DNA of 64,000 nucleotides, from contig CAUWAG010000016.1 in assembly GCA_963556695.1 (NCBI GenBank), forward strand, positions 124,001-188,000, written 5' to 3'. The translations under genes were made by a program, and so were the position numbers. Below the pieces are notes generated by a model that was given only the letters and a program-made list of their open reading frames with translations, did no database searches and was not told the DNA's origin. Each line of letters starts with the position of its first letter. Position 1 is the first letter of the stretch. Below are positions 1 to 64,000 of this stretch, piece by piece. This DNA comes from Anthostomella pinea (taxonomy: Eukaryota > Ascomycota > Sordariomycetes > Xylariales > Xylariaceae).

Positions 1-172
1 AAACTGAACTATCGAGGGCGGGTTGCGGGGGCTGCGGGGAACCTGGCATACACACTCCCCCCTATCCCAGATGCCACGAGCCATATGCATTTTGGTCAGG
101 GGAGGTGCCGTAACAGTTTTCGAGACGATGTGTGAAGCTAACGAGCTCATAGTCCATGGAAAGCACTGGTTG
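1..172. other. left edge, no gene recognised
   Basis: I see no convincing coding region, RNA gene or repeat between the window edge and the small reverse ORF that ends at 173. Part of this could be the 3' untranslated region of that ORF. Confidence 0.4.
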
Positions 173-469
173 TCACTTCAGGTTCTTGGGGACCACGAGT
201 GAGCCTGCTGCAGCTTGTAAGTTGTTGTGAGCGAGGGGTGAGGTATTCCCCTCTTTGGAGAAAAACACCCCGGTCAAGTCTACGGTTACATCGTAGATGG
301 ACCCTTCGGAGATGCGCAGCTTAGAGTGACTGGGAAGAGGAACCTGGGTGGTGGACAATGATAAACCTGCAAAGGCATCAGCACTGAGCAGGCGTTCAAT
401 TCCCTGGCTGCCCCGTTCACCCGTTGACGTAGAGCCGTGGTCTAAGATGGTGACCCTCTTCGATACCAT
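173..469 (-). CDS. small hypothetical protein, 98 aa (doubtful)
   Basis: A single-exon reverse ORF starts at an ATG (MVSKRV) and ends shortly after SLVVPKNLK. Its composition is protein-like, with alternating hydrophobic and polar residues in the C-terminal half, but I recognise no domain, signal peptide or membrane segment. It lies 61 bases downstream of the ThuA gene on the same strand, so it could instead be part of a 3' UTR or a terminal exon of another gene. I assign no function. It is kept only because the frame is open throughout and starts with a Met. Confidence 0.25.
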   Translation of the reverse strand: MVSKRVTILDHGSTSTGERGSQGIERLLSADAFAGLSLSTTQVPLPSHSKLRISEGSIYDVTVDLTGVFFSKEGNTSPLAHNNLQAAAGSLVVPKNLK

Positions 470-530
470 GTTCTATGAAGTAGTTTCTCGCGACCGCTTC
501 AAGAGTCGAGACCGAGCCCGAAAACTGTAT

Positions 531-1205
531 CTAGACCATACCCGCTGCCCACAGAATGCCATTGAGTACGTGGTTCATGAACTTGTCATCTTCATACGCC
601 TCAGAAAAGTGGCCCAGGGCGGTGTAGAAGCTTCGCCCACCATCAATCTCCTGACACCAGGCCAGTGGGTGGTCATCACCCATCTTCCCGCCCTCGTAGC
701 CCTTCTCATCAATCGACAGCAAGACCGTCACCTTGTCGCGCGACGGGTTCGCCCTGAAGTTGTACCACTCGTCAAGCCAGGCGAACTCCTCCGGGTGCCC
801 AGCCACGATGCAATGGTTCCCCTTCTCGACGCGGACCACGACCTTCTGCGGCTCGGGGTGGTCGGTGAAGATGGCGCCGATAAGCTCGCCGTACCATGGT
901 TCCGTGAACATGGCCGAGGCGGCGCAGTGTATGCCGACGAACCCGCCGCCGTTCTTCATGTAGGTCTTTAGTGCGCCGAGTTGCTCTTGATTCAAAAAGT
1001 CGCCGCTGGTTTGCAGGAACACTACCACCGCATATCGCCGTAGGTGGTCGACGCTGATCAGCGTCGAGTCTTCCGAGGCGTCGACGGTGAACTTCCCGGA
1101 TGCGCCGACTTTCTTGATGCCCTCGATCCCGGCGGGAATTGATTCGTGTCTGTACCCTGCCGTCTTGCTGAGAACCAAGACTCGGAATCTGCTCCTCGTC
1201 TCCAT
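531..1205 (-). CDS. ThuA-like domain protein (glutamine-amidotransferase-like fold)
   Basis: A single-exon gene of 224 aa that is essentially one ThuA domain. It begins with a beta strand (FRVLVLSKTAGYRHESI) followed by the Rossmann-like core. Family marks are VVFLQTSGDFL, the glycine-rich turn NGGGFVGIHCA, WYGELIGAIFTDHPEPQ, HPLAWCQEIDGGRSFYTALGH and the C-terminal NGILWAAG. ThuA-like proteins resemble class I glutamine amidotransferases. Bacterial members are linked to trehalose or other sugar use, but the reaction of fungal members is not established. There is no signal peptide, so it is probably cytosolic. The length is complete for the family and no lesion is seen. Its neighbour upstream on the same strand is an anion permease; co-function is only a guess. 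Confidence 0.85.
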   Translation of the reverse strand: METRSRFRVLVLSKTAGYRHESIPAGIEGIKKVGASGKFTVDASEDSTLISVDHLRRYAVVVFLQTSGDFLNQEQLGALKTYMKNGGGFVGIHCAASAMFTEPWYGELIGAIFTDHPEPQKVVVRVEKGNHCIVAGHPEEFAWLDEWYNFRANPSRDKVTVLLSIDEKGYEGGKMGDDHPLAWCQEIDGGRSFYTALGHFSEAYEDDKFMNHVLNGILWAAGMV

Positions 1206-1679
1206 GGCGGGGATGTCGGCGCTGGTTCAGTTCGACGGTCGGATGGTTGGATGGTTGGATGCGGAGAAGAGGAAGAGAATGAAGGAGCATGTGTCGATCC
1301 TAGTATCCTGCACAGCAATCAGTCGCTCCCAATTCGCCATAGTGGTATAAGCAACCGATATGCAGTTATTCCAAGTCCATGCTATTGGCATAAGAAGCTT
1401 GAGAACTGGGTTTTCCATTGTGCACCATCCGACCTTAGTCTATGACTCACGCTTGAGAACGTCCACGTCTAAGCCACTACCGAGTTCTTCGACGAACGCT
1501 TCTATTCGTGGAATAAATCGTTGCATATTGCCACAGCTTCTTGCTTCTCGCAAGGCGCCCCCAGATGCGATAATTGCGGCTCAACAGCTCAACGTCATCG
1601 AGAGGCCCCAGGTCCACCACGTCACGAACACTCAGACCGTACAGTTTTCGCTCTACTATCCAGCGTCTCGATTCACAGC
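1206..1679. other. intergenic, ThuA promoter side
   Basis: This 474-base gap separates two genes on the reverse strand. It should hold the ThuA 5' region and the 3' end of the permease. There are overlapping short ORFs but none has coding character. A run of GGATGGTTGGAT repeats lies near 1242-1260. Confidence 0.5.
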
Positions 1680-4560
1680 TCAAATGATGGCGACCGAGCC
1701 CTTGACGGCCTGTACAGCACCCACGAGCTTGTTGTCCAGTTCATTCTGGGATGCCATCTCCTGCGTTACCTCTGCCGGGGGTATACTAGCCGCAGCCTCC
1801 GCTTCCTGACGCAACTGACGCTTGTGCATGAAATCGGTGAAGACTGGGAGCACCATGAGCGTCAGCAACGAACACTGCGAGGAACACCAGATCTTTCAGC
1901 ATGGGGGTACCACTTACGGACGAGGACAATGGCAATCAGCGCGAAAGCGAGAATACTCGGATATCCGTTCTCGAAGCGCGGTGACATTGTTTGGGGGAAG
2001 ATCAGGATTGGGAGGAAGGAGTTGGTAGCGTAGAAGAGCCCGTTCATGCTCGAGATGGTCAGGGCTCGCTCTTCCGCGTGGCCGTTGTTGATCTCGTTCG
2101 CCCAGGTCCATGTAACAGCGGTGACGTACTGCAGATCCCACGTTAGTAAGATTTCTGTAGAAATGGAGACAAAACGTCGTGTAGGGGTCAGAGCTTGATG
2201 CCCTTCACCCAGCCATTCGTGACCTGGTGGACCGGACGCAAAGGGGAATGGGGTTCACAGTCGAAGCAGGAAAGAAAAGGCGGAGAGGCAGAGAAAAGAC
2301 ACGTACTCCCGAAGCACAGAAAAAAAATGCCACGATCTTTGGGGTATCCGATTCAGGCCAGACGGTCAGGATGGTGGATCCAACAACCGTGGTGCAGAGC
2401 TAGAGATCCACGCATTAGCAACTCCAAGTTCCAGTCAACTCGCATGAGGAACTTGCCAAAGGCCCAGCAATCCAGTAAGCGCGATTTTGGAACATATCGG
2501 ACATCATGCCCCAACCAAAGTCTGTTACCATGCTGGTCAAATTGGCGCAAGCAGGAATGACATTCCTCAGCTGGACCGAGTAGCCAACAGATTCTACAGT
2601 TGATCAGTCTTGTTTCTCGCCTACACCAGAAGTTGCTTCGGGAACATTCAACTCACTGAGGTAGACGCTGAAGTATTGGTTCGCCTGGCATGAATTTCCG
2701 TACTGCTCCTTGTTAGTCTCGATGTTCCGTTCCGCACTTCCAAATTGGACCAATGAATGAGGAGAATAGTACAGTAGGGACGTACGAAGATATACATCAG
2801 GCACAAAACCCACCACCGCCAATTGCCGAACATGCGGCGGGCTAGCTTCCAGTCCATGACACCAGTGATGTCAGCTTTGCCTTGGTTTGCTGAGCGCTGC
2901 ATGGCAAGTCTCTTGTCGTCCTCGGTAATGTACCACGCTTTGGTATTGTGTGGGTAATCGGGCAGGAGGAACCAGACTGAATGGATGTTAGTCATTGTTG
3001 ATGACAATATAGGCTGGCAAAAGGGTTGTGCGGGAAGGCCGCGGGGCCGCTCTTCACGAGACATTGCAACGCTTTCAATGCCAGCCGTGATGCCATGAAT
3101 ATGACTCGTGTAGCTCACCTGAAAGCGCCACCGGAAGTGACATGCAGCCGCATATAATGTACAGCCAACGCCAACCAGGCAAGCCGAGGTGGCCGTCAAG
3201 AGTTGAGTAAATCCCCGCCTGGAGGAAACCCGAGGTCGCAGAACCAAAGAACCCCGTGATATGCCATATGGCTATCCTCTTCGCGAGCTCGGACTTGTTG
3301 TACCTGCGACAGGATGAACGTCAACTTTCCAGAATCGATGGACAAATATCCGGCAACGTTTTGCCGACGTCGAATGCATAAACAGGAATAGGAAAAGGAA
3401 GGTCATCATACCAGCTACCCATTAGGAAGATAATGATAGGGGAGAATCCGCTTTCGAAAATCCCGACCATGAACCGAAAAGCGTCTGGTAGCAAATTGGA
3501 GTCAGTAATTGCTTCATTTAGGTGGTTTGCCGAGAAAAAATGGAGTCGTAATGCGTGTCTCGGGAGCAGAAGCTCTTAACACAGGCTAGAAGAAGGAATT
3601 CACGCTCAGGGCATGGCCATATGGGGAAATGAAAGACTCGAAAATGTACATACACATCTCGTTGGGGGACCTGGCAGCAGCTTGCGCAAAGCTAACCTCG
3701 TGTTATCAGATGGCGCCCAAGGATCTTCTTGTATCTTGACCTACGTAAAAGCTGTCCACCCTATCTCGCATACTACGAGGCAGATTCGAGGACTGATCTT
3801 CAGAGCAAGCATGTTGGATGGAATCTGCATGATCGCGAAAGCAATGGTATAGCACACTGCCATGTGTCAGCGCCCAAGTCGGGGGATGATAACATCAATA
3901 CGAGGCGCAAGAGAGTCAAAGGACTTACTGAGCATATACGTGTACTCGTTTCCATGCATATTGAGGTCTTCCTTCATGCCAGACACATCTTCAATCTAGT
4001 CAGAATTTGGGGTATGAGAAGCACCATGGGAAGGGGCTCAGACTCACAGGCATTCGCTATGTTGCTTTGGTCTATGTACTTCATCCACTGTGTTGTGTAT
4101 CAGTTCTGGGTCGGACGAACATGGTGTTGGAGACGGGACTGACCCAACCAAGTGTTGAGCATATCAGAACTGTGGCCATCTACAGTCAGTACAAGATGAC
4201 ACCAGATCAACACAGGGAATGGATGGGCTGCTACGTACTGCCAAAGTCCAGTTTTCGCACGAGTGCACGCTCCTGAATCGCAGTATATCAGCACCGTTGA
4301 CAAGAGATGGGACAGGGTATGTCCTAGCTCGCCCCTTTACCGTCACCCCTTTTGAGTGGAACACAGAAATACACGAGGGAGGGAGAAAGAAGAGCAAGGA
4401 AACGCACTTCGGGGCTCTTCAGATGTTGATCAGCATCCCAGATGTGATATAGAATGCGTGTGCCAATGCCGATTTTCTGCGGCGGCACCATCTCCGTGTC
4501 GGCTACTCGAGTTGATGTGACTCGAGACATCTCGGTCACGTCCTTGCTGTCGGCAGCCAT
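1680..4560 (-). CDS. MFS anion:cation symporter (Dal5/Seo1/Liz1-type permease), 15 exons
   Basis: A 12-TM major facilitator of the allantoate/pantothenate/nicotinate permease family. Reading from ATG 4558-4560: cytosolic N-terminus to KSPE, ERALVRKLDFG, ILICSTLGW, WMKYIDQSNIANAYVSGMKEDL (TM1 signature), FAIMQIPSNM, FRFMVGIFESGFSP, GSWYNKSELAKRIA, WRWLYIICG, the loop PDYPHNTKAWYITEDDKRLA, SVGYSVQLRNVIPA, GPL, IVAFFFCASGYVTAVTWTWANE and a charged tail ending GSVAII. Fourteen introns are needed and every junction keeps frame. Two are unusual: the intron at 3485-3653 is a copy of a repeated introner-like sequence, and that at 2400-2456 is GC-AG with a GCAAGT donor. The open frame across all exons argues the gene is intact. 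The substrate cannot be told from sequence; organic anions or vitamins are typical for the family. Confidence 0.85.
2400..2456 (-). other. GC-AG intron in the MFS permease
   Basis: The donor is GCAAGT, the classical GC-type donor, and the acceptor is TCTCTAG. The joined frame reads GPL followed by LCTTVVGSTILTVWPESD, matching the expected transmembrane helix and loop of the family. No GT donor nearby restores the frame. Confidence 0.7.
3485..3653 (-). mobile_element. introner-like element copy 1 (intron of the MFS permease)
   Basis: A 169-nt intron reading GTATGTACATTTTCGAG at its 5' end and ending GCTACCAG. It splits a codon after its first base (phase 1), and splicing restores EMYAFRF. The sequence matches the introns at 32923-33092 (about 90% by eye over almost the whole length) and 9836-9985 (about 80%), which sit in unrelated genes. 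A candidate branch site ACTGAC lies about 20 nt before the acceptor. The flanking exon sequences are not related between the three hosts, so the similarity is confined to the intron. Confidence 0.8.
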
Positions 4561-5151
4561 GTTGGATAGGGATACAGATGACTATCCCAAGTGAATAGCT
4601 ATGATCAGGGGATAGGCAGGCATCCCAGATACAGCCATGCGTCAAGCGAGACTGGGAATTATATGATTTCGCCCAGCCGTCGTAAGGAGGTGGCCTATCT
4701 GTCGTATCATTATCGTATCAGCAATCCAGCATTATCGTATCAGCACTCCAGCCAAGTGATAGCAAAGCTTCTGGGCTCTCCAGTCCCTCCTATCTGGGGT
4801 TGGCAGCTATCAAGAACATCCGCACTTGGCTTCGACTGGGGTTCACGAGTCGAACTTGAACGTTGATTGTGTCTGATCAGTCGGCCTTCGGCCCGACGGA
4901 GGCCGTTGATAAGGTTCTGTACGAACCGCCGATCATCCTCTTCGGTCGGCGGCCTGTCCAAGCAGCGACAATCAAGCCGCCATGTGGAGCATCGTACGTC
5001 CGGCCGGGCTCTTTAGCAGACAACCATAAGATACAGGCTGGTCGGGATGGAGAGGAAGCAGATAAGTTGAGGGTATGCCCAACAATCCCAAGGAGGCCTC
5101 GGGCATCATAATCTGTAACTCTATCAGCATTATCTTGAGCAAATCATCGAA
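4561..5151. promoter_or_regulatory. divergent intergenic region with a short tandem repeat
   Basis: These 591 bases separate the start of the permease (reverse) from the start of the aldolase (forward), so they should hold both promoters. Two near-identical 22-base units built on ATTATCGTATCAGCA lie in tandem at about 4709-4752. Nothing else is recognised. Confidence 0.5.
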
Positions 5152-6522
5152 ATGGCCTCCAACACCAACACCAACAACCCGTCCAAGGTGCCTGCCGAGC
5201 AACTCGCTCTCGCGCGGGAATCATGCCGGCCCAATCTGGTCAAGCAGCTCATGAACGAGAACAAGCTGGCTCACTCGTTTGGCATCAGAATCGCTTTCAG
5301 CACTGAGATGCCCCTTGTCGCGAAGAGGGCTGGGTACAGCGCCATCCTGATGAACCTGGAGCACATGGCCATGAGCATCGAGACGATGAAGGACGTGGCA
5401 GTATCAGCTCTCAATGTCGGGTAAGTCGAGTTCGGCACTCGCCAACCCGCCCATTTCCTCGCCCGCTAGCCCCTGGTCCGTATCAGGACTATCGACGGAT
5501 AGCAGCCGACGGGTCCTCTTCTCCACCACACGCTTGATCGCAGCTAACTGAGGCCCACAGCATTACGCCGATGGTCGGTAAGGTGGCACCACTCTTCCTC
5601 GTCCCTCTGTTTCCCTGACGCTCTGGTCGCCGACCATCCTTCGATAAACCTGCGAGTTGATTACATTCGTTGGTATGAAACTCGGGATGGGCAATGATCG
5701 CTGACTCTGGATGTTGCAGTCGTTCCTACGTGTGCACCAGAATGGATCTCGCGATGCCTGGATTCGGGGGCAATGGCGGTGATCGTGCCCCATGTGAACA
5801 ACGTTGAACAAGCAAAGATGTGTGTGAATGCATCGAAGTTCCCTCCCCTCGTAAGGCTCGAAACTGACGTTCCGGTCTTGACATCTCGACTGACACATCG
5901 TGCAGGGCCACCGATCCGTCACAATGGTGACAGCGCTCACGCAATACACGATATCCCTCTCGTACGCGGCTATCGGTGAAGTCGTGAACGATGAGGTGAT
6001 GATCATGCCCATGATAGAGACGCAAGAAGGCGTGGATAATGTTGAGTAAGTTCCGCAAAGTCCATCTCGTCTCAGCAGCTCGTGGTTACTGACCACTCGG
6101 TAGGGCAATCGCTGCTGTTCCGGGTATTGACGCCCTGTTGGTCGGCTGTGCAGATCTATGTATGGAACTGGGGATTCCAGGGCAATACGACTCTGAGCTT
6201 TTCCAATCTACCGTTGCTCGCATCGCTGGCGCCGCCGAGAAAGCCAGCAAAGACGGACGTAAAGTCTTTGTGGGTTTGGGCGGACTTGAACCGAGACCGG
6301 ATTTGCTGGAAGAGCTCGCAAAGCGCCATCCGTCTATTCGGTCAGCTCGCCCATGATTTATCACTGCAGTACGAGAGTGGTAATGCTGACTTGTGCAACA
6401 GCTTCGCCATGGCAGGCCGAGATCTAGCTCTGCTGCTGGCTGGGATGTCCAAGCAAGCCGCAGCTATGAACGACATATCAAAGAGGCTTCAGGAGGGACT
6501 TGAAACCACCAGCTCAAGATGA
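5152..6522 (+). CDS. HpcH/HpaI-type aldolase (citrate lyase beta-like), 6 exons, 304 aa
   Basis: A class II, metal-dependent pyruvate aldolase of the HpcH/HpaI family. Exons are 5152-5420, 5561-5577, 5720-5850, 5906-6045, 6104-6340 and 6402-6522, summing to 304 codons plus stop. Family marks in order: AKRAGYSAILMNLEHMAMSI, containing the general-base His; VVVPTCAP; DSGAMAVIVPHVNNVEQA; MIETQEGVDNV, with the metal-binding Glu; AVPGIDALLVGCADLCMELG, with the metal-binding Asp; and a C-terminal FAMAGRDLALL. Such enzymes reversibly cleave 2-keto-3-deoxy acids or hydroxy-keto acids; the substrate is not known here. Exon 2 is a 17-nt microexon (CATTACGCCGATGGTCG) needed to give GITPMVVVP. No lesion is seen. 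It shares an upstream region with the permease, so the two could be co-regulated in uptake and breakdown of an organic acid; that is inference. Confidence 0.85.
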
Positions 6523-7251
6523 ACGCACAGGTGTCAATGGGGGCTCGGGTGAAGGGATCATGACTTGCCTGAAGGTCAAGGACCGGCCGCCGTTGCACGT
6601 CTTCGAGTAGATTCGCAACATCTATGGAGTGTGCATGACAATGATTGCTTGCCGCCTAGCTACGTACTGCAAGAAATGGACTATGGCAAGGCTGAATTGT
6701 GCCGGCTTTCGCAGTTTATGTATGTTTGATGTCACCTGTATCAAAGTGGCACACACCAGCGACACATGCGTGTTGCAAGTATCCAGTTATTCGCGACAGG
6801 ATGCGCTTTGGAGTAATCCGCAATCGTAAGACTTAGTTGGTGTGGAACTCCGCCGTGGAATCCTGTCTTGGCCCGAAGGTGTACCAAGGGAGCTGTGTGG
6901 CGGAGGCGGTCTCCAATCGGAGCGTTGTATACAGCCATAGTAATACCGAAACCGGACAGGTTTCCGCGACCCGCCTGCAGGGCTGGTGACAGCCGCGACT
7001 AGATGGCCGAGACAACTGGGTCGACGATCCTTCTCAAGGCTTCCAGTTTAAGCAACATCCAAAAATAATCATCAGAGCAGGGCCGAAGGAGTGCCAAAAG
7101 CTGCGGATCGTCATTCTCTAGAGAGGCTAGTAGGTGCATCCTTCGAGGCGGCCGTGTATAGCATGACAAGTCGTCAAGCAAGGAGGCCACCCTTCGTTCA
7201 CGTCGTCCTCTCAATCAAATCTACACAATTGGGCATTCCTTCATTCTCGCC
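6523..7251. other. intergenic, no gene recognised
   Basis: This 729-base gap lies between the aldolase and a small membrane-protein gene. I see short ORFs only, with no conserved domain, RNA gene or repeat. The 3' part should contain the promoter of the membrane protein. Confidence 0.5.
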
Positions 7252-8006
7252 ATGGCCATCCGACTGCTTTCCGATAATGATAGCGTACCAAGAACAAGGT
7301 GTCGTGTGATTGCCTCCGCAGCAGTCGCTACCATTAGCCTCATTCTGCTGGGACTATGGGCACTGCTCCAGCTCAATGCGACCCCTGAATTCATCGCATG
7401 GTCCAAGGAGCTCGCCGACTTCAGTAGCTCGTACACCCCGACAGAGCAACTTTTGATCGGCAGCTCAGGCTTCAGCTTGTCGGTATCGGCTGTCATAGAG
7501 GCGTGGCACTTCTCTCTCTTTGGGAAGGGTGCAGCGTGGGTAAGATATGTCCAGACTCGCAACTCCTCCTGACGGTCGCTGATGAGTATTGACAGACGAA
7601 ACACTGGCTGCGAAAGGGCTTCTTCTTGATAGTACTGGTCAACGCTACTCTCGCTGGCTCGGCATTTGTTCTGGCGTCAATCATTGGCACACTCGAAAGT
7701 CAAGGCGCTTTGGTGATCGCGCCATCTATGGACCTGCAGCTGGGAATAGACCAACACTCATCAGCTTCTACCACTTGGAGCTGCGAGTGGCACACTATAC
7801 AAAGCCTACATGGTGCGCAGGTCATTGGCCGAAGCTGCAAGACGCGACTGGCATCCCGCTGGTTGTGTTCTTGCATCGTCATGTTCTCTTTACTGCTTGC
7901 TGTCTCCGGCTGGTTGGATTTTCGACAGGAGGATGAGACGGAAGTAATGGCCTGGATTGCGGACAAGAAGAAAAGGAACGAAAAGGAGACGGACTCACTT
8001 GTTTGA
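7252..8006 (+). CDS. hypothetical membrane protein, about 4 TM, 232 aa
   Basis: Two exons (7252-7539 and 7596-8006) joined by a 56-nt GT-AG intron give 232 aa. Hydrophobic segments appear near residues 20-42 (ASAAVATISLILLGLWALL), about 68-85, 103-127 (FFLIVLVNATLAGSAFVLASI) and 195-214 (LCSCIVMFSLLLAVSGWL). The tail is highly charged (WIADKKKRNEKE). There are Cys residues in the last extramembrane loop but no motif I know. I do not recognise the family; it looks like one of the fungal-only small integral membrane proteins. The start is the first ATG in a good context (GCCATGG). Confidence 0.6.
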
Positions 8007-9006
8007 GCACATACCACTTGGCTTGGGGCAATGGGTGTTGGACGGCCGTGGTGGTAGTTCTGGGGGAAGAATAGGGGTATACGACATCCTCGACCAGTGG
8101 CGAAAGCCACGCTTGCCTTGAGTTGACTCGTCGAGGCAAGTGGTGAATGTCAAACATCGAGTCATGACCTACCTGGAGGAGCTCGTATCGGGCCCGTCTT
8201 AATGACGTCCCAAAGGACCGGCGTACTACTGTAGAAGAACCAAGGCCTTTATTCATGTCATCCTCTAGTGGATAGTCCAGATGATGATGCCAAGCTCCTC
8301 GGTGTATTTAGTTCTGAAAATCTAGGACCACCACCCGCATTCCCGCATTCTGGATCGCTGTTCCGGTACCCGAAATGCGGGGGTTAGGTCAACGGCGGGA
8401 CTTGGTAGCATCAACTAGTGCATGATGTTGCAGGTTGGTATGAACTCTACTGACGACACTGCCGTCTAGCCGTCCCACGAGATATTCAGTCTCTGTTCTG
8501 GTCAACGAACGGCGAGGATAGCTATGAGAGGATGTTTCTTTTCAAGTATTGGAAATGTGCTTCAGTTCACTGAGTGGGATAGCTGCTTGAACGAGCTGGA
8601 TCGGAATACTTGGCCGAGTTTGGATGCCATCGTCTGTTCAGAGGAAACCGACCTTGTAGTACAATATTAGCTTTCCCTAGCCCTTGGGATAGTCGGATGT
8701 ATGCTAGTGATAGACTAGTGTAGAAACTGATCGTAATACTCAGGGTACCCCTGATTTGCTACGTGTGTTACGTTGGACGGGAGCCAGAAGAGTCGCATCT
8801 GGACCTGGATCTTGATGTCATGGTCTCATTAGCGATGAGGAGAGGGAGCCTTTCCTGGGTAGGTCGGCATGTATAATGGGGAATGTTCTCAGTATATGAA
8901 ATTTGAATGTCCCGTGGATTGATGCAAGAACATCTTTTTTTTTATCACATCCCATCACTGTTCTGACGATTTTGCTGAATATCTTGCTTTCACTGTGCCT
9001 GTCGCG
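8007..9006. other. intergenic, promoter of the FAS1 gene
   Basis: This 1-kb gap holds no credible gene on either strand. A T run at 8936-8943 and a CT-rich leader just before 9007 mark the likely promoter and 5' UTR of the FAS1 gene. Confidence 0.5.
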
Positions 9007-10596
9007 ATGCAGATCAAAAACACCCCTATCCTGGCTTTGGCTTCTCTAGCCTCAGCTCAAAATTTGACTGGAAACTCAAGTTTGTCTGACATGCTTGGGT
9101 CGGTGGGCTCGCTTTCGAGCCTCAACGGTATGTATCGTGCCTCTTATTCCTGTTGTGGAATTAATAGAGGTATCAGTATTGTTGACGCAGAACCCGGGAT
9201 TTGTTGACCAGCTCAATAATATGCAAAATGGTATGCAATCGACCCTCTTTCGGTTCCTTTGACCAGGGCAGCCCCGCTTGACACACAGTTTGCTTGGATA
9301 TTCCCACAAATATTGCATCGCAGAGAGAGCACCAGCTTACCCCTGAATCCAGTAACCCTGCTGGCTCCGAACAACGACGCGTTAGCCAGCATCAACGGCG
9401 CTGGCAACTCCATGCTTGGTGACCCTAGCTACGTGCAGGCACTGTTGAGTTACCATGTGTTGAACGGGAGCTACAGCAATGCGTCCTTTAGCAACAGCTC
9501 GATGTTTATTCCAACGATGTTGACGAACTCAACGTTCAGCAATGTAACAGGAGGTCAGCGTGTTGAAGCCCGGATGTCGGGCCACAATATTACGTTCCTC
9601 AGTGCTGAGAAGCAGAACATCTCTTCAATCTCGGTCAGTAAAAGCCCGGCTTAATCCTCGACGTCGCAACTGACATTCTGCAGACCCTCAACTTCACCGG
9701 AGGCATGATCCACATCGTCGATGGCTTTTTGAGCATCCCTGGGAATGTCACCGACACCCTTGCGAATGCCAATCTAACGGCGGCTTCGGGAGCTATCACG
9801 AGCACTAATCTGTCGCGTCCTATTTCGAGCATGTCGTATGTACATTTTCGAGTCCTTTATTTCACCATATTCCCATGCCCTGAGCGCGAATCTCCTCTTC
9901 TAGCCCGTATCAAAGCCTTTGCTCCCGAGACACGCATTATGACTCCGCTTTTCTTCAGTAAACCATCTAAAAGGAGTAATTACAGGGATGTCACGATCTT
10001 CGCGCCCAACAACGCTGCCTTCAATGCCATCGGTAGCATTGTCTCGATTCTCACGCCTCAGCAACAGAACAGCATCATTGGCTACCACGTCGTCAATGGA
10101 ACAGTTGACTACTCCTCTCAGATGCTCCGCCGCGGGAACAGCACCCTGAAGACATTGACCGGCCCGGACATCACCATCAGCGTGGTCGACGGGCATATAT
10201 TCGTCAACGCAGCCCGCGTCACCGTGGCAGACATCCTGTGCGAGAACGGTGTCATCCATGTTGTGGATCAGTCAGTCATCCTATAGTGTCCCTATTGTTG
10301 GTCAATCTCTAACATGCTCCAGGGTGCTCAACTCCGAGAACGCTGCGACCAGCCCCAATGCTACGGCAACAACGGCCACGCCTGCTTTCACAGGCGCAAG
10401 CACTGGTACCGCGGGAGTCCCTTTCACGAGTGGAGTGTCAACTGCAACCACCACCTACCCTGCGGCTACTTCTGCTGGGGGTGACGACTCATCGGCCACT
10501 AGTTCTTCGTCCGACGGTTTGGCTATGCCTATGAAGACTGGCGCCGTCGGTGTTGTGGCACTTTTCGGTGGTGCAGCTGCATTGATGAACATGTAA
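9007..10596 (+). CDS. secreted GPI-anchored fasciclin (FAS1) domain protein, 6 exons, 391 aa
   Basis: Starts at ATG 9007 with a signal peptide (MQIKNTPILALASLASA). Exons are 9007-9127, 9168-9230, 9353-9633, 9684-9835, 9986-10270 and 10323-10596. Two FAS1 repeats are visible. The first contains VTLLAPNNDALASI, YHVLNGSY and MIHIVDGFL. The second contains DVTIFAPNNAAFNAI, IIGYHVVNGTVDYS, VNAARVTVADI and GVIHVVDQVLN. Many N-x-S/T sites suggest heavy N-glycosylation. A Ser/Thr/Gly-rich linker precedes a hydrophobic tail (GAVGVVALFGGAAALM) typical of a GPI anchor. FAS1 proteins mediate adhesion at the cell wall or surface. The first intron is only 40 nt. The fourth (9836-9985) is an introner-like element copy. 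Confidence 0.88.
9836..9985 (+). mobile_element. introner-like element copy 2 (intron of the FAS1 gene)
   Basis: A 150-nt intron beginning GTATGTACATTTTCGAG and ending AATTACAG, inserted in phase 2. Splicing gives SMSGDVTIFAPNN, the expected FAS1 strand. It shares the core CCCATGCCCTGAGCGCGAA and GCTCCCGAGACACGC with the copies at 3485-3653 and 32923-33092 but stops about 20 nt earlier at its 3' end. It is a multiple of three and has no stop in the host frame, so retention would insert 50 residues. Confidence 0.8.
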
Positions 10597-13500
10597 TGAG
10601 CTGCAGTGTAGTGATCCCGGGTTTGAAGAAATGCATTGATAGTGCAGATATGCTTGTATTTGGACCAACATGATTCGATCGCTCGATGGCGATGGATACA
10701 ATATCCAAGATGTTAGACCCCTATTGGAAAATTTCTAGTGTTGTCGCGATAGTCGACTACTGGCCAAGACGTGTCGGATGCTGCGCTCATCACGCTCTTC
10801 CTCTCCTACGTTGTCGTCATCCGCTGGTTTCCCAGCGAGTCTCCGGGGGTTTGGCATTCTTGATATTACGATGGTTTAGCCGTTGCGCGTGGTACACTGA
10901 GCCCTTATAAGTCTCCGTACACCACCCGTCCAGCAAACGTTTAAACGATGTAATTTATCGATTTGGAATAAGCACAATCGAATAAGCATTGGGAGTGGCG
11001 TATCAAACCAAAGCTGCTTATTCCTATCTGCTCATTCTAGTATTTCCAGATTTCCACGCGTGATCTGGAATCTTCCCGCCCCAACATGGTGCGCATGGAG
11101 ACTCATGAGGGCTGAGTGTATCTGACCATCATGAGAATGATACCAGTAATGGCGTGGCCTGTGGTTCTCCATATGCCACGATGTGTTACGATACGGGCGA
11201 GCCTTCGGGTTGGTCAGGAATTGTACGGTCGGCATCCGATCTGTTGAACCGCCGGCTCATTCGCAGGCTGGCTATTCCAGCGCTGGTGTGTGCCCCAGAA
11301 GGCCAGATCAATGACGATCTGTGGCTGGGCTTGCAAGGCGGGCAGGCGTTCGTTGGCTACCACCCTGCCCTCTGAATCGATTGGTTGATCCATGTGTGGC
11401 ACCGTGGGGTCGGGACAGGGGGCGAATATCGGATGGAAGTGAGGGCCCTCTCGTCACATCCACAGCTGGTTGTGCTTCGCGAGCTTCGACTTGACCCTGT
11501 CACGGATGGTGGCCATGTCCAGTACGTACAGCACGAGAATGTCGTAGTGGTATGGAGAGGCGCCGCGCCTACCAGAGATGCGTCGGTATGGCCTACTCGC
11601 AGTGGTCCCCTTTCGAGGGTCGTACCAAATAAGTCATCACAACAGAGCTGTGATCCTGAATCCTTGGCGGTCTTCAGCGATGATATCAGAAGGCTGACTG
11701 CTGACATGCTGACACTGCAGCAGGTGTGAACATGAACTAATTTGAACGCCATATTTGATACACTGCTCTCCAGTTTGGGCACGGGACCGCATCAAGATTG
11801 TCACGTCAAACGACATTCATGAAAAACCCAGCCTCAGTGCAGCGCACATAGACCACAGAGACACCATCAAACCAGTCGAACCATCATCCATCGCGCACAA
11901 CAATCTTGACTTCATACTACCCACCTTCTCCTCAGACTCCCACAAACAACATGAATCTCGTTGCCCGGCTTTCTTTCAGACATCAACACCGTTTACGACT
12001 GCGGCAACGGATGCGGATGGACAGCTGGACTCTGATCGAGCCCACGCTGGCGGCAGTTGGAACAACGTCTCGGGCAAACGCGCTTGTGCCCTGCTGCTAA
12101 AATACTCGGCGGTCAGGAGGGTACTGGTGGGCGGGCGGAATAGGTGGTTTTGCTGGAGTGCAGCGAGGTGCTGGCAGGCCGAGTCGAGATATGCTGCTTG
12201 GGACAGGCACATATGGGTATTCTGTAGCGCAAGTTGTATCCATCCACAATCAATATACCTTTCAAAGTTTCCCTGTCAATAAGTAGTCGGAACGCCCATC
12301 TCGAGGTTGAAGGTCTCCAGGCCCAAGACCGATCATGATAGAAAGGCGATAGTTCGCTATCAAGTCCAAGCGCTTGTATGATAATCTGACACGTTCGGTA
12401 CAACGCTCCCATTCGCCTGATAACTCGATCTCACTGCCTATGGAAATTCCGGAAGATTGATGAAGCCGAAAGACCTAGAAGATGTCGAGCGGTGTGTTGG
12501 TCGTTAGGGGAACTACGTGAAGTCCAGGTGAAATACCGCTAATGAGACCAGCAGCCAGATGCAAATCGTGTGCGGTACCTGGGTAGTTACCGGTCGACAA
12601 GGTCGTGAGGATGATCTCCTGGCATACCCGACAACCCCAGGGGAAATCGACGGAGTCATCCTCGAGTCGTTGCTTCAGTGCTCATTCGACTGCACACGTG
12701 CTGTTTGCGAAGATGGCAAATGGACCCGAGTTCGCTTCCCTGGCGACTACCAGCGTGAACAGGCTTTCTATCCAGCCGCATCTGTCAGTATCACGTGCAG
12801 GGTCAAGTGAGGCTGGAATATGGCTCGCACACTGAACCCTACGACTGATCGTCAGGAAGTCTCGAAGGCGCCAATGCCCCGATTACAGGTTGATTTCTTA
12901 TCAGTATCAGCTCTATCACGAGGCCGAAATAAACAGATGAAGCTGGCAGACAGGCGAACAAAAAACGCTGACACCGAGTGGATGATCGTGCCATTTGGTC
13001 CGACCCGGGCGGCTTGGCCCGCTGGTTTGGACCAGGAAATTAAATGCGAGCAGGGCCAGAAGAGGACCAGAAGGCCACGAGGCAAGACGACGGACGGCGG
13101 CCGGCACGCTCTTCGGTCGTCTTGGCTGATCTCCCGACATGATTGCAGGTATTCACACATCCAGGCGCGGGCTCAGTCAGGCGAACGCTCACCCGCGGGA
13201 GAGTCGAGCTCAATCGAACCGACCGCCAGCCGCGCAGGTAGACCATACCAGATGCTGTCGCCAGCTTGTTTGGCTGGTTTCCCTTCTGGAAGAAATGTCC
13301 TCGACAACCAGGCCGTTATCGTCGGCACTATCGGCTTGGCCACAGTCGCCTGCGGGCCGGACAGGTGTCTTCGTGCGTCTGGGAGGTCTCCGCCAAGCCT
13401 CATAGACTCCAGCTTGACTCGAGGGACGGGCAATCGTCAATTAACACAGCGCTGGGATAGGGATGGGGATCGTCTGTTATCTCTGGAGACACAACGGCAC

Positions 13501-13705
13501 GACACACGAGGATGCCGTGTGGCTATCGTGGACCATGATGGACGGTATCTATGCGGGCGACGACTTATCGCCCGGTTCCTCTTGGGGAGTGGTCGCGATG
13601 GCATTCAAATAACCCGTGGCGCCCGTCGATAATCTCCCGGATCGATATCGCGCCATACTCTGTCTCTCCACTTGCGACACACCATATACTCGCAGTTACC
13701 GGTGA
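10597..13705. other. long gene-poor stretch
   Basis: About 3.1 kb without a gene I can support. Several overlapping ORFs of 60-270 codons lie on both strands (for example around 11385-11729, 11755-12282 and 12820-13632), but none shows a conserved motif, biased composition or a consistent exon model. Decayed gene remnants are possible. The last few hundred bases should include the upstream region of the amino-acid permease. Confidence 0.45.
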
Positions 13706-13738
13706 TCGCATACACAAGTCACAACCACGGACAAAAAG

Positions 13739-15554
13739 GATGGTACTCTTAGCCCCGTGTTGAGCGCGGCAGGCTCCTCGCAACCCGGTGTCGTCCTCTC
13801 GGCATCCGGCGAGCACATCAACGAGACGAAGCGAGGACTCAGTCCCCGCCATGTCCAGCTCATGGCCATTGGCGGCACGATTGGTACAGGCCTCTGGGTA
13901 AGTCGTGCGATACGGAGCATCAAGGACCAAAGTCTGACAGATAGTCACAGGTCGGAGTCGGCAGCGTGCTAAGCGAAGCCGGGCCCCTTTCCCTCGTCCT
14001 CGAGTTCATGTTCTGGGGACTGCTCTTCGTTTGGCCCCTCAACTTGTGCGTGGCCGAGATGTGCGCCTACTTGCCCATCCGCGGCACCATCTTCGAGCTG
14101 GCGTCGCGCTTCGTCGACCCTGCGCTGGGTTTTGCGATGGGGTGGACGTACTTCGTTGCTGGCACTATGCTGGTTTGTGTCGAGTACTCGGCCGTCGCTA
14201 CTGTCATGCAATACTGGGCACCTGATATCAACCCGGCCGCTTGGATCGCCCTCGCCATGGGTCTCTGCTTTTTGCTCAATGTCGTAGCCGTGAAGTGTGC
14301 TCTTCCATTTGCCCAGACCACGATGCATACCCGTGCTAACGTGAAACCAGATGGTATGGTGAATCCGAATTCATCATGGCTTCCACAAAGATCCTGCTGC
14401 TGTTCGGCCTCTGCCTGCTCACGCTAATCACCATGAGCGGTGGTAATCCAAAACATGACGCCTATGGCTTCCGCAACTGGGGCAACGGCAACGCAATGCA
14501 TCCATACTACACCGATGGGTCAATCGGCCGCTTTCTCGGCTGGTGGAGTACTGTGCTGTACGCAGGCTTCGTAATTGCTGGGCCTGACATGATCGCCCTT
14601 GCTGCCGGAGAGATCCAAAACCCCAGCCGCACCATTCCCCGCGTCGCCCAGCTGATCTTCTACCGTCTTGTGGGCTTCTACGTCGTCGGCGCGCTGTGTG
14701 TTGGTATCCTGACTTCCTCCCGCGACCCGGGTCTGCTGAGTGCCATCGAGAACGGTGAGCCCGGTGCTGCAGCCTCGCCGTGGGTAATCGTCATCAAGAA
14801 TTTGAACATCAAGGGCCTGCCCGATCTAATCAATGCCTGTATGCTGCTGTCCGGCTGGTCTTGTGGCAACGCCTATCTGTACTCGTCTTCGCGTACCCTT
14901 TACGGTCTGGCTCGTGGTATGTCGTCGTCGTTCGAGTGCTGGCATGGGTGGCAGAGAAACTAACACACCACACAGACGGCCAAGCACCCAAGATCTTTGC
15001 TAAATGCACCAAAAAAACGGCGTGCCCATATATGCGGTATGCGCCGTCACGGCCATCACCTGCATCACCTTTCTCGTCTCGTCCAACTCGGCCGTCGAGG
15101 CTGATTCGTCGACCGGACCAACACGGCGCTCATCATGGCCTACACCCTGATGCTGGTGGCTTACCTGGGCTTCTATCACGCCCGCGTGGCCCAGGGCATG
15201 GATCCCGCCACGCTGCCCTACCGCGCCCTCTGGGCCCCTTACAGCACCTACTTTGCGCTTTTGCTCGGCGTGCTGGCGCTGCTGTTTGTCGGTTACGATT
15301 CCTTCTACCCATTCGACGTTTGGAGCTTCATCACCAGCTACTTCGCGCTGGCGTTCGGCATCTTCATGTTTCTGCTCTGGAAAGTAGTTCGCCGCACCAA
15401 GTTCGTCAGCCCCCGAGATGCGGACTTGATTTCCGGCAAGGCGGAGGTCGATGAGGAGTGCAGGCATTGGGAGGAGAGCGGCATCGAGGAGGTCGAGAAG
15501 CAGAGGCTTGCGCGGATGAGCTTTCCCAGGCGGTGCTGGGAGAGGCTGTGGTGA
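13739..15554 (+). pseudogene. amino-acid permease (AAT/APC family), disrupted
   Basis: The reading frame clearly encodes a fungal amino-acid permease: TKRGLSPRHVQLMAIGGTIGTGLW, a TM2 block VGVGSVLSEAGPLSLVLEF, then WYGESEFIMASTKILL, YAGFVIAGPDMIALAAGE and LYSSSRTLYGLAR. Introns at 13898-13950, 14295-14350 and 14917-14975 splice cleanly. The last exon is broken. A seven-A run at 15011-15017 shifts the frame just before NGVPIYAV. About 85 bases later, near 15098-15112, several bases are missing and the expected Trp codon before FVD is TGA. The frame then resumes to 15554 with the C-terminal helices. I also find no ATG in frame upstream of 13757, before a TGA at 13703, so the start is missing or in an unseen exon. 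It is most likely a recent pseudogene. Confidence 0.75.
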
Positions 15555-16234
15555 TGTCTGTACTAGATCGTATGTCTCTGAACAAGCATGTTATCGTAGA
15601 TACCCTGTGGTTGGAAAGTTTGTCAGTATTTCAGATACCGAAGCAGGTGCAATCCTGAGAATGTTAGTTATCGCTGGTCTTGTCAAACTCCAAAATTGGT
15701 TTATCATATCCTCGAATTCACTACCTTCATGTACGCATGGCTGTCTTCATCCTTAGAACTTTCCGTGGGAGCTCAAACCCAAGCTAGCACCATGCTTCTC
15801 AACGTCCTGGCATTGTCCGTTGCCCGCGTAGCAATCGTTACCGTCGGTGCAATGTTCCTTCCTTGCAGAGCATGCATTGGCGCTGTAGGCTGGTGTTCGC
15901 GTGGTGATCATTGAGGTGAGCTCGAACCTGTATACTGAGGAGCAACGCAGAGCAAAAACAATGCAGTTCCCTAGCGGGTAAGGATGGCTGATAGATTCTC
16001 ATACATCAAGACATGCAGGTCTATTCCCGATCCCAGGCCCAGCGTCATCCACACATCGAGGAAACTATGCAGAGTCTCAGCAGGCTACGACTCCATCTGG
16101 GTTTTGCACCAAGACCACGAACCTGAGTCGGTGGCTGGATATAATGCGGAAGTACGTTGCCAGCGTACCGGTGTACAATCCTGGGTGAATGCGCTGTGAG
16201 GTTTTGTATTCTGGGACCCTCGCGTGCTTCATTT
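15555..16234. other. intergenic between convergent genes
   Basis: These 680 bases separate the 3' ends of the permease pseudogene and the cyclin H gene. They contain only short unsupported ORFs. Confidence 0.5.
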
Positions 16235-17350
16235 TCACAGCGGGGGTCCGAAGACGTCGTCTCCTCCCGCGGCGACTTTGCGCCTCTTAGACTCCCTCTC
16301 TTGATCAAGGCTCTTCCCAAAGACATCACCATCGTCCTGTAATCCTACCTTGGGCTTCGGCTTCTGGAGTCCTTGTTCCCGCCTCGCCTTCTGTAGAGAT
16401 ATGAGGTCCACCCGGTCGGGATCTCGACACTTCTTAAGTTTCTTGTTTAGAGGCTTGATCGTTCTGTTACTGTCGGGCTGGCAGGTCAGTCAGCAGGCGG
16501 TATCGTCGAGTCCATATGCAGAGCCATCACTCACCGTGCCCCAGAAACTCGTCATCCTCTCGGGAGGCTCTTTCTCGAGCAACTCCCTGCAGTTCTGTAT
16601 CACAGCCCATATCTTTTCTTTGGGCCCTTCACCCTGCGCGGCAAAAGCGTCCTGTAGCATTCGGTGTACCAGTCCTTCATCAGCCATGGCCAGCGCGGCC
16701 AACATGATCTGACTCGGGGTGTAGTGGTAGTACGCATCCGTAACCAGAGGGCTGAACTTCAGTATATCTCGTGTTCGCTTGTGCGCCTTGTTTATCCGGT
16801 CGTCGTCGTAGTCGCCCGCCCTTCTCAGCACCATTACGGCGCCTTCGAGAGCTCGGAATGGATGGCGCACGTCGAACGCGAACCGTATGCCTTGGCACAA
16901 CACGTACTCGGCCGCGAGCACCTCCTCGCCCGTCGTATTGGGGAACTTCTCAGCGAACTTGGACAGTCGCATGTAGTATCCCTCCGCTTTGCATCCAAAG
17001 AACAGACACGTCTTGAGTAGTTCGGTCGGCGGGTAGGTCATGATGCTGTTGGTGATGTAGAAGCGACGCAGGAAGACAGCAGCGGTGGCTTGGATGTCGG
17101 TCGGGAGTTGGCAGAACGCAGCCGCACGCAGCAGTTCGACGGTGTAGAAGGTGAGGAGCTGGGACTCTTCTGCAGGCGTCAAGAACTCGGGCAAGGGATC
17201 GACCGGCGGTGCCGAGGAGCGCAGGCGGTCGGAGATGTTGGTTCGGGCGAGGGTGTTGGTCTTGTCGCGAAGCGTCTGGAGGTGGGACGGCGTGAAGGAC
17301 CAGAGTCGATACTGGCTCGACTGCCGGTAACGCTCGTCCTCGATCGCCAT
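16235..17350 (-). CDS. CCL1: cyclin H / Ccl1, TFIIH kinase regulatory subunit, 352 aa
   Basis: Two exons (16535-17350 and 16235-16477) joined by a 57-nt intron give 352 aa. The first exon starts MAIEDERYRQSSQYRLWSF, the conserved N-terminus of cyclin H, where YRQSSQYRLW is diagnostic. The cyclin box holds LLTFYTVELLRAAAF, ATAAVFLRRFYITNS, YPPTELLKTCLFFGCKAEGY and EEVLAAEYVLCQGIRF. A second cyclin fold with SPSQ-like YTPSQIMLAALAMA follows. The second exon adds a basic tail (LNKKLKKCRDPDRVD and SKRRKV). The protein pairs with the Cdk7/Kin28 kinase in TFIIH to phosphorylate the RNA polymerase II C-terminal domain. It is intact, although it sits between pseudogenes. Confidence 0.93.
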
Positions 17351-19597
17351 GATGGGGTCTCCGTTTTGGATTGAAGCGACACAGATTGCTGAGAAGTTAT
17401 GTTCGTAGCGAGGCAGCGGCCAGTGTTTTTGGTTAAGAAATTGCGGGCAGAAGGCGTCAAAGGTGATCCAGGTCAGGGATATCGCGATGTCTCTAAAAGA
17501 TTACACACAGTTAGGTAGGCGCCCACACACTGTACACTAACACCGTGCACATCTATGCGCCTACTTCCCGGTTTATAAAGTGCGGTATAGAAAAAACCCA
17601 AAAAAATTCAAGAGCCCTCATTAAGGAGATATTTACTTACGTATCATAGGCTTTCGCCAGAAGAAGAATAGTAGGGACCCCCGCCCCGTGCTGAGAAGAA
17701 TACTTGGTATCTGTCTCATGGCTTGTAACGCCTATCTCAGCCGCGTTACAAGCTCCGAGGATGCCCCTCGGGTCAGCACGACAAGCGTGTGCCTTTGTGG
17801 TAGCGGAACCAGAACAGAGATCTTTCACAAGTCTAGGTTAGGATGATCTGTATTCTGGTTGGTGCTTGCTTACGTTCGGATGGGAAGGGATCCCATCCGA
17901 GAAGTATCTAAATACCTAAATTACAGTGGGTTGGTACCTGTCACCTGGGGCAGCCATCCCAGGTAACCTTATCGTAGGACGCCCTGGATGACAGGAGATC
18001 CGATAAGGTACTGGTGGATGGATCCAGTGGCTGGGATCCACAAGCGTGCTGACTTCGTATTAGTGGTCAATTGGTTGTTTGGATTGTTTGATTGGTTGTT
18101 TGGTTGGTGGTTGTTTGTTGGATGGTTTGCCCCAGGGCGGATTGCACCCTGGGTGGTTCGAGAGGAAGAATAGAAGAAGAAGAATTGGCTGGTTCAGGTT
18201 AGCTAATGGACAAATATTGACAATGTTTAAATAGACCAGAGGGCTCTTGTTGTTATGATTGAGCTGAATTATTACAGTAGATGAGGGCTTGGTTGGGTCA
18301 GCGCTGCATTGCGAGGCCGACTCGACAACGTGCGACCTCGTTTTGAAAAGCATGTGTGCCCTCCCTCCTAAGATGAGGCCTTAGGCATTGACTTTACTTT
18401 GGTCGACATTCTCGCCGGCCTTTAGACAAACTAGAGTTCGCACTTAGCACGGTCAGATGCACGGATGGCTTTGGTTGGAATGGCTCGCCGTAGTGAGGAT
18501 ATGGTAGCCATGTAGATAGAACTGCCCCCTTACAGGCTTGCGTGCTACCATCGGGGTGGACGGGCGTACAGGAGATGACAGTCTCAGTCGACGCAACCAC
18601 GCTGCCCGATCTCAATGCTGTGGCCAGCTTGACTGGCCTTAAAGTTGGCAGCACGGGTTTTGGGCTTGATGACATGAACTTCGGATAGAACGGAACCCCA
18701 GACTTGGATGACTGAAGCAACGGGTGGAGGAAAGACTTGAAGGTTATATTCCTTCCGATAACGCTCCTTGGACAGACTTCGACGGATGACTGAAGCAAGA
18801 GGTGATGGAAATATTGGATATCATCCATCCGCGACGTTCATTGAAACACTAGCATGGAAAGCCTTGACAAGCTGCTGAAATCAATACCAACACTCTTTGT
18901 CTCTCTCTGATTGAGCGTCCGTGATGTCGTCCATTTGGTCGAAGAACTTGGAATTTAAAAATAAATCATTTGGCTCCCTGGCTAAGGTCGCTTCCTGAAC
19001 GCCGGAGATCGAAGCATCCAGTCTGCCTTTCGATCCAGCCGAGATGGGCCAGGCTGTGGCCCATGGCCCACGAATTGCCTCCTGAGTACCACTGTGGCGA
19101 CGAGAGCGGGGTGGAGCTGGAGGAGGAGGAAAACTCTTGAAATTGGCGGGCGATATGCTGCACCTCTTTGCTCTATCCGAATCGAAGGACTGTTAAAGTC
19201 AAGGGTTGCATGTCCCTCTTCGACCTATTCGAATAACGTTTGAGGCTCGGCAGAGATAGCCCAGCCCCAGTAAAGAGGGGTATGGCCCCCAGGTTTCTGG
19301 TGAGCACGAGCGTCCCTGGGTGATGAACTGCATGACAACGCTTGAGGCCGGCCAGGGATCTCTTCAGGTTCTACATTTGCGTGTTTGGGATTACGATTCC
19401 GGGCAAAGACTTCCTTGTCTCTCTTTTACAGCGACCTGTGTTGGGGTATGCTTCTCGACCTGATCTACCTACAGTACATGACACACGAGTCACGACCGCC
19501 TCCACATCAAAATCGAGCGCCTGGAATTAGCTTCGTGCTTTTACTACCTCGTGATGAGTTTAATGGACTCATTCAAAGCCAGCTCGAGTCGACGTCA
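17351..19597. other. long intergenic region with simple-sequence tracts
   Basis: No supported gene in 2.2 kb. A T/G-rich tract built on GGTTGTTTG lies at 18064-18128. A 144-codon reverse ORF at 18394-18828 carries a local duplication (ATGACTGAAGCAA at about 18708 and 18786) but no recognisable domain. A TTTATAAAG motif is present near 17572. The part next to 17350 should be the cyclin H promoter. Confidence 0.45.
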
Positions 19598-21315
19598 TTA
19601 CCTCAGCTCCTCGCTCGCCGCCACGGCGCCGTTTATCTCATAGTCATGGAACTTGCGGCTGGAGACCTTCCTCTCAAACAGGACGTCGAGCTCCTCAAAC
19701 GTACGACCACGTGTCTCGGGTAGACAGAAGAAGCAGTACGCCGTGCTCAACGCTCCCAAACCGGCAAACAGGAACCCGATCTTGCCACGCCAGTTTCCTG
19801 AGCGCAAAGTCAGCTACGAGGGTATGAAAGATGAGCTTGGGTCGGAAAGCATGGACCCACCTTGGTCCTCGTTCATCGCATACGGTATCGCGACCGCAAG
19901 GACTATGGAGACCACATGACACGTCACCGTAGCCAGGCCGATGGTCATCCCACGAAGACGAGCCGACGACACCTCTGCCAGCAGCACGAAGCAGTACGGA
20001 CCGATGGTGATATCATAGACGAAATTGCAAATCAGCATCAGGGAGCACTGCGCCCAAGTCGCGGCATGCGTAGCGGTCGGTGCGAAGTCAAGCGTCGCGA
20101 TAATGAAGCAGAAGATGGACAGCGTGCCACAGCCCCATAGGTAGGCACTGCGGCGCCCAACGAAGGACACGACCCACCACGACAGGCAGGTGCCGACGAA
20201 GCCGATGGCGGTGAGGCAGAGATTCATGCTGAACGCCTCGGACGTGTCCAGCCCAGCGAGCTCGAAGAAGTAGACTGCGTAGTCGATGAACAAGATGTTG
20301 CCCGTGAATTCCTGTATGTCGTAGGCCATGACGCAGATGATGAGACGGCGGAGATTGGGGCCGCGGAAGCAGTCGAGGATGCTGGGTGCGTTGTCGCTCT
20401 TGAAGGCATCTTCCAGGCGAAGCGTCTCCTTGACGTGCGCAAGTTTCAGGCTGGGGTCAATGCCGGGTGTAGCCAATCGTCGGATTGACTTCTCGGCCTC
20501 GTCGTATCTGCCCTTCTTACAGAGCTAAAATGGTGGATCAGGGCAGAAGAAGATGAAAAGCAGCATCACACGAGGGAGTGCCCATTGGGTGGCGGTTGGG
20601 ATTTTGTAGCTGAGTTTGGAGTTGATATGGCTCGTGCCTTGACTCACGCAAGGTCAATCACAAGCAACGGAGAATGTAAATATCGGCAGAATTTCACCTT
20701 TGAGGATGCCAGAGGCAATGAATTGGCCAACAACGACGCGAGGTTTGTCATCGAGGCGGCAAACCCGCGAAGAGCTAGCGGACAGACCTCGCCCACATAC
20801 GCCGAGGCGCAGGTGGGATAGAATGCGATGATGCAGCCGTTGAGAAGTTGGCCTGCAAAGAGCTGGGACGGTGTCGAGCTGAAGAACTGAAGGAATATGA
20901 AGGCGACCGAGCCCGTCGAACATATCGCCATCATGACGCGTGGGCCCAGGCGATCGTATGCGAATCCGGCTGCCAAAGCCCCTACGAGAGCCCCGAGCTT
21001 GTTGGCGTAGTTGAAAGCGCCCAGCTAGCTCGCCTCGATGGTGAAGGTGTCGTTGTAAAGATAGCCGTACTGTCCTTTGAAGGGCTCGATCCCGACAAGA
21101 CTGCCCACGATGCCTCCGTCCATACCTTTGAGGATAGTAGCTGTATTGATGAACAGTGCCCATAACACCGCAGGATAATGCAACTTGATCGCTTTCTGAA
21201 AGGTGACCGAGTGCTCGACTTCGGTATACCGGAGGGACTTCTCTGACTCGATGTCAGCGTTGACAGTGTCGTACACATATTTCTTGTTGTCCTTTGAGGG
21301 ATCTAGGGCAGCCAT
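19598..21315 (-). pseudogene. MFS sugar transporter (hexose/maltose type), disrupted
   Basis: The reverse strand encodes a sugar-porter: MAALDPSKDNKK, a helix with LKGMDGGIVGSLVGI, FKGQYGYL, the signature block GFAYDRLGPRVMM, AYVGEVCPLALRGF, KKGRYDEAEKSIRRL, RLIICVMAYDIQEFTG, VSFVGRRSAYLWGCG, AEVSSARLRG and LPETRGRTFEELDVLFERKV. Three lesions interrupt it. TAG at 21025-21027 lies where Trp is expected (TIEAS-stop-LGAFNYANKLG). TAG at 20525-20527 also lies where Trp is expected (PDPPF-stop-LCKKGRYDEAE). A one-base frameshift lies near 20735-20750, between MTNLA and VVGQFIASGILKG. Splice sites and the rest of the frame are preserved, so decay is recent. The last two exons are joined by a normal intron ending just before NWRGKIGF. 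Confidence 0.8.
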
Positions 21316-22195
21316 GTTGAAGGTTGAAGGCGTGAAGGCGTGAAGGCGCTGATCGGAGACTATGCCAGCGCGTTTCTGAGAGACTGGTAGACCTTGACAT
21401 GATCTGAATAGATAGGACAGTCCTTCGACCTTTATATGCACGATGGTCCCAGCTGTGCCGTATCACACCGTTATCATTGCTCCCAGCTAGAAGCGATAGA
21501 TCCGGTGAAGCCAGAGTAGACAATCTGGAGAGGCTGGCACACGATAGCAAGCAACGAGGGGCTACCGTACATTGCCCGGGGTCATGATCAATGTCCAACG
21601 CGAGTACTGCCCATGGCCGTCTCCGAGGCTTGTAACCTTGACCAGTACCTGGTTCAGACATGACCGTTGCCTTGAAATGCTGTATGCACATGGCTTATAA
21701 ACGGGGGCGATACGGTAATGCTCAGCTGTTGAGCCATGAAGGTGATCAGATAGGTAGATCTCCTGGGCAGGCCGAGAGCTATCAGAGACGACGACACGGA
21801 GATAATCTTCAGTATCCGGAAGGGGACAGATGCGCCAGCGGTATCTCGTCCATCGTCCATTCGAGTCGATGACACTACTGGAAATACTGGTCCGGACACT
21901 TGACCCCATGGGGTAATCGTAAGAGTTCGACTATGCGATTGGATGACGCTGTGGGGTTGTCGGGGTATTGGGGTCTGAACATGCGCCCGTGGTCGAAAGC
22001 TCCGCATCATGGAACGTTGTCTTCGGTTCAAGGCTATCGGACGAGCTCGATCATGCCTCAGCAATCGTTCGATGGCCTTCGGGATTCTCTCTACTTGAAC
22101 CGCACAAAAACCCATCAGGTTGGCCTTGGAGATCTCATCGCTTCCGACTCCATTCCCTCAAGAGTCCAGATCAAGCACTCCCTTCAGTCGCCGCC
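21316..22195. promoter_or_regulatory. divergent intergenic region
   Basis: These 880 bases lie between the start of the sugar-transporter pseudogene (reverse) and the PhyH gene (forward) and would hold both promoters. No further gene or repeat is recognised. Confidence 0.5.
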
Positions 22196-23077
22196 ATGGT
22201 CGTCTCCCCTCAAGTCACCCTCATCGAGCTCACCCCGGACGAGTTGTCGACGAAAAAAGTCGGCTCTCACAATCTGCAGGCCGCAGTCGAGGCGCTTCAT
22301 CGAGATGGCATCGTCGTCCTCAAGAATGCCGTTGATGTGGCACATCTCGACAAGCTTAACGAGAGAATGGTACCTGAGGCTCAGGAGCTCTATGCGAGAC
22401 CTTCCACGCATCGCAACTTTGGTCCCACCACGGGGAATATCCAACAAGAGCCAGTGCTAGAGGACGGCTACATCTTCGAGGATGTGTTGGCGAACCCTTT
22501 CGCAAGCGACGTGGTACAGTGCATGCTCGGCCCAAAACCACAGCTACGATTCTACAGCGCCAACACGGCTTTCAAGGCAACCGGCCGTCAACCTCCGCAC
22601 ATCGACATCGACTTTGACTTCCCTAGAGTCCCCTTTGGGTATTGTATCAATGTCAATCTCGTGGATACTTCGCCAGAGAACGGTGCGACGGAGGTGTGGC
22701 TCGGTAGTCACTCGGATACCGACAAGCATGTGCTCGACCAGTCGGTGAAGCACAAGCAGATCCGAGCAGAGCTCCTAGAGCAGCGGCGAAAGATCAGTCC
22801 GCCAATCCAACCCAGCCTGCCAAAGGGTTCCCTCGTCATTCGGGATTTCAGGCTCTGGCACGCGGGCATAGCCAACAAAACCGACGAGCCGCGGGTAATG
22901 CTGGTCTCGGTCATGTTCCCCCAGTGGTATCGCTCCAAAACCCTCAAGATGAAGCTACCGGCTAGCATCAAAGACAAGATCGAATGGGGTGATGTGGTTC
23001 CATGCGTTGACTGGATGCCGGAGGGATTCGACTATCTCCAGGGAGCTCATGACCATGACTTTACTCTGCAACCTTGA
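22196..23077 (+). CDS. phytanoyl-CoA dioxygenase (PhyH) family protein, 293 aa
   Basis: A single-exon gene starting at an ideal fungal context (GCCGCCATGG). The PhyH fold opens with LHRDGIVVLKNAVDVAHLDKLNE. The iron-binding facial triad is visible: PPHIDIDFDF supplies His and Asp, and FRLWHAGIANKTDEPRVML supplies the distal His and the 2-oxoglutarate-binding Arg. ENGATEVWLGSH is the conserved double-strand helix region. Members hydroxylate or desaturate lipids and secondary metabolites using Fe(II) and 2-oxoglutarate. There is no targeting signal at the N-terminus and no C-terminal peroxisome signal (ends TLQP). It is intact. It converges on a Zn2Cys6 regulator 147 bases away, and an O-methyltransferase pseudogene lies beyond, which suggests a metabolic cluster or its remains. 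Confidence 0.85.
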   Translation: MVVSPQVTLIELTPDELSTKKVGSHNLQAAVEALHRDGIVVLKNAVDVAHLDKLNERMVPEAQELYARPSTHRNFGPTTGNIQQEPVLEDGYIFEDVLANPFASDVVQCMLGPKPQLRFYSANTAFKATGRQPPHIDIDFDFPRVPFGYCINVNLVDTSPENGATEVWLGSHSDTDKHVLDQSVKHKQIRAELLEQRRKISPPIQPSLPKGSLVIRDFRLWHAGIANKTDEPRVMLVSVMFPQWYRSKTLKMKLPASIKDKIEWGDVVPCVDWMPEGFDYLQGAHDHDFTLQP

Positions 23078-23223
23078 CAGTCATCAGGGCAAGGTCATAA
23101 TGGCGGGCACGAGTTGCTCTCTACAATCGTTCCAGGGGAGGATTGGGCGCGGTGATGTACCTCCATGGGTTTGGCGATAATGCCGCTGGAAAGAATGCTA
23201 TCCACAGATAAGAGGTGGGAAGC

Positions 23224-24612
23224 TTAGGCAAGGTCAGCGGCTCGCCGGCGATGAGTCAGGATCGCTTTGATACAGTCGACATTATCCTCGCCAATCAAGT
23301 TTCTTTGCTTGTCTTTAATCAGCCAAACTTCTTCCATGTCTTGCTTGATGCGTCGTAGTGATGGGAGGTGACGCGCCTCCCACATAGCCTCAATCCTCTC
23401 TCCAACGAGTTGGCGTTGTTCACCGCCGATGGTCTCGCAGCCAGCGGTCCAGAGTGGCCAGACGTGAGCCGACACCAATGGCGAGGAGACTGGAACCTCG
23501 CTCAGGTGCTGGAGGCAACTCCTGGCGTGATCATTCATAGCCGAAGGATGTGGCGCACCAGCTTGCCAAACACGATAGAGGTATATGAATGACGCATGCT
23601 TGTAAGCTTGTAATGTATGGCCGCTTTCACCTCCGCTGTGGATTGACGCATCAAACGTCTGCAGCGTCTGTTCTATAGCGCGACCCTGGGCATCAAGATG
23701 ATCCTGGCCCTGTAGCCTGCTGATTTGTGCAACGACCTGCAGGACAGACGTGAGCTCTTGCAAAGACATGGCACCCTCAATCGGGACTTGACTCTTTAGC
23801 TCCAAGATTGGCCTAGTACCCCGAGAAACCGAAGTGAGAATGTCGTGATAGCAACAGAGGCTCAGCAGGAAAGACGCGCTGGAGCTGTTCCACGCGTTGG
23901 CACCGCCTCGCTTGATGATTGCATTGGCCCCCGCAAGATGATCGACTCCGGAGTCTGTGGTGAACAGCCTATCAGAAAGCTGTAGCATAAGCACAGTAGC
24001 TAATGAAAGTTCCGGGTCATCCGTCTGTATGCTTTGCCGTAGTGAGGAAACAGCACGAAGCCGATGGCGGGTCGCTGTAGTCTGCAGAGACTGGTCGTTC
24101 TTCAACGCTGCCAAGTGACATGCCGCTATCGAACACAGGGCGAAACGGAGAGACGTAGAATGTGCCATCATGGGGGTAAGGTGGAGCAGGAACGGGTTCT
24201 GATGGGTGCCTGTCGCCATTGAGATGACGCCGCCGAGTGTCGTTGTCCAATGGTCCAGCAAATACCGATGCTCGGGATCCATATTGCTCCCGATGGACAC
24301 AGGTGCCACGGGGGTCAGGGCCATTTGTGTCATTGGCGACGTCGGACTTGGCGATACGGCTGGACTGGAGGCGGCCGAAGGGGTGACCGTGGATGTCCCG
24401 TGGCTCCCCGGCGAGAGTCTCCGCTGCTGCCGTCTCCTCCTCGGCTCCTTCGACTGTGGCAGCTCGGGGGTTTGCCAGCGCAGCTTGACGCCGTAGCCCT
24501 TACAAGTCTTGTCCAGCCGCACGCAGCGGCCGCAGAAGGGCTTCTGCTCATCACATTTGTAACCTTCTTCCCGGCAGGTATAACAACCGGTCCTCGTTCT
24601 TGAAAAGGGCAT
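23224..24612 (-). CDS. Zn(II)2Cys6 fungal-type transcription factor, 462 aa
   Basis: A single-exon gene. The N-terminal binuclear zinc cluster runs from residue 10: Cys residues in the spacing C-x2-C-x6-C-x6-C-x2-C-x6-C (GCYTCREEGYKCDEQ, then FCGRCVRLDKTC), followed by a basic linker KLRW. A Ser/Pro/Thr-rich region (about 55-105) leads to a fungal-specific transcription-factor domain with YLLDHWTTTLGGVISM, LRFALCSIAACHLAAL, FLLSLCCYHDILTSVSRG and HASFIYLYRVWQ. The C-terminal helix contains VDCIKAILTHRR. This is the domain layout of pathway-specific regulators of transport and secondary metabolism. The gene reads cleanly. It lies between the PhyH gene and the O-methyltransferase pseudogene, and would be the candidate regulator of both. 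Confidence 0.88.
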   Translation of the reverse strand: MPFSRTRTGCYTCREEGYKCDEQKPFCGRCVRLDKTCKGYGVKLRWQTPELPQSKEPRRRRQQRRLSPGSHGTSTVTPSAASSPAVSPSPTSPMTQMALTPVAPVSIGSNMDPEHRYLLDHWTTTLGGVISMATGTHQNPFLLHLTPMMAHSTSLRFALCSIAACHLAALKNDQSLQTTATRHRLRAVSSLRQSIQTDDPELSLATVLMLQLSDRLFTTDSGVDHLAGANAIIKRGGANAWNSSSASFLLSLCCYHDILTSVSRGTRPILELKSQVPIEGAMSLQELTSVLQVVAQISRLQGQDHLDAQGRAIEQTLQTFDASIHSGGESGHTLQAYKHASFIYLYRVWQAGAPHPSAMNDHARSCLQHLSEVPVSSPLVSAHVWPLWTAGCETIGGEQRQLVGERIEAMWEARHLPSLRRIKQDMEEVWLIKDKQRNLIGEDNVDCIKAILTHRRRAADLA

Positions 24613-25084
24613 GGTGAACCGTAACAGTAGTAGTCGCAGTACGGCTTAGGGTGGTGTGGCAAGAGTGGGAACTGAAGAGATATGGATCTCCACCTGGGGA
24701 CGGTGGGCACGCGGAGAAAAGTCGACCCAGATGCTTACTCAGCACGCCAAGGCCCGCCAGAGCCCCTTTATCAGCTTCAACAGCAACATTCTGGTGCGGG
24801 TGCTTGATCTCAGGTGTCACGAACACGTGCGCCGGTATTCGGCGGCTGATCACGGCGGAGTCTGGCGTCTGGAGTCGGGAGGTGATGAATACATGAAAAA
24901 CTTAGGGAACGGGCGGGATCAGCCCACCTGGGTTGCCCACGGTCAAACCCTACTGGTGATCTGACAATCGCCTCTACGCCATCCTCTAGGCACAGTCGGA
25001 ATCTTCTAGGTAGAGTCGGGTCGACTGATCCACCTCACCTTGCACGAGCCCTCATCGCCATGTCACTCATGACGGTCTACTTCC
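24613..25084. promoter_or_regulatory. intergenic, regulator promoter
   Basis: A 472-base gap upstream of the Zn2Cys6 gene and downstream of the O-methyltransferase pseudogene, both on the reverse strand. No other feature is recognised. Confidence 0.5.
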
Positions 25085-27040
25085 TCACGCCAACTCGCAC
25101 TCAATCAGGCTTTCGGTGCCATTAGCAACGGTCCAGATCTTGTTGATCTTCAGCCCAGCAGCCCCAAGCAGATCATGCCAATCCTGTTCCGTCCTCTCCT
25201 TGGCCGCGAGAAGCGTCATCATGAGGATGTCCAGACCCGTAGCCTCCCAGGCAGCGTTGCGGCCCGGAATGACGTTTTCGTTGATGAGCAGCTTGCTGTA
25301 GCCCGGCTTCATGGCCTCGGTGATTCGCGCCAGAACCTTCATGCAGACCTAGTCGGGCCAGTCGTGTAGGACAGAGTGCATGAAATAGGCTCGGGAACCT
25401 TAGTCAAGGCATTCACGGTCAGTGGTGTTCCAGGTAGTCACTCGGGATATGCTTTCCACATACCCTTCACAGGTTGTTCCGTGTAAAAGTCATGAGGCAC
25501 GCGCTCAATCTTCTCATCTAGGCTTTCGATCTGTCCAATAACAACAGGAAGATCTTCAAGAATGAGACGGCCAGGCGCATTGGGGTGCTTCTGCAGGAAC
25601 TCCTCGATGTCGTGGCCAGTGGAACCACCGATATCGACGAGGAAAGCTGAGCCATCAGAAGTGTCGGCGCCATCGATGAGTTCTTTGACCGGAAAGAAAT
25701 CCTCATCCATCCACTATGTCTTGTGTCAGCATCGCAATGTCAGGGCGTACACATACACAAGCTTTCTCAAACAGTAGCTCACTCCCCTACTCGAAGGCTG
25801 CTGTACATCACAGAGGTACGAGATCTACTCACGCTTGCCCGTCCTTAATGGTACCCACCCATGTGACGATTGAATTCAGGACCTAGAGAAGATTTCGCCT
25901 GAAGATGCTCGAACATATTGAGCTTCGTGTTGTATGCGTATTGAACTACGCCAGTGGGTTAGCAACATTGTTATTTTCAGTGACTTTCGGGGCGACATGT
26001 GCCAGCCGAGTGCTGCTGATGCAGAGACGAGATGTTGGGCCCGTGTTCTATTCTGGATCACTCACGCGGTCCATCACTCATGCTCTGAGGTGTCTTGTAT
26101 TCTGTCTTCCCGAGGAAGTCGGAGAATTGGTTGAGCGCTGATAGAAGACCTCCAGACCTGCATTTAGTTAGCTCGGGGTACAATCACACCGAGAGAGGTG
26201 GAAACCCACAAGACTGGATAGCCAGCGGCGATGATCGGGATGCATAGCGAGTTTGTGAAGTCGGTAGGTCTGTACTCATCAACTCCAGTCTCAATCACGT
26301 ATCCTAAAAGCCTGTCAGCAATCGATTGCTCGTGAATGCATCTTTCACCCCTGGAACCTCGTCTGCTGCGCTTCCAGAATTCCCTGGTGATTAACATAGC
26401 TATCTCTGACGACCATCCGAAGCTGGTACTCTCCAAGAAGACAGTGGCCAATCCAGGGGGTTGTTGGGGATTGTTGGGGTGTGTTACAAGGAGCACAGCC
26501 AGTGGCTCTCCCGAAAAAGCCTCCGCTATGGATGATGATAGGGAGTCACATACCCATAGCGCCGAGGTGTCGGAGAAGTCGAGCTGCTGCGATCAGTACA
26601 GGTCCTTAACGGCTCGGGTTTGTTCTGTCTTACCGATGACCGGAATGTCGACACCGACAGCTTTAGCGAGCTCCGAGGCCTTCTTGCTGCTTCCATTATC
26701 TTTGGCCATCACCCTGAACAGTCCGACGTCGACACCAACTGTGAGGGCTGTCATCGCGGCTGGCTAGACAATGTCAGGGGCTTTGGATTCCTCCAAGTGC
26801 GATTCGCAGCCATACCTGAGCCCAGCAATGCTTGATCATGGTCTCACGGGGAGTTTCCAGAGCCCTGACCAACTTTCGGGCGGTCTCAACCAGCTCGATC
26901 CTGGTGGTATCGTCGCCTTCGGAAATGTTGGATGCCAGCTTACTGATTTTCTCGGCATGGGTTCCGACACTACTCAAATCACAAGGCTTCAAGGCAATGC
27001 TGATGTCAGGGACATTGCCGTTGCTCTTGCCCTCGGACAT
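25085..27040 (-). pseudogene. SAM-dependent O-methyltransferase (fungal OMT type), two nonsense codons
   Basis: Reverse-strand gene from ATG 27038-27040 with about eight exons. Recognisable blocks: an N-terminal dimerisation helix (VETARKLVRALETP), PAAMTALTVGVDVGLF, RLLRHLGAMG-YVIETGVDEYRPTDF, SDGPLQYAYNTKLNMFEHLQ, then DEDFFPVKELID, the SAM-binding motif LVDIGGSTGHDIEEF and the catalytic YFMHSVLHDWPD, ending with ENVIPGRNA and ESLIECELA. All splice junctions keep the frame. Two stops break it: TAA at 25845-25847, where Gln is usual (GGYH-stop-GRAS), and TAG at 25349-25351, directly after HDWPD, where Glu or Gln is usual. Both remove the catalytic or C-terminal part, so the gene should be dead unless read through. 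Related enzymes methylate hydroxyls of polyketides, flavonoids or other aromatics. Confidence 0.82.
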
Positions 27041-27950
27041 GTTGTGTTAGAGAGGATGGTGTTACCCAGGCGCACAGCTCAAAGAAGCTTGCAAGGTTCT
27101 GATTCGATATGTTGAAAGAGATTGGAGCACGTTTTCCGATGAGGCGGTAAGGTCTCAAGGACTTGGACCTCGGAAAGAGGGGCGAACATCTCTTGTATTA
27201 TATCCCCTGACATGATCATACCATCAAAGGGACTGCGGAAGTTGAGGAGGTCCGGATTCCTCCGTTCACTGCCGAAATCCATAGCAGTAGGTGAATCGAT
27301 TCGACCTCTGCAGTAGGCTCATTAGGCTTCAGGTACAAGGTAGATCATTGGCGAAGCCTAGACGAAGGGGGCATCCCGTTGATGACACAGTAGTTGATAA
27401 GTCACAACCGCGCATTGGAAGATAGCAAGTGCATCTACCCCGGGCGTCCGAGCAACCAATTTACCAGCGCAGAGCACTTCACTGATTGCCAGTTCAGAGC
27501 CTCCGACAACCCTGGTAACGATGGCATGGATGGCAGAAAAGCGTTGGTTGCAAGTACCGGTATGTTTCCTGCCGAAAACTGCACACAGCAGACTGCCAAG
27601 CGGGGTTGGCCTGCGGGCTGCATGACACATTGATGCCTGCAGTTCTATCTGTCATGCTGCGACCTGTCGTTCTCGTTTTCGTTCTCGTTCTCTCGAGCCA
27701 AGCGGGCAGGGTTAGGATTATTGCTGTGAAGGCGATGCTGGGCAGAAATGAAGGATGAATACCCACACCCACACCCAGCGTCATAAAGGACTATAAGTCA
27801 GCACGAGGCTCAGGTTTTTGTCTTTCGGGGTATTGGGTTTGGCTCCTCCCTTCTGGTCGAAGAGTTTGAAAATCAAATAAATCGTAAATCGGGATTTAAT
27901 GCCCTTACTGCGGACGTCGACGACTACAACTCCAACTCGGCTTCTAGCAC

Positions 27951-27982
27951 CCCACCTCCACCTCCACCTCCACCTCCACCTG
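27951..27982. repeat. (CCACCT)n microsatellite
   Basis: About five perfect tandem units of the hexamer CCACCT. On the reverse strand it would encode a poly-Gly run in a doubtful ORF, which is probably not translated. Confidence 0.85.
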
Positions 27983-28079
27983 CACGAAAACACCACGGAT
28001 GTGCTGGGCGTATAATAAGACTGTCATCTTCCCCGGCTGCAAGGTCCCCAGTCTTGCACCGGTGGGTCATCTCCCAATC

Positions 28080-28480
28080 GTCAGGCGTACTGTGCAATGC
28101 GCATACACGCGCCACGCAGCCGACATGATACACAGCATGTAGGGGACGAACCCGTGTCCAAAGTACGACTCGAACCGGTCCCGGGCACCCAGGAGACGCC
28201 TTATCAGCATCCCGCTTCAGGCATACACCAAGTAAGGGGCTCGGGTGGTCAGTATCGAATCGAGTCCAAGCATGCCGATCAAAGCGGCACACAGTTCGGC
28301 TATCCCTGGACCCTGGTATAACTGCAAGGCACTTCCAACAATCTTCCCAATCTGCATTGGTCACACTCCCTGACATTATTGTGCATCTCGGCGCCGCACT
28401 CATTGGCCTGCCTAAAGCACGTCCAGACGACGCGGCGCCAGATATGCATGACCGTTTCATTGCATGCAGCTGAGCCGGTT
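28080..28480 (-). pseudogene. possible remnant of a membrane-protein gene
   Basis: One reverse frame reads KIVGSALQLYQGPGIAELC, AALIGMLGLDSILTTRAPYLVYA, a stop, SGMLIRRLLGARDRFESYFGHG and FVPYMLCIMSAAWRVYAH before another stop. The alternation of hydrophobic stretches with charged turns looks like a decayed integral membrane protein. I cannot name the family. A longer ORF in another frame over the same bases (27924-28505) has poor protein character. Confidence 0.3.
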
Positions 28481-28857
28481 GTATCACATACCTGGGTAGG
28501 CTCACGGTGCAGTCACCCTTTCGATAAGTCTCCGTCCGTCATGCTTCTCTCAAGTCTTAGATGTTAGTGCTACAGTCGTATTAATGAAATAAGCAGGTCT
28601 ACTGCATTTATCGACATGTGATGCTTATTCCAGACTGCTTATTCGATAGTTAATAGATACACATTTCCCTTTCTGAACGAGGCGTGTTTGGAGACCTCTG
28701 GAGTTTTAGTGTAATGTTACATGACTATCTACCGCCGGTGTTGTGCAACAGCAGGTTTTCTGTATCAAGCCTACCCATAGCCTTGGTATTCAGTCGGCGG
28801 GATACAGAGTTCCCACAACTCGAGCTGAAATTCCTTAAGCCTTGTCACAGCAAATCT

Positions 28858-29090
28858 AGAACAGTGTCGGAACCCGCCCAATTGCGTGCAAATAGCGTCC
28901 CAGGTGTACGGATGCCCCGAAATGAGCGGCCACAAACACCCATGTAAGCAGCGATCAGAGCCTCATCACCCATTCTGTCGGTATATTACATCCTTTCTGT
29001 CGGTACATCACATCAAGCAATGCACCAGTGGCTGCTTAGACCCAACTGTTCCGCAGTTTCACCCTCGTAGACCACTCACCATCCGTATCA
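28858..29090 (+). repeat. direct repeat, copy A (left of the Pth11-like gene)
   Basis: Contains AACCCGCCCAATTGCGTGCA, AATAGCGTCCCAGGTGTACG, AATGAGCGGCCACAAACACC and GCAGCGATCAGAGCCTCAT. The same order recurs at 31077-31265 with roughly 80% identity by eye. No terminal inverted repeat or coding capacity is evident. Confidence 0.75.
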
Positions 29091-29429
29091 TACATGTACA
29101 GAAGATGGAAAGGAAGTTCAGTACCCTTGCAAATCCGCACTTGACTACTTCGTAAGCACAGTAAGCTTCGCATGCATTCAGGCCCCTTTGGGAAAGTGAA
29201 TCGTGAGCTGATGGCGTGCGATGATTCGTGCTGTCATGGTCAACAATAGGGGTTTGAAGGGATGCCAGGCAGCTGTGGCCGCCCATCGACCAGTCTACCA
29301 TTCCAGAAGTTATATTCACCACGGGCAAACCTAATAAGCGTCGGCGCTGTCTTGAAGCTTGCGTCTGACTGTTTGGACTCACTCATTAATCAATCATCTT
29401 ACTATTTCACGACCCTCAAGATCAGTGTC

Positions 29430-30970
29430 ATGCTGTCGCCAGAGGTCGCCGCCCAGGATAAAGGTCCATCTGTTGTGGCCACCACGAGTGCCGTAATAGC
29501 TCTGAGCACCGTTTTTGTCATTGCAAGGCTGTATGTCCGGGCCCGCATGGTGGGAAAGCTTCAGGTCGATGACTACATCATTGGCTTTGCGGTGGTAAGT
29601 CACTGTCAAAGTGCAACTCTACAGCTTCGCCGAGTATCCAGACTAAATCGTCACTTGTTCAGATTCGCGGTTGGCTCACCGTAGGCTTTGCCACAGCGTC
29701 AGTCCGTTCCAGCAATGGCAAGCACGCACAGCTCCTAGACCAAGACCAGCTGTCCGGTGCGATACCGGTACTGTTGACAATGGTCGGCTTTTTTCCCGGT
29801 GTCCGGTCCTTCGCTTTCCCCAAGCTCGCCGCTGTATATCTCTTGACGAAGCTTATGAACACATCGAAAACACACCGGATCTTCCTATGGACATTGAGCA
29901 GCCTTTGCGTTCTGATTCTGTCGGGCTGCATTATCCTTCTTTTCGCGCAGTGTACCCCCTCGCGTGCCCAGTGGGACCTTAGCATTACGGAAAAGACTTG
30001 TTGGAGTCCCTACGTTCTCGTGGATTACAGTATTGCTGCTGGGGGTGAGTTCTGCGTCCACAAGCCGTTCTTTTGTTCTCCCCGTTTTCCTCCTCGCAAT
30101 CCCAGTCCGTGTTGCGGTACAGACCGATTCTGCTGAGATGATTGCATTATACGTGAAAGCTAATTCTCTCCCAGCCTTTTCAGCACTCGTCGATTTGTAC
30201 CTGGCCGTCTACCCCGCGATCGTCTTATTCAGGCTGCAAATGAACATCAAGAAGAAGGTAGCTCTGAGTATCTCCCTTGGTCTGGGATCCGTGGCATCCA
30301 TTATAGCCCTGTATAAATGCAGCCGTATCCCGGGTCTTGCAAGCAAAGACTTCACATGTAGGCGATGCCGCATCCACACTGTTCCAATTTGTTGACTAAT
30401 GGCGTTTAGACGACACGGCCGATCTCACGATATGGACTTGGTGGGTGCTTTCTGGAGCAGATCCAAACCGGGTGTCTGGCCATGCCAGGGACTTTCCCGT
30501 GTCCTCTCATTATCCCCCATGAGCCTCTCTGACAACTCCATAGTATCGAAGGCAGCGCCATCATCATTGCCGCATGCATTCCAGTGCTGAAGCCCCTCGG
30601 GGAACGCATCCTAGGCAGCCGCGCGTTTGGCAGCTCGAAAGATAGATACGGATACAAGAACTACGGCAATTCCCGCAGCGGGAACCCAAAGTCCGACATC
30701 GAGCTGGGCTCCAAGCAACGCCCTGCCAGATACCCACATGATCTGGATACCTTTGGGGACAGAAAAGATGGCAGTCAAGAGAGTATACTGCCTCTGAAGG
30801 CACCGAAGACGACCGGCGACCAGAGTCATGGGATTGTCCGCACGCAGTCGGTTACTATCACGGTTAGGAGGCCTCAAGGCCAGCCCCTATTCTTGTCCAG
30901 GACCCTAGCTGACGGTTTCCTGCAGTACGGAGAAGATGCGGTCCCAGTTGCACAGGAGCCATGGAAATGA
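29430..30970 (+). CDS. Pth11-like / fungal rhodopsin-domain integral membrane protein, 395 aa
   Basis: Five exons (29430-29594, 29663-30044, 30175-30357, 30410-30440, 30544-30970) give 395 aa. The fungal rhodopsin domain starts with a short extracellular tail, then TM1 ATTSAVIALSTVFVIARLYVRARMV and KLQVDDYIIGFAV, which is the typical R-x-Y-x-R-x(n)-D-D-Y turn. It continues with VYLLTKLMN, FLWTLSSLCVLILSGCIILLFAQC-PSRAQWD, DLYLAVYPAIVLFRLQMNIKKKVALSI and IEGSAIIIAACIPVLKPL. A polar cytosolic tail of about 115 residues follows. Proteins of this superfamily include Pth11-type receptors that sense surface or host cues; many are uncharacterised. The conserved Cys in FAQC and TCWSP are present. Near-identical repeats flank the gene on both sides. 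Confidence 0.85.
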
Positions 30971-31076
30971 GTCGAGTTGAAGCCAGGGGCTATTGCTTTC
31001 ACTGATACCGACATACCAATCAAAAGGCCGAAAGAGCTGTACCATACCACTGTACTATTCATCCAAAGAAACTCTT

Positions 31077-31265
31077 AGAACGGTGCTTGAACCCGCCCGA
31101 TTATGTGTAAAATAGCGTCCTAGGTGTACGGATTCCCTGAAATGAGCGGCCACAGACACCCATGCAAGCAGCGATCAGGGGCTCATGAACCTTCTGCCGG
31201 TACAATGGCATTGCTGGACCCAAAACTTCTTCTGTTCAGCCGCCAATACCACTCACCACCCACGA
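31077..31265 (+). repeat. direct repeat, copy B (right of the Pth11-like gene)
   Basis: Second copy of the repeat at 28858-29090 in the same orientation: AACCCGCCCGATTATGTGTA, AATAGCGTCCTAGGTGTACG, AATGAGCGGCCACAGACACC, then a shared TACCACTCACCA stretch near the end. The two copies bracket about 2 kb holding only the Pth11-like gene. Confidence 0.75.
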
Positions 31266-31342
31266 AGCACCTTTGGTCGACTTGAGTGCGTGCAACACCT
31301 GGCTCCTCAATAATCGCCGTGATATGATTTATTGTATAAAAA

Positions 31343-31440
31343 GCCCGTGTGGTCTAGTGGTTATGATTCCTGCGAACCCCAGGGCGGGAGCCCCTATTTC
31401 TGTTCAAAGGAGGTGGGTGGTTCGATTTCATCTTCGGGCA
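31343..31440 (+). tRNA. tRNA-like locus, probably a degenerate or intron-bearing tRNA
   Basis: The sequence starts GCCCGTGTGGTCTAGTGGTT, a good A box with the first acceptor strand, and ends with a B box GGTTCGATTTC and the second acceptor strand TTCGGGCA. GCCCG pairs with CGGGC, and the T stem GGTGG pairs with TCATC through two G-U pairs. Upstream lies TATAAA. Downstream T-rich tracts could end RNA polymerase III. CCTGC can pair with GCGGG as anticodon stem, but its 10-base loop lacks the usual U33, and about 23 extra bases separate it from the T stem. I cannot assign an anticodon. Confidence 0.45.
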
Positions 31441-32515
31441 TTGATTTTCTTTTTCTTTTGTAACTGTCCAGTCTCGCCTAATATTGCCAAGTACCGTGCA
31501 AAGAAACGATGTGAACTATGACAACATTTCCAAACCTGATCTTCTACTGGGTAGCAAGCCATGTAAATAGATATGCCCGAGGGGCTCTGTTGTGACTACA
31601 ATGCACTCCGAGTGGCGTGACATCGATATCTCGTGCAAGAGCATCTGAACAATGGGTTTCTTGCCCGCAGGTTGGCCAGGACTCAGGAGGCATACAATAA
31701 TTACTCTACCGAGCGCGCGTCAGCAAAATCGAGAGAGGCTTGCTTTTGCTTTCTGCCAAGGAGGTAAATGGGCATGGATGGATACTGTGGGTCCGAGGTA
31801 AAGGGGCTCCTCGAGGACATGGAGCGCAACACATCATTCAACGGTTCAGAGGAACGTAGGGCGTACTGGTAGTCGGGCCTTCAAAGACTACGATGCGCTG
31901 TTTCACACCGAATGGCCATCTCATCTTTCACATTCGAAGGATCTCTTCGAGTTTGACCCCGTTAGTGACGATTTGCAACGAAGCAAAAACGGGCCCAGCA
32001 TTGACGACCTGAAAACCAACGACATCCCTTAGTCGAACCTTCTCTCACCATGCCCGTTGCGCTGTTCGCTCGCGGCCAATCTGCCCAGATACCGGCTCCG
32101 GCAATTTCCATTAACGCCCAGCAGTCTGAGGCCATGAACCTGATGTCAAGAACCCTTCGCCGGACAATCAAGCTAGTATCCCCGAAGGTCTCTCGCAGAA
32201 CTTGCAGAGGTATGTCTTCAGGGTGTTGATTGAATGCAATTGGTCGGCTGTCTTCCACTTACGATTCTCTTGTGCGGATCAAGCGCGCCCCGAATCCCCC
32301 TTCAGGTCCGATTCCAACCAGTCTTAACAGCAGCAATATCGATGTCACTGTCTCGAGAGATCACACCGAAACTCGTAAGAACAAGGTTGGCATCCTCTTC
32401 GTCAGTCATGTGATTCGGTTGTAAGCCTACATGAACATTCATCGCGGGATGGTAGATTTCTACGATGACTGCCCATCCAGTCGAAATCGACAGAACGCCC
32501 ATCAATAAGACCAGC
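31441..32515. other. intergenic with a rearranged repeat segment
   Basis: No supported gene in about 1.1 kb. On the reverse strand a short open stretch near 31930-32045 reads VVGFQVVNAGPVFASLQIV and could be a relic. The segment at 32249-32425 shares pieces with 34930-35190 (separate entries). Confidence 0.4.
32249..32425 (+). repeat. rearranged repeat, copy 1 (order B-C-A)
   Basis: Three blocks also occur, on the opposite strand, at 34930-35190. Block B contains TTCTCTTGTGCGGATCAAGC, block C contains AACAGCAGCAATATCGATGT, and block A contains GAAACTCGTAAGAAC followed by GGTTGGCATCCTCTTCGTCA. Here B and C are contiguous and A follows. Confidence 0.65.
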
Positions 32516-34123
32516 TCATACCATCAGGGCAATATGCTTCAGCTCACTGCAAGTCGTAAAGTCAGCAAATCAAGTACCACTCCCTTCAAGCAAAGACAGA
32601 CCAAAACTCACCTCTGCACCTGCTCTCCCACCTTCATAGGCTCGTACACGACCTCGCCGCCCTCGTCCTTGCCGAGATTGAACTGCTGCGCGCGAATGGC
32701 CCGCGCCTGCTCGGCCAGCTCGGGGATGGGCACGAGATCAAAGTCGCTCGACAGGTGCCAGAAGAAGGTACTGCTGATGCGCACGAGCGGACGGTCGGGG
32801 TTTTCGGTGCGGCGCCGCTCGATGGTCGACAGCGTGGCGTCGTTGACGACGACCTCGTGGTAGCCGGCTTTGACGAGCCCGCCCGTCAGGTGCTCGAACT
32901 GCTTGCCGGCCTGGACGAGAAGCTCCTCGCAAATTTGAGTCAGTAATTGCTTCATTTAGGCATTTTGCCGAGAAAAAAATGGAGTCGTAAGGCGTGTCTC
33001 GGGAGCAAAGGCTCTTGACACAGGCTAGAAGAGGAAATTCGCGCTCAGGGCATGGCCATATGGGGAAATGAAAGACTCGTAAATGTACATACATAATTCC
33101 CGGCGGGGATCTTGACGGCCATCTTGCGGCCCGTGTTGCGCGCCCAGATGTGCAAACCTGGATACCGCGACCGGCCGTGGATGGTGAGGAAGTTTAGGTC
33201 CGTGTGGAAGCCGGCTAGGATGCTGTCTTTGCGGCCGTACTTGGATAGGTCCGAGGCGGTCGGGGCGAGGAGGTGCGGGCTGGGGGTTGGGTTGGTTAGA
33301 GGTGTCTATCAGTGATGGGATGGGAGATGCAGTGCGAGGTGTCGTGAGTGGTTGGAGTTGTTGGGGTTGTGTGAGAGTGAGAGTGCGTGTGCCTGTGAGC
33401 GTCGTGGGTGAGACTTCAGACTTACCCGTATCGTCCTGCGTTGCTGAAGGTCTCGGCTGCCAGACCCATGCCTACGGCGGCCATCTCTGCAAGTCCAGAC
33501 ACACTGAACCAGACATTGTTAGCCACTTCCGGCTCAAACGCGTTGCTCACTCCGTTCGTAGAGAGAGCTGGCACTCACGCGCTCTTCATACTGCTCCCCC
33601 ACTTCTCCATGACCGGAGTCCAGCGCTCCCGGATGCCATCGGCCTCGGGGATGATATTCGGCGCGTTGAGCCCCGGGAACTTGGTCTCGTAGGGCGCGGG
33701 GTCGTTCATGCGCCAGAAGAAGCGACACTTGGGATCGGGCGAGTGCGCCGTGATGTCCAGGGGCCGCTCGCTGGGGGCCAGGCGCTGGATGACGTCCAGA
33801 CACGGCTCGTCGACGGCGCACTTGGGCTTCTCGGTGTTCTCGAGCGTGACGCCGATCTGGTAGCCCAGCTCGGGCCGCTCGTCCTTTTGAAGAGTGGTGG
33901 TCGGCTGCGCGAAGTAGTCCTCCAACAGGTCCAGGAAGGCCACGTTGTCCGACTCGGCGACGCGGCTGTCGTGCAGAACAAGCGCGCCGTAGGTTATGAG
34001 GGCGCGGGCGGCCTTGGCGCACTCGGCTCGCGTGGCTTCTGAGTCGCGGGGCTGGTTGAGGAAGACGTTGAGGTCGATGACGGGGAGGTCCATCGACGAC
34101 TCTTCCGTCAGAGGGGTCGTCAT
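32516..34123 (-). CDS. isopenicillin-N-synthase-like 2OG-Fe(II) oxygenase, 5 exons, 383 aa
   Basis: Exons 33579-34123, 33426-33503, 33093-33279, 32612-32922 and 32516-32546 give 383 aa. The N-terminal DIOX_N-like part has LPVIDLNVFLNQP, AARALITYGALVLHDSRV and LEDYFAQP, then GYQIGVTLENTEKPKC. In the jelly-roll domain, GFHTDLNFLTIHG carries the iron-binding His and Asp, KIPAGNYLLVQAGKQFEHLTGG is the conserved core, and AGYHEVVVND carries the distal His. The chain ends in ELKHIALMV. Family members carry out oxidative chemistry on small molecules; the substrate is unknown. Intron 3 (32923-33092) is an introner-like element copy that exactly separates NY from LLVQ. No lesion is seen. Confidence 0.85.
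32923..33092 (-). mobile_element. introner-like element copy 3 (intron of the 2OG oxygenase)
   Basis: A 170-nt intron beginning GTATGTACATTTACGAG and ending GCGAGGAG, in phase 0. Splicing gives KIPAGNYLLVQAGKQ. It is about 90% identical by eye to the intron at 3485-3653 across nearly its full length, including the branch-site region AATTACTGACTC. An internal hairpin at 32994-33021 has nested stems GTGTC/GACAC and GAGC/GCTC. Confidence 0.82.
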
Positions 34124-35719
34124 GGCTGCCTCTGGGTGTATCTGACGTGCGATGCTGAGATGCTGTGTGCTTCGGTGCTGAGATTACTGAGTAGAGGGTT
34201 GAGAGGAGAAAAGCTCGCAGACACGGACAGATCTGACGAGTTGATGATGAGGCTTACAAAGAAGGTCTATCAAAATTAATGAGATTGCACTTGAAAGCTA
34301 ATCACTGAAGTCGAATGAGATCGAGCTCATGGTCAATCGAGGCTCTTATGTATGATATTTCGTTCGCACATGCACACTTTGGAGGTCATGCAGCGCCGTC
34401 ACATCGCCAGATCGGACATGCACGCCAGATTCAGGGCGTCGTCGGCTAGCGCCGCCGGAGAACTGGCCTGACCTTCCCGTCTCATGTGAAGCATTTCGCA
34501 GTGCGGCGACAGAGATTCTAGACTCTCTCTTTCTGGCTCCTGTAGCATAATCGTCTACACTCGCAAGGGGTCATATTGGAGCTATTTTGTTGGCGATAGG
34601 TAGGTGCTTGATACCCCCAAACTTGAAGGTTGTACTGCCGCACGGCCATGGCCGGTCTCCGCATGACTGACGCTCACGATGCCGACGTTTTCCGGCGGAG
34701 AGGGGGTCGCATTCTCTCAGCCAACAGTTTGCGTGTCGTTCCTTGAACCTTCTCGGTGCACTTCTGCTTGTAACAATGGCAATGCGGTGTATTCAGAGGG
34801 AGCAATCTCGACGGATTTTGTTCGCCCAGCTGGTGAGAGATGGGTCTGCGTTGGCAACTCACTTGACTCGTCCAACTCGCTCAGAGCAGTCCGAATCTCG
34901 TATTGCTGGAAAGGCGCTCGAGACGACAAGACAGTCACATCGATATCGCTGCTGTTGTCACGGCTACTCAGTCGGCGCGTGTCTGGCATGATAATTCAGT
35001 AGGACTCTCGCGAGCGTTCAAAAGGTTTATGCCATCAAGACTGATAGGAGTCTGTCCGACCTGAAGGGGTTCTCGAGGCGCGCTTGATCCGCACAAGAGA
35101 ATTGCAAGTGCAAGACAGCCGACAAACTTACAACCGAATGATACGACTTGACGAAGAGGATGCCAACCGAGTTCTTACGAGTTTCAGAGCAGGCGTGAGG
35201 ACTCGAAGCATGTACTAAGATGGATGAGAACTTGACACTCACCATCAACTAGAGGCGACGAGGCACGTCACGAGGTTTGGGGCACAACCTTGCAGCATAT
35301 TGAGAATATAAGGCCATTAGGTCAATCGATGAGTAAGTAGGACGAGGAGCCAGCCCGCCAGTTCGTAACTACCTAGGTAGGTAGGCGCACTTTACCAACA
35401 CCGTGTTCTAAAAATGAGCGCCAAACACCATGCGAGCAATTCCCATTTGTTCCTTTCAGACAGAACAGTTCCAGTCATCAAAAATAATACACTCCAAAAC
35501 AAGAACAGCAATGATACACAGACCAACGGCTTTGCTCAACCACCATTCCGCTGCGAGGCCTTTCAGTTTATACGGAAACTGTATGACCTCACGACTGCCT
35601 CTGTCGATATTTGTGTTGGGGACGCAGACACCCCGTGACAGCTCCGTTCGCCGCCTATAGATGGATACACTGCAGCTCCGGAACAAGCCAGAAATGCAGC
35701 ACCATATCGTTTGTTAGGT
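34124..35719. other. intergenic with a rearranged repeat and a weak ORF
   Basis: About 1.6 kb upstream of the oxygenase and downstream of the BAR gene, both on the reverse strand. It contains a 90-codon reverse ORF at 34717-34989 (MPDTRRLSSRDNSSDIDVTV at its start) with protein-like composition but no known domain, and the second copy of the permuted repeat. Confidence 0.45.
34930..35190 (-). repeat. rearranged repeat, copy 2 (order A-B-gap-C)
   Basis: On the reverse strand block A (about 35185 down to 35127) comes first, block B (about 35125 to 35033) follows directly, and block C (about 34960 to 34930) lies some 70 bases further. In the copy at 32249-32425 the order is B-C-A, so the two are circular permutations of each other, in inverted orientation around the oxygenase gene. 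Confidence 0.6.
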
Positions 35720-37298
35720 TTAATATGCCATTTCCCGCTTGGCTGGAATCGGGGGCGCAGGCTTCTTGGCTCGGCTTGGTGGCGGTGGTGGGGGAGCCTT
35801 CTTCCCGCTGCCCGTGGCACCGAGACCAATGTTACTCGCCGTTCGGCTCAGACTGCCGTAGCTGGTCGCTGGGCTTTCACTGCGATCGTACTCGGGGCTT
35901 CCGCTGCTGGTGGTAGTGTCATAGTCATCGGCGAAGCAGTCAGGCCTCAAGTTCTGATTGGTCTGGATCCGGCCGACAGGTCGAAGGTTGTTACGAAGAC
36001 TTCCGACGTTGGTGGGGACGTTGCTGGGGGCTGTGGTCGTCTTACGCAGTTCGGGCATAGGAGGTGGTGGAGCTTCGCGGTAGGTAGGTTGACGTGACGC
36101 AGGGCCCTCGAAAGACCCGCCATACGTAGAGGCACGGTTGACATTCGGGCGAGGTGCTTCGGGGCGAGGCGCTTCAGGCGATACGGATCCGCTTCCGGGG
36201 TAGCGACCAGACCTAATGGGCATTCTCACGGGCTCGGGGGTCGGCTCCTCTTCGTACACGTCCTGTCGAGTCGCCCACCGTTCGGTGCGGTCATTGCGTT
36301 CCGAGTACGAATGGGCCGTGTTCGCCGTGTTGCTTCTACTGCGATTCGTACCCCGTCGCGGTTGGCCATAGTCGGGTCGGAGGCCACCCTGTGTCTGTGA
36401 CTGACCAGCCACCCAGTCCTGCTTGACACGTCGAAGCTCCTCGGCACAGCGCTCGTAATAGTCCAGCTCGCAGTCGAGGAAGTTGGTAAGGTCTTGCACC
36501 GAGTCGGCTTCCGTCTCCTTGATGTCTTGCATTCGGCGGTAGACATCCTCCTGTGACTCCTCGTACTTGGCCTTGGAAGCTCGAAGTTCGTCTTCGAGTC
36601 TGAAGTCCTCTCGCTTGGCTTTCTGCATCTTGGTTGTGCTCGAATCGTACGTCAGACGTCGCTGCTCGAGCTTCTTGCGGGCAGCCTGAAAATGACGAGC
36701 GTTAGCCTTTGGAAAGCGACCAACAAGGTCAGGGGAAGCGGAATACGAACCTGGTACTCCTTCATCATGGCTAGCGACCGTTCCAAGCCTTCAAGCCAGT
36801 ATGATGTTGCATGGGCCGTGTAGCTCTCCTGTATGCCAGCGATGCGTTCATTGCCTCTGCCCATGGCTACACGTAGACGTTCTCGGTCAGTTTCGACCTC
36901 ATTGCGGCATACGTCGAGGGGATAGCAAACATACCAATCAAGCAGTTTCCGAACTCGGAATCCGGGTCAAAGTCCTCGCCGTGGCTTATCATTGTTCGAC
37001 CGAGGTAGCTGACAGGCAATCCCTTCTCCTTGTCTTCGAAGGTCTCGCCTCGACGGGAAAGCGACTTGACGTAGGCGTTGCCTGACTTTTGTAAACGGTC
37101 CATGCCTGTAGGTTCGACCTGATTAGCCAGGAGTGTCACTCTTGGGGAAAGGGAATAGGGAATAGGCGTACCGTCATGTCGTAGAGCCATTTCAGTCTCC
37201 AACATCTTGAACTCGTCCGTGTTGCTTGTCTTGGCCTCCTGGCCCATCTTCTCGCCGGCCCATTGAAAGGCACGGTCAAGCTTCTTTGTGAAAACCAT
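35720..37298 (-). CDS. BAR-domain membrane-curvature protein, 4 exons, 459 aa
   Basis: Exons 37172-37298, 36935-37105, 36751-36866 and 35720-36685 give 459 aa. The N-terminal BAR domain (about residues 1-240) starts MVFTKKLDRAFQWAGEKMG and includes MDRLQKSGNAYVKSLSRR, ERIAGIQESYTAHATSYWLEGLERSL, AARKKLEQRRLTYDSSTTKMQKAKRED and LEDELRASKAKYEESQEDVYRRM; these are long charged coiled helices. The C-terminal half is disordered and rich in Pro, Ser, Arg and Gly, with proline tracts (APPPPPPSRAKKPAPPIPAKR) that could bind SH3 domains. No SH3 domain is present in this chain. BAR proteins bind curved membranes in endocytosis and actin patches. It is intact, and likely conserved, among accessory genes. 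Confidence 0.85.
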
Positions 37299-40200
37299 GT
37301 TTGCGCTGACTGTCGTATTAGTTCAATGTCGATTGAACTGGGAGAGAATGCAGTTGATAAGGGGAAGGGGAAGGGGAGGTCGAGGTGTGCCAGATGTTTT
37401 AGAGGTGTATCCGGGGCCAGGGTGGGGAGCTATGCTGCAATGTTCCAGAGCTTCGCTGTCACGGTGGGCACTGGGCTGTGCTGTCGATCGCTTGATTCAC
37501 TAGCAAGGCTAGTGTTTCCTGTAACAGTAGGAGGCACGCGGTATCCTACTATATTCGTAGCGGTGGTGGAGGTTGGTTGGTCGGTCGCAGCTAGGGGAGA
37601 AGGTCTCGGATTCTAATCGAGAGCTTGTTGCGTGGTGGGTGGAGATCAAAGTTGGGTGCTGTGACAAGGTACGCTAGGTGAAGACGTTGGGGAGCTTGGG
37701 ATTGGAGTTCTCAAATGTTTTCTTGTTCTGCGAGGAAGTGGACGGGCGCGAGAGAAGAGAGAGAGACCTTTTGTCGAAGCGAGCGTTCCCTTTGTTTTAT
37801 TGTTGTGTCAATATCAGGGAGAGGAGGCGGGAAGAGCGAGTGATTGTGTCCCGAAGTAGCAAAGAGCGGGATGATCTGGGTGACCTTGGTGACCGAGGCG
37901 GTTGGTTGCCTGGGGTGTCTCTGGATGTCCGGGGTGTCTATCATGCAGAGGACCCCTGGTTGTGGGAGAGTGGCAACGAGAGTGACCAAAGCGATGTGGA
38001 TTGATCCAGGTGGAAGAGTGGTTGATGGAAGAGTGGCAGGAGTGGGATGGAGATGGTGCAGGTGGTTCATTAATACGTTATTATTTTGGGCGAGCGATGA
38101 TGTCAAAGGGAATCACACGCATCGATCACTGCCTTCTTGGGATCGACTTTGAAAAGGAAAGAACCTGGCATGCCTGGGAAAGAACACTCTTTCATCATTC
38201 AATGTTCATAACACTTGTCAAATAAAGTCACGAGGGAAGCCTCGTATCCAAACTTGATGGGATCGGATGTATCCATCGACGCGAGTCAAAGTTAGTACTC
38301 GTAACGCTCACTTTAGACCTGTCCCTAGGATGTGGGTAGTCTATATTAGGAAACGCCGCCCATGTCATACTATGTACGGTACATATGTTGGTGGTCTATT
38401 CCGAGTTGTTAGCCGCCCGTCGCTCTTCTCTTTGACTGTCAGTGAGGCCAAAGATACCGATGTGAGATACCGTAGATTATATCATTCGCGGGGATGGTGC
38501 ATGTAGGTACACCACGTTATCTGCAGGACCCTGGAATCCTCCTGCAGTCATATGCAGGGCAATCAGGAAAGATAGGGAGGGTTGCATCACTCGGATGGGG
38601 ATGCACCAGCCCCGATAGAACCCCATGACAAGTTGGAGGTTGGAGGTGGGACGTTGGACCGGCCACCAACTTTGAAGACAAAGACAATCCAATCTCGCAA
38701 CGGCCATCAATGGCATGATGAGATTGGCATCGAACACACGAGTAACAGGTCATGTCAGACAGCCAGCCGTGTCCAATAAGCCGAATTGTCTCTCGTAAAG
38801 ATCACACTTGTTAGGTAGCTACGGAAGACCAGACTGCCAGACTGCGCCTCGTTCGTTTGTTTCGAATGGCGCTCGCCTTTGTTGTCCACTTTGGCCATCC
38901 ACAACCATCGTCGACGTTCCAGAACTTCGCTAGCGCCGTCCAGTCCGTCCCACTGGATGCCGGCCAAGCCAGATTCAGTGGACGCCGTTGGCCTACCGAG
39001 CGCTGAATGGGGCACGCCAGGGAGGGCAAGTCGCCTGCAGGGGGCCAGGGGCAGCGCTACATGCGCTTGATGCACCCGCACCCAGCAGCCTGTAACGCTG
39101 GCCTCTTTAGCGCATGTCTACAGGCGGCAGCAGTGCCAAGGCGGGGGCTGTTTCCTCCCGTCTGAACATCCGCTCACCTGTCCAACTTGAAGTCAGGTTC
39201 CCAAACTCCAGATTGTATCTTGCTGGTGCCTGATGAGTTGTCTCGATATCCAACGCGGCATTCGCCTCTGAAGGAATACCTTCGCCCTCTCGTCAGCTCC
39301 TCATCTCTGCATTGCGTACCTAGGTAGGTATCCATGAGTTCTAACGTGCTACCAAGCTACATGGCGTGTTCTCTGCCTACTGAAGAGCAAGAGAAACATT
39401 GGTCCATTGGATTCTCTTGTCTTAGACTGCGATTCTCCCCACGATCTGCAACCCGGAAAGCCACAGAAGAAGATCCGTTCCTGTGTGACCTGCTAAATCC
39501 AGATTAGCCTGGCTGCATGGCGAATAGATCCGTTGAGCCGGGATCGCGAGCGACGGCGAGAGCGGTCGACGATACTTCGGGCGAGACGCAATGGACATCC
39601 TCCTGCACGCTGTCGGCGAGTCAATCGAGGCCATCGAGGCCCGTCTTGCGAGCACGCTCCATAGACCATAGACTCACTCACGCGGCTACCGCGCCAGTCG
39701 TGTCCAATGGACTTGGGTGACACTGGATGCGGCAGGATTCGCTTACCTGCGTCTTCTGGGCGTCACGGGCTTGGACTGCTTCGGTCTGACAGTGTGAGAG
39801 CTTGTGGACGTGTCGTTGAGTCCTATCAAACGTCTTGGAAGTCTAAGCCCCCCGCGTAACGCCAGAGCCGAGAAGAGGAGAGAGAGATCTCATGGGAACA
39901 TGGCCCCCCCCAAACAGTTTCAGCCTCAAGATGTCTTCGTCTATCGTCGATCACACATCTTCATTCATCGGATCGCAGCCTGTGCGCCCTCGATATCCCA
40001 CGGCTTCTTCCAGTGACAACGACGTCATAAACCTCAAGCTCAGCATTCCTGCACAGACAAAATGCGTCTCACCCGTCATACGCGACTCGAGACTGTACGA
40101 TCCTACTTTGAGCGCGTCTGGATCTAACGACTGGACAGCGCGTTGGGTATCCAGGCTCACGCGTTGATGTTGGAACGGTGTGGTTTGTCAGCGAGTCTAT

Positions 40201-41396
40201 GATTCGGCATCCATCGGCCAGGCCATCTGCCCACGAACGATGACAGCGGTGCAGTGAGGTAGACTGCAGCTTGCACAACCGTGTACCAGTCGATATCACG
40301 ATTCAACCATCAAATCCAGCTTGGTTTCCTTCCACCTCGGACCTTATGGGACTTTCGGGGCTCGGTTCTACCACCGCGATACACTGTCGAGGCCTGGGAG
40401 TTTTCATCACCACGGTAGGACACCGCTACCACATGCTCTCACGTCATATAGTCGCATGATTCAACACTTTACCTATGGTTTTGTATGCTTCAGCAGTCTT
40501 GGAAGTCCAGTCGTGCCAGGCACCGTCGACGATGCCAGTTCCCAAGTCAGCAATCATTGTGCTGAACGCTCCTTAGTTAATGACATGATGGTAGAGCTTT
40601 GTTGCAGCCCTCGGTGAATTCCTATGTTAAACGGGTTGAGTTTCCTCGATATGCGCCGCGTCATCACGGCTTCCACCATAGCTTTTGAAACAGAACGTTA
40701 AGAGGGCATACGTTCTTCTATCCCTGCCTAAGAAGGACTGTACCAAAGCCATGCACTAAAGGTAGGCGGAACGTTTCTATCAGACCCAAACTCCAACATG
40801 AGCAATTCCAAGGACCGAGCACACCTGTTTTCTGAGACCCCTTTTTGCGAGCTTCTTTCCAGCTTTGCGGCTGTATAACTCAGAGGCTTCGCCAGTGCCC
40901 GGCTAATCTCTGTGTTTCATGACTGGTGTCTGACAACGCCGTTGATACTGGTGAGGTTGTGCAGGACCGGAGGCTCGACCCCGTTATGCGTCAAGGCGTT
41001 AATCCAGCATCTGGGGATTCTGCTTCTGCATGTAGGTGTTACCGTTGATGTGCGCCCACGTGCCAATGACACTCGCGGGACTGGAAAATCGAGGGAACTG
41101 AGAGATCAACCAGCTCGTCGCCAAGGCTGAGTCCAAGAGCCCCATTTGGCTCATTGGGTAAATGGATGGCTGGCAATCTGCTCATCGATGAACAATGGGA
41201 AGCCCTGATCAAGCCTGGGCGCAGTTCGCCGTGGGCCCTTCAGAACTTCGGACCTTCACGAGGAGGATTGAAGTTTGCTGTCAGCTCTCCGCACTGACCG
41301 AGCCAACTGTATCATCTTGTGGTGAGAACCGAAAGCTTCTCGCTGCATGTGCACTCGGCCAACATATTACATTCGGAAAGCGACGGCGGCTAAATC
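37299..41396. other. 4.1-kb gene-poor stretch
   Basis: The first few hundred bases should hold the BAR gene promoter. Beyond it I find only short, overlapping ORFs on both strands without conserved motifs, for example near 38755-39081, 39504-39723 and 39892-40167. No tRNA or long repeat is evident. It may include decayed genes that I cannot recognise. Confidence 0.45.
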
Positions 41397-43277
41397 ATGG
41401 TTCGCGGGGTCTTGCCCGTTCTCTCTCGTCGCCGCAGCTCTCGCCGGGATGGCTTCGGCCGAGGTGTCGTTGTCCAGCAGGCGTTCTTCGAAGCGGTTCA
41501 TAGACGACGCAGGCAATTACGACATATCATTCTATCATGTCAACGACGTCCGCGCTCACCTGGACAGATTCTCTTCATCCGGAACCGACTGCACCGAGCC
41601 AGTGAATGGCTGCTATGGAGGCTAAGCACGCATCAAGACTGTAATTGACGAGTCGAGGCTCGATCACCCGGGCAGCCTCTGGTTGAATGTCGGTAACGAG
41701 TTTAATGGACGCTCTTCTACACTTTCTACAAGGGAGAGAAGATGGCCGAGACCCTGAACCAGATGGGTTTCGATGCCATGACCATCGGAAACCACGAGTT
41801 CGATGGCGGTCACGAAGAGCTTGGCGATTTCCTCAAGAATCTGACCTTCCCGATCGTGGGTCCGAACATCGTCTCGGACAACGAAAAGTTGAACTCTACC
41901 ATCAAGCCCTACCACATATTTGAGGACTATGAACTGGCCGTCATAGGTGTGACTACGGAGACGATCCCCAGCATCAGCAACCCTGGCGAGGGCACCACAT
42001 TCACCGACGCCATCGCAGCGGTGCAGGCTTCGACCGATGAGTTCCGCAGCACCACCAACATCACTCGCATTGCTGCCATACTCACATTGGCTACGAGCAG
42101 GACATGCGACTTGCCCAGGAGACGTCCGGTCTGCAACTCATCATGGGAGGCCACTCTCACACCCTCCTCGGCGACATGGAAGACGCTCGAGGCCCGTATC
42201 CGACCATCGAGATGAACACGGACGGCGACGAGGTGTTCGTCGTGACCGCCTACCGTTGGGCGGAGCACCTCGGGTATATTGACGTTACCTACGACTCTGC
42301 GGGCAAGATCCTCGCCTACCGCTGTGCACCTATTCACATTACCAACACCACTGAGCAGGACGAGGGTCTGGAAGCTCAGGTTGGGGAGCGTAGGATTCTT
42401 TTCGAGGAATTCGCGGCCGTCTTCGGAAACAAAGATCGTACTAGATCAAGAGAGCTGCCAGGAACGCACGCTTGGTGACTTCATGTCTGAGTTAGTACAA
42501 GTCCCCGGCTCCCGTCGAGGTGGTGCTCTCTTGCTAATCCGGTATCAAACGCCATGCTTCAGTACCGTGCCGATACCGATAACAATGCTGCGTTTGCTAT
42601 CCCCAATGCTGGATGCATCCGTGCTACAACTGATGAGGGTCTGATCACTCGTGGCAAAGTTCTGAATTCGTTCCCTTTCGGCCACGCGGTCGTCGAGGTC
42701 ACCTACGCGGGCGTGGAGCTTTGAAAGATCTTCGAAGGTCTCGTAAGCGAGGTCAACCACTTCAACAACGACCCCATCACCAGCTTCTTCCAGGTCAGCA
42801 CGGGCATCAAAGTCGAGTACAACCCTAACAACGAGGTCGGCGAGCGACTGGTACGTCTGACCGTTGGTGGCTCGGAAGTCGACATGGAGAAGGTGTATAC
42901 CGTCGTCACTATCGATTTCTTAAGCGGCGGTGGCGACAACATCTTTGTGGCCAGAGATAACATGGTCATCCTCGACACGATAGATGAAGTCTTCGTCAAC
43001 TACATCGAAAAAGTTAGCCCTGTTAACTTGAAAGTCGACAGCCACATTACCATTATTGATGGCTAGATAAGCGACAGCGGAGATAATGCTACGGCGACGC
43101 GCGACGCCGACGGATGGTTCGCCGGCTGCTACGGAGACGCCTAGCAGCGCCGACCGGGTCAGTGGTTTGGGTTCGTCGATTACGCTCTTGGTCTTCACGG
43201 CGGTGTTGGCCCTCGTTGCGGCATGGTGGAATTGGAATCTATATCCCCTTACGACTTGTATGATGTCTGTAAAGTGA
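41397..43277 (+). pseudogene. 5'-nucleotidase / UshA-like metallophosphoesterase, heavily disrupted
   Basis: The fragments spell a secreted 5'-nucleotidase family protein. They include a signal-like start split by a frameshift, DISFYHVNDVRAHLD (first metal site, normally N-D-x-H), KMAETLNQMGFDAMTIGNHEFDGG (the GNHE motif), THIGYEQDMRLAQETSGLQLIMGGHSHTLLG (the GGHSH motif) and the C-terminal domain FLSGGGDNIFV. A hydrophobic GPI-type tail follows at 43170-43240. Lesions include a stop right after CYGG near 41624, frameshifts near 41710, 42092 and 42430, and TGA replacing Trp at about 42722 (GVEL-stop-KIFEGL). There are further stops near the end of the last domain. With so many lesions it is clearly a pseudogene. 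The intact relatives are extracellular enzymes releasing phosphate from nucleotides. Confidence 0.85.
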
Positions 43278-43773
43278 AGCTGGTGATTTGACTGGGGACG
43301 CTGTGCTCTCTACATTTTCCCGTCTCTGCCTGGCTCCTGGACCTCTCGGTCTTTTCGGGCTCCCTTCAAGCCTATTGCTACACTTGATGGCGCACACATG
43401 TACGCAAAAAGCCAAGGGTAAATGCATTTGCTGAAGTCTCTACGTGATGGAACTGGTGAGGCTCAGGGGCAATACACTGTGCCGTCCGTGCCGTGCCGTC
43501 CGTACCACGGGTCCCGAAGCACCGACTTGCCGATTACCAAGCGCGCGGGTAGCTTGCAGTCGTGTCTCTTCCCGACATATCAGGTAAGAATGTGAGGGGC
43601 TTCTTTGCTACTACATGTAAGAGCCTATACGACCCCCTTTCGTTTCTCTCAGATCGGCACATTGTCTGTCAATTCAATTGCTCTCCTCGTCCAAGCACCA
43701 TCTGCCTCGTTCGGCAACACTTTGCACATAAACCGCTCGGCTCAACTCGATTGCTGTTTTGCCAAAGCTCAGC
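43278..43773. other. intergenic, GST promoter
   Basis: A 496-base gap between the nucleotidase pseudogene and the GST gene, both forward. Direct repeats of CCGTGCCGTCCGT lie at about 43482-43503. Nothing else is recognised. Confidence 0.45.
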
Positions 43774-44791
43774 ATGTCGGCTTCAGAGATCACTCTGTTC
43801 GACTTGCCCAGCAAAGGGACATGTTGGACATGGAACTCAAACCCATGGAAGAGTACGCCTGCGCGCCACGCCGCGCTGGGTGATCGTGCAATGATTGATG
43901 ACTGACGTGGTCACTTCACAGCGCGTCTCGCACTCAATTACAAAGGGGTCCCCTATGAGACTGAATGGGTGTGTATTGTATGACGACAGAAACTATATCA
44001 ATTGCTGACATTGATGCCCAAGGTCGAGTACCCAGATATCAAGCCAAGACTTCTGGAGCAGTACGTATACAGTTCTGTCCTGTTCATTGTTTATGGGCAT
44101 CAATTACAACATCGTTGACTCACCGGAGACCGCCGGCTCGGCTCCGACATGACGTCCGTTCGTGCTTAAGCTTACCTCCCTAACTGCCAGCTTCCCCACG
44201 ACCACGCCCTTCTACTCCATCCCCACAGTCTGCATGCCCAACGGCAAGTGGATCATGGACTCCGTCAAGATCGCTGAGGAACTCGAGCGCCGGCACCCCG
44301 AGCCGTCTCTGCACATGGACTCCGCTTACCATGGCAAACTGAAGGACATGATGCCCCGGATCATGGCAGCCCTCCGCGGCGTCTACACTCCCCTCATCCC
44401 GCAGCGTCTGCTCACCGAGCGGAGCATCCCCTACTGGAATGAGACCCGCGAGAAGTTCCTCGGCATGCCCCTGGCGCAGCTAGCCAGGGAGCATGGCGGC
44501 GAGGGGGCGTGGAAGGCAGCCACGCCGCTCCTGCAGGAAGTCACCGGGTGGCTGAAGGATAATGGCGAGGGTCCGTTCTTCAGGGGCAAGACGGTCAGCT
44601 ATGCCGATTTCGTGTGGGCTGCGTTTTTGCTGTTCTTGGGCCGGCTTGGGGCAGATGTGTATGAGGACTTCATGACGGCGAGTGGGGGTCGGGAAACGCA
44701 TGCGAAGCTGATGGAGGCCGTGGCACCCTGGGCAGAACTGGACCTAGCTGGGGATGATGGTGACAAGAAGTGGCCAAGCATTATTGCATAG
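43774..44791 (+). CDS. glutathione S-transferase, UstS-like fungal class, 254 aa
   Basis: Four exons (43774-43852, 43922-43968, 44023-44060, 44191-44791) give 254 aa. The thioredoxin-like N-terminal domain reads ITLFDLPSKGTCWTWNSNPWK, TRLALNYKGVPYETEWVEYPDI, then FYSIPTVCMPNGKWIMDSVKIA, which carries the cis-Pro of the glutathione site and the conserved D-S pair. The helical C-terminal domain contains FRGKTVSYADFVWAAFLLFLGRLG. The N-P-W-K-T-R motif and W-V-E-Y-P-D-I are typical of the UstS/Gst-like fungal group, which detoxifies electrophiles or takes part in secondary metabolism. There is no targeting signal, so it should be cytosolic. It is intact. It sits alone between a pseudogene and an AT-rich region, so its pathway is unknown. 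Confidence 0.83.
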
Positions 44792-46670
44792 TGGCGGCTT
44801 GCGCATGACTTTGGATGACTTAAGATAACGACGGGTCACGCTTCTTAATGTGTCTCTGTGCGGGATTTTCAATGTTACGCTTGCTGGTCAAATGAGATGG
44901 AAAATGATTCTTTTTGTATTACTAAGATAACGACGGTCGAGGTAACGACAGATCGAAGCAACGACTACCAAGGCACGACGTTTAGTCCTTGGAGATGCGT
45001 CCAAAACCAGTGGCTTCGCAAGAAGCCTTCAGCTCGCCCTGCATCTCCATTCCACCTCTTGAAGCCTCTAAGCTTCCTCTCAGCACTTCTAGATGTGTGG
45101 CGAGCCAGGCGAAGCTCAGTGGCTTTGTCTGCTGATCCCAGCTTTTAATAATAGCTCATAATATTATGAATCGTATAGTTGTCTCCTTGGATAGTGTTAT
45201 TTACGGTGCCTTGGTTAGATTTGTTTCCGCCGCTCCATAGGGGCGCCAAGGTTAGGGCCGCATCGACATCTTGCTGTATGTATGTCTTCCCTGGGTAAGT
45301 ACCTTTGGCGGAACGTTTCTAGGATGTTACCCGTGTCGACATGTGGTCCAGGAGACGCGGTTTGGTTTGTTATCTTCGTTTTGCTACACGGTAGAAATAG
45401 GGAGAGGAAGTTTGGATCTTGCAGCTGGAATTATGTGGCACCAATTAACAACCGGGAAATCCACACCAGCTCATCAAACCAGCTCACCCAGAGCTTTCAA
45501 AAAACCCTGCCCAACATCTGCAATACTTCACTGGATATCACGAAATCAGATTGTGTGCCAAAGTATAAAGACTTAGAGTTTGGCACAATAGTATACAATA
45601 GTCGAGCTAGTTGCGCCCTGAGCTAATTCAAGCTATATAGCAGCAGAACTAAATAAGTTGCAAGATCTTTTGCACCTTTCTCCGAGAAAGCCTTTCTTGC
45701 GTCTAAACATGTGATCAGTGACACCTTGATAAACGGCCATCCAAGTCTTCTAATGGATATATCCGTTAGATATTACGGCTGCGCGCATTGCTGAGCTTCG
45801 AAAGAACTGCTCTAGAATCATTATGCACTCAAGTCTACTAGCTTGAGGAAGCGAACTGTCAGCTTTTTCGTGGCGTGATTATACACATGTAAACCTGAAA
45901 CCGGTGCCGCCCAAATTCCAACTAGTCTTCTAAGTACTATACTTTAGCAACTGGAGATAGATATTGAGGCTCTGTTGAGTTTTAAGTTTCGACAAAACTG
46001 CTTTGGAAATGCACTTAGGTCCCCTAGCACAAGAGAGCGAACTATAAGCTTTCTCCGAGTCGTAAGTATACACATACGAACCTAAAACCGATGCCACCAG
46101 AGAGGTACGTTTCCCACCTATTTAAGTAAGATGGTACCTCTATCAGCTATCATTCTTACCTTCCAATACAAAACGTTCTCAATCTCACACCTATCGTACT
46201 TCCAACTACTCTCCCATCCACTATCACTCTAAGACTTCGGCACAGCATTCTACAGACGCAAGATGGAAAAAGATCTGCTTATGTTTATGGAGCCCAAAGT
46301 ATCGGCCAGTGATCATTTCCACATGAGTAGGCTCTGATTTCTGAGCTCTGGTTTCTAAGCCCCGCTGCATAGGCGTACCAGCATTGTTGCACCCCTTCCG
46401 AGCCCGTCTTTCAAGCAAGGAGTGTGTAGATTACTCAACTGGCAGATGAGATAAATTCCGCTGGCATCTTCGAGGCTGTCCTCAAATCATCTTGTTTCAG
46501 TCATCGTCGTTTTCCAGACATAGCCAGGCGCCAAAGGCCACTCACTACCACTACACTTTCAGCTAATCATGAATCATGTACTTGGCATTAGGCAAGGTAT
46601 CTCTACGAATCCATCCCGTCATCAGTCAACACCAGGCTTGTATCAAAACGCCACACTCCTTGCCCGAAAT
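44792..46670. other. AT-rich intergenic region with decayed repeats
   Basis: About 1.9 kb with a lower GC content than the rest of the window. It begins with short reiterations of TAACGAC (about 44827-44967), continues with a possible transposon-end-like stretch and includes two diverged copies of a ~120-bp unit (separate entry). No complete gene is seen. It separates the accessory part of the window from the housekeeping part. Confidence 0.55.
45789..46105 (+). repeat. two diverged copies of a ~120-bp unit
   Basis: Copies at about 45789-45919 and 45979-46105 share AACTGCT, GCGAACT, AGCTTT, TATACACAT, AACCT and AAACCG-TGCC in the same order and spacing. They differ at many sites, mostly transitions. 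No coding capacity is seen. Confidence 0.6.
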
Positions 46671-48421
46671 CTAACCGTAACGAAACGATCCCTTCGGATC
46701 CAACCCCTGCGTCCCCTCGCCTGCGTTCGTCGGCTGCGCCGGCGCCAGATCACCAGGCGTAGGATGGTCGCCGACCTCGCGCAAAACACCCGCATCGGCG
46801 CCCTTGCCCTCCGCATCCTTCAGCACCTCCATGAGGCGTCTCCCACCCTCGGGCCACATGACAATCCCGTCCTTGGTTCCACCAACCCCCACTTTTGGGC
46901 CCTGGTGCGTAGCCGGCTTGACCTGGCCCTTCAAGATCCGCTGGACATCGATCTTGTCCTCGCCGTAGAAGGCTGCGTTTGCTCCCGGCCGCTGTACGAT
47001 GATGGTTCCGTCGGCCTGCATGCCCGCGTACAGCCCGCGCGACTTCATGTAATTCCAGATGGGCTTCATCTGGCCCTTGGCGAGCGCTGCTTCCACGCTG
47101 GCGCCGGCGCCGATGGGGCCCGCCACGACAGCGATCTCGCCGCCGAGCGAGAGTCGCGGCTTGGTGAAGGCGTCGACGGCTGACGGCGTGTTGAGTACAC
47201 ATACGCAGTCGTAGATGTCGAGGCCCGCCATGATACCCGCACCGAGCGTGTGCACCAGAAAGCCCGAGGGCGGCGACCAGCTGCCGTCGGGCAGACGCGC
47301 CAGCACGATGCCCGAACCGCCGGCGCCCGAGATGTGCAGGCCGGCGCGGAATGTCGTGAAAATGGCCAGTCCCTTGGCGTTGGTTATGGCGGCCTTGGGG
47401 ATCTTGACGAGCACCTTGGACTCGGTGGACGGTCCCGGAGACGTGGGGTGGCCAGGCGAGGGCGGAGGGTGGTTCGACTGGGTCTTGTAGAAGCCGTCTT
47501 CTGCTCGGTGCGTTAGCTTGCCTTGCTTCCTGCGACGCTCGACAGGTGAAGTGGACGATACGTACTGCAGAAGCTCTTCAGGATGCGTGCTGCCTTGTCA
47601 CACTCGTTGTCCATGCTCGACGGCCAGAAGGCCTCGGAGCCGAGCTTGTTCGTCAGCTTGTTGATCGGCAGCCCGACCTTCTGGCCCCATTGGTAGAACT
47701 TGTGGCTGAAACTCTGTTTTCCAGTCGAGGAATCCGCCGTTGCTCCCGTCCCGGGCTGATGGTGGTGCTCACTGGATGGGCCAGCGGCGGCTGCGGTTGC
47801 GGCTGCGGTTGCGGCTGCGACTCCGGCTGCGGCATGGGATGGTGAAGTCGGTGGAGGTGGGTATTGAGGTCCTTGGGAAGAGCTGGGTCGTGGTGGCAGG
47901 GCGGGCGGTTGGGCATGCTGCTGGGTATGGTGTTGAGCGGCACCCTGGACCGGCGGTGGGACGTGCTGCTGATGAGAGGTATATTGTTGAGCGGGTTCCT
48001 GGACGGGCGGCTTCTGGTCCGGCACGAACTCGGCTCCTTGGTCAGCTTCAATCGTGTATGCCGGCGGAGGGGAGGTTGAGTGCCTGTGGGAAGATACAGA
48101 CGGCGGATGTATCTGAATCGGCGGCGGACCGGGAGGTGGAGGCGGATAATACTGCTCCTCCTGACCACCGGGGTGCTGTTCAAGTTCTTGGGGCGGAGGG
48201 TACTGGTTGTTGTGTTGGTTTGTCGGTGGAGGGCCCGGCGGAGGAGGAGGGAAGTACTGCTGCTGGGACTGGTCATGGTGGCTAGAAACACCAACGGGAT
48301 GCGACTGGAGGGGATGCGGCGGGGGTGCATTTACATCGCCAGCAGACAGCTCGGCGGGCCCTTCGTCATAGTAGTTGGGGTTGTCGCCTTGGACAGGCCC
48401 GTGGTGTGGATGTGCGCTCAT
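46671..48421 (-). CDS. Ysc84/SH3YL1-family lipid-binding protein (DUF500), 561 aa
   Basis: Two exons (47566-48421 and 46671-47500) joined by a 65-nt intron give 561 aa. The N-terminal 230 residues are low-complexity, rich in Pro, Gln, His, Gly and Ala, with repeated P-rich runs (FPPPPPGPPP, YPPPPPGPPP) and an Ala/Thr tract encoded by GCN repeats. From about residue 250 comes the Ysc84 domain: FSHKFYQWGQKVGLPINKL, AARILKSFC, ESKVLVKIPKAAITNAKGLAIF, RAGLHISGAGGSGIVLARL, PSGFLVHTLGAGIMAGLDIYDCVCVL and SLGGEIAVVAGPIGAGA. The yeast homologue links phosphoinositides to actin at endocytic sites and ends in an SH3 domain; no SH3 is present here, while the Pro-rich part could bind SH3 partners. The first ATG (48421) is used; upstream there is only a non-ATG extension. 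Confidence 0.88.
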
Positions 48422-49220
48422 GGTCTGCTGCCTAATAGACAATAGCTGGATCTACGTGTAGGTAAGTAGCTATGGACGTGTTGGAGGATGGGTTTGCGAT
48501 GAATGTTGTTCGTTCAGTTGGCGGACGGAGAAGAGGTGGTTACAATAATACGGCAAAGCAAGGTGGGGTTGGTTGGTGTTAATCGTAGGCTGATGGACGA
48601 ACATGGAGTTACCTGACCTGTTTGTAAGGTATATACCATCCAGGTCTGCCACTGCTCATACGCGTTGAAGTGGCTCAGAAACTTGATCCAGTCACACCAC
48701 GAGGTCGCACCCAAACATATTGGGCACCTGCATTATGGCCTTCACAGGTGGATGGTGCGATGACGACGGATGTCATCGCCACAATTGCCAAGCTGAGACG
48801 GGGCGGAAACGACATGGGACCTCAGCAAACACTTGACCGGAGAACCTGAGTAATCGCCTGGGCGCAGCGCTTACCGGTATTCCCAAGCACCATGGACTGA
48901 AATAGTACCCGAATGGCATCCCGACGAGTTGTATCGCTGCATGAGGACAGTGGCTGGTTCTTGTCTACCTGCGCAAGTACCCACCGGTAGCTATACGGGT
49001 CACTGGCGCTCAGTCTCGCTTCAACGTTTGCAAGGGACCGAGAAATACTCGCCTGCTTTGCTAGAAACGAGAACTCGAGGGATAATCGGAAGAAAGGAGG
49101 CAGAAGCTCCATAGAGCTTTGCGACACATCCATTGCTTCCTATCTGACCACTACGGCGTGCATTGCACGGGTTAGAGATTAACTGGCCATCCTGTACGCC
49201 CTAGAATTACAGTTGATACA
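48422..49220. promoter_or_regulatory. intergenic, Ysc84-like promoter
   Basis: An 800-base region between two reverse-strand genes. It should contain the Ysc84-like promoter and the Rpt2 3' end. A small reverse ORF (48822-49133) has no supporting evidence. Confidence 0.5.
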
Positions 49221-50806
49221 CTACAAGTACAGACCCTCTGGCTCGCCCTCCTGCTTCGTGCGGAGAACTCTCTCCCTGGCCGCCCGGAAATCTGCCATCT
49301 GCACCCGCATACGACGCTCACGCAGCGCCATCAGACCCGCTTCCGAGCAGATGGCCTTGATGTCCGCTCCCGAGAGGTCGTCCTTCTGGCTGATGAACTC
49401 GTCGAGCTCGACGTCTTCGTTGAGGCTCATCTTGCTCGTGTGTAGGTTGAAGATCTTGCGCTTGGTGTTCTGGTCGGGGTTCTCGAACAGGATCTTTCGG
49501 TCGATTCGCCCAGGTCGGATCAGAGCAGGATCAAGCGTCTCGATCTTGTTGGTCGCCATGATCACCTTGACATCGCCTCGGTCATCGAATCCGTCAAGCT
49601 GGTTGAGCAGTTCCAACATGGTTCGCTGCACTTCCCGCTCACCACCCGATGTAGAGTCGTATCGCTTGGTACCGATCGCGTCGATCTCGTCGATGAAAAC
49701 GATCGAGGGGGCGTTCTCGGCCGCAGCCTGGATGTGTGAGTACGCGAAAAGAATTGGATGACGAGTGAGCAACTTACTTGGAAGAGCTGGCGAACGAGGC
49801 GAGGTCCATCACCCAGATACTTCTGAATCAGCTCACTTCCGACGATGCGCAAAAAGGTAGCCGAAGTCTGATTGGCGACGGCCTTAGCCAGTAGCGTTTT
49901 GCCGGTACCTGGAGCACCATAGAGAATGACACCCTTGGGTGGCTTGATACCCATCTCCTCGTAGAGCTCAGGGTGCAGCAGGGGCAGCTCCACAGACTCC
50001 CGGACTTCCTGGATTTGTTGCTCCAGACCACCAATATCAGCGTACGACTCGGTCGGCGCCTTGTCCAGCTTCATGACGTTGACGGCGGGATCCGTGTCGT
50101 CCGTAAGCACGCCCACAATAGAGACGCTCTTATGGTGCAGCAGCACGGATGCGCCCGGCTCCAGCAGGTCCTTGTCGACGAAACTCATGATGCTGACGTA
50201 GTATTCGGGGCCCGTAGTACTGGAAACGATAGCATGGTCGTCGTCAATCATCTCCTCCAGCGTGCCGACTCCCATGGGGCTGCCACGCATGTCGTCGACT
50301 CGGCCACGCTCGTCGGCATTACGGTCGCCAGCTTCAGGGTCGGGCGCCGCACCAGCGTTATCCTTGGCAGCCTTTGCCTTTCTCAGGCGCTCCTGGTTCT
50401 CGACGTATTCCTCCTCGAGGAGCAGATGGTCGTGGATGCGCTGCATGCGCAGCAGACGGAGCTTGCATCGACTGGTCGGGTAGATGGCAGGCAGCTTGGC
50501 GGCAGCCGAGGTACCGGCGGCCTTTCTCTTCTTGCGACCGATGCGGGTGGTGGGTCGGGGCGGAGGTTCGTACTTGGGCTTCTCCTTCTGTTTGATGGGA
50601 AATGGGTCAGAGACGATTCGATGCTCGAGGTAGCGGATGACGGCGACAAGGCTGTCTATCTAATGGATGAACCAATATACCTTCTTGTCCTTCTCGTCCT
50701 TGCCGTCCTGGCCGGGGCCGCCCAGTCCAGACTGGTTTTGACCCTACATATGATGCATCAGTAGTGATGCAAGAGCTAGGCTGGTTGGGTTGATGAAGCT
50801 CACCAT
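49221..50806 (-). CDS. RPT2: 26S proteasome regulatory ATPase Rpt2, 460 aa
   Basis: Four coding exons: 50804-50806 (only the ATG), 50681-50743, 49778-50587 and 49221-49727, giving 460 aa. The N-terminus [10 protein letters not shown] fits the myristoylated Gly2 of Rpt2. A Lys-rich stretch and coiled coil ([27 protein letters not shown]) precede the OB fold. The AAA domain has Walker A GAPGTGKT, Walker [12 protein letters not shown], the second region of homology [11 protein letters not shown] and the sensor NKIETLDP. The C-terminus EGLYL carries the HbYX motif that docks into the 20S alpha ring. Rpt2 is one of six ATPases of the 19S base and gates the core particle. The first coding exon being the initiator codon alone is unusual. 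The gene is divergent from the succinyl-CoA ligase gene. Confidence 0.95.
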
Positions 50807-51461
50807 CTTGACGAACGACGGTGCGAGCCGGGTCGCAAGTGTACTGGAACGTTGCTTGTCTTTCAGAGGGTACTGATTCGGAGCTCGGTGTGCTCAAACG
50901 GGTCTCCCAACAAAGAAATGGTTGCCGATGGCACTGGTCGAGATGGATGATGGCTGTTTAATGGTGAGAGGTGGATGTTGACGAGGCAAGGCTTGGAGAT
51001 TCGGAGACGGGAGGAGAGCTGTCAAAGCTGCAGTAATCCAGGCTGCCAGGCGCCAGAGGAAGACGCGTGCTGATGGAAGGTAAGGTACAGACCCGCTATG
51101 GACATGCAGCTGCTGACGGTCTGGCGCTATTTCTGACCAGCTGGTGGATTCTCTGGGTATCCGAGCCGGGTTATTCCGGCAGATTATGCCGCAAAACGTT
51201 AAGAAACGGGACAGGGGAACGGAGACGGCAGGACGGGAGCTTCAGTTTTCTTGTCAATGCGCGCTTGTCGGGTCTGCAACGGCGCAATTGACAATTGACC
51301 TTTGATACCGGCCGTCAATCTCCAGCAGTGTTTCCGAAGACAACATTGGATAAAGCATCAAATCGCTCTACCTACGCCCTTCCTCCTCCAAACCCTCTTC
51401 GCTGCTCCCGACCACGCACCTCGTCGACTTGGACGTCGTTCCTTAATTGGCCAGATTCACC
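50807..51461. promoter_or_regulatory. bidirectional promoter region (Rpt2 / succinyl-CoA ligase alpha)
   Basis: These 655 bases separate two head-to-head housekeeping genes. The side next to 51462 is a CT-rich leader (CCTTCCTCCTCCAAACC), common before highly expressed fungal genes. Confidence 0.6.
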
Positions 51462-52764
51462 ATGCAGGCCATCAGACAACTACGGCCGAGCGCCGCTGCT
51501 CTGCGCCAGATCTCCCGACGAACCTACAGCTCCTCGACATCGCCCTACTCCAAGACGATCGAGAACCTGCGCATTAACGGGGACACCAAGGTCATCTACC
51601 AGGGCTTCACTGGAAAGCAGGGAACGTGAGTGTTTATCCCTTCCGTTGGCAACGCTTGCGTCTATTCCAAGCTATCTAGTACTCAAGCTGACTTCTGGAC
51701 CTTGATACAGTTTCCACGCCCAACAAGCGATCGAGTACGGTAAATACAACACTCCCTTGCTCTCCGAAGAGCTTTGCGAACGACCAACCTACAGGCACTG
51801 TGTCTGACGTGAACGTTTGCTATAGGTACCATGGTTGTGGGAGGCACAAACCCCAAGAAGGCCGGTCAGGAGCATCTCGGTCTACCTGTCTTTGGCAACG
51901 TCGGTGATGCCGTGAAGGAGACTGGCGCAACTGCTACTGCCATCTTCGTGCCGTAAGTAGAAAGACTGCCCATGCGCAGATATCGGAACATCAGACTTGG
52001 GGCGCAAGTGCTAATGGAGTACATTCTCGCAGGCCCCCGTTGGCTGCCGCCGGTATCGAAGAAGCTATCAATGCCGAGATCCCGCTCGTCGTCTGCATCA
52101 CCGAGGGTATCCCGCAACATGGTATGTTCCTGCGACGAGTCCCCAGGGAGATATCCCCTCTGACGGATCCCCAGATATGGTCCGCATTACCGACATGCTC
52201 AAGACCCAGTCCAAGACCCGTCTCGTAGGCCCCAACTGCCCCGGTATCATCGCCCCTGGTCTATGCAAGATTGGTATCATGCCTGGCTTCATCCACAAGC
52301 GTGGCCGTATCGGTATCGTCTCTCGTTCCGGTACCCTGACCTACGAAGCTGTCAATCAAACGACTCAAACTGGTCTCGGTCAATCTCTGGTCGTTGGTAT
52401 TGGTGGTGACCCCTTTAGCGGAACCAACTTCATCGACTGCCTCAACGTATTCCTCAAGGATGAAGAGACCGACGGTATCATCATGATTGGTGAGATCGGT
52501 GGATCGGCCGAGGAGGATGCTGCGGATTTCCTCAAGGCAAACAACACCGTCAACGGTGGCAAGCCCGTGGTCAGCTTCATTGCCGGTATCAGCGCGCCCC
52601 CAGGACGGAGAATGGGTCACGCCGGTGCTATCGTGGCCGGCGGAAAGGGTGATGCCAACTCCAAGATCAAGGCCCTGGAGGCTGCCGGTGTCGTGGTTGA
52701 GCGGTCGCCTGCCGGTCTGGGACGTGCCATGCGGGAGGCCTTTGTCAAGCGGGACTTGTTGTGA
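51462..52764 (+). CDS. LSC1: succinyl-CoA ligase (ADP/GDP-forming) subunit alpha, mitochondrial, 332 aa
   Basis: Five exons (51462-51625, 51711-51739, 51826-51952, 52033-52121, 52175-52764) give 332 aa. The N-terminus ([20 protein letters not shown]) is a mitochondrial presequence, rich in Arg and lacking acids. The CoA-binding domain follows: [72 protein letters not shown] and [12 protein letters not shown]. The ligase domain has [41 protein letters not shown] and [11 protein letters not shown], where His is the phosphorylated active-site residue. It makes or cleaves succinyl-CoA in the citric acid cycle, paired with the beta subunit encoded elsewhere. The second exon is only 29 nt. Intact. 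Confidence 0.95.
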
Positions 52765-54223
52765 GCGACTGAAGTTCTGTATAAATAGACGTTACCTATC
52801 ATCTGCAGGGCTTCCACTAGTCATGCGCCACTGCCCATGAGGGGAGTTCACCAAGCTACATGTAGTGTAGTGTAAGAAGAGCCGAGGGCTGCGAGGAGAT
52901 AATCATATTGAACGAGCTACACTTGACATCCGCTGGTCGTCGGGTTTGGTGAAATACAACCAGCCAATGAAGCGGTGACGTTGGTATGACCACTTGCCGC
53001 AACCATTTGGCCGAAGCCGCTCCACGCGCTCGTGCTCTTCGAGGCAGCAAATTGGATGGTCAACAAAGCTGTACATATCATATCCCTAGGTTTATTCTGC
53101 CTATTTCATATGCTGTCAGTGCGGTCATATCGCCTCGTGGGACTTCCAAGCCGAAGAGGGCGGCCCCTGACGAGACTCGGCGGATTCGCTCATCACACTG
53201 CGGCGCAGCTCAAGCAATCCGGGCCGCGGAACCACCGTCAGCACTGTGACCGTACAACCGGACTCATACAGGACGTTCTCTGCGCCAGAACACTACCGCC
53301 CCAGATCCTGGTAGGCGCCGCAAGACATATCAGTGTGCCACGACACGGCCCAGCGGGTTGGTTCGTGGATAAGGAGTCGGCGAACGCTTCGACTTCGAGT
53401 CGGACACTATCTTTAATCAGCTCAAGCTCTGGATATCCCAGCCTTGGGTGGGAACCAGGTGCTTGAGCTTGGTATGAAATAGCCAAAACTGCCGCCTTGA
53501 CCGTCTCTTGATACTTGTGGTAGCTGTCGGTGAGAGCTCCGAGATGCTGTGGGTGCAGACACACCCCTGATTTTTATCATATTCCTTCGTGAAGGCAATC
53601 TACCTCATGCTACCAGTATCCGCGGCATCCTCAGAGGGCGGTTGTCTTGGGATGTTGTAGTTCCGTGCTCATCGAGGACTGTCTGATTTTTGGAATCAAG
53701 GTCCGCTTCTTGCCAGCAGTGTAGATGTGCGTCCCTCCACTCCGCGAGCAAAGTTCCCTTGCGATTATCTACAGGGCAAGCAGTCTTCAGTCTTCAGTCC
53801 CACTGCTCATGTGAGCAATCGACTGGACAGCGCGAGGAGAACCCTGTGTCGATCTCCCTCTCCCCGCATAGGGTCCTCGACTACGGGCTCACGACATGAA
53901 CTGCCGTGCTCTGTACCCCCGCACTGTCGTGTGACATCGGCCCTCTGCTGATGATGGACAGTCTGGGGAATCACGGGAGCAGACTATGCTAGTTGCTTTG
54001 TTCCTTTGCTGATGTAAGTGGGAGGAGACTTGGCTGCGGCATGGCCTCTCGAAGCGGATCAGCTGGACCGGAGCGCCTCGCCGTCAGCTTATCTTTCATG
54101 TCTTGTACGAGGAGGAGAACGGTGAATCTTCACTCGGTTCTTTACCGTCTCAATTTATAGATCTTTGGATATCCCCTTGCTCGTTCATGATCAGATTGCT
54201 GGTCTTGTCACTTGTCTAGAGCC
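52765..54223. other. intergenic, no gene recognised
   Basis: About 1.5 kb with only short ORFs. A 108-codon reverse ORF at 53238-53564 has a partly protein-like sequence (YPELELIKDSVRLEVEAFAD) but no family I know. The last part should hold the TRI12-type pump promoter. Confidence 0.45.
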
Positions 54224-56315
54224 ATGTCGACTGGGACAGAAAAGCGAGGTGCTTCTCGCGTACCAGAGCAGACAGGAGCTGCGGAACACCACGAGTCTGA
54301 GGCCCTGCCTATCGAGCAGGAAGCAATCCGGGATGCTTACCGCGTCCATCTCAGCTGGCGGTCATGGGTACGATCCTCCCACATGAGCTTCCACTATCAC
54401 TTAGAACTGACAACAGTACGGTAGCTCGTCGTATTCATCACCTGCTTCGCGTAAGTACAGACAGATCCAAGCAGCCATAGTATCAGTCATGTTGACAACA
54501 GCCGAACATCAGTATCATGGCCCAAGTCTATGTCGTCGTCGCAGCCGGGTCCGTCGTCGCGTTCATCATCCGGGATCTGGGTGACGCCTCAATAGCTGGC
54601 TGGATCATACAGGCACGCCCCTTAAGCTCATGACTCACCTTGTACAGATTTGACAAAAATCAAAGGGCCCTCTACTCATGCAAAGCGTGCTTTCCCCCAT
54701 CGTGGGTCGCCTGTCGGATGTCTTGGATCGGAAGTATCTCGCTACCATCCCGCCTCTGATAGCCTTCGCAGGTGCGGTCGTTTCTGCTACCGCAAACTCT
54801 ATGAGCATGCTGATCGGCGGCGGCATCCTCATCGGCACCACTTTGTCGACTATTTCGATCGTGCAGGCGATCCCGTCTGAGATCCTGCCCCTCAAGTTTC
54901 GGGCACTTGCCAATGGCTTTGCTTTCATCGGCGGCGGCGTTGGTGGTTTGTACGTGAAGATCACGATGGCTCATATGAAGAAATTACTGACTAGGATTCA
55001 GGATTGGATCTCTAGGAGCCGGAGCCGTGACCAACGTCAATGTCGGAGGCTGGCGCTACATCTTTTGGATCCAAGCCGCCTTCCATGGCATCACGGCTGT
55101 TGGGCTCTTCTGTTTCTACTGGCCACCAAAGAACATCGAGTACCCAAAGATGTCACTGAAGGAGTACATGTGGGCTTGCGATCCCATAGGCTCCCTCATG
55201 TTCGTCAGCAGTGCCACGCTGATGCTCCTTGGGCTCGACTGGGCTGGCGGAGCTTACGGGTGGTCGAGCCCCCATGTTGCCGTACCGTTGAGCTTGGGGC
55301 TGGCGTTGCTGGTTGGCTTTGGGTTTTACGGTGGGCAAATCTACTTGGGAGTCACGACTATCCACACATACTGACAGACATACCATAGAGTGGAAGGGGA
55401 GGTCAGACGGCTTAGTTGCCCACGTCTTCTTCCGCAAGAACGCCAACTTTGTGTACTCCATCTTTGCTTTCGCGGTCGAAGGATGGATCTTCTACAGTGC
55501 TGTCAACTCCGTCGTACCGCAGATCGTGCTGCAGCTGGGGTTTGAGTCTGACGCATGGCACATCTCCGTTCGCCAGCTCAGCTACCAGCTTACCGTGCTG
55601 TTCGCGTCCATCCCGATCACCTGGTACGCGACTCGGTCCAAGGACTTGCAGTCGCCATTGCTTGTCACAATCACGATATTCCTCGTCGTGTGAGTTCTGA
55701 CTATACACTCATCTCGGTTGAGACGACTCGACTGACAACGGCCCGTGTAGAGCCATCTGCTACGCAACGATCAAGCCAACTTGGAACTCCGCTCAGATCG
55801 CGCTCGGCGTGCTCGCAGGCATCGGCCAGTCGGGTCCTCTGACATTACTCGTAGCTTGCATACAATTCACCGCTCCCCACGCCTTTCTCTCGACTGCGAC
55901 GGGACTAGCCTTTTCTGCACGCGCAGTCGGCGGCGCTTTCGGGTCGGCCGTATTAAATGCCATCGTTAACGGTCGATTGGGCAGTCATTATGCTTCGTCC
56001 GTCGGAGGAGCGGCTGTCGACGCGGGACTGCCGGAAGAGAGTGTGCCATCCTTGCTGGAAGCATTGGACGCCGGAAACCCCGGGTCAGGGGTGAAGGGTG
56101 CGAACGCAACCATCTGGTCAGCGGCGATTGAAGCCAGTAGGTGGGAGTACACGTACGCCTATCGATTGGCATGGTCGAGCGTGATCCCTTTCATAGTGCT
56201 GGCCATTATCGCCGTGGCGCTCCTGAAAGGCGTGAAGGATTTGATGACGGAAAATGTTGAGGCGACTGTTGAACACGTTAAGCATGTTGAGGTCGAGCAG
56301 GATTTCAACCTATAG
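54224..56315 (+). CDS. MFS efflux transporter of the TRI12 / siderophore-pump type, 582 aa
   Basis: Seven exons (54224-54367, 54425-54450, 54513-54612, 54666-54949, 55002-55330, 55389-55689, 55751-56315) give 582 aa with about 14 TM segments. Family marks: VVVAAGSVVAFIIRDLGDAS, SVLSPIVGRLSDVLDRKYLA (motif A), GGGILIGTTLSTISIVQAIPSEILPLKFRALANGF (motif C region), GSLGAGAVTNVNVGGWRYIFWIQ, FYEWKGRSDGLVAHVFF and GIGQSGPLTLLVA. It belongs with DHA2-like TRI12 pumps and siderophore transporters; the cargo is unknown. The third intron (54613-54665) needs a GCACGC donor and a CAAAG acceptor, giving IIQ-GPLLMQS. If that GC donor does not work, the protein is truncated. The other junctions are standard and no other lesion is seen. 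Confidence 0.8.
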
Positions 56316-57183
56316 CAGGGCCAGAGGCAAATGGACGTCCATCGTCTGAACATATGAGCAGATAGGTAGGGCACTGACTATTCGTTGACTAGGCTTTTTG
56401 AGATGATAGACCTACCAACGAATTGATCTGACGAGAGGAGCTTGGTTACCATACATAACCCGGTAGTTCTAATCCCGGAATCATCCAGAAGCAGCTTGTT
56501 TGAGACTTCATGTCGCTCGTTCGGTAACTTTGTCGTTTGATAAACTTACATACTTACATACCTCAAAGTTTGCTAGACAAACTGAAGCTCTACACCAGCC
56601 AGATTTGAAGAATCGCCATGGCAAAACCTCGGTGAAGAGCTGAAAACTTGCCTCGGCATGGCTGAGTACTGCATGTGATGTCCAGTTGTCCCCGTATCAA
56701 TGCCGGATCTCATGTAAGACTAGCCCACGTACTGCACAGTATTGGAGTCGCCTCGTGTGATCGAAGGTAGTTGGATAGAGGCCGTGCTATAGCCCTGATT
56801 GCCTTTTTCAGGACAACAGAACTACCAAGCTCAACGGGGCGTGGTCATTCTACGTCCGCATAGTAATTGTGCCCCATATCATCTGTGAGCAGAGACAGAA
56901 AGGTGCCGTAACAAGAACACTCGCTTCTAAGCGGAATGACAATCCGGGCATGCGCTTTGAGGGGCGCTTTGGCTATTCTCACTTTGTCCCGAGCTGGATC
57001 AGCGGGTCTCGCACAGGCCTTCATTTTGCCAGGAAGGCCATCGCTGAGGCACCCTATCTGCTGTATTGCAGTGAGGCATCGGTGCCGTTGTCGTACATGT
57101 CTGGGCAGTATGCGGGAGCCCCTTGGACGGCTGAATGGTCACTGTCGCCGGGGTTCTCCTCTCATGGAAGCCTGGACCAGTCG
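56316..57183. other. intergenic between convergent genes
   Basis: 868 bases between the 3' ends of the TRI12-type pump and Elp3. A short forward ORF at 56869-57189 is not supported by any motif. Confidence 0.5.
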
Positions 57184-58961
57184 TCATGACTCGTGCTTGC
57201 GCCCATCAAGCCACTTGCTCATATATGGGCCATCCAACCAGTAGCCGAGCTTCTTGTAGTAGCTTCTGACACCGACACCACTGATAACACTGATCTTGTC
57301 GCTTCCATGCTCCTCTCGAGCAATACGTTCGGCCTCCTCCATCAAGAGTGTCCCGAAACCTTGATGCTGGAATTTCTTGGGATCTCTCGCGTGGACGGGC
57401 ACGGCTGTTCCGTACACATGGAGTTCTCGGACCAGACTCGTCTGCTGCCCGGTAAGTTCCTCACGATAAGTATACTTCTCGGTACACTTTCTCAGCCGGA
57501 GAAGGGCGACCAGAATGTCCTGCTTGGGATCTTCGTAGGCCAGGAACGTCTCCCAACCGCCGTTGGCAGTGTAATCACGACGGACTAGCTCTATTTGATT
57601 TGGTCGTATCTTGTGCTTGACCTCGTTGATACCGACTTCGCGCGTTCTGACATCACGGCAACTGGTGCCAAAATCCTTCATGCGCGCAAGAGCCAGCTCC
57701 CGGAGGTTACCATTCTCGACACCCGAAGTGACCAGGGGCATGGGAATATCTCTCTGGACACGGTAAATTCGGGTCCAGGGAGGTACCAGGGCGAGTATCC
57801 GGGCAACAATGTCAATCAAGGCATTGGGCGTGTAGTTCTGATAACGGCCTGTTCGCCACAACTCGTAGAGGCCGGTGCCACGGATGACCAAAGTGGGATA
57901 GATCTTGAGTCCGTCAGTCCGGAACGCCGGGCTTTCGAAATACTCTCTGAACTGATCGAGGTCTCGCTCCATTCCCACGTTGGGCAAGTCGGGCATCATG
58001 TGGGACACGACCTTGAATCCAGCATCCTTGGCGAGGCAGAATGTCTCAGCAACGGATGCGACAGTGTGTCCTCGGTTCGTATCCCGGGCGACATCTTCAT
58101 ACAGAGACTGTACTCCAACCTCCAACCGCGTACATCCATAGCGGAGCATATCAGTGAGATGCGGTTGCAGACAGTAGTCGGGTCTCGTCTCGATGGTGAT
58201 GCCCACGCACTTGACATTGCTCATTTCCCCGGCTTCGACGGCCTCGTCCACGTTGGTGGTCTGGTAGCCGCTCAAGGCATTGTGTAGCTGGGAGATGAAA
58301 TCCTCCCGATAGGGCACGGGCAGAGACATGAAGGTCCCTCCCATGATGATATACTCGACTTTATCGACAGAGTGACCAAGAGACTTCAGCTGGTCCACGC
58401 GACCCCGAGCCTGCTCGAACGGGTCGTATCGGGCACGAATGGCGCGCATGGATGTCGGCTCGTACCCCGTGTAGGACTGCGTGCTGTATTCAAAGTCGGA
58501 ATCGGGACCGCCAGGACAGTAAACGCAGATGTTGCCGGTGTAGGCAATGTGAGGGCATCGATGGGGTTTGCACATGACGGCAACGACGGCGATTCCAGAA
58601 GAAGTCCCTAGTCGACTCGTCAGCATCCATCAGGGTGCACATGTCAATGACTGGGACGGCGCGGCGCACGGATAGGCTTTGCGACCAGCTTCGGCATTAT
58701 GTATTTCTTGTAATGTTCGGGGACAGCAGCAATGATGGCCGTAAGCGGCGGGATGTTGGCGAGCTTGTGCTTCCTGGACAGCTTGGAGCGCAGGGTGTTC
58801 AGATTGATATCCCGGCTGGGTTTCTTGGGGTCTTTGGCAGCTTCGTGGTCCTCGATCAGAGCACTCGCAATGTCGGCGCAGCATCGTAGGAACCGTTCGT
58901 TCTCGGGTGGAAGATTGGCGTCCTTCTTCCGGACGGTGGCAGTTATCGTCGTAGTCGCCAT
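57184..58961 (-). CDS. ELP3: Elongator complex catalytic subunit Elp3, 571 aa
   Basis: Two exons (58670-58961 and 57184-58607) with a 62-nt intron give 571 aa. The start is the ATG at 58961 ([13 protein letters not shown]); a longer reading begins at a non-ATG codon. The radical SAM domain contains [22 protein letters not shown], supplying the Cys ligands of the 4Fe-4S cluster, then [40 protein letters not shown] and [14 protein letters not shown]. The C-terminal GNAT acetyltransferase domain contains [37 protein letters not shown] and SYYKKLGY. Elp3 makes the 5-carboxymethyl group on wobble uridines of tRNAs. It is a conserved single-copy gene and reads cleanly. Confidence 0.96.
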
Positions 58962-59948
58962 GGTTGGTGACGGCAAATGATGAGCTGAAAGTTGGACAAT
59001 AAGCGAGATAGTGATGGGCCTCGGTATGTAGCAGCTTGTAGATAGCCCGCAAAGAGGCAGAGAGGCAGCCGTAGCATAGGTCGGAGAATCCTGACAGCCT
59101 GAGTCCTCAAGATGGTTGTTGACTGTTGTAAACTGGATATCAAAGTGGGGTTGATTCCAATGTGACTAAATATTGACTAAATATTGAATCGAAGGTTTGA
59201 GTTTGACGGTAGGTAGTGGGCCGTGCGCCACATTCTGGGGAAGCCTGCCCAGCTGCCCAGTGTTGATCTAGATGATCAGATCTACCCTTTCTAAGATTGT
59301 AAGACGTGCAATACAGCAGGAAAGCCATATATTCCCTTTCTAAGACGTATTGAGCGACAGAGAAGGGAAACACTGCAAAACCCAGGCTCAACAAAATGGA
59401 ACCCAGCAGATCTACGCTTTCTACCTACTTAGCCCTCAATACCTCATACAGAGGTTCGATGCTATTAGTGCATACCAGAAACACTTATGTACTTACTAGA
59501 AAGAGGAGGGGTCGATACGTCCACGGGTCCGGGTGTCTGACGATTTGAGGGGCCGAAGGGCTGAGGGGCTGAGGGGTCACGTCAGAGGAGAGCAACTTCC
59601 AAGAGAGCTCCAGCCTCCAGCCGTGTTGATCGATGACAGGTCAACCGAAGTCTTTGCTCTTTGAGCCTCATCCAACATACCTCCCAAGTTTTTCAGTTCC
59701 AACCTCGCCTATCTCGCCCAGGCCCCTCTGACTTTAAAAACAGGGGGAGCAGCTTCAGTCTCGCGCTCTCTAAGGTATCCATCCGTCGCCGCGCAATCGC
59801 CAGTTAAATACATAGCACTCCTCCCAGTGCTTTCGCTGCTTCTGCCCTCGTCGTCTCGCTACTTCCAAGCCACCTACATCTACGGCTGCGCTCCCTGCCC
59901 TGAGCCGAACACCGATCTGGAGGAGACCGAGTCGAGCAAACAGGCGTT
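58962..59948. promoter_or_regulatory. bidirectional promoter region (Elp3 / E2) with an inserted repeat
   Basis: This region separates the divergent Elp3 and ubiquitin-conjugating enzyme genes. It includes a repeat at 59270-59352 that recurs inverted at 61359-61507 (separate entry), a short tandem ATATTGACTAA near 59170, and a GAGGGGCYGA tandem near 59547-59574. Confidence 0.55.
59270..59352 (-). repeat. dispersed repeat, left copy
   Basis: Contains AGATCTACCCTTTCTAAGAT and, 40 bases on, CCCTTTCTAAGACGTATTGAG. The reverse complement of these strings is found at 61431-61500 on the other side of the E2 gene. Confidence 0.6.
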
Positions 59949-60783
59949 ATGGCATCCAGCAGAGTCCGTCGGGTAGCCAAGGAGCTGAACGACATGAAGG
60001 CCGACACCACGTCCAAGGTCACCGCCGAGCCTGCTAACAGCACTGGTGACCTGACCCATCTGAAGGCCTGCATACCTGGTCCGCCCAGTACCCCCTATGA
60101 GGGCGGCCACTTCATCGTCGACGTCAAGATCCCGGGCGAATACCCCTTCCGCCCGCCCATAATGAAGTTCGACACCAAAGTTTGGCACCCCAACATCAGC
60201 AGTCAGACCGTGAGTGTTACGACAACCGTCCAAGTTCTGCTTGGTCGAGCTCTGCTAATCTGACACCGGTAACGCAGGGCGCCATCTGCCTCGACACTCT
60301 CAGCACCGCCTGGTCTCCCGTTCTGACCATCAAGTCCACTCTTCTCTCCCTCCAGTCCCTCTTCGAAAGCCCCGAGCCCAAAGATCCCCAAGATGCCGAG
60401 GTCGCCAAGATGATGATCAACGACCCCGAAGGCTTCAACAAGAAGGCACACGAATGGGCCGTCGCCTACGCCGGTGCCCCGAAAAACCCAAAGTTCCAAT
60501 CTGTCCAGGCGCGATCCGCCAACGCGCCCCTGCAAGTGGATGACAGCCGGTACCAACTCCCTGTGCGTACTGCGAGCTACTGGACATCACTAACAAAGGA
60601 TCGTGCAGGTATCAAGGGTACAACAAGGAGCTTATTAACAGATTTGTCAACATGGGCTTTGATATCGACCGCGTTGTGGAGGCTTTCCAATACGTTGGAA
60701 TCGAAACATATGATGGCCAGGATGTTGAACTGGAACAAGCATATATGGGTGACATCACCGCCAGATTGCTTGGGGAGCCCTAA
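59949..60783 (+). CDS. UBC1: ubiquitin-conjugating enzyme E2 with UBA domain (Ubc1/UBE2K type), 235 aa
   Basis: Three exons (59949-60209, 60278-60549, 60609-60783) give 235 aa. The UBC fold has RVRRVAKELNDMK, CIPGPPSTPYEGGHFIVDVKIPGEYPFRPP, KVWHPNISS with the HPN motif, and GAICLDTLSTAWSPVLTIKS with the catalytic Cys. KKAHEWAVAYAG ends the fold. The last exon encodes a UBA domain: YNKELINRFVNMGFDIDRVVEAFQYVG and ITARLLG. The donor of intron 2 (CG then GTACCA) gives DSRYQGYNK; the ORF that reads through this point is not the gene. This E2 builds Lys48-linked ubiquitin chains. Its length is slightly above the yeast protein. Intact. Confidence 0.93.
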
Positions 60784-62515
60784 CATCCTTTCTAGGCCAC
60801 CGTCCGGAAGTAAATCCATCCGCGTGATTGCTTTTCCCAGGACTCTTCCCAGGCACCCCACCCGATTCTTCTAGTTGGTCCAGACTGCTCCAGTCCTACC
60901 AATAGCATGTATGGAGTTGGCTGGGTTGGGATACGACTGCTGGTTGTTGCATTACTCGAAAGGTTATCGTATTCGCTTCAATTGGAAGCCATGGACTACA
61001 GCGATTTCTTCGCAGACTTTCATGAGGGGTTTGGCGTCAAGGGGTTCATGATAGAGCGGCCTAGGTTATTATTGGCAATTATACACCATACACAATTAGC
61101 ATTCTGACTGTCCCGACTGTCCGTCCCTGTTCTGTGCTATGTTCATTACCCATGGCTCCGAAACCAATGTAGTGAAGCATACCTACTGGGCTTCTGGCTT
61201 GGCTGGCGACAACGCCACCGCAAACAGCGCCACAGAGAGTGAGACTGCTGCCGAACGATACACATCGCTCACTGTTCTCAATCATTGGACCGGCAACAAA
61301 ATCAGCCCAATGCATACACCGGGCTAAGTACAGTAGGTAAGAAAGCATAGACCAACAGGCTTTACTATATTTCAAGCCAGAGAACTCACTCAATACGTTT
61401 AGAAAGTGTGGAAATGACTTTCCTACGTTTCACAATACGTCTTAGAAAGGGTAGATCTGGCTTTCCTATATTTAAGCTAGAAAACTCACTCAATACGTGT
61501 AGGAAAGCTTATGTCAGCCAGGATTGAGTCGCTCATCTCCCAGCTTGGACTCGCTCAGGTCATGGCACATACACGCCCAGGTCGTAATAAGGCCTTTTCT
61601 AAGCTTGTCCGTAACAGGCAGGGTGTCATGAGAAGCAGCATCGCTATCATGAACAGTGCCACAGACGGTGATTGGCAGTGACAAAAGAGCGATCACGCAA
61701 GGTAGTAACTATGCCGTCCAGCCTCATATTGCAAATACAACATGGAATTCACGCTGCGCGAATGACATACTTGACTCGAGTCGCTCCGATTGTCCCAAAA
61801 CTCTTCAAGGTCAACCGACCTTTCCACACAAGGGAAGGTCTGATACGAACCACGACATATTCCAACACTTCCCGCAGCTGATTCGTTGCTGGAAGTGATA
61901 GAATGGGCCGCACAAGTGAAAGAAGGAGAAGTAGTCTCGGGTACCATTCATTAGCAACAGGCTTGTGATTACCAGGGCACCCAGCGTCTATACGAAAGTA
62001 CCTACCTACGAAAAGGGGTCGCCTGTAGTGGCTGTGGCTGTTGCATAATGTGGTTTAACCTCCAGTCCGCGGTAGCCGGGTTGATGGCATAATTGCATAA
62101 CCTCTGTAAGCAGCTGAATTGTTCCAAGTTCCAGCGCGACTTTTGTCGGGGTCGCCCTTGCGCTCATGCTCGTCTCCAGGCGTGCGGCTTACTTGCATTC
62201 TTCGCAACATGTATTTCAAGATATAGTACAGTACCTACTTTACCGGCATATCAGCTGAACGTAGGATCGACGTGCACTATTCTGCTGCCCTAGTCCAGTT
62301 TGACGACTGGCTGACTGCAGGTGGTTCGGTTGCCATGATCAATTAACGTCGTCATCATTGCCGTGTGTACTACCTAGGACTCGTCCTGCCTGTGACAACA
62401 ATATCTTTTGTGCGCCTTCGAGCCGCTATCCACGACCCTACGACCTCGATTCAGACAGTCCAGAAAGTGAAATTCACGTCCAATTCAGTCCGCCCACGTC
62501 CGTCAATCCAGCACC
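60784..62515. other. intergenic with a repeat
   Basis: About 1.7 kb without a supported gene. It holds the right copy of the dispersed repeat and, next to 62516, the leader of the promethin-like gene. Short ORFs near 60907 and 61656-61898 have no supporting features. Confidence 0.5.
61359..61507 (+). repeat. dispersed repeat, right copy with internal tandem
   Basis: Two ~48-base units (61359-61406 and 61460-61507) share GCTTTMCTATATTT, AACTCACTCAATACGT and TTAGAAAG-like ends. The spacer at 61431-61457 carries CAATACGTCTTAGAAAGGGT, the reverse complement of the left copy at 59270-59352. Confidence 0.6.
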
Positions 62516-63111
62516 ATGGCAGTCAACGAGCCGTCTTCCAAGGCGCAAACGCAAGCGAGAGCCCAAGACCTCCTCGGTTACGGTCAGCGCCAAGTCGATC
62601 GCATTGTGAGCCCTTCAACCCGCCAGAAGGCCTACAATTCAACCTCAGCCTATGCCTCCGACAGGCCCCTTCTTTTCGTGGGTCATCATGCACTGTCTCG
62701 ATTGTCGTTGTCTTCTTGACTAACCCCGTCTCCCTCTCGCGTCTACAGTCTTTCTTCCTCGTCCAGCTCCTCTTCTCCTTCCTCCCGCTCCTCCTGTTCG
62801 TCGGCTTCGCCCTCTCGACCGCCACCGTCGCCTTCGCTTCCGCTGTCGCCTTCTCGCTGTTCTGGATCGGCATCGCCAGCCTCTTTCTCATTCCGACCCT
62901 GTTCATCACCAGCAGCATCGCCAGCCTGGTCTTCCTCTGGGCTCTCACCACCTTCTTGGCCGGTCGCTGGGTGTACAACGTGCTGCCCGTTAGTGTTCGC
63001 GGAGACGCGCGCCTCAATCTGCCCAACGGCAAGCAGGTCATCATCGAGAAGCCTCAGCGCAACGGTGTCGGCTTCGACATCAAGACCGAGGCGGCCGAGT
63101 TCAAGGATTAG
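62516..63111 (+). CDS. promethin/LDO-family lipid-droplet-associated membrane protein, 174 aa
   Basis: Two exons (62516-62677 and 62749-63111) with a 71-nt intron give 174 aa. The N-terminal ~50 residues are soluble and amphipathic (AQDLLGYGQRQVDRIVSP). Then comes a continuous hydrophobic block with four segments: FFLVQLLFSFLPLLLFVGFA, VAFASAVAFSLFWIGIASL, FLIPTLFITSSIASLVFLWA and LTTFLAGRWVYNVL. A polar tail with NLPNGKQVIIEKP closes the chain. This is the layout of promethin-like proteins, which act with seipin at ER sites of lipid-droplet formation. The assignment is based on topology and on the fungal pattern, not on a catalytic motif. Intact. Confidence 0.65.
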
Positions 63112-63619
63112 GTTGCCGGTTGCCGGTTGCCGGCGAGGTCGTGTGGGCCATGATGGACATCGGATGCCAAGGGCGTACTCACATTCGGGGTCTGGGCTTG
63201 AAAAGGTTGGGATTGCAATTCAGGGTCGGCGTCTGTCTGGCTTGGTACGGACTGGTGCCACGGTATAGATACCCATGTTGCCATGCAAAGCACCGCGGCG
63301 GCTTCTTTGGTGTGCGCGGATAAGCCCTGGGATGAATTGACACGCGGCAATAGCACTGCTCCTTAAAGCATATATTGTTGTACCACCGCAGTGCACCGCT
63401 GTGGCTGGCGTCATGATCAACTTGGCATTCTGATCGATGCGCCTATGACGATTCGGGTAGACACCCAATTGACGCCTCTCTCGATACTCGCTGGTCTAGG
63501 CTCATGAGGTGACATGCCATGGCCAAATTCCAAGTAGGGAATCCGCAATCAATACTCTATGAAGAGTCTTGTCTATTGTCTTGAGGGCAGTCTTTAAACA
63601 AAGTGCTGAATTGACCGTT
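63112..63619. other. intergenic between convergent genes
   Basis: A 508-base gap between the promethin-like gene and the DUF89 gene. A perfect triplicate of GGTTGCC lies at 63112-63131. Nothing else is recognised. Confidence 0.5.
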
Positions 63620-64000
63620 CTACTTGCCACCCGAGAACGAGACCACGGCCCATTTGCCGCTCCAAGCCCATTTCCTGGCACCGCTATCTCCACCTCCGCC
63701 CTCTGTTGCGCGCAGTTCCTCGTCTTCGCCAGGCTTGAGCCCAACTGCGACATCAGCCTTACACGTGCGCAGTGCAAGAACGTTGACACCGGACCCAGGT
63801 CCAAGAGGGCCGATGGCTTCGACAAACGACGTAGATGGGTCCCATGCCGCCTGCTCTGTCAGTCCGCCTCTTCAGCGCTTTTGTGGGAGGGGGTACTCAC
63901 ATCGCCAGTCAGCTTTCGGTAGTTCAAGTCGCCTTTGAACACAACCAACTCGCTTGTCTTGAGGTCCTCATACAAGTCCTTTGCCTCCGTTGGCAATCTC
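63620..64000 (-). CDS. DUF89 / ARMT1-like damage-control phosphatase, C-terminal part (cut by window edge)
   Basis: Two exons are visible: 63901 to beyond 64000, and 63620-63850, joined by a 50-nt intron. The upstream exon reads [28 protein letters not shown], the highly conserved metal-binding core of DUF89 proteins ([10 protein letters not shown]). The last exon continues [35 protein letters not shown] and [14 protein letters not shown] before TAG at 63620-63622. DUF89 members are metal-dependent phosphatases that remove damaged sugar phosphates; ARMT1 has also been described as a protein carboxyl methyltransferase. The N-terminal part lies outside the window. What is visible is intact. Confidence 0.88.

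Follow-up and report, generated by a model that had tools for sequence, protein, structure and literature searches.

An introner-like intron family in the genome of Anthostomella pinea, with TpA as a favoured target and a candidate CG-ending subfamily

Three similar introns in unrelated genes

The window, a stretch of 64,000 nucleotides from a contig of the fungus A. pinea, contains genes for an MFS transporter, a fasciclin (FAS1) domain protein and a 2OG/isopenicillin-N-synthase-like oxygenase, each interrupted by a similar intron (Table 1). As a preliminary description had proposed, the three introns are copies of one element of 150 to 170 nt. The shared blocks it named could be aligned along all three elements, its intron coordinates fitted at both ends, and phases 1, 2 and 0 were correct. 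The identity of copies 1 and 3, estimated there at about 90%, was measured as 92% over query positions 1 to 163, and copies 1 and 2 were 83% identical over query positions 1 to 149. Copy 2 is older and has a deletion close to its 3' end.

Table 1. Introner copies in the window, their parts and the gene model for the host of copy 3
Feature	Position	Strand	Length	Phase	Description
Introner copy 1	3485..3653	(-)	169 nt	1	body of subfamily A; MFS transporter gene
Copy 1, donor	3648-3653				GTATGT
Copy 1, branch-site-like	3501-3505				CTGAC
Copy 1, tail	3485-3490				TACCAG
Introner copy 2	9836..9985	(+)	150 nt	2	fasciclin (FAS1) domain gene
Introner copy 3	32923..33092	(-)	170 nt	0	subfamily A; 2OG/isopenicillin-N-synthase-like oxygenase gene
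Copy 3, tail	32923-32928				GAGGAG
Copy 3, branch-site-like	32939-32943				CTGAC
Copy 3 host gene	32516..34093	(-)			own model; exons 34093-33579, 33503-33426, 33279-33093, 32922-32612, 32546-32516

The host of copy 1, searched with our own joined exons, was assigned to MFS_1 by Pfam. Fourteen other MFS-like stretches in the same genome were continuous across the copy 1 site (28 to 46% identical; two with an internal stop codon), which fits a gain of copy 1, although at this identity a loss elsewhere is also conceivable. The exon downstream of copy 2 matched Pfam Fasciclin (8.3e-8), the upstream exon alone gave no Pfam match, and the spliced product would read ...SMS/DVTIFAPNN (here and below the slash marks the junction). 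The exons of the copy 3 host, each searched singly, matched no Pfam family, and no paralogue of this gene was found in the same genome. Its identity to the homologues listed (best 120 of 1833), many of which carry PF03171, was 76 to 86%. In all 120 of these an LLVQAGKQ-like motif directly follows Y, H, N or F, and in 118 a G stands three residues before the motif. Because this placement is constant in the 120 homologues listed, the junction of copy 3 is fixed; they support the less obvious acceptor GCGAGGAG/, as in the preliminary description, and the alternative GCGAG/GAG is disfavoured. For copy 3, and likewise for L037, a copy elsewhere in the genome, the predicted junctions agreed with protein homologues.

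Copies in the genome

Further copies were sought throughout the genome, as had been proposed. Patterns for the 5' end, the middle and the 3' end gave 63, 62 and 77 matches and 0 each for the reversed controls, together marking 97 places; the 63 matches to the 20-base 5' end allowed up to 2 mismatches and, beside a control of 0, lie well above what chance would give. A search with 3 mismatches gave 34 matches against 9 in the control, and only its rows with 0 or 1 mismatch were used. One further place outside the 97, C16:2837038, came from the same analysis. Of the 97 places, 75 were read as copies, one (L072) matched the 5' end only, and 21 were unread. A profile located 73 copies with the 5' end present in all, and its 3' end was reached in 69; L030, L050 and L080 showed divergence or deletion near the 3' end, and L087 was truncated. 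The window is richer in copies than the genome, with 3 where 0.12 would be expected in 64 kb, a descriptive figure since the window was chosen for these copies.

Similarity among the copies ends at the splice sites, and the host genes belong to different Pfam families. The alignments show the presumptive mobile unit to be the intron itself, with the donor at one end and the acceptor at the other. The family is a new introner-like one, composed of non-coding units of about 150 to 175 nt, each predicted to be a complete spliceosomal intron. Similar introns in unrelated genes, with many copies genome-wide, support at the sequence level the earlier reading as introner-like elements, here in a Sordariomycete (Xylariaceae) and not a Dothideomycete.

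Subfamilies and tails

The tree showed the family to comprise older types and two apparently young subfamilies. Clade A contained 12 copies with end branches of 1.3 to 4.5%, and clade B contained 9 copies with end branches of 0.65 to 7.2%; both speak for the earlier suggestion that the element is, or recently was, active.

Different six-base tails were found on bodies that were 97% identical. L001, with the tail TACCAG, was placed within the GAGGAG clade A, and L014, with the same tail, within the CG clade B. The AU test rejected one origin for all 14 GAGGAG/GAGAAG tails (p 0.0104); it rejected neither clade A without L001 (p 0.258) nor clade B without L014 (p 0.423), the groups having been defined after inspection of a tree whose bootstrap was unsettled. 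The last six bases would seem to behave as a separate module.

Insertion sites and orientation

Most of the copies read lay inside coding sequence and sense to the gene, and exact excision of the element rejoined the reading frame in most copies. Codon scoring placed 64 of 73 copies in sense, with 41 sense and 3 antisense calls at a margin of at least 8. Six of the nine antisense calls were reassigned to sense after the proteins had been read, and the orientation of L056 (C16:3191558), L065 and L087 was not settled. L028 was sense by eye only, the codon score disagreeing.

Junctions were counted in 69 of the 73 copies, with L030, L080 and L087 excluded for want of a resolved 3' end and L082 for its ambiguous tail. 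Perfect flanking repeats of 4, 5, 6 or 8 bases occurred at none of the 69 junctions, hence no target duplication of at least 4 bp was present. Flanking 6-mers matched more often than shuffled ones (126 versus 103.3, sd 8.4), as did flanking 2-mers (46 versus 36.6, sd 4.9); both excesses are unexplained, and no single base pair stood out when the 6-mer flanks were checked position by position. The dinucleotide T/A was split by 20 of the 69 insertions, where about 2 were expected. Reading L030, L080, L091 and L092 by eye gave C/G, A/C, G/G and G/G, which would make this 20 of 73. These junctions show insertion to be seamless, with TpA as the apparent favoured target.

Copies ending in CG

The tails were cut so as to end in AG in 59 of the 70 resolved cases, and two more (TAAAGT) have AG one base earlier. 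The CG-tailed B copies, eight in number, all had no terminal AG (TTGACG in five, TTGCCG in three), and the remaining tail, that of L082, was GAGGGA. The host frames of the CG-ending copies were open, and exact removal of the element restored conserved spacing. In these eight, the 3' splice site used is most likely a non-AG one.

A rather unlikely alternative is that they are not spliced at CG and are either fresh gene-breaking insertions or introns removed through other GT-AG pairs with altered proteins. The missing AG at the element end in all eight would suit this explanation, and frame-keeping GT-AG pairs lie near the ends of seven of the eight (none for L019), with net changes of -3 nt in L036, L037 and L022, -6 in L023, -15 in L018, -24 in L039 and -27 in L038. 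The pair in L018 uses the regular donor GTATGT, and the database model of the nitrilase, P0001, uses such an alternative pair. However, these pairs drop or replace residues, and most have weak donors (GTCTCT, GTACAT). The nitrilase model P0001 lacks FTVPTGR, which lies inside a 14-residue stretch of constant length in 119 of 119 listed homologues. Retention of a B element would break the protein, because each contains in-frame stops. If the host frames had been drifting over the end branches of the copies, about 10 new stops would have been expected, and the probability of none was 4e-5; the estimate is rough, as the branches are upper bounds and the ORFs run from stop to stop, and with the branches halved the probability was 0.6%. 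If splicing at CG is true, the spliceosome of this fungus tolerates a 3' splice site other than AG, and the spread of an intron can dispense with AG.

Discussion

The origin of new introns is an old open question, and few systems offer young, countable insertions. The sequenced isolate of A. pinea carries nearly a hundred copies with a defined preference in their targets, and among them are two young subfamilies and one subfamily without AG. The family allows direct tests of the need for splicing in spread, of target choice and of the flexibility of the 3' splice-site rule. We tentatively propose, as possible rather than probable when taken together, that the tail is a swappable module that is not strictly inherited, that the CG-ending subfamily is spliced without AG and spread independently of it, and that insertion into transcribed coding DNA is TpA-directed and scarless.

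Introner-like elements of Dothideomycetes were reportedly described by van der Burgt in 2012. According to parts of Collemare 2015 (PMC4457414), those elements likewise are multiplying introns in several families, young beside dying, but they occur in a different class of fungi; the two are set apart here by description rather than by sequence. A passage of PMC8469720 ascribes to them an AG/GY target preference, in contrast to the T/A of A. pinea. Close in style, by analogy, are the sister (stw)introns known from Xylariales; portions of Fekete et al. (2021, PMC8469720; 2025, PMC12403724) describe sister stwintrons, and canonical sister introns that are 'cropped', for Hypoxylaceae and Xylariaceae. 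They share with the A. pinea family the order and, for some, the family of fungi, as well as similar introns in unrelated genes, seamless and sense insertion without target duplication, and near-terminal RNA pairing that can begin at intron base 5 and end a few bases before the acceptor. In the relevant parts of both papers no flank bias is reported for them, whereas the A. pinea family favours T/A. The 5'-NTIRE-10 sequence of Xylaria and the 8-base core of the 3' NTIRE, as given in a section of PMC12403724, occurred in 0 of 73 copies, and 'Anthostomella' is absent from the main text of that paper. A [D1,2] stwintron, in which an internal intron splits the outer donor between G1 and U2, was rejected for these copies, as G precedes the donor at just 15 of 69 junctions; there is no fixed extra 5' G because the preceding base is T in 32, C in 16, G in 15 and A in 6. 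Among introners generally, as treated in parts of Gozashti 2022 (PMC9860276), which are also introns from multiplying elements, the family fits the ascomycete outliers without TIRs or TSDs, and differs in some end symmetry of older copies, the TpA target and the CG-ending subfamily. The introner elements of Amoebophrya, whose splice sites are non-canonical, are, in the portion of PMC7789003 concerned, mobile introns departing from the GT-AG rule, as the CG-ending copies probably do. They have direct repeats of 3 to 5 nt and many splice motifs, while the A. pinea family, mostly GT-AG, has a single acceptor change, confined to one subfamily.

Multiplication has brought the family to nearly a hundred places, and we consider it somewhat probable that it spread via excised intron RNA. 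Excised and debranched intron RNA would be the mobile intermediate; in several older copies it could fold as a rod-like hairpin uniting both ends. It might then enter transcribed DNA at a break or nick, preferentially at TpA, by being joined or copied in, and the new copy, spliced from the first transcript onward, would therefore be tolerated. An intermediate of this kind would be expected to insert seamlessly, within genes and in sense, as is seen here. The folding z of L057 was -3.15. Among 15 copies tested, the end-to-end duplex gave z of -2.3 to -4.0 in four of five type-D copies (-0.6 in the fifth, L070), and end pairing was weak in the copies of A, B and C, with z between 0.8 and -1.6. 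Copy 3 had a z of -0.45. The weak pairing in A and B, the latest subfamilies to spread, counts against the RNA hairpin. Conserved RNA structure was not supported by covariation, two-sided change being found in 1 of 40 pairs among 16 D copies.

An unlikely source is a non-autonomous, MITE-like DNA transposon that carries both splice sites, its transposase cutting TpA with no or very short duplication and selection leaving only sense copies. The TpA bias and the partly symmetrical ends of some copies would fit such an element, introner families outside ascomycetes mostly look DNA-borne in parts of PMC9860276, and the spread of CG-tailed copies without the usual acceptor would be easy if copying were independent of splicing. 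However, the 69 junctions show no target duplication of at least 4 bp, and clearly extragenic or antisense copies are few or none among 73, though intergenic insertions should be neutral. By the usual marks of DNA-transposon introners, a TSD and TIRs, the family has no TSD, and its ends are only partly complementary, in some copies only. Spread through excised intron RNA is preferred to this source. The TpA preference would be equally expected from a DNA-cutting transposase or endonuclease and counts against the RNA route.

That these are ordinary old introns, or introns copied by gene or segmental duplication, is very improbable and contradicted by the data: large families (MFS, peptidase) are among the hosts, but the similarity halts at the splice sites, the hosts differ, and the 14 paralogous stretches lack copy 1. 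Automatic gene models of this genome may err where an introner copy sits, and one such case, P0001, was seen.

Genomic copies of the window introns

The preliminary description held that one sequence is common to the introns of the MFS transporter, FAS1 and 2OG oxygenase genes, and this was confirmed, as the three introns could be aligned lengthwise on their own strands and the flanking exons could not. Copies 1 and 3, put at about 90% identity by eye, were 92% identical over query positions 1-163, and copies 1 and 2 were 83% identical over positions 1-149. The similarity began at the donor and stopped at the acceptor or just ahead of it. The host families were recovered as described, with Pfam matches to MFS_1 and Fasciclin and, for the oxygenase, homologues, many with PF03171. 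These homologues placed the acceptor of copy 3: in 120 of 120 (the best 120 of 1833) zero residues separated the motifs of the two exons, so that the claimed junction fits the family sequence.

The genome (53.7 Mb, 16 contigs; window at C12:124001-188000) was searched with the three whole elements, which gave 40-41 scored matches each from 89-98 candidates, and with patterns from the two ends and the middle of the element, which gave 63 matches (5' end), 62 (middle) and 77 (3' end), each with 0 in the control. The expected further copies were present; merged by position, the matches formed 97 places, of which 21 were unread. Seventy-three copies, as well as L091 and L092, were read with their flanks. 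Contig C12 carried 4 copies in 247.5 kb compared with 0.45 expected. Two pairs of copies were less than 500 bp apart. In one, 262 bp of a single region separated the copies, and the translated surroundings of L056 gave hints, by eye, of additional decayed copies. Place L072 retained the 5' end of the element only and is possibly a deletion derivative. By eye, its first ~26 element bases begin a possible, far shorter intron of ~40 nt.

No description of this family was found among the papers listed on introners (including those on fungi and acceptors, reverse splicing and non-canonical splice sites), Anthostomella and Xylariaceae intron gain, with subscription papers and preprints outside the search. 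The main text of the A. pinea genome paper (PMC10763133) contained no occurrence of intron, RNA-seq or transcriptom.

Structure of the element

The profile-aligned length was 148-176 nt in 70 of 73 copies and 112, 126 and 201 nt in the others. GTATGT was the start of 62 of 73 copies; 72 began with GT and one (L027) with GC. In the 3' region, TACTGAC or TGCTGAC was followed by CTAATTTGC, CAAATTTGC or similar and then by a six-base tail. The commonest of the 70 resolved tails were TACCAG (19), GAGGAG (12), TAACAG (10), TAATAG (6), CAACAG (5) and TTGACG (5); rarer were TTGCCG (3), GAGAAG (2), TAAAGT (2) and six others found once each.

A tree of 70 bodies without tails, with 35 of 67 inner branches weak, contained the young clades A (12 copies, support 100/98) and B (9 copies, support 99/98). 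The tail TACCAG occurred on an A body (L001, copy 1) and on a B body (L014, with 4 differences from L019 ahead of the tail), and GAGGAG also on three non-A bodies (L024, L051, L067). One origin for GAGGAG-type tails was rejected by the AU test, which did not force the nested position of the two TACCAG cases. The tail is possibly a module, exchanged by recombination between copies or gene conversion, or set at insertion.

Some copies of the older type D folded into a rod with GUAC near the 5' end paired with the bases just ahead of the acceptor (L057, -46.1 kcal/mol, z -3.15). End pairing in 15 copies, scored against simple base shuffles, gave z of -2.3 to -4.0 for L057, L063, L074 and L086, -0.6 for L070, the fifth type-D copy, and 0.8 to -1.6 for ten non-D copies. 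Copy 3 folded no better than shuffled sequence (z -0.45). Because two-sided change was seen at only 1 of 40 pairs across 16 D copies, copies appear to decay freely once inserted, as also described for sister stwintrons (PMC8469720).

Insertion and spread

Removal of the element from donor to tail rejoined open reading frames in most copies, which by itself indicates only scarless insertion. Perfect flanking repeats of 4, 5, 6 or 8 bases were absent from all 69 junctions, and those of 2 and 3 bases occurred at 7 and 3. As a counterpoint, flank matches exceeded shuffled values for 6-mers (126 vs 103.3, sd 8.4) and 2-mers (46 vs 36.6, sd 4.9).

Seven long ORFs of the window (8,097 bases) served to train a codon score, by which 64 of 73 copies lay in sense; at a margin of at least 8 the ratio was 41 to 3. 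Six of the nine remaining copies were reassigned to sense from their proteins (Table). Neither codon score nor protein settled L056, L065 and L087, the last a 3'-truncated match surrounded by sequence with no clear ORF. When ORF length was compared instead, a cruder test, 55 copies came out as sense and 11 as antisense, with 7 ties.

A TA dinucleotide was split (T/A) by 20 of 69 insertions, compared with 2.1-2.4 expected from the flanks (p ~1e-13 to 1e-14). Of these, clade B contributed 6 (from 9 copies), clade A 4 (from 12) and the other copies 10 (from 48). With phases from the codon score, five hand-corrected, 15 of the 20 split sites were in phase 1 (T/AY, within tyrosine codons) versus 142 of 358 background TA steps. 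Fekete et al. (PMC8469720) report no flank bias for Hypoxylon elements, in contrast to T/A here, and write that Dothideomycete elements favour AG/GY.

Since insertion is scarless, sense and mostly genic, and the unit equals the spliced intron, an intron-RNA intermediate accounts best for the spread. The spliced-intron RNA would be the mobile unit, and would be joined or copied into DNA at a nick or break, an entry point at which the TpA choice hints. Post-insertion selection for good splicing may instead cause the T/A bias.

Copies ending in CG

Eight copies ended in CG (L018, L019, L022, L023, L036, L037, L038, L039), and the pattern GACTCTAATTTGCTTGMCG with 0-1 mismatches matched exactly these in the genome. 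The Pfam families of their hosts were Fung_rhodopsin, Luciferase, Ribonuclease_T2, Pro-kuma_activ, UbiA, CN_hydrolase, MFS_1 and ApbA; the Pro-kuma_activ host resembles a tripeptidyl peptidase, and its domain match is on the upstream side of the junction. Exact removal from the nitrilase (L037) gave YPSAFTVPTGRAHW, and its 14-residue spacing was retained in 119 of 119 homologues among the matches listed. For the seven other hosts, agreement with conserved motifs was assessed by eye. Every B element contained in-frame stops in the host's phase. On a rough estimate ~10 stops would be expected if the hosts were unconstrained over the end-branch lengths, and the scanned ORFs were open. From the sequences, splicing at a non-AG 3' splice site, such as the CG, is most likely.

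It is less probable, though a real possibility, that the eight are not spliced at CG, being fresh gene-breaking insertions or using other GT-AG pairs with altered proteins. Frame-keeping GT-AG alternatives existed for 7 of 8, with a change of at most 15 nt in five, but their donors were mostly weak. The database nitrilase model P0001 uses a different GT-AG pair and reads YPSACMAHW; it lacks FTVPTGR at the site of the copy. A TG acceptor 3 bases upstream of CG would keep the frame and add one residue. In Drosophila, PMC4528330 gives 8 annotated GT-CG introns, all RNA-seq-supported and all with a similar alternative.

Two further repeats were seen in the window (Table).

Table. Positions and orientations of copies and repeats (window positions unless a contig is named)
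Feature	Position	Strand or orientation	Host or remark	Basis
Copy 1 (L001)	3485-3653	-	MFS transporter	
Copy 2	9836-9985	+	FAS1 protein	
Copy 3	32923-33092	-	2OG oxygenase	
L092 (G000)	C12:123137-123290		fourth, older copy on same small contig, ~0.7 kb left of window	
L072	C7:3047379			
L056 and neighbour	C16:3191558/3191820		close pair	
L039 and neighbour	C6:335675/336151		close pair	
L015		sense	aquaporin (MIP)	Pfam
L038		sense	MFS_1	Pfam
L024		sense	nitrilase-like	Pfam 2.7e-4, below curated cut-off
L080		sense	carbamoyl-phosphate-synthase-like	by eye
L086		sense	acetyltransferase-like	by eye
L028		sense	secreted protein	by eye
Direct repeat	28890-28971 and 31110-31191		82 nt, 89%	
Inverted pair	32240-32404 and 35055-35185		88-95%, around 32.2-35.2 kb
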